Positions 1 through 21,278 of a DNA stretch of 21,278 bases are shown here, in pieces. The translations under genes were made by a program, and so were the position numbers. Below the pieces are notes generated by a model. The model saw nothing but the letters and a program-made list of their open reading frames with translations. It had not been told where the DNA came from and did no database searches. The stretch spans positions 1 to 21,278 of IMG/VR virus record IMGVR_UViG_3300009151_000482; one strand, written 5' to 3'. How positions within the stretch are numbered: position 1 is the stretch's first letter; the number at the start of each line of letters is the position of its first letter. This stretch comes from a virus.

Positions 1-38
1 AAAGAATATCTTCGCAAAATCATTCTTGGAGAAACAAA

Positions 39-347
39 ATGAAATACGCAGACCACATTGGCTACACAGACGTTACCCCATACGAAATCGTTCGCCGCAT
101 CAGCGACAAGACGCTGGAAGTGCGGGAGATGACCGCTGAACGCGACAGGACTATCAAGCTGGAATGGGCTGCAGGCGGCTTTGCAGGCCACTGCATCAAT
201 CAGGACGATCAGGAGTGGACGATCACCCCTAACCCCAACAGCCTGATCATCCGCATCCGTTTGGGCAAGCGGGGCTGGCGGGACAAGTTTGGGGGTAGGT
301 TCAATCTGGCTGAAAAACCGGTCAAATTCTACGACTACAACTTTTGA
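39..347 (+). CDS. hypothetical phage protein, 102 aa
   Basis: The product is a 102-aa soluble protein with no signal peptide or membrane segment. I recognise the overall pattern as a small conserved protein of proteobacterial phages and prophages: an N-terminal strand-rich part containing VTPYEIVRRISDKTLEVREM, a central GGFAGHCINQDDQEW segment (about residues 46-60), and a C-terminus ending in PVKFYDYNF. I know no function for it. The start is supported by GGAG at about 29-32, seven bases before the ATG. It is the first complete gene of the window and is followed by a promoter-like site, so it probably ends an upstream transcription unit. The gene call is secure; the role is unknown. Confidence 0.85.
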   Translation: MKYADHIGYTDVTPYEIVRRISDKTLEVREMTAERDRTIKLEWAAGGFAGHCINQDDQEWTITPNPNSLIIRIRLGKRGWRDKFGGRFNLAEKPVKFYDYNF

Positions 348-355
348 TAAAGTAG

Positions 356-386
356 TTGACACAGGAATCTAACATCGTGTTATAGT
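356..386 (+). promoter_or_regulatory. sigma70-like promoter
   Basis: A perfect -35 hexamer TTGACA lies at 356-361. A five-of-six -10 box TATAGT lies at 381-386. The spacer is 19 bp, which is longer than the optimum. The site sits in the short gap between the 102-aa gene and the gene at 427, on the same strand as all genes, so it is well placed to drive the small-gene region. The long spacer lowers certainty. Confidence 0.5.
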
Positions 387-390
387 GTGG

Positions 391-426
391 TCACTGCGAA
401 AGAGCAGGTTTATCAGGAGCAACAAA
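391..426 (+). repeat. 5' leader repeat, copy 1 (second copy at 1286-1321)
   Basis: The leader of the gene at 427 contains TCACTGC (391-397) and the 13-mer AGCAGGTTTATCA (403-415), followed directly by GGAG. The same two blocks in the same order and nearly the same spacing precede the gene at 1322. The 13-mer is immediately upstream of the Shine-Dalgarno sequence in both, so the repeat covers the untranslated leader rather than coding sequence. Confidence 0.7.
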
Positions 427-801
427 ATGAAGATTGCAACCAAAACCCTTGACCTTGGAATCGCGTCAGATATTTATTCGGCAGGTTTCACCACAGACGG
501 TGACGAGTTTATCGCAGAGCGTTATTTCATCTGCGCTGAAGACAAAGACGGCAACCGTTACGAGATGGGTGGTTTCAACGGCGCTAAGAAAGTTTTTGAC
601 GACGAAGAGGGTGAGGTTCATTTTCAAGATACCCGCGAAGAAGCGAAGGCAGCAGCCAACCGCTTGCTGGTTCGCATTCAAAAGGCAGGCGTGATCAATA
701 CGGATTTTTGGCGCGAAGGTCGTCCGGTTTACGGATCAAAAGCGTATTGCCAGTATGGTCAAGATGACGATATTGCTTGGGAAAAGAAGTTCGCAGCCTA
801 A
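427..801 (+). CDS. hypothetical phage protein, 124 aa
   Basis: An acidic, soluble 124-aa protein of unknown function. The ATG at 427 is chosen over an in-frame ATG at 385 because AGGAG at about 415-419 sits eight bases before it, and because 385 would lie within the -10 box of the promoter at 356-386. The sequence contains an ERYFICAEDKDGNRYEMGGF block (about residues 31-50), an acidic stretch FDDEEGEV and a helix with EEAKAAANRLLVRI. No catalytic motif or DNA-binding fold is evident. It is probably an early or accessory gene, because it follows a promoter and precedes other small unknown genes. Confidence 0.85.
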   Translation: MKIATKTLDLGIASDIYSAGFTTDGDEFIAERYFICAEDKDGNRYEMGGFNGAKKVFDDEEGEVHFQDTREEAKAAANRLLVRIQKAGVINTDFWREGRPVYGSKAYCQYGQDDDIAWEKKFAA

Positions 802-809
802 CAACCAGC

Positions 810-825
810 CGCCCCTTCGGGGGCG
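810..825 (+). other. UUCG-tetraloop hairpin
   Basis: CGCCCC (810-815) pairs perfectly with GGGGCG (820-825) around a TTCG loop (816-819), an exceptionally stable RNA tetraloop. It starts nine bases after the stop of the 124-aa gene. There is no U-run after it, so it is more likely an RNA 3' stabiliser or weak pause site than a classical intrinsic terminator. The 12-mer GGCGCATAATCA that overlaps its right arm (822-833) recurs at 4676-4687. Confidence 0.6.
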
Positions 826-852
826 CATAATCAACAAGCAGAGGGCGGCAAA

Positions 853-1059
853 ATGAACATCACAGAAATTACGAAACGCGTGATAAACGAGTTTGTTGGA
901 CAACGGTTCTTCGTTATCAACGCCGCTGGCGAAATTGACCACCGCAACGCATTTGGTAAAGCGCATCGCTGGGCGTTCAAGTCAGCGAAGCAAGCAAACA
1001 ATGTAGCGCGGCGTCAGGGCGCGTTTGTGTTTGACAAGAATCTTAATCTTTTTATCTAA
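853..1059 (+). CDS. hypothetical small basic protein, 68 aa
   Basis: A 68-aa basic protein with the central segment IDHRNAFGKAHRWAFKSAKQ (about residues 28-47) and a helix containing KQANNVARRQ. No membrane segment or known motif is visible. The start is supported by GAGGG at about 841-845, eight bases upstream. It follows the UUCG hairpin and precedes an acidic small gene. The basic charge could allow nucleic-acid binding, but nothing in the sequence proves this. Confidence 0.75.
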   Translation: MNITEITKRVINEFVGQRFFVINAAGEIDHRNAFGKAHRWAFKSAKQANNVARRQGAFVFDKNLNLFI

Positions 1060-1078
1060 TCATTCCAAAGGAATTAAT

Positions 1079-1273
1079 ATGAAAACGATGGCAGAACTAG
1101 AAGCAGAAAGCCCAGAGGACTTCCGCAACCCAGACTCAACGCCTGAAGAGGATGCTAGAGACCAGCGCAGATGGGAGGCTCAACGGATAGCAAACGAATC
1201 GTTGCCAGATGAGCCGGAAGACGAGGACGAAGAAGAAGAAGACGAAGAAGACGAAGGCAACGAAGAAGAATAG
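1079..1273 (+). CDS. small acidic protein with poly-Glu/Asp tail, 64 aa
   Basis: A 64-aa protein that is strongly acidic throughout. From about residue 42 to the end it is nearly all Glu and Asp, and it closes with GNEEE. The ATG at 1079 is chosen because AAAGGA (1067-1072) lies six bases upstream; an in-frame ATG at 1025 sits inside the preceding gene. Such highly acidic phage proteins can mimic DNA or bind basic host proteins, but that is only a possibility here. Low-complexity composition makes homology searches unreliable. The gene call rests on the ribosome-binding site and the compact spacing. Confidence 0.7.
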   Translation: MKTMAELEAESPEDFRNPDSTPEEDARDQRRWEAQRIANESLPDEPEDEDEEEEDEEDEGNEEE

Positions 1274-1285
1274 AACGAAGATTAA

Positions 1286-1321
1286 TCACTGCAATCCAGC
1301 AGGTTTATCAAGGAGAGTAAA
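1286..1321 (+). repeat. 5' leader repeat, copy 2
   Basis: TCACTGC at 1286-1292 and AGCAGGTTTATCA at 1298-1310 repeat the leader at 391-426, followed by AGGAG (1311-1315). The copy precedes the gene at 1322. It is separated from copy 1 by three unrelated genes, so the leader appears to travel or be conserved independently of the coding sequences. Confidence 0.7.
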
Positions 1322-1588
1322 ATGAAACGCGTATACATCAAGGCATACAACGAGCTTAAGAAGATGGGTGTTCCGGTCTTCGTCCACAGTGACGACAAGC
1401 ATGGGAACTTCAGCATCAGTGCTGAGGACGAGAACAGCGAATTGTGGGTGAACTACTACGCAGGCTGCGGCGGCTTCAACTTCTGGCATGGTGACAACAT
1501 CAACCCGAAACTGTGCGAGGTGCTGGACGATTACAGGTTGTATGCCGAGTGGAACAACCCCGGCAGTCTTTCCGTATTCCAAAAATGA
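1322..1588 (+). CDS. hypothetical phage protein, 88 aa
   Basis: An 88-aa soluble protein of unknown function. It has an N-terminal basic helix (KRVYIKAYNELKKMG), an acidic middle and an aromatic, glycine-rich block WVNYYAGCGGFNFWHG (about residues 41-56). AGGAG at 1311-1315 gives a strong ribosome-binding site. The last codons (from 1581) overlap the first unit of the 30-bp tandem repeat that provides the start region for the next gene. No membrane segment or catalytic motif is visible. Confidence 0.8.
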   Translation: MKRVYIKAYNELKKMGVPVFVHSDDKHGNFSISAEDENSELWVNYYAGCGGFNFWHGDNINPKLCEVLDDYRLYAEWNNPGSLSVFQK

Positions 1589-1640
1589 TATTCAGGGAGA
1601 ATGACATGTCAAAAATGATATTCAGGGAAAGTAACATGGA
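1581..1640 (+). repeat. 30-bp tandem repeat duplicating a ribosome-binding and start region
   Basis: Units 1581-1610 and 1611-1640 are identical at about 25 of 30 positions; the first 18 bases are the same in both. Each unit carries a GGGA-type ribosome-binding site and an in-frame ATG (1606 and 1636). The first unit also contains the stop codon of the preceding gene (1586-1588). The downstream gene therefore has two usable initiation sites exactly ten codons apart. Confidence 0.85.
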
Positions 1641-1896
1641 AGATTTCAAGACGATGGTCAAGATGACGGTGGATGACGTATCACGCACTTCAGCCATCAG
1701 TGTCTTCTGCGACTACATCGCATTCAGGATCAGGAAGGGGTTAAACGTGATCGACCCCGAAGGCATCATCAAGTGGGTTGGGCATGTGGAATATGATCTG
1801 GATGATCAGGGAGCCTACGCTGGCCCGAAGAAGACCCTCATCGTCGAGGACAAGAACGGAAAGAAATACAAGGTGACTGTAGAGGAGCAGAAGTGA
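1606..1896 (+). CDS. hypothetical phage protein with duplicated start, 96 aa
   Basis: A 96-aa protein if started at 1606, or 86 aa if started at 1636. Both ATGs have a purine-rich Shine-Dalgarno five bases upstream (GGGAGA at 1595-1600, GGGAAA at 1625-1630); the first matches the consensus better. The first ten residues of the long form are translated from the second copy of the 30-bp repeat. The body has a helix (AISVFCDYIAFRIRKGLNVI) and a C-terminal strand pair ending in KKTLIVEDKNGKKYKVTVEE. No function is recognised. It overlaps the next gene by four bases (GTGA). Confidence 0.8.
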   Translation: MSKMIFRESNMEDFKTMVKMTVDDVSRTSAISVFCDYIAFRIRKGLNVIDPEGIIKWVGHVEYDLDDQGAYAGPKKTLIVEDKNGKKYKVTVEEQK

Positions 1897-2066
1897 ACGA
1901 AGACGCGCAACGCAGGATAAACGAGGCAGTAGCCAAGGCAAAGAACTCAATGCTTGATGCAACGAGAATTGCAAATGAACAACTGTGTCATGTCATTTGG
2001 AAAAAGCTGGATTCAATGACTGGAAAGATCGAGACGCTACAAGGCACTCTATGGGGAAAAAAATGA
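1893..2066 (+). CDS. small helical protein with GTG start, 57 aa
   Basis: Reading GTG at 1893 gives an uninterrupted 57-codon frame to TGA at 2064-2066. GAGGAG at about 1883-1888 is well placed for this start. The gene overlaps its predecessor by GTGA and its successor by ATGA, which is the typical arrangement of translationally coupled phage genes. The product starts MNEDAQRRINEAVAKAK and looks almost wholly alpha-helical and amphipathic, without cysteine clusters or membrane segments. Function is unknown. It is easily missed because of its length and GTG start. Confidence 0.65.
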   Translation: MNEDAQRRINEAVAKAKNSMLDATRIANEQLCHVIWKKLDSMTGKIETLQGTLWGKK

Positions 2067-2275
2067 AAGATGAGCATTGGTCTACAAACATAGAAATTGA
2101 GGTATTGAAATGCGACAGATCGCACCTGATCGACGCCGCACAAGCATTGGTGAACGTCATTGATAAAATGGCACCGATACTGCAGGGGACGGTTGAATAC
2201 GTCTACGCTAAACACGTTCTGGAGAACATCAATGACACTCGCCAAGAAATCTGCAAAGAAGAAGTTAGTCAGTAA
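2063..2275 (+). CDS. hypothetical small protein, 70 aa
   Basis: A 70-aa protein begun by the ATG at 2063 that forms an ATGA overlap with the stop of the 57-aa gene. A longer reading from 1985 is possible but would lie inside that gene, and the coupled start is preferred; GGGG at about 2053-2056 is a plausible ribosome-binding site. The sequence is helical with a short strand at the N-terminus (NIEIEVLKCDRSHLIDAAQA). No family is recognised. Its end overlaps the next gene by 44 bases. Confidence 0.65.
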   Translation: MKDEHWSTNIEIEVLKCDRSHLIDAAQALVNVIDKMAPILQGTVEYVYAKHVLENINDTRQEICKEEVSQ

Positions 2276-2480
2276 AGCCGCGCCGCAAAAGAAAACGATA
2301 GAGAAAGGAATAGAGCATCTGTTCCGTATGCCTACAGAGGTCTCAGAATGGATTGAGAGAGCCAACAGCACCATCCAGTATCTCAGGACACAGGTAGCTG
2401 ACCTGAAGAAGGAGAACGTCGATCTGAAGGCGTATAGGAAGTTCGCAGAGCATAGGATTTTGAGGTCAGAGGCAGAATAG
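2232..2480 (+). CDS. small coiled-coil protein, 82 aa
   Basis: An 82-aa protein with a basic, lysine-rich N-terminus (residues 1-25, starting MTLAKKSAKKKLVSKAA) and a long amphipathic helix from about residue 38 to the end. The segment containing TIQYLRTQVADLKKENVDLK has leucine/valine heptad spacing typical of a coiled coil. GGAG at about 2220-2223 precedes the ATG by eight bases. It lies directly upstream of the small terminase gene. The fold suggests an oligomerising, nucleic-acid-binding helper, but that is inference. Confidence 0.7.
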   Translation: MTLAKKSAKKKLVSKAAPQKKTIEKGIEHLFRMPTEVSEWIERANSTIQYLRTQVADLKKENVDLKAYRKFAEHRILRSEAE

Positions 2481-2497
2481 GTTAGACTGAATCCAAT

Positions 2498-2513
2498 GCG
2501 CTGAGAGATGCGC
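2498..2513 (+). other. small hairpin in the TerS leader
   Basis: GCGC (2498-2501) and GCGC (2510-2513) can pair around an eight-base loop, ending about 15 bases before the TerS start. The leader around it (GCGCTG, then AGATG, then CAAAG-GATT-TATG) resembles the leader of the gene at 4706, which has GCGCTG, AGATG, CAAAGAGGATT and TATG in the same order but with an insertion. The short stem alone is weak evidence. Confidence 0.35.
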
Positions 2514-2527
2514 GACAAAGGATTACT

Positions 2528-3043
2528 ATGACAAAGCGAAAAGACCCAGAAGACTTCCTCAGAATAGGGAGACCAGAAGTCTACTCAGATGAACTGGCTA
2601 CGCACATATGCACTCGACTGTCAGGTGGTGAGTCTCTGAGGTCAATCTGTAGGCAAGAAGGAATGCCCTGCCAGCAGACAGTGTATTCATGGATGTTCGG
2701 TAAGCCTTTGTTCCTAGAGCAATACACGCGTGCGAGAGAGGAACAGGCTGAGACGCATGCTGACGCTATCGTCGCCATTGCTGACGAGACTCCTGAGACC
2801 ACTCCTGTGTTCGACAAGGATGGTAACCAGATCGATATCAAGCTGGACTCTGCATATATACAGTGGCAGAAGCAGCGCATTGAGGCGCGTAAGTGGACTG
2901 CCATGAAACTTAAGCCGAAGAAGTATGGCGATAGGGTCACGCATGCCGGTGATGACGTTAATCCGGTGGTGATTGAGACCAATTTGAATGTTTTCGGAGA
3001 ACTGTTGAAAAACATCAAGTTGAAGCGACAGTCTGAGACTTAA
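2528..3043 (+). CDS. terS: terminase small subunit
   Basis: Recognises the packaging site on concatemeric phage DNA and regulates the large terminase. The 171-aa length is normal for Sf6-type small terminases. Residues about 15-60 form a helix-turn-helix region (PEVYSDELATHICTRLSGG followed by SLRSICRQEGMP and TVYSWMF). The C-terminal part carries the family signature RIEARKWTAMKLKPKKYGDR (about residues 117-136). AAAGGATT precedes the ATG. It sits upstream of TerL, as expected, but is separated from it by an unusually structured 181-bp gap. Identification is from family patterns and context and is strong. Confidence 0.92.
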   Translation: MTKRKDPEDFLRIGRPEVYSDELATHICTRLSGGESLRSICRQEGMPCQQTVYSWMFGKPLFLEQYTRAREEQAETHADAIVAIADETPETTPVFDKDGNQIDIKLDSAYIQWQKQRIEARKWTAMKLKPKKYGDRVTHAGDDVNPVVIETNLNVFGELLKNIKLKRQSET

Positions 3044-3073
3044 GATCAAGATTAATAACCACACTGTGATTGT

Positions 3074-3098
3074 GGAATACTAATCCGATTAGTATTCC
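3074..3098 (+). promoter_or_regulatory. 25-bp palindrome, operator candidate
   Basis: GGAATACTAATC (3074-3085) and GATTAGTATTCC (3087-3098) are perfect inverted repeats around a single C. A partial second copy, ACTAAACGATTAGT, lies at 3117-3130, so that CGATTAGTAT occurs at both 3086-3095 and 3123-3132. Two similar AT-rich palindromic sites 37 bp apart, upstream of a -10 box, look like binding sites for a dimeric regulator. A transcribed hairpin is the alternative. Confidence 0.55.
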
Positions 3099-3113
3099 CT
3101 ACAGCCAGTAGGG
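3097..3113 (+). other. short hairpin between the two operator-like repeats
   Basis: CCCTAC (3097-3102) pairs with GTAGGG (3108-3113) around AGCCA. It overlaps the right edge of the 25-bp palindrome by two bases, so the two structures compete in RNA. It is followed by TTTACT, which is too short a T-run for a confident intrinsic terminator of the TerS transcript. Confidence 0.4.
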
Positions 3114-3136
3114 TTTACTAAACGATTAGTATCTGA

Positions 3137-3228
3137 TCAATGCTGCACTGCACAAACAGGTAGTAGCTATAATGTATATAAAACCCTATTCGGTGACATT
3201 TCTACCCTGTGTTGCGGTGCAGCATTGA
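3137..3228 (+). promoter_or_regulatory. 12-bp inverted repeat enclosing a promoter and covering the TerL start
   Basis: TCAATGCTGCAC (3137-3148) is the exact reverse complement of GTGCAGCATTGA (3217-3228). Inside, ACAGGTAG (about 3156-3163) can continue pairing with CTACCCTGT with a bulge. The loop holds a consensus -10 box, TATAAT at 3168-3173, with no good -35. The right arm contains the TTG at 3225 that is the likely TerL start. In RNA begun upstream the start codon would be paired; in RNA begun at the internal promoter the left arm would be absent. Confidence 0.5.
3168..3173 (+). promoter_or_regulatory. -10 box of candidate TerL promoter
   Basis: TATAAT is a perfect sigma70 -10 hexamer, followed by an AT-rich discriminator (GTATATAAAA). 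The -35 position at 17-bp spacing reads GCACTG, which is a poor match, and there is no extended -10 TG. If real, the promoter would be weak or depend on an activator, perhaps acting at the palindromic sites upstream. Confidence 0.4.
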
Positions 3229-4655
3229 ATGTAGTCGAGGATATACTACTTGAGGCGTCAGCGCCTACAGAGTTTGCCAAGCTGACGCCGCACGCGCAGG
3301 CGCTGTTCAACTGGCAATACAGATGGCTTGAGCTACAGGCTCACAAGCACCAGATAGAGCCTACGGGCGACTGGTGGAGCATCTGGTTGATGCTGGCGGG
3401 ACGAGGTGCCGGTAAGACGCGTGCGGCTGCAGAGACGCTTGGATGGTGGGCATGGGATCAACCCAACACACGCTGGCTGGTCTCCGCGCCTACCAGTGGC
3501 GACTTGAAGGGGACATGCTTCGAGGGTGACTCAGGTCTACTCAAAGTGATCCCCGCGCCGCTGATAGAGAAATACAACTCCAGCCTGCATGAGATACACC
3601 TGACCAATGGATCGCTGATCAAGGGTATACCGGCGTCAGAGCCTGATCGGTTTCGGGGGCCGCAGTTCCACGGTGGCTGGCTGGATGAGCTTGCTGCATG
3701 GGAATACCTGCAGGAAAGCTGGGACATGATCCAGTTCGGTATCCGGCTGGGGAGCAGGACAAAGCTGATCTGCTCGACCACGCCTAAGCCGAAGGATGTG
3801 ATCCTTGACCTGATCGGACGCGAGAACGACGACGTAGTAATTACTCGCGCCTCGACCTACTCGAACATCAAGAACCTAGCTCCGTCGTTCCAGAAGCAGA
3901 TACTCTCATATGAGGGGACGAACCTTGGCAGGCAGGAGATTCACGCCGAGATCATCGACCCTGAAGAGTCAGGCATCGTCAAGCGTGACTGGTTCAAGCT
4001 CTGGCCTGACGGGAAGCCATTCCCAAAGCTGGAATACATCATCCAGTCCTATGACTGCGCGACCAGCGACAAGACGATCAACGACCCAACTGGATCGATC
4101 ACGCTTGGCGTATTCAAACCATTGGACGGCGGCATGTGCGTTATGGTATTGGATTGCTGGCAGGAGCATCTGCAGTATCCTGACCTGAGACCGAAGGTGA
4201 TCCGCGAGTTCGAGGTAGTGTATGGCGAGGGTAAGGCGAAGAAGCTGGTAGACCTGCTGCTGGTGGAGGACAAGAGTGCTGGCATCTCGCTGATCCAAGA
4301 CTTGCAACGAGCGCATCTGCCGGTGCATGCCTACAACCCCGGTCGGGCGGACAAGATACAGCGCCTGAGCATTGTGGCGAACATCATCAAGGCTGGACGC
4401 GTATGGGTGCCTGAGAGCAGCGTGCGTAAAGGCTATGTGCGTGACTGGGCAGAGGGCATGGTGAGTCAGATATGCAGCTTCCCAGACACTGTGCATGACG
4501 AGTTCGTTGACTGCATCAGTCAGGGTTTACGGTATCTGAGGGACGCAGGCTGGATCAGCATCGATGCACCGCAGAGGGACGACTATGATGAGAGTGACAT
4601 CAGTGATGCCGAGATATACAACAAGCGTTCTAGGACTAACCCATATGCTGCATGA
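3225..4655 (+). CDS. terL: terminase large subunit (ATPase and nuclease)
   Basis: The DNA-packaging motor protein: it cuts concatemers and drives DNA into the prohead through the portal. The 476-aa protein shows a Walker A GRGAGKT (residues 59-65), a Walker B ending LDE (D154-E155) and a coupling STTPKP motif (184-189). The C-terminal RNase H-like nuclease has acidic residues in YDCATSD (D277), VEDKSAG (E348/D349) and HDEFVDC (D425, D429). All key positions are present. The start is uncertain. TTG at 3225 has no clear Shine-Dalgarno and lies in the arm of an inverted repeat, and the first in-frame ATG lies only just before the Walker A, at residue 56, so it is too late. The function is very secure. 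Confidence 0.94.
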   Translation: MNVVEDILLEASAPTEFAKLTPHAQALFNWQYRWLELQAHKHQIEPTGDWWSIWLMLAGRGAGKTRAAAETLGWWAWDQPNTRWLVSAPTSGDLKGTCFEGDSGLLKVIPAPLIEKYNSSLHEIHLTNGSLIKGIPASEPDRFRGPQFHGGWLDELAAWEYLQESWDMIQFGIRLGSRTKLICSTTPKPKDVILDLIGRENDDVVITRASTYSNIKNLAPSFQKQILSYEGTNLGRQEIHAEIIDPEESGIVKRDWFKLWPDGKPFPKLEYIIQSYDCATSDKTINDPTGSITLGVFKPLDGGMCVMVLDCWQEHLQYPDLRPKVIREFEVVYGEGKAKKLVDLLLVEDKSAGISLIQDLQRAHLPVHAYNPGRADKIQRLSIVANIIKAGRVWVPESSVRKGYVRDWAEGMVSQICSFPDTVHDEFVDCISQGLRYLRDAGWISIDAPQRDDYDESDISDAEIYNKRSRTNPYAA

Positions 4656-4705
4656 TTGCGCTGTCAGATGTGGTAGGCGCATAATCACGCGCAAAGAGGA
4701 TTGAT
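4656..4705 (+). other. leader of the 1036-aa gene with repeated motifs
   Basis: This 50-bp gap contains TTGCGC (4656-4661) and its complement GCGCAA (4689-4694), and the 12-mer GGCGCATAATCA (4676-4687) also found at 822-833. Its GCGCTG, AGATG, CAAAG and GGATT blocks are shared with the TerS leader. AGAGGATT just before the ATG is the ribosome-binding site. No terminator is seen. Confidence 0.4.
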
Positions 4706-7700
4706 ATGCCCAAATCGATTGAGCAGATGCAGCAAGAGATTGCCGCCGCCACACCACATGCTGGCAAGAAGGAAAGCAAGAAAAAATTCCTTAAGCAAAG
4801 TAAAGTCAAAGATGTCCTCTATCGTGGTGGTCACGGTTATAAAGAAATGCCTGAAGGATTTTTGAAGGGCGAGGCTCGTCCTAACTACGCTACGTTTGCA
4901 TCGACATCTCCCCATGTTGCATCTAGCTATGCTGGTCAAGGTGGGCAGTGGGCGCATCCTGATGAGGTTGGCGCTGTTGTCCCTATGCATATAAAAGCGC
5001 ACACGTTACATGAGTTCCCAGTCCCGCCTGATCGGTATGGACGACCTAACTTTGATATGTTTGAATTTGATCGGCAGGCTAGAGGATTGGGGCCGGGTCA
5101 CGCGTTAGTTGCTCGGAAAGTATATGACGGTGGGCCGAGGGCATCGAAAATAACAGACCCTGAAATGCTATACAGTTACCCAAGTGACATCTACGCATGG
5201 AATACAGGGACTGAAGTTAAATCAGCCTTATCCAAAGCCAGCGGAGGCTTGGCGCACATGGCTGACGGTGGACAACCATTCTACTCACCGGTAGATCAAG
5301 CCATCTCCAAGCTGAGTCAAGCCAAAGGCACTGGCGATCAATACCTATCGATGATCCGCAACACCCACGGCGTCAAGCCACAGGAGATTGAGGATCGCGG
5401 TCTGGAACAGAAGATGACTGGCAAGATGTCGATACCTGATGTGCAGCGCATTGCATCAGAGAATCCCATGCCGAAGATCACTGAAAGCACCGCGCACCAG
5501 AGTGATTTCTATTACGCTGGCAAAGGAGCGGATGGTAAATACTATCTGCACACTGACAGTGGCAAGCCGATTGCTGGCCCTTACGACATGGCGCATGACG
5601 CTGAGAGCAACATAGAAAAGTTTCAGGCGAACAAGCCGCAGTATGCGAAGTATCAACTGCCGGGTGGTCAGAACTACCGCGAGATCAAGCTACGGATACC
5701 AACCAAAGGTAAAGATAAATTTAAATCCAAACACTTTGAAGAGCCGAATGTCCTAGCGCACGCCAGAGTCTCTGACCGGACTGGCCCCAATGGTGAGAAG
5801 ATTCTCCACGTTGAGGAGATACAGTCTGACTGGCATCAAACTGCGCGTGATCTTAGGAACGAAGAGATCGACCGTCTTGTTGGCAGAGGCATGCCAATAG
5901 AAGAGGCAAAGAAGTATGTTCCCGCCAACTTTGGTTACAGGGGAAACATTAGAGAGCTTCCATCCGGCTATCAGGTGCAAGAATTTAATTCTCCGAGTGG
6001 ATCAAAAGAATACAGAGTGTTTAGTCCAAAAGGAAATCTGTATGCGTCAGGACTGAGTTCTGAATCCGCAACGAAGAACGCGATTGATAACCTTAATGGT
6101 GGCAACAAAGTCCCTGATGCTCCGCACAAGAAGGACTGGCATGAACTGGTGCTGAAGCATCTGCTGAATCACGCCGCGAAGAATGGCTATGACAAGATGA
6201 TCATCACGCCCGGCGAGGAACAAGCGAAGCGTTATGACCTGAACAAGCATATCGGTCAAATAGACTACAAGCACAACCCTAACAAGACTGTGAGCCTATT
6301 GGCGACAGACAAGAACAACGGACTTACTGCAATTCATGAAGAAGACTTGCCGTATCACAATATTCATAAGCATGTCGGCAAGGAGATGGCGCAAAGGATC
6401 ATGGCGGGTGAGGGAACTCCTAGAGCCTATGCAGATATTTCTGATGGCAAGATGCAGATAGGCGACCTTGATCTGAAGGTTGGCGATGAGGGTATGAAGG
6501 GTTTCTATAATGACATCGTCCCGTCCTTCCTGAACAAGTATGGCAAGAAGTGGGGCGCTAAGGTTGGGCAATATAATTTGTCAGTTCACCCTCATCAAGC
6601 CGACAACCAGTATGCAGTCCATTCCTTTGACATTCCTCCGCAGATGCGTGAAGAGATCGTCAACAAGGGTCAGTCCCGTTATGCCAAGGGTGGCAGCGTC
6701 AAGCCCATACCTGCAGAGGCTGGCAGCACTCCGGTAAAGGAAGGTCATGTTCGCCTATACCACCAGACTGATGGGGATAACCTTCGCAAGATTGAGAAGG
6801 AAGGCTTGCTGCTAAAGCATGCCAAGGGGATAGAAGGGCCTAGAGCTATCTACGCTGGCGAGACCCCGTTCTATGGCAGTGCCAAGAGCAGACCTACGCT
6901 TGAGTTCCAAGTTCCCAAAGAGCATTGGCAGTCGCCGTTTGTATTGCACGATGTAGCGCCGAAAGACATTATCGCTGCTCACTATCCTTGGCATTCTCAT
7001 GCGCGATATCTTGAATCTGAAGATAACAAAGAAGCAAAGGAAAATGAATTGTCTGGCAAACATGACAATCTTGGTGGTGATACTGGGAAGGCTGTTCAAT
7101 ACATCAAAGAAAAGTATGGCGTCAAAAAAGCCAAGGGTGGCGATGTAAGCGTGAGCGATATGCGTCGTGCGCTGATGGCTAAGGGTGGTGATGTCAAGGA
7201 GCCAAAAAGCACTGTGCCTGCATACAAGCTATTCCGCATGGACAAGAAGCAGCCGGGCAAGCTCTTCCCGCTATTTGTAGATGCAAAGACGCCTGTCGAG
7301 AAGGATGAGTGGGTTAAGGCTAAGGCTGGAGAGATGGCTGGTGAGAAGGTGAAGTCTAAGATTGGCCCCTTGGCCTACAGACCGGGCTGGCACGCGGGTG
7401 ATCTTCCGATTGCAACTCACATTGGTGAAAAGTCTGATTCCAAGCTAAACAAGCCTGACCGCCGCCCCCATAATCAAGTGTGGGCTGAGATCGATATGGC
7501 AAATGATGTAGACTGGCAAAAGAAAGCCAACGAACGCGGCATGAACAAGAGTGGGAAACTTATTGCAAAGAACGCGCACATCACTGACCAAGTTCCGAAG
7601 GGTGGTCACTATCGCTACAAGACCAATCCGAATATGACGGGTAGCTGGCTGATTGGCGGCGAGATGAAAGTGAAGCGAGTTCTGCCTGATGCAGAGGTTC

Positions 7701-7816
7701 AGAAGATCAACAAGAAAGCAAAGGTAAAAGACTTGCCGCGAGAGAAGCCTCTGAATCTGAAGGAATGGGGCTTCAAGAATGGTGGGTCGATGTCTTTGCT
7801 GCAATCTAAGGATTAA
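4706..7816 (+). CDS. polyvalent-type protein with two ADP-ribosyltransferase-like modules, 1036 aa
   Basis: A very large multidomain protein of the polyvalent type, which phages and mobile elements often inject with their DNA. Module 1 (about 30-170) has VLYRGG (R40) and ASTSPHVASSYA (65-76), resembling the R and STS motifs of ART-fold enzymes. A middle region (about 320-525) has HVEEIQSDWHQ and NGYDKMIITPGEEQAKRYDL, which I recognise from polyvalent phage proteins. Module 2 (about 680-800) has RLYHQTDGDNLRKIEKEGLL and AIYAG, again ART-like. The C-terminal domain (about 838-1005) has LAYRPGWHAGDLP and HYRYKTNPNMTGSWLIGG, also seen in such proteins. Modules are separated by GG motifs (179-189, 659-665, 809-814, 825-830). 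Catalysis is unproven; the third ART glutamate is not identified. AGAGGATT precedes the start. Confidence 0.75.
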   Translation: MPKSIEQMQQEIAAATPHAGKKESKKKFLKQSKVKDVLYRGGHGYKEMPEGFLKGEARPNYATFASTSPHVASSYAGQGGQWAHPDEVGAVVPMHIKAHTLHEFPVPPDRYGRPNFDMFEFDRQARGLGPGHALVARKVYDGGPRASKITDPEMLYSYPSDIYAWNTGTEVKSALSKASGGLAHMADGGQPFYSPVDQAISKLSQAKGTGDQYLSMIRNTHGVKPQEIEDRGLEQKMTGKMSIPDVQRIASENPMPKITESTAHQSDFYYAGKGADGKYYLHTDSGKPIAGPYDMAHDAESNIEKFQANKPQYAKYQLPGGQNYREIKLRIPTKGKDKFKSKHFEEPNVLAHARVSDRTGPNGEKILHVEEIQSDWHQTARDLRNEEIDRLVGRGMPIEEAKKYVPANFGYRGNIRELPSGYQVQEFNSPSGSKEYRVFSPKGNLYASGLSSESATKNAIDNLNGGNKVPDAPHKKDWHELVLKHLLNHAAKNGYDKMIITPGEEQAKRYDLNKHIGQIDYKHNPNKTVSLLATDKNNGLTAIHEEDLPYHNIHKHVGKEMAQRIMAGEGTPRAYADISDGKMQIGDLDLKVGDEGMKGFYNDIVPSFLNKYGKKWGAKVGQYNLSVHPHQADNQYAVHSFDIPPQMREEIVNKGQSRYAKGGSVKPIPAEAGSTPVKEGHVRLYHQTDGDNLRKIEKEGLLLKHAKGIEGPRAIYAGETPFYGSAKSRPTLEFQVPKEHWQSPFVLHDVAPKDIIAAHYPWHSHARYLESEDNKEAKENELSGKHDNLGGDTGKAVQYIKEKYGVKKAKGGDVSVSDMRRALMAKGGDVKEPKSTVPAYKLFRMDKKQPGKLFPLFVDAKTPVEKDEWVKAKAGEMAGEKVKSKIGPLAYRPGWHAGDLPIATHIGEKSDSKLNKPDRRPHNQVWAEIDMANDVDWQKKANERGMNKSGKLIAKNAHITDQVPKGGHYRYKTNPNMTGSWLIGGEMKVKRVLPDAEVQKINKKAKVKDLPREKPLNLKEWGFKNGGSMSLLQSKD

Positions 7817-7817
7817 T

Positions 7818-10094
7818 ATGCAACCTACACTGGCACAGATGCGGATAGCTTTGGGGAAGACTAGAAATCCCATTGAGATTCAGAATATCGGATCGAACGA
7901 AGCGCCTAGCATGTCTCCGAAAGCATTCGTCTCGCCTGATGGCATTGATAATGGCTTATCGACTGGTGGCGTATCGATGAGCAACGGTATGCCGGTTGGT
8001 GGCATTGACATGAGCCAGCAGCAGGCTGGTCAGCAGATGATGCCGCAGCAACAAGGTGGACTACCACCGCAAGGACAGCCGCCGCAGCCTCCGCAAGGGC
8101 AGCAGGGCGCTCCTACAGGCGCTCCAGCAGGCGCTCCACCCATGGGTAACATGCTATCGATGACGCCGCAGGGACAGGCTCTGGGTGCGATGGGAGGGGC
8201 GCAGCAGCCTCCTAAGCCGCAGGGCATGAAGAGCGGTGGATCGGCTAAATCTGTAGTTGACATGAAAAAAGAAATAGAAGGTAAGGGGGAGAAAGTCTCC
8301 AGCCGTATCTTGTTTCCCGCAGAAGGTTCTGGTGGTGTCAAAGGCATCAAGGCTCCTCGCCATATGTGGTTTGGTAGCAAGACAAACGAGGGTCTGAATG
8401 AAATCAACAAGGCGCGTGCTTCTGTCTATGGTGGCGAGAATAGAACTCCGCTGACAATTGGTCAGGTTGGCGATACGCACAAAAAAACTTTGGAAGAGCA
8501 TTTCAACAAGCCGATTGAGCAACAGAATTCTGATGAAAAGGCTGCGCTGGATAGGCTGCGTGCGGCAAAGCACATTGGCAAGACAGCGAACACTCTGGAC
8601 GAGAGCGAGAAGCTTGATACGGTCAGGCATGAGCATGACAAGCAGGGTCGAACCTACATTGGCTTTGCATCAAAGGGTGTTGCCGGTCACGCGCTGTATA
8701 CGTCTGGTCAGGGTGAGAACCAGAAGCATCATGTGCTGAACACCTGCCCCGGTCAGACCACCGGTTGTGGCGGTGGTGTTGATGAGCATGGAATTGTGGA
8801 TACCAGCAAAGGCACTTGCTTTGCACCGGTAGCTGAGACTCAATACGCTGGTGCGGCTATTCGCAGAACGTGCCATGAGCAGGCAAAGCATGATCCCGCC
8901 ATGACCAAAGACTGGATTCTGGCGCATACAGGATCACTGCGTAATGCGGCGCGTCTTGCTGACAAAAAGAACAATCGCTTGTTGTTCAGGCCGAATGTGG
9001 TGGATGAGACAGACGTTTCTTCACGGTATGCCATCAGGCATCTGAACAAGCAACGCAAGGCAGAGGACAAGCCTAGAATCATCGCAAACTCGTATGGCAA
9101 GACCAATGAGTTGCATGATCCTGAGAATGGATATTACGTCACGCATTCCAATGTTGGCCCAAAAACAAAACAGGGTAAATCGATTGCTGAGAACATTGGT
9201 CGTGATAAACAGCGTGTTAGGAATACGATTACTGCGACCAAAGCAAATGGCGAAGACTTCAAGAATGACGATAACAATGTGACGCCGCCTAAGAATTCCT
9301 ATATGGTTACCAATGTGAAGCGCCATTCTGCAATGGATAAGAAGATGCAGAAGTCGATCACGCATGCTAAGTATTGGTCAACCGGTAGACCGGTTAGTGG
9401 ACTCTCTGAGTCAGAGAAAGAAGAAGGATCGGAAGGTCACTTCAGTGGCAATGGTAAGCCTACGACGCCTGACAAAGCGCACTATGGGCATTTGGTAGTC
9501 AATGACAAGCGTTATGATTATCAGAAGCAACACATTCTTCATTCGCGTCTGGTGCAAGTTGGCAAGAATGAAGACGGCACTCCGCACATGATTCCGACTG
9601 ACTCGCGCTTTAAGGATGAAGACTTCCTGCCAAAGAATCGGTTCAAGACGAAGAATGGAAAGAACGCTGGCGCTATCTTGATGACGACGCCTACAGAGTC
9701 AACGAGTAATGTTGGGCATAATTCATCGTTCACGCATAATGTCGATGAGAGCCATCTTGAGCATGCCAAGCGTAACAGCGGTGAATACCAGATCGATTCG
9801 CCGCATGAGCAAGAAGCTTCTTCTGGCAAAGAATATGTTGCACCGAAAGCAATTCAATTTAAAGCTGATGGTGGTTCTGTGCATCATGGTGAAAGTTTTG
9901 GAGATCACATGGAATTTCCTGAGCAAAGCTTTGCTGCGATGTCGCATCTTGCCCATCGCCGCGATCCAGATGAAGCGGGAGACATAGTGCAGACCAAGGC
10001 ACATGGCGGTCATGTCCATAAGAAATCTGTGGTTGTTCACAAGAATCAGGACACTATGAAATACGAAATGATCATGCGGAAAAAGGCTAAATAA
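7818..10094 (+). CDS. large unknown protein with a four-cysteine cluster, 758 aa
   Basis: Residues 1-60 are ordinary, about 65-135 are a Gln/Pro/Gly/Ala-rich disordered linker, and about 160-560 form a conserved-looking core. The only four cysteines are C310, C317, C334 and C352, in TCPGQTTGCGGG, GTCFAP and RRTCHE. The TCPG..C....C(F/Y)A arrangement is reminiscent of the phage Gp88/DUF7227 type of proteins, and the following RNAARLADKKNNRLLFRPNV and DETDVSSRYAIRHL could match its core; this is a tentative remote likeness. A zinc or iron-sulphur site is plausible. GG motifs lie at about 138, 685 and 729. The start at 7818 follows AAGGATT; the gene overlaps the portal gene by one base (TAATG). 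Function unknown. Confidence 0.75.
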   Translation: MQPTLAQMRIALGKTRNPIEIQNIGSNEAPSMSPKAFVSPDGIDNGLSTGGVSMSNGMPVGGIDMSQQQAGQQMMPQQQGGLPPQGQPPQPPQGQQGAPTGAPAGAPPMGNMLSMTPQGQALGAMGGAQQPPKPQGMKSGGSAKSVVDMKKEIEGKGEKVSSRILFPAEGSGGVKGIKAPRHMWFGSKTNEGLNEINKARASVYGGENRTPLTIGQVGDTHKKTLEEHFNKPIEQQNSDEKAALDRLRAAKHIGKTANTLDESEKLDTVRHEHDKQGRTYIGFASKGVAGHALYTSGQGENQKHHVLNTCPGQTTGCGGGVDEHGIVDTSKGTCFAPVAETQYAGAAIRRTCHEQAKHDPAMTKDWILAHTGSLRNAARLADKKNNRLLFRPNVVDETDVSSRYAIRHLNKQRKAEDKPRIIANSYGKTNELHDPENGYYVTHSNVGPKTKQGKSIAENIGRDKQRVRNTITATKANGEDFKNDDNNVTPPKNSYMVTNVKRHSAMDKKMQKSITHAKYWSTGRPVSGLSESEKEEGSEGHFSGNGKPTTPDKAHYGHLVVNDKRYDYQKQHILHSRLVQVGKNEDGTPHMIPTDSRFKDEDFLPKNRFKTKNGKNAGAILMTTPTESTSNVGHNSSFTHNVDESHLEHAKRNSGEYQIDSPHEQEASSGKEYVAPKAIQFKADGGSVHHGESFGDHMEFPEQSFAAMSHLAHRRDPDEAGDIVQTKAHGGHVHKKSVVVHKNQDTMKYEMIMRKKAK

Positions 10095-12514
10095 TGGAAC
10101 CTCAAGAAGAATATCCGATAGAAGAGCAATCGGACGGCAGTGCTGTTGTTGATCTTCCCGAAATGAATACGGAAGAGCAACCTGATGGATCGGCGATCAT
10201 CACGATGGATGGGCCTGAGTTCAACCCTGAGTTCTATGACAACCTTGCCGAATCATTTACGGAATCTTCGTTGGGTGAGCTATCGTCTCGTTTCCTTGAC
10301 TTTCTGGAGACTGACAAGCAGTCGAGGGAGCAGAGAGACAAGCAGTATGAAGAGGGCATCAAACGGACTGGGATGGGGAATGACGCCCCCGGCGGTGCTA
10401 CCTTCATGGGTGCCAGCAAAGTCGTCCATCCTGCGATGGCAGAAGGCTGCGTAGACTTTGCAGCGAGGGCGATCAAGGAACTGTTCCCGCCTGACGGCCC
10501 CGTCAAGACCAAAGTCCTTGGCAAGATGGACGACATCAAAGCGGAGAAGTCTGAGCGCAAGCGTGACTTCCTGAACTGGCAGATCAGTGAGCAGATTGAA
10601 GAGTTCCGCGATGAGCAGGAACAGCTACTGACCCAACTGCCTTTGGGTGGATCGCAATACTTCAAGCTCTGGTTCGATGAGCAGAAGAAACGTCCCTGCG
10701 TTGAATTCCTGCCAATTGACCGCGTTATCCTGCCGTTTGCTGCAACCAACTTCTACACCGCGCAGCGTGCTGCCGAGGTGCATGAACTGACGCAGTATGA
10801 GTTTGACCGCCGCATCCGCACAGGAATGTATCGTGATGTTAGTGTTTCGAGGGCTTCCGGCACTCTTGATCAAAATAGAGTCGAACAAGCTAACAACAAG
10901 GTAGAGGGTAAGCAGTTCGAGACGAATAAAGACGGTATCCGCAAGGTTTATCACATCTATTGCTTCCTCGAAGAGGATCAGGACGATAAAACCAAGGGTG
11001 ATTCAGCGCCTTACATCCTGATGATTGATGAGCTTGGGAGTGAGGTCGTTGGTCTCTACCGGAACTGGGAAGAGCAAGACGAGAGCCGCACCAAGCTAGA
11101 TTGGGTTGTGGAGTTCAAGTTTATTCCTTGGCGTGGAGCGTATGCGATTGGCCTGCCGCAACTGATTGGCGGTCTGTCTGCTGCGCTTACGGGGGCTTTG
11201 CGTGCGCTTCTGGATACGGCGCACATCAACAACTCAGCGACCATGCTGAAGTTGAAGGGTGCGAAGATCAGCGGTCAGAGTCAGCAAGTGGATGTGACGC
11301 AGATTGTTGAGATCGAAGGTGCGCCGGGTGTGCAGGACATCCGTCAAATTGCGATGCCTATGCCGTTCAATCCCCCTTCTCCGGTGCTATACCAGCTTCT
11401 AGGCTGGCTTGATCAAGCCGCCAAGGGGGTTATCACCACCAGCGAAGAGAAGATCGCTGATGTGACCTCCAATACGCCTGTAGGCACTACCCAAGCCCTG
11501 ATTGAGCAAGGCGCTGCAGTGTTCAGTGCTATCCATGCTCGACTGCACAACTCGCAAGCGCGTGTGCTGAAAGTCTTGTGCCGCTTAAACCGCTGGCACT
11601 TTGATGAGATGGAAAAGGGTGATGTCATTACTGATCTGGAAATTACCAGAGAGGACTTTGACAAGAATACTGACGTAGTTCCGGTCAGCGATCCGCACAT
11701 ATTCTCAGAAACGCAGCGGATGGCGCAGAACCAAGCGGTGTTGATGTTGGCTGAGAAACATCCGCAGAACTTCAATATTGCTGGTGTGTTGAATCGGGTC
11801 TTGAAACAGATGAAAGTTCCGAATATCAACGAACTGCTGAAGGATGTCCCTGCGCCTGAGCAAAGAACGTCTGCAGATGAGAACGCTGCAATGCTGATTG
11901 GTCAGCCTGCGTATGCTTACCTGCAGCAGGATCACATAGCTCACATCCAAGATCACTTGCAATTTGCGATGAATCCTTTCTTGGGTCAGTCTCCGTTTGC
12001 CGATCCTAGTTACTTGAACAACCTGATTGAGCATACCAAGCAGCACATGACTCTGTGGTATCTGAACAGGTCGAATGGATATGTTGAAGAGTCAATTGGC
12101 AAGCCGGTTGATGATTACGATGATCCGAAGCTGACGGCGGCTATCGACAAGGTCTATACGACTGTCGGCGCTCACGTTATGTTGGACAGCCAAGAAGTAT
12201 TTGGTCAATTCCAGCAAGCCTTGCAGAACCTTGTTCAGATGGCGCAACAACGCAAGAGCCAGCAACAGCCGCTGCCGCCTGATGCACAGGTGGTCAAGGA
12301 TACGAGCATGGCTGAGACGCAGCGCAAGACGCAGAAGGATCAGGCTGACAATCAGTTGGCACAAGCCAAGCTGCAGAATGAGATTCAAGAGCATACGATG
12401 GACAACACTACAAAGATTGACATCGAAAACTCTAAGCTGACGCACCAAACCATTCAACATGCAAATGAACTGGCGGCAACGCCACCCCCTGCCGCGCCTG
12501 CGGCACCACAATAA
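10094..12514 (+). CDS. portal protein, P22 type
   Basis: Forms the dodecameric ring at the capsid vertex through which DNA is packaged and ejected. The 806-aa length fits the large P22-like portals rather than the shorter siphovirus type. Recognisable segments are FMGASKVVHPAMAEGCVDFA (about 99-118), QLPLGGSQYFKLWFDE (about 180-195), VEFLPIDRVILPFAATNFYT (about 204-223) and a long helical C-terminal barrel-like region rich in Gln (about 720-806). The extreme N-terminus has two copies of an EEQ-x-DGSA-x-(V/I) motif (about 7-16 and 27-36). Start and stop are tight: it overlaps the upstream stop by one base and is followed by AAGGAG and the next gene. Identification is firm. Confidence 0.9.
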   Translation: MEPQEEYPIEEQSDGSAVVDLPEMNTEEQPDGSAIITMDGPEFNPEFYDNLAESFTESSLGELSSRFLDFLETDKQSREQRDKQYEEGIKRTGMGNDAPGGATFMGASKVVHPAMAEGCVDFAARAIKELFPPDGPVKTKVLGKMDDIKAEKSERKRDFLNWQISEQIEEFRDEQEQLLTQLPLGGSQYFKLWFDEQKKRPCVEFLPIDRVILPFAATNFYTAQRAAEVHELTQYEFDRRIRTGMYRDVSVSRASGTLDQNRVEQANNKVEGKQFETNKDGIRKVYHIYCFLEEDQDDKTKGDSAPYILMIDELGSEVVGLYRNWEEQDESRTKLDWVVEFKFIPWRGAYAIGLPQLIGGLSAALTGALRALLDTAHINNSATMLKLKGAKISGQSQQVDVTQIVEIEGAPGVQDIRQIAMPMPFNPPSPVLYQLLGWLDQAAKGVITTSEEKIADVTSNTPVGTTQALIEQGAAVFSAIHARLHNSQARVLKVLCRLNRWHFDEMEKGDVITDLEITREDFDKNTDVVPVSDPHIFSETQRMAQNQAVLMLAEKHPQNFNIAGVLNRVLKQMKVPNINELLKDVPAPEQRTSADENAAMLIGQPAYAYLQQDHIAHIQDHLQFAMNPFLGQSPFADPSYLNNLIEHTKQHMTLWYLNRSNGYVEESIGKPVDDYDDPKLTAAIDKVYTTVGAHVMLDSQEVFGQFQQALQNLVQMAQQRKSQQQPLPPDAQVVKDTSMAETQRKTQKDQADNQLAQAKLQNEIQEHTMDNTTKIDIENSKLTHQTIQHANELAATPPPAAPAAPQ

Positions 12515-12524
12515 GGAGAAGCAA

Positions 12525-12680
12525 ATGTCTGATCAAGAACAGAAGGGTATTTATGTTAAGCAGCACAAGCGTCTTGCCATGGGTGAGAAGCTGACTGGTG
12601 CTTCCATGCAGCCGAAGGGCAGCGACAATAAATCCAACAAATCGAAGGGTGGCCTATCACACGTTAAAAAACAAAAATGA
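12525..12680 (+). CDS. small basic protein with GG motif, 51 aa
   Basis: A 51-aa highly basic, Lys/Ser/Asn-rich protein that ends with SKGGLSHVKKQK. The ATG at 12525 has a strong AAGGAG eight bases upstream, next to the portal stop. It carries one copy of the K-x-GG motif shared with larger proteins in this cluster. It overlaps the next gene through ATGA at 12677-12680. Its position inside the head module and its charge suggest a minor virion or DNA-associated protein, but I know no family for it. Confidence 0.7.
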   Translation: MSDQEQKGIYVKQHKRLAMGEKLTGASMQPKGSDNKSNKSKGGLSHVKKQK

Positions 12681-12856
12681 TTGATCAGTTAATCCACAAG
12701 ATCAAGTTACGTCAATCAGCCATCCAAGTATCTTTGGCGTCTGGCTCTGCCGCAACTTGGGACTCGTATCATCGTATGGTAGGGGAGAACTTTGGCCTTG
12801 AATCCGTTATGAATATGATTGATGCAATGTTGGATGAGGAAAAGAAAAAAGATTAG
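12677..12856 (+). CDS. hypothetical small helical protein, 59 aa
   Basis: An open frame of 59 codons starts at the ATG of the ATGA overlap (12677-12680) and ends at TAG 12854-12856. The product begins MIDQLIHKIKLRQSAIQVSL and has a second helix SVMNMIDAMLDEEKKKD at its end. It looks soluble and mostly helical. The overlap with the preceding stop implies translational coupling, which is the main support for the call, as there is no strong separate ribosome-binding site. It is short and lacks recognised relatives, so it is easily missed in annotation. Confidence 0.7.
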   Translation: MIDQLIHKIKLRQSAIQVSLASGSAATWDSYHRMVGENFGLESVMNMIDAMLDEEKKKD

Positions 12857-12857
12857 C

Positions 12858-12891
12858 GACTCACTCCGAGTCAAGCCGCGCTGCAAAGCGC
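12858..12891 (+). other. two adjacent small hairpins
   Basis: GACTC (12858-12862) pairs with GAGTC (12868-12872), and six bases later GCGCT (12878-12882) pairs with AGCGC (12887-12891) around a GCAA loop, a stable GNRA tetraloop. They occupy the 75-bp gap before the GroES-like gene. No U-tract follows, so they more likely shape the mRNA than end transcription. Confidence 0.5.
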
Positions 12892-12931
12892 ATAACGATG
12901 CACCTGAGATATGGTGTTTAGGAGAAGTAAG

Positions 12932-13387
12932 ATGAGTGAATTAGCAAAGATAGTGACGTTTGAATCGTCAGATGACATTCCGAGTCAAGCCGACTTGGAT
13001 TGGGCTTTCCCGAAAATCTCTTCGGGCATGGAGCCGTTTGGTGGACGCATCATTGTCCAACTCAGACGGATCAAGAAGAAGACGGAGCGCATCGTTCTCG
13101 TTCAAGAAACGAAAGATAACGAGAAGTGGAACAACATGATCGGTAAAGTGATCGCTGTTGGGCCTCTTGCGTATAAGAATCGCGACACTATGCAGTCATG
13201 GCCTGAAGGCTCATGGGCGCAGGTTGGCGATTATGTCCGTGTTCCTAAATGGGGTGGTGATCGCTGGGAAATCAAAGTTCCCGAAGGCGATAGAGACGAT
13301 GATCCTGTCCTTTTCATGACGTTGAATGATCATGAATTGATTGCAAGGGTCGTTGCAAACCCACTTTCCTTCAAAGCTTACGTCTGA
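12932..13387 (+). CDS. GroES-like cochaperonin
   Basis: A 151-aa protein whose core (about residues 30-145) reads as a Cpn10/GroES fold: FGGRIIVQLRRIKKKTERIV is the first strand and start of the mobile loop, GKVIAVGPLAYKNRD is the conserved GKVxAVG segment, WAQVGDYVRVPKWGGDRWEI matches the VKxGDxVxxxxyGG segment, and LNDHELIARVV is the terminal strand. In GroES the mobile loop docks on GroEL. Phage-encoded versions, such as gp31 of T4, alter GroEL so that it can fold the capsid protein. The location between portal and scaffold fits this. The start at 12932 has AGGAG about eight bases upstream. A 30-residue N-terminal extension and the acidic GDRDDD insertion are unusual. Confidence 0.78.
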   Translation: MSELAKIVTFESSDDIPSQADLDWAFPKISSGMEPFGGRIIVQLRRIKKKTERIVLVQETKDNEKWNNMIGKVIAVGPLAYKNRDTMQSWPEGSWAQVGDYVRVPKWGGDRWEIKVPEGDRDDDPVLFMTLNDHELIARVVANPLSFKAYV

Positions 13388-13397
13388 GGATATGAAA

Positions 13398-14402
13398 ATG
13401 GCTGAAAAAAATGATAAGCCAGAAGAAATTAATGTTACGGAGAGCCAAGACGGTTCTGCAACAGTAATTTTGACTGAAAAGATGATCGGTGATGACGACA
13501 ACGCTGAACCCGCAGTCAAGGCTGAGGGCGGCGCTGTATTGGAAGAAGATACAGACCATCCTGATGATGATGAAGAGCTTCGGCAGGCTAAAAGAAACCG
13601 TCGTCGCGCCAAGAAAGACCTGATCCGCAAGACGAATCAGGAAAAGGATGCTCGTTTGACTGTTTTGAACAGGGAAAACGAAGAATTCCGTCAACGCCTA
13701 AGCCAACTGGAGCGCAATACCAAGAGTGAGCAAGTAACTCGCATCGAAAAGGGTATAGAGGACGCCAATGTGCGCCTTGAATACGCCAAGATGAAGCTTG
13801 CAGAGGCCACAGAGAACAATGATGGTCAAGCAATGGTCGAGGCTCAGACTCTTTGGCAGAGCGCACAGGAAGAAGTGCGTAATTTAGGCTACATGAAGCA
13901 AACGGCTAATCAGGAGCTTAATAAGCCCCAAAATGTCCGAGAAGAGCCAGCGGTTGACCCTGAAGTTGCGAGGTTTGCGTCGAACTGGGTAGCCAAGAAT
14001 AGCTGGTATGACCCTAGCGGCAGGGACTCCGACAGCAGGATCGCAAAGAAGATTGACGAACTGATGACGGCGCAGGGCTGGAATCCTACCGATAGAGATT
14101 ATTGGGAAGAATTGGATAGCCGCTTGCAAAAAGAGTTGCCACATCGCTACAATGATGGTAATGATAGTGCATATCGTAATGAGAACGAATCCCGTAACGA
14201 AAGACGACCAAGGAATATTGTGGGAAGTGCTGGGCGTGAAGCTTCAGCGGCTTATGGTGGTTCCAACCGCACCCAACTTGTTTTGTCACCCGAAAGAGTC
14301 AGGGCGATGAGGGAAGCTGGCGCTTGGGACAACAAAGAGCGCAAAGCGAAAATGATCCAAGAGTTCATAAAATATGACCGCCAAAACGGTCGCCACAATT
14401 AA
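13398..14402 (+). CDS. scaffolding protein (putative)
   Basis: A 334-aa, charge-rich protein immediately upstream of the capsid genes, as expected for an internal scaffold that shapes the prohead and then leaves. The acidic N-terminus (about 1-75) carries one ESQDGSATV motif like those in the portal. A long predicted coiled coil spans about 75-180 (for example LNRENEEFRQRLSQLERN). The C-terminal part contains a conserved WVAKNSWYDPSGRDSDSRIA block and ends in a basic helix that could bind the coat protein. The ATG at 13398 is preferred to 13392 because GAGGA (13386-13390) is seven bases before it but only one base before the other. Confidence 0.75.
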   Translation: MAEKNDKPEEINVTESQDGSATVILTEKMIGDDDNAEPAVKAEGGAVLEEDTDHPDDDEELRQAKRNRRRAKKDLIRKTNQEKDARLTVLNRENEEFRQRLSQLERNTKSEQVTRIEKGIEDANVRLEYAKMKLAEATENNDGQAMVEAQTLWQSAQEEVRNLGYMKQTANQELNKPQNVREEPAVDPEVARFASNWVAKNSWYDPSGRDSDSRIAKKIDELMTAQGWNPTDRDYWEELDSRLQKELPHRYNDGNDSAYRNENESRNERRPRNIVGSAGREASAAYGGSNRTQLVLSPERVRAMREAGAWDNKERKAKMIQEFIKYDRQNGRHN

Positions 14403-14419
14403 TCTAAGGGGAAAACATT

Positions 14420-14968
14420 ATGGGTGAGTCTCGACTTAAGAAATCTCTCAGTGCTGGTGGACGCGAAGATCGCGCAAGCGAGGATGCAAGCCGTTCAGCA
14501 CCGGAAGACAAGTTCATTTCTACGCAGGAACGTCGCAGGATGTGGAGCGAGGAATGGACGCAATCAGCATTGCCAAAACTGCCCGAAATAACTGGGTGGC
14601 ACCTTTGCTGGCTTTCAACAACCAACAGCTACGACAGCATCGATAAGCGGATTCGCTTGGGGTACGTTCCAGTTAAGTCTGAAGAGATACCCGGCTATGA
14701 AGACTATCGCGTGAAGTCTGGTGAGCATGTAGGCCATGTGTCATGCAACGAAATGTTGTTGTTCAAGTTGCCTATGGATATTTATCAAGAGATCATGGTT
14801 TATCAGCATCACGATAAGCCGCGTGAAGAAGCCGAAAAGATTCGGGTTCAAGCTGAAAGTCTCCAAGGGCAACGCGATAGCAACGGTCGTTCGCTTGTAC
14901 AAGTTGAGGGCGAAGGTATTGGCAGTATTGAAAAGCAACCAAACCGTACACCCGTATTTGCGGGTTAA
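14420..14968 (+). CDS. conserved head-module protein of unknown function, 182 aa
   Basis: A 182-aa soluble protein between the scaffold and capsid-module genes. The N-terminal 35 residues are charged and probably disordered. The core has GWHLCWLSTTNSYDSIDKRI (about 59-78), RLGYVPVKSEEIPGYEDY and a C-terminal helix LLFKLPMDIYQEIMVYQHH (about 112-130) followed by a charged helix. AAGGGGA precedes the ATG by about seven bases. I have the impression that similar proteins occupy this slot in related environmental podovirus-like genomes, but I know no biochemical role. A head-assembly or minor structural role is inferred from its place only. Confidence 0.75.
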   Translation: MGESRLKKSLSAGGREDRASEDASRSAPEDKFISTQERRRMWSEEWTQSALPKLPEITGWHLCWLSTTNSYDSIDKRIRLGYVPVKSEEIPGYEDYRVKSGEHVGHVSCNEMLLFKLPMDIYQEIMVYQHHDKPREEAEKIRVQAESLQGQRDSNGRSLVQVEGEGIGSIEKQPNRTPVFAG

Positions 14969-14982
14969 TCAAGGAGAAAGTT

Positions 14983-15579
14983 ATGTCTGCAACTAACGCT
15001 CCGTTCGGCTTGCGCCCTGCGTTCCATCCCTCTGGTCTGGATCGCGCTCAGGCGCTTGCTGGCGGCATTGTTTCTGGTTATGCCAGCAACATTTTCAAAG
15101 GTCAACCCGTCCAATACGGCACGACCGCCAATAGCGGCACTCTCGGCACCATTATCGTAGCTGGTGCTACCGGTGCTTTTGTTGGTGCTTTTTCTGGTGT
15201 CCAATGGACGGATACGACGGGCCGCGCTCGTGTTTCCAACTACTGGCCTGCCAGCACTGCGTATACCGCAGGGACTTGCACTGCTTATTTCTACAACGAT
15301 CAAAACATCGTTTATGAAATTCAAGGCGATGCAACGATTGCACAAACTGCAATTGGGAACGAATACAACTTCAGCGCAGTTACCGCTGGCTCTTCTACCA
15401 CTGGCTTGTCGGCTTGCACCCTTGGTGTATCGACTGCTGTTGGTAACGGTGTCCAAGGTCAAATGCGTATCGTTGATTTGGCTCCGTATGTTGATAATGC
15501 TTGGGGTGATGCGTTCACTATTGTTCGCGTCGTTGTCGCTAACTCGCAATTCTTCGGTGCTGTCACCGCGATTGCTTAA
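14983..15579 (+). CDS. putative capsid decoration or minor head protein, 198 aa
   Basis: A 198-aa protein rich in Ala, Gly, Thr and Ser, low in charge, with alternating strands and the starting pattern NAPFGLRPAFHPSGLDRAQ. Segments such as NIFKGQPVQYG and GAFVGAFSGVQW suggest a compact beta fold. It sits 17 bases before the major capsid gene and has a strong AAGGAG ribosome-binding site, so it is probably made in large amount with the capsid protein. Composition and position suggest a head decoration or cement protein. There is no signal peptide. A role as second capsid component is an inference; no named family is certain. Confidence 0.7.
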   Translation: MSATNAPFGLRPAFHPSGLDRAQALAGGIVSGYASNIFKGQPVQYGTTANSGTLGTIIVAGATGAFVGAFSGVQWTDTTGRARVSNYWPASTAYTAGTCTAYFYNDQNIVYEIQGDATIAQTAIGNEYNFSAVTAGSSTTGLSACTLGVSTAVGNGVQGQMRIVDLAPYVDNAWGDAFTIVRVVVANSQFFGAVTAIA

Positions 15580-15596
15580 TTAAGGGAGTCTAGACA

Positions 15597-16511
15597 ATGG
15601 CTGCTCCAATGCGTAGTACTGACTTTCGGAGTATCGTTGAGCCGATCCTCAACGAATGCTTCGACGGTGTTTATGACCAACGTGCCGATGAGTGGAGCCG
15701 TGTGTTCCGCGAAGAAGATGGCATTCCCCGCAACTATCACGAAGAGCCTGTCCTGTACGGCTTTGGTGCTGCACCGCAACTGCCTGACGGCACGCCGGTT
15801 ACGTACCAACAGGGTGGTGTGCTGTTCCTCAAGCGTTACCTCTACAAAGTGTATGGCCTTGCCTTCGCTTTGACCAAGGTGCTGGTTGAAGACGGTGATC
15901 ACATCCGTATCGGTCAAGTTTATGCACGCCATCTGGCGCAATCTTTGGTGGAAACCAAAGAACTGCTGGGTGCCAACGTGTTGAACGTGGCTTTCAACGC
16001 TGCCTATCCGGGCGGTGACGGCGTGTCGCTGATTAGCACTGCTCACCCTATCGTGAACGGCACTTTCAGCAACCAACTGACGACCTCTGCGAACCTTTCG
16101 CAAACTTCGCTTGAGCAAATGCTCATTCAAGTTCGTCAAGCGGTGGACAACAACGGTAAGAAGATTCGTCTCGTTCCGCGTCAACTCGTGGTCGCGCCGG
16201 GCAACATCTTCCAAGCTGAAGTCCTGCTGAAGAGCGTTCTGCGTGCTGGCAATGCAAACAACGACATCAATCCGGTCAAGTCAATTGGCTTGCTGGATGA
16301 AGGTGCCGCTGTTCTGTCGCGTCTTACCTCGCCTACGGCGTGGTGGGTGCAGACGGATGCGCCGGAAGGCATGAAGCTTCTGATGCGTCGTCGCCTTGAA
16401 AAAACCATGGAAGGTGATTTCGAGACCGACAGCATGCGTTACAAAGCGACTGAGCGTTACGATGTCGGCTTTACCGACCCGCGTGCTATGTATGGCACTG
16501 CTGGCGTCTAA
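15597..16511 (+). CDS. major capsid protein
   Basis: The 304-aa main shell protein, most likely of the HK97 fold. Supporting patterns are the mid-protein DGVSLISTAHPIVNGTFSNQ (about 141-160), RLVPRQLVVAPGNIFQAEVL (about 190-209), SPTAWWVQTDAPEG and the C-terminal R-rich TDSMRYKATERYDVGFTDPR segment; these match the conserved core of many phage coat proteins, including the Mu gpT-like group. Its place after scaffold and decoration genes agrees. There is no N-terminal delta domain or linked protease, consistent with the separate scaffold gene upstream. AAGGGAG precedes the ATG, and a very strong hairpin follows the stop. Confidence 0.88.
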   Translation: MAAPMRSTDFRSIVEPILNECFDGVYDQRADEWSRVFREEDGIPRNYHEEPVLYGFGAAPQLPDGTPVTYQQGGVLFLKRYLYKVYGLAFALTKVLVEDGDHIRIGQVYARHLAQSLVETKELLGANVLNVAFNAAYPGGDGVSLISTAHPIVNGTFSNQLTTSANLSQTSLEQMLIQVRQAVDNNGKKIRLVPRQLVVAPGNIFQAEVLLKSVLRAGNANNDINPVKSIGLLDEGAAVLSRLTSPTAWWVQTDAPEGMKLLMRRRLEKTMEGDFETDSMRYKATERYDVGFTDPRAMYGTAGV

Positions 16512-16524
16512 GCAATAAGGGCTA

Positions 16525-16549
16525 TGCGGGGGAGCCTAAATCCCCCGCA
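16525..16549 (+). terminator. strong hairpin after the capsid gene
   Basis: TGCGGGGGA (16525-16533) pairs perfectly with TCCCCCGCA (16541-16549) around a seven-base loop. This is the most stable stem seen in the window. It begins 13 bases after the capsid stop codon. There is no U-tract after it, so it may be an mRNA 3'-end stabiliser or a partial terminator that raises capsid expression over downstream genes. Confidence 0.55.
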
Positions 16550-16584
16550 CTACATTCGGCTAAACTTTTCAAGGAGCAAGCCAA

Positions 16585-17550
16585 ATGCCTCAATTTTCAG
16601 ATGATCTGTTTCTGGGAGCCGCACAGGGCTATCAGGGCATAGGTATTTACGCGAACTCAGCTACTTTTACGGGTTCAATTTCCACTACAACTCTTACTGT
16701 TACTGCCATGTTGTCGGGCGATCCGATCACTCTTGGCATGTATCTGTCTGGCGCTAACGTCGCGACTGCGAACTGCTATATTACTGCGTTCGTAACCGGC
16801 ACTGGCGGCACTGGTACCTACACGGTTAGCGCATCGCAAACTGCTGCAAGCGCAACTATTGTTGGTGCTGGCAATGCATTCTTGAACGATCCGGCTCCGA
16901 TGGATGTTGGCGTTGGCCCTCTTGGCCGCGTCTATATCTGGGATAGTGTCCCGCAGGCTTTGATTGCAAACAACATTGCGGCTACGCAAACCGCTGCTGG
17001 TGCAGGTTCATTGACCCTGACTGCTGGCACCAACGTGAAATCAGTTGTTCGCGCTGACGGCGTGACTGTTCTCCAGTTGGATTGCCCTCGCGCACTGAAG
17101 GTAGTTTGCTCAACGACTGCGCGTGCGATGACGGTCAGTGGCTATGATGTTTACGGTCAGGCGATGACTGAAACTATCACGGTGGCTGTTGCTGGTACTG
17201 CCGTTTCAGGTAAGAAGGCATTCTACCAAGTGACTGGCGTGACCATCGCCGGTTCTGCGACCGCTTGTATTGTTGGCACGACTGATATTTTGGGTTGTCC
17301 GGTGCGTATTCTGGACAATGCTTATATCGTTCATGCTGGCTACAACAACACGCTTGCAGACAATGCTGGAACCGCTACCGCTGCTGATACTGCCGTTGCC
17401 AGTGCAACCACTGGTGATGTTCGCGGCACGTTCTTGCCTGCATCCGCAACAGACGGTATCAAGCGTTTGGTTGTCACAGTTGCTCTTCCGGCAATTTCGG
17501 TTGGCCCGAACGCAACCCGCACTGGCGCGTTTGGCGTCACGCAAGCTTAA
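16585..17550 (+). CDS. putative head decoration/fibre protein with inserted beta module, 321 aa
   Basis: A 321-aa Ala/Thr/Gly/Val-rich structural-type protein. The N-terminus ([18 protein letters not shown]) and the segment [20 protein letters not shown] (about 104-123) look like one continuous domain interrupted by a module at about residues 27-95. That module runs from [19 protein letters not shown] to [20 protein letters not shown] and resembles a beta-rich module found inserted in many phage structural proteins. The C-terminal half contains [28 protein letters not shown] and [19 protein letters not shown] precedes the start. The position directly after the capsid gene supports a decoration or head-surface role. 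Confidence 0.75.
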
Positions 17551-17561
17551 AGGGGAATGAC

Positions 17562-19481
17562 ATGGGTCAATTCAAACCGATGGTGAAGATGGAAACCACT
17601 GAGCCTTCAGTCATTCTGAAGCTTAAAAGGGGTGGCAAGGTAGCCGCAAAAGCTTCGATGGAATCTAGTCACAGCCCGATGCAAAATAAAACTCGTGCCA
17701 TGCATGCCGCTATGCATTCAGAGAGTGGCAAGGCTCCGAAGAAGCCGTCAATGTCGGAGCGTCGTCGTGCCATGAACCCGCAGATGTATAAAAAGGGTGG
17801 CAAGGTCGCTCATAAGCTTGATGGCGGGATGATGGGCGCTCCTGCGGCTATGCCGCCTGCGATGCCGCCTGCTATGCCTGCTGCTCCGATGCGTGCGGCT
17901 CCGGCTGCTATGGCTCGTCCTGCGCTGGCTGGCATGACGCCTGCTCAACGTGCTGCGCGTGCCGCAATGGTTCGCAAAGCCCTGACCGGCATGAAAAAGG
18001 GTGGCGCTGCCAATTCCAAATGCGCGTCTCTGGAGCGCGAACTTAAGCACCATGAGTCGCTCTCTGCGTCGAAAGCGCACAAAGCTTCGGGTGGTTCTAT
18101 TAGCAAGTTCGTTAACACCAAAGTCGATGATGGCGATCATCATGACAAAGCGCATGGCACTGGAGAAGTCAAAGAAGGCAAGCCGGGCGGGTATGCGATG
18201 GGTGGCACCATCTCTGGTAATGCGAAAAAGTATGAAAACACCAAGATGAATACGGCTACGCGTGATAATTCCGGTGGTAGCACTGGTGGTGTTCGCATGG
18301 GCAATGCCGGTGGTTTCAAAAAAGGCGGCAATGTTTCTAATTGGGAAAACCGTCCTGCTGACACCGCGAAGAAAGGCAAATCCAACACCTCGACCGGCAA
18401 TGTCAGGCTTGGTAATGCTGGTGGCTACAGCAATGGAGGGAATACCTCAAAAAAAGCCTACGCTACGGGGGGAATTGTTAACGATGGTAAGGCAGTAAAA
18501 ATGCCGCGCCATTCCGTTAGTCGCCCCGTAGCGAATAGCCTGCAATCCGGTACCTTTGCAAAGGGCGGTAAAGTCGAAAAGGAGGAGAAGCCAAACCTTC
18601 GCCTTATGAAGACTCATACCGGCCCTAAAGGGCATGTAGCCAAGGTTTATAAAGATCGTGACTGGGATGAGCTTCGCGTTAAGTTCTATGATCCAGAAGG
18701 TAAGCATTACAAAGATGCTGATTACCATACGGATGACAAGCAAGATGCTCATGACACCGCTACGGGTCAATTAAACCGCTACAAAAAAGGTGGCTCTGCG
18801 AAGAGGTTTGCTGACGGTGGTATTACGACCCTTGGGTCTATGTTTGCAGATGGAACCACTCCGAAAGGTGGTTTTACTGACACTCCACTTCCCGGCGATC
18901 CCCCTCCAAGTGGTGGTAGTGGTAGTGGTGCTTGGGGTGGGCTAGGAAAAGTTCGTGGTGGCGCTGATGATATTAATAGTGCTTTAAATAATATTAGCAA
19001 ATCTACTTCTGACACAAAGGCAGCACTTGATGGTAGTGGACTTGATAGTGGTGGATTGGGAAAGCCGGGTAATGATCAAGCTCAGTTAAAAAAAGGCGGC
19101 AGAGTAAGGCATAAGGAGTATGCCAAAGGTGGTGATGTCAATTTGTGGACTAAGTTGAATCCTACGTTGAAAGATAAATATAACAGGGTAAATGCTCCTG
19201 CGTATTCTTCTTCGGCTGTAGATAAATCAATTGAGTCTTCCAACCGATCCGGTAAAAAGATTGGAAAATCTGAAGCAAGTAGCATTCACAGGCTCCTAAA
19301 AGGGCGCTATGCAGAAGGTGGTGTTGCAGAAAATAAGATAGAACTTTCAGAAATTCGTAAAAGTGGTGGGCCTAAAAATTTGTTGAATCAAGTATTTGAA
19401 AAAAGAAAACAAATGAAAGAAGGAAAAGGCACATCAAATAAAGAATTGATGGAGCGGTATCAAAAAATGCGGCGCAGTTAA
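17562..19481 (+). CDS. GG-motif repeat protein, 639 aa
   Basis: A 639-aa basic, Gly/Lys-rich and probably largely disordered protein. It holds about 15 copies of an A/K-x-GG-x-(V/I/T) motif, such as KKGGKVA, YATGGIV, FAKGGKV, YAKGGDV and YAEGGVA. Residues about 90-130 are Ala/Pro/Met-rich. Residues about 181-296 contain three imperfect repeats of 37-41 aa, each with a Gly-Gly-(Y/F) turn followed by the motif (PGGYAMGGTIS, AGGFKKGGNVS, AGGYSNGGNTS). A compact domain at about 348-410 contains HTGPKGHVAKVYKDRDWDEL. No known family is recognised. It lies among structural genes and has a GGGGA ribosome-binding site, so a virion or internal protein is plausible. Confidence 0.75.
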   Translation: MGQFKPMVKMETTEPSVILKLKRGGKVAAKASMESSHSPMQNKTRAMHAAMHSESGKAPKKPSMSERRRAMNPQMYKKGGKVAHKLDGGMMGAPAAMPPAMPPAMPAAPMRAAPAAMARPALAGMTPAQRAARAAMVRKALTGMKKGGAANSKCASLERELKHHESLSASKAHKASGGSISKFVNTKVDDGDHHDKAHGTGEVKEGKPGGYAMGGTISGNAKKYENTKMNTATRDNSGGSTGGVRMGNAGGFKKGGNVSNWENRPADTAKKGKSNTSTGNVRLGNAGGYSNGGNTSKKAYATGGIVNDGKAVKMPRHSVSRPVANSLQSGTFAKGGKVEKEEKPNLRLMKTHTGPKGHVAKVYKDRDWDELRVKFYDPEGKHYKDADYHTDDKQDAHDTATGQLNRYKKGGSAKRFADGGITTLGSMFADGTTPKGGFTDTPLPGDPPPSGGSGSGAWGGLGKVRGGADDINSALNNISKSTSDTKAALDGSGLDSGGLGKPGNDQAQLKKGGRVRHKEYAKGGDVNLWTKLNPTLKDKYNRVNAPAYSSSAVDKSIESSNRSGKKIGKSEASSIHRLLKGRYAEGGVAENKIELSEIRKSGGPKNLLNQVFEKRKQMKEGKGTSNKELMERYQKMRRS

Positions 19482-19495
19482 AATAAATAGGACGG

Positions 19496-19511
19496 GGGGC
19501 TTCGGCTCCCT
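19496..19511 (+). terminator. UUCG-tetraloop hairpin, weak terminator candidate
   Basis: GGGGGC (19496-19501) pairs with GCTCCC (19506-19511), with one G-U wobble, around a TTCG loop. The following sequence TGCTTTATA has only a short T-run. It lies 15 bases after the stop of the 639-aa gene, and its loop is the same as in the hairpin at 810-825. Confidence 0.5.
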
Positions 19512-19529
19512 GCTTTATAGGAGAGATTT

Positions 19530-19949
19530 ATGACTATTACCGCTACATCACAAACATTGTTTGATGGTGAAAGAATCGCCATTATGAAGTTCTACGCTTC
19601 AATGAGTACGACTGAAAATGAGTCTGCTGTTGCTAAAGTGACTCCATCGGCTCTTGCGGCTTCGGCGGCAGGCGGTGCTTGCGATGCTGTGAGCATTTTG
19701 AAATGCACTGCATTGACTCACGGTCTTGAGGTTCAAATGAACTGGGCTGCTACGGCTCCTGTTGTTATTGAAACAATTCCGCAAAATAATGCTTACACGC
19801 AAGATTTTTCTGCGATTGGTGGGTTGACAAACAATGCTGGTTCGGGGAAGACTGGAGTAATTACTTTTACTACTTTAGACGGCTCGGCTGGAGATGCATA
19901 CACAGTAATTCTTGAAATGCAAAAGCATTACGTTAATCCGGTGTCTTAG
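19530..19949 (+). CDS. putative structural protein, 139 aa
   Basis: A 139-aa neutral protein rich in Ala, Thr and Ser, with strand-like segments that suggest a beta-sandwich. Notable are GERIAIMKFYASMSTTENES (about 13-32), GLEVQMNWAATAPVVIETIP (about 68-87) and a glycine/threonine-rich end GDAYTVILEMQKHYV. The shape recalls small head or neck proteins of environmental phages, but I cannot name a family. AGGAGAG lies seven bases before the ATG. It follows a hairpin and is nearly contiguous with the next gene (TAG, one base, ATG). Confidence 0.75.
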   Translation: MTITATSQTLFDGERIAIMKFYASMSTTENESAVAKVTPSALAASAAGGACDAVSILKCTALTHGLEVQMNWAATAPVVIETIPQNNAYTQDFSAIGGLTNNAGSGKTGVITFTTLDGSAGDAYTVILEMQKHYVNPVS

Positions 19950-19950
19950 T

Positions 19951-20331
19951 ATGCCAAGCAAATCACCTTCTCAGCATCGCCTGATGGCGGCGGTAGCGCA
20001 TAACCCTGCGTTTGCCAAGAAGGTGGGCATTCCTACTAAAGTAGGAAAAGAGTTTGATCGTGCCGACAAAAAGGGTATGGCTAAGGGCGGTGTTTCTCTT
20101 GCTGTTGGTAGGGGTGAAAAGCTTTCCACAAAACAAGGCGCTGGGCTTACGCAGAAGGGGCGCGATAAGTATAATCGTGAGACAGGTAGCCATTTAAAAG
20201 CTCCGCAGCCGCAGGGTGGTTCTCGCAAGGATTCATTCTGCGCTCGTATGGCTGGCGTCGTGAAGAATGCATCAGGTGATGCGCCTAGAGCAAAAGCTTC
20301 ATTACGCCGCTGGAAATGTTCTGGCTGGTAA
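19951..20331 (+). CDS. small basic protein with DUF6321-like C-terminus, 126 aa
   Basis: A 126-aa strongly basic protein. The N-terminal part has PSQHRLMAAVAHNPAFAKKV (about 6-25), the middle has one GG motif (MAKGGVSL), and the C-terminus has KLSTKQGAGLTQKGRDKYN, TGSHLKAPQP and KDSFCARMAGV, followed by RRWKCSGW. The C-terminal pattern matches what I know as DUF6321, a domain of unknown function common in environmental phages. Two cysteines (C107 region and near the end) might bind metal. No Shine-Dalgarno is evident; the start lies one base after the previous stop, implying re-initiation. Role unknown, perhaps DNA-binding. Confidence 0.72.
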   Translation: MPSKSPSQHRLMAAVAHNPAFAKKVGIPTKVGKEFDRADKKGMAKGGVSLAVGRGEKLSTKQGAGLTQKGRDKYNRETGSHLKAPQPQGGSRKDSFCARMAGVVKNASGDAPRAKASLRRWKCSGW

Positions 20332-20343
20332 AGGATAAGAATT

Positions 20344-20589
20344 ATGAAAAGCGTAATTACTGGTCAGCCAAAATATATAGATAAAAAATTAAATACCATG
20401 CGAAAGCAAGGGTATGTAGTTCAAAAGAGTCATACTCATCCAGACGGTAGCCGCACTTATGTTTTAGATTTGCCTTCAGACAAAACATTTTACGGAAATA
20501 CCGAAACTATCAATAAAGATACTCCGCAAACTGAAAAGCGTGGCGGTGTTATTAAAAAGCACAGTAAATCAACCAAACATACTTGGTAG
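20344..20589 (+). CDS. hypothetical small basic protein, 81 aa
   Basis: An 81-aa basic protein with a short N-terminal helix (KYIDKKLNTMRKQGYVVQ) and a strand-like HTHPDGSRTYVLDLPSDK segment (about 31-48). It ends with KRGGVIKKHSKSTKHTW, which includes one copy of the GG motif shared by several proteins in this window. AAAGGA precedes the ATG by about nine bases. No family is recognised. The gene sits between a basic DUF6321-like gene and the connector gene. Confidence 0.72.
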   Translation: MKSVITGQPKYIDKKLNTMRKQGYVVQKSHTHPDGSRTYVLDLPSDKTFYGNTETINKDTPQTEKRGGVIKKHSKSTKHTW

Positions 20590-20595
20590 CAACCC

Positions 20596-21278
20596 ATGGC
20601 CTATAGCGGAACCGTTGGACAGACAGTTGTGCCGGTGCAGAAATTCATCGACCAAGGCGCTCGTATGGCGGGTAAATTGGCTGAGGAACTGACTGTCGAA
20701 CAAGTTCAGGCGGCAAAGCAAGCACTGTTTTTCATCCTAAGCAACCTGATTAATCAGGGCATCAATTACTGGTGTATCAGTAAGAAGGTGTATGGGATGA
20801 ATGCCAATCAGTTTCAGTATCTGTTGCCAATTGGTGGCAATGATGTGTTGAATATTCTGTATCGCACAATGAACCGTCCTGTGGGGTCATACACCTCTTC
20901 TGCTGGTGGTGTGGTTGCAAACCTGTACGACAGCGACGTAAACACTTTTGCCCAGCAAACTTCGGCAAACGGTAACTTCACGGTTAATTACGGCACGACA
21001 AACCCCATCTATGCTGGGTCTATCGGCTTCTTGCCCTACATCTCTGGCGGCGGGTCAGCAACGTGGAACATTTCTCTTCAATACTCTTCTGACGGGGTGA
21101 CATACACCACGCTGCAGAACCTTGGGGCGGTAGCGGTGACTGATAACGTGTGGGTTTGGACGGATATAGACCCCGGTCAAAACGTCGCCTTCTACCGCAT
21201 TGTTGCCTCTGGTGGCACTACTCTTGCCCTGCGTGAGTGGTATATCGGTAACAACAGCACAGAAATTACGATGGCGCG
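20596..21278 (+). CDS. putative head-tail connector/adaptor protein, 3' end beyond window
   Basis: The frame is open from the ATG at 20596 to the window end, giving at least 227 residues. The N-terminal part (about 1-100) is helical: QKFIDQGARMAGKLAEELTV, then ALFFILSNLINQGINYWCIS and LPIGGNDVLNILYRTMN. It resembles the helical domain of adaptor or head-completion proteins in podovirus-like phages. From about residue 105 a beta-rich domain begins, with FTVNYGTTNPIYAGSIGF, WNISLQYSSDGVTYTTL and FYRIVASGG; this looks like an F5/8 type C (discoidin-like) sandwich, which often binds sugars. The ribosome-binding site is weak. The 3' truncation prevents a full domain count. Confidence 0.7.
   Translation, partial: MAYSGTVGQTVVPVQKFIDQGARMAGKLAEELTVEQVQAAKQALFFILSNLINQGINYWCISKKVYGMNANQFQYLLPIGGNDVLNILYRTMNRPVGSYTSSAGGVVANLYDSDVNTFAQQTSANGNFTVNYGTTNPIYAGSIGFLPYISGGGSATWNISLQYSSDGVTYTTLQNLGAVAVTDNVWVWTDIDPGQNVAFYRIVASGGTTLALREWYIGNNSTEITMA

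Follow-up and report, generated by a model that had tools for sequence, protein, structure and literature searches.

A short GG peptide motif on unrelated proteins of a phage head-gene cluster: a candidate docking tag for virion cargo

The motif and its carriers

The window analysed here is the whole of a 21,278-nucleotide stretch of viral DNA (IMG/VR record IMGVR_UViG_3300009151_000482); every feature described below lies on its + strand. Proteins of very different size encoded in it carry a motif of seven residues around two glycines, the best form of which is [Y/F/M/K]-[A/K]-x-G-G-x-[V/I/M]. P1036 (4706..7816), a multidomain polyvalent-type protein encoded between terminase and portal, has copies KASGGLA (aa 177; 5234..5254), MADGGQP (aa 185; 5258..5278), YAKGGSV (aa 659; 6680..6700; GG aligned in 17/18 relatives), KAKGGDV (aa 808; 7127..7147), MAKGGDV (aa 824; 7175..7195) and FKNGGSM (aa 1023; 7772..7792), the last about 10 aa before the C-terminus. 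MADGGQP lies directly 5' of, and YAKGGSV directly after, a confidently folded block (aa 191-659; 5276..6682); in the structure model of this protein the confident fold spans exactly the stretch between two motif copies. MAKGGDV precedes a further module, PHROG 30118 (aa 838-1024; 7217..7777), which is separated from its flanking GG motifs by 10 and 2 residues and lies at the opposite end of a protein in L023. P1036 of the window matches nothing in Pfam at 0.01; PF18760 (ART-PolyVal) is found in L113, the best segment of which is 78% identical to P1036, and also in L042, a relative of P758.

P758, which is 771 aa long when read from the first ATG at 7779 (7779..10094), is of polyvalent type and GP88-like (its PF17338 match at 316-410 falls short of the curated cut-off), with copies MKSGGSA (aa 150 of the 771-aa ORF; 8226..8246; GG in 12/12 relatives), KADGGSV (aa 695; 9861..9881) and, close to the C-terminus, KAHGGHV (aa 740; 9996..10016). 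The P1036 and P758 families have what defines polyvalent proteins: several effector domains per chain, from families such as ART-PolyVal.

Lone copies are found in smaller proteins: KSKGGLS (12639..12659), close to the C-terminus of a 51-aa protein (ORF 12459-12680); KAEGGAV (aa 60; 13518..13538), in a scaffold-like protein of 353 aa (13341-14402), many of whose 70 relatives have an acidic version of the motif at aa 31-60; MAKGGVS (20077..20097), separating an N-terminal SPSxxQ module from a C-terminal DUF6321 (PF19846) in a 126-aa protein (ORF 19912-20331); and EKRGGVI (20533..20553), some 12 aa before the C-terminus of an 81-aa protein (20344-20589).

The richest carrier is P639 (17562..19481), mostly predicted to be disordered and with a net charge of +54. 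It has 13 copies by the working pattern, 10 by the strictest and 16 by [AK]xGG, so that the "about 15" of the first-pass annotation was a fair count; Y or F is present in 58% of the hub's copies, and relatives hold 7-13. Upstream of the single folded module stand LKRGGKV (aa 21; 17622..17642; GG in 61/61 aligned relatives), YKKGGKV (aa 76; 17787..17807), MKKGGAA (aa 144; 17991..18011; 58/58), KASGGSI (aa 174; 18081..18101; 43/43), FKKGGNV (aa 252; 18315..18335; 44/44), YSNGGNT (aa 289; 18426..18446; 61/61), YATGGIV (aa 300; 18459..18479; 60/61) and, at the module's upstream border, FAKGGKV (aa 332; 18555..18575; 63/63). The module itself (aa 346-409; 18597..18788) is the only part of P639 covered by PHROG 7884 (at 350-406), and is known from Pseudomonas phages as a separate protein that has no tag. 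YKKGGSA (aa 407; 18780..18800) marks its downstream border, followed by FADGGIT (aa 416; 18807..18827), LKKGGRV (aa 509; 19086..19106; GG in 49/56), YAKGGDV (aa 520; 19119..19139) and YAEGGVA (aa 583; 19308..19328). The 639-aa protein matches no Pfam family, known glycine-rich repeat families included. Neither of the two structure models had a fold match at E <= 0.001. All of the motifs quoted in the first-pass annotation are where it had put them; its list had left out KASGGLA and FKNGGSM of the 1036-aa protein, MKSGGSA of the 758-aa protein and KAEGGAV of the scaffold-like protein.

Equally, the motif is missing where it had been said to be missing: A[polar]GG occurs in 0/59 portals, 0/66 capsid proteins and 0/17 large terminases among relatives. 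(The window's portal has one loose A-P-GG-A-T match, which is not conserved.) The major capsid protein (15597..16511; PF25209) has no motif and served as a lineage marker in searches; its sequence, alone or as a profile, matched no solved structure.

Enrichment, position and selection on the peptide

Could residue composition generate these copies? In 5000 residue shuffles, scored with the pattern [YFMK][AK][KDHNERS]GG, the 639-aa protein has 9 motifs where 0.25 are expected, the 1036-aa protein 6 (0.15 expected) and the 758-aa protein 3 (0.09 expected), with p <= 2e-4 in each case. Chance and composition are thereby ruled out as the source of the motif. The lone copies of the 51-, 126- and 81-aa proteins are singly weak (best p 0.02-0.07, depending on pattern); those of the 51- and 126-aa proteins are backed by relatives of both proteins, and all three by C-terminal copies across many other small proteins. 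The GG pairs are near-invariant across about 80 relatives, in which residue identity averages 0.48 (a technical note: the aligner favours pairing GG with GG). The possibilities, raised at the outset, that the motif is no commoner than composition predicts or is lost from orthologues of the same proteins are thus not borne out. Among 101 A[polar]GG sites of the P1036 and P758 families, Y, F, M or K stands at -3 in 82 (background 18%) and V, I or M at +2 in 77 (background 13%); one logo has arisen independently in unrelated families.

The sharing extends well beyond these two. Clustering of tagged proteins with the tag masked leaves 32 motif-bearing families without mutual similarity, upholding the original suggestion that one tag is common to proteins of separate origin. 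Of 23 small-protein families, 20 have the motif no more than 40 residues from the C-terminus (7.9 expected); in large polyvalent proteins it sits between folded modules, matched domains containing 0 copies where 9.1 are expected and alignments ending within 8 aa of a motif 305 times against an expected 92. Modules of the tagged proteins are also known, untagged, in phages outside this group. Tagged genes neighbour head genes, with cassettes between the capsid and adaptor genes, and in six long genomes the motif is limited to accessory genes of the head cluster, replication genes holding hardly any copies. (Apparent overlaps of small ORFs, with start codons within the preceding tag, are probably an artefact of choosing the first possible start codon.)

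What is conserved is peptide. Tag copies within one locus are 86% identical as protein, and 51% of their identical residues differ in codon; since synonymous codons vary freely among copies, selection must act on the peptide, and a DNA-level linker, recombination or regulatory site, or repeat is ruled out.

Distribution among phages

Capsid, portal and tail-adaptor genes delimit the lineage to which the window belongs, which is very common in freshwater and marine environments; its cultured, tagged members include the pelagiphages HTVC023P and HTVC027P. The basic version of the motif is mostly restricted to it. When 2.9 million viral contigs were searched with YKKGGKV and a permuted control peptide, 98 of 119 YKKGGKV loci had a capsid, portal or adaptor gene of the lineage, against 0/39 for the control. 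A replicate with FAKGGNV gave a total not clearly above that of its permutation (61 vs 54), but the contexts of the loci differ sharply: a lineage anchor gene is found in 12/61 against 0/54. Motif-like sites occur as well in giant proteins without a lineage anchor, such as a 3272-aa protein (L342).

In other branches the GG core starts lineage-specific C-terminal tags, such as 'SSASKRADGCAxRGKTRGKM' and 'RGAGIARKGVRPCKMR', which occur on runs of adjacent genes; in two tag classes the residues after GG are conserved over about 20 positions. No isolate records resembling the SASKRADG- or RGAG-tagged small proteins were found. Caulobacter phage RLK has a capsid protein 77% identical, yet lacks the hub, the polyvalent genes and the tag; the capsid alone therefore does not require the tag. 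Nor do tags strictly depend on the 639-aa hub, a notion refuted by DSL-LC04 and the cultured Planktothrix phage Pag-Yong1, which are tagged and have no array in the stretch read.

A candidate docking tag and its rivals

What, then, might the motif do? We propose, at slightly under even odds (roughly 0.48), that it is a short linear docking tag by which cargo is brought to the head, the 639-aa protein being an array of many such tags; it looks like an undescribed address label for virion cargo. Its carriers would be proteins made alongside the head. On the small accessory proteins, whose genes lie between those for capsid and tail adaptor, the tag is C-terminal; on the polyvalent effectors, whose genes lie between those for terminase and portal, it marks module borders and the region close to the C-terminus. 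It would bind one putative receptor at the assembling head (capsid, scaffold or portal), and the recruited proteins would be packaged and would leave the head along with the DNA. P639, a flexible array, could serve at this head site as multivalent hub, as lining or as organiser. Weighing against this reading are the untagged RLK with its similar capsid protein, the tagged phages that have no array in the stretch read, the motif-like sites in giant proteins without a lineage anchor, and the FAKGGNV total.

Adenovirus protease and African swine fever virus pS273R cleave at GG sites, and a phage or host protease cutting here might split polyvalent modules and trim C-terminal peptides. The position of the motif, exactly at module borders and close to C-termini, would suit such a processing site, and proteolysis is known or predicted for some phage polyvalent proteins (P1 DarA and DdrB; PMC5512222). 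Against this, no Pfam peptidase family appears at E <= 0.001 among the 49 proteins of the nearest long relative, G004; the conservation past GG in the two longer tag classes is hard to reconcile with trimming; and cutting would leave the hub as some 10 mostly unstructured pieces. The protease site offered by the first-pass annotation is accordingly not supported, and we think processing, perhaps by a divergent or host enzyme, improbable. Slightly less probable is that the repeated aromatic-Lys-Gly-Gly binds DNA or RNA, or phase-separates as RGG boxes do, and so concentrates proteins on the genome. The disordered, strongly basic hub, with Y or F in most of its motif copies, would fit, as would the mean net charge of +3 of the C-terminal tags. 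The charge beside GG varies, however, being basic in the hub and acidic in the scaffold: 46% of the copies in large proteins, and 56% of those in scaffolds (mean net charge -5.3), have an acidic residue in front of GG, and the hydrophobic +2 position is kept despite these changes, a combination that fits protein binding better than nucleic-acid binding. The least probable of these readings is that the motif is a passive junction, a flexible linker and evolutionary scar that marks the fusion of modules and binds nothing. Disorder and location at module borders speak for it, but a scar would not retain a hydrophobic -3 residue and V/I/M at +2, would not show protein-level purification with diverged codons, and would not be expected at the C-terminus of single-module proteins. 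The genetic linker proposed earlier thus survives as regards its place at module junctions; the motif is no DNA-level element, because the codons of its copies vary freely, and it is equally common at C-termini, where there is nothing to link. The remaining proposal, a DNA- or capsid-binding peptide that packs cargo, is the best supported of the three (by position, gene context and lineage restriction) and is what we infer, less its simple DNA-binding version, which is disfavoured because the charge beside GG is not conserved.

The docking-tag reading has precedents. The capsid targeting sequence of T4 is N-terminal, present once per protein and removed by the head protease; the GG tag stands at the C-terminus or separates modules, frequently in multiple copies, and differs in sequence, and no head protease was found. 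The likeness is in one short peptide common to unrelated accessory proteins: in T4 it is borne by the otherwise unrelated internal proteins IPI-IPIII and suffices to bring foreign proteins into the head (PMC3012670). DarB of P1, a head-packed antirestriction protein of polyvalent type and very large size, similarly has a targeting signal, its first 30 residues directing a reporter to the capsid (PMC9024508); that signal is N-terminal and known from one protein, whereas dozens of families carry the GG motif. Encapsulin cargo-loading peptides are short, mostly C-terminal, carried by unrelated cargo, and attach to the inside of an HK97-fold shell (PMC7355545); they are non-phage and their binding is proven, while the GG tag is of phage origin and other sequence, and its binding is conjectural. 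With viral capsid-targeting or cargo-loading peptides the GG tag shares the occurrence of the same peptide on dissimilar proteins and encoding together with head genes. Head packaging of phage polyvalent proteins has been predicted (Iyer et al. 2017, PMC5512222), and the P1036 and P758 families resemble those proteins in their ART-PolyVal, ParB and GP88-type modules and virion gene context; that paper yielded nothing on linkers, glycine or low complexity, and those of its motif passages that were consulted treat other motifs. Nothing relevant was found in the literature on the tag strings.

A bolder extension, which we consider rather doubtful, is that tailed phages widely use the GG core as an address code, which a head-borne receptor reads and to which branches of the lineage have added C-terminal extensions of their own (SSASKRADG..., RGAGIARKG...); polyvalent effectors would then be cargo modules joined in series, each with its own tag, and a dedicated multi-tag protein would arrange them within the head.

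Should the tag prove to be a packing label, sequence alone would list which of the many small unknown proteins of these very common aquatic phages travel in the virion and are first into the host. It would also account for the delivery of polyvalent effectors by phages in which no head protease was found, and would offer a compact, transferable peptide with which to load proteins into phage heads.

The late cluster and the logo of its GG motif

The window, 21,278 bases from an IMG/VR phage record, holds a late cluster in the order TerS, TerL (PF03237), a 1036-aa protein (4706-7816, + strand), a 758/771-aa protein (7779-10094, + strand; weak GP88, PF17338), portal (PHROG 1216), small proteins, a GroES-like protein (PHROG 3188), a scaffold-like 353-aa protein, capsid protein (PF25209), a 321-aa protein, a 639-aa protein that carries an array of GG motifs (the "hub"; 17562-19481, + strand), further small proteins and the tail adaptor, whose counterpart in G004, the nearest long relative, is the likely match to PF24175. 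Gene order is the same in MW202545, a complete circular 57-kb relative. (The GroES-like co-chaperonin gene, at 12911-13387 between portal and capsid, has the same place in nearly all annotated relatives, GG-tag-free phages included.) The viral collection contains at least 598 related capsid loci, of which 80 were kept.

The motifs quoted in the first-pass annotation are present in the window proteins, and their frequency in the three large ones (639, 1036 and 758 aa) is strongly above that of residue shuffles. An unbiased tally of the residues around every GG in these three families yields a logo: Y/F/M/L or K at -3, A or K at -2, S or V (often K or E) at +1, V or I at +2; the same tally gives no such logo for head structural proteins. 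At the 101 A[polar]GG sites of the 1036 and 758 families, Y/F/M/K occupies -3 in 82 (background 18%) and V/I/M occupies +2 in 77 (background 13%). A[polar]GG is present in 55/60 hub, 17/17 758-aa and 15/21 1036-aa relatives, and its reported absence from portal, capsid and terminase is confirmed: none of the relatives' portals, capsid proteins and large terminases has it. Hub GG pairs align in 61/61, 58/58, 44/44, 61/61 and 63/63 relatives, against 48% conservation for the average residue; the GG figure is an upper one, since MAFFT is inclined to line such pairs up.

As an element acting at the DNA level, the "genetic linker" of the first-pass annotation, or a regulatory repeat, is unlikely because the copies differ in codons and agree as protein: synonymous codons are used freely in the window, and tag copies within one locus of other branches share 86% protein identity with a different codon at 51% of identical residues.

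Placement in genomes and proteins

In six long genomes the motif is found in the hub, the gene or genes lying between terminase and portal, the small proteins encoded between the hub and the adaptor of the tail, and some scaffolds; there is almost none in replication/early genes, and tail-region proteins have a few single weak matches. That proteins of no common ancestry share the tag is borne out: with the tag masked and the hub left out, the tagged proteins of relatives make up 32 unrelated families. The motif lies within 40 residues of the C-terminus in 20 of 23 small families (7.9 expected, p <= 2e-4). In 91 large multi-motif proteins, module-like local alignments end within 8 residues of a motif 305 times vs 92 expected (maximum of 500 simulations, 135). 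The interiors of 15 Pfam and PHROGs domain matches contain no motif (9.1 expected); at 16 of their 30 edges a motif lies no more than 20 residues away (5.5 expected). Locus L042 illustrates the layout (ParB-C 216-365, GG motif 365, ART-PolyVal 370-491, GG motif 495), and the PHROG 30118 module, last in the 1036-aa protein and first in a protein of locus L023, is bordered by a GG motif in each. In its AlphaFold model the 1036-aa protein shows a single confident block (191-659), with motifs at 185-188 and 659-663 as its bounds. In the model of the hub, most of the chain is disordered; a single module (346-409), folded with very high confidence, has a motif on each side.

Phages outside the group also have such modules tagless, in the form of a 69-aa protein (Pseudomonas phage Alpheus) and within a protein of Roseobacter phage CRP-212. 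(The hub's folded module, window 18597-18788, has a homologue in a stand-alone 69-aa protein of Pseudomonas phages, which a few records call a "putative lysis protein". The 126-aa protein, window 19912-20331, combines two further phage modules that are widespread. The N-terminal one, SPSxxQHxxM...HNPxFAKKxGIP, is also known as a stand-alone 58-aa protein of the phiKZ-like phage SL2 and as a "structural protein" of Klebsiella phage Eowyn; the C-terminal one, DUF6321, closes large proteins such as Syn9 gp114.)

Breadth and longer C-terminal tags

In the viral collection, back-translated YKKGGKV turns up in at least 120 stretches vs 39 in total for the permutation YKGKGKV. A lineage marker (capsid, portal or adaptor gene) accompanies 98 of the first 119 loci vs 0 of 39 controls, the marker queries coming partly from L171, itself one of the loci, and partly from the window and named isolates. 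The replicate FAKGGNV is not clearly commoner in total than its permutation (61 vs 54), but a lineage marker accompanies 12 of its loci vs 0, and 21 of its reading frames vs 0 have two or more motifs. Giant proteins outside the lineage also carry copies: locus L342 encodes one of 3272 aa (728-10543, - strand) with 12 [YF][AK][KDN]GG motifs, again adjoining domain edges, and no marker of this capsid lineage was detected in that phage; the motif therefore reaches beyond the lineage studied. Conversely, some capsid relatives do not have it, among them Caulobacter phage RLK (77% identical capsid protein), CRP-901, QDWS535 and MW202796.

At YKKGGKV loci, adjacent unrelated genes of the capsid-adaptor interval end in longer tags that begin with the GG core, either [YM][KA]KGGKVSSASKRADGCAxRGKTRGKMV or YKKGGKVRGAGIARKGVRPCKMR; an alternative gene ending has GG near a final Cys. 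In L193 (1250-2751), L242 (3407-4704), L240 (344-1559), L230 and L171, several small genes that adjoin one another but are unrelated form cassettes with a common C-terminal SSASKRADG[CI]AxRGKTRGKM, a tag that is apparently undescribed. The second class, RGAGIARKGVRPCKMR, occupies the same interval in similar phages (L146 6784-7340; L150 9999-11230; L227 1-507). (In L146 and L227 a small DxCYxKVKxxYKVFPSAYASGA module follows the GG core.)

What the tag may do

The tag is a real, strongly selected short peptide, borne by unrelated proteins in a single capsid lineage and in certain other phages; no description of its strings was found in the open-access literature. Its main rival function, as a protease processing site, is rather improbable: a search of the nearest long genome found no peptidase family, although a divergent or host enzyme could serve. 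That it is a nucleic-acid or condensate motif is slightly less probable again; its aromatic/hydrophobic flanks are conserved and its charge is variable, which suggests a linear motif for protein binding, not for electrostatic binding of DNA. That the motif marks a passive junction between modules is the least probable of these.

We favor a docking tag for head cargo, at a probability just under one half (0.48). The tag's place beside head genes and at C-termini, its recurrence between the modules of effector proteins for which head packaging has been predicted (PMC5512222), and its lineage restriction all fit a cargo tag, for which T4 (PMC3012670), P1 DarB (PMC9024508) and the encapsulins (PMC7355545) offer precedents; that the motif leads to packaging is our inference. 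Joining tagged small proteins end to end, with one tag left per junction, would generate the polyvalent layout exactly as observed.
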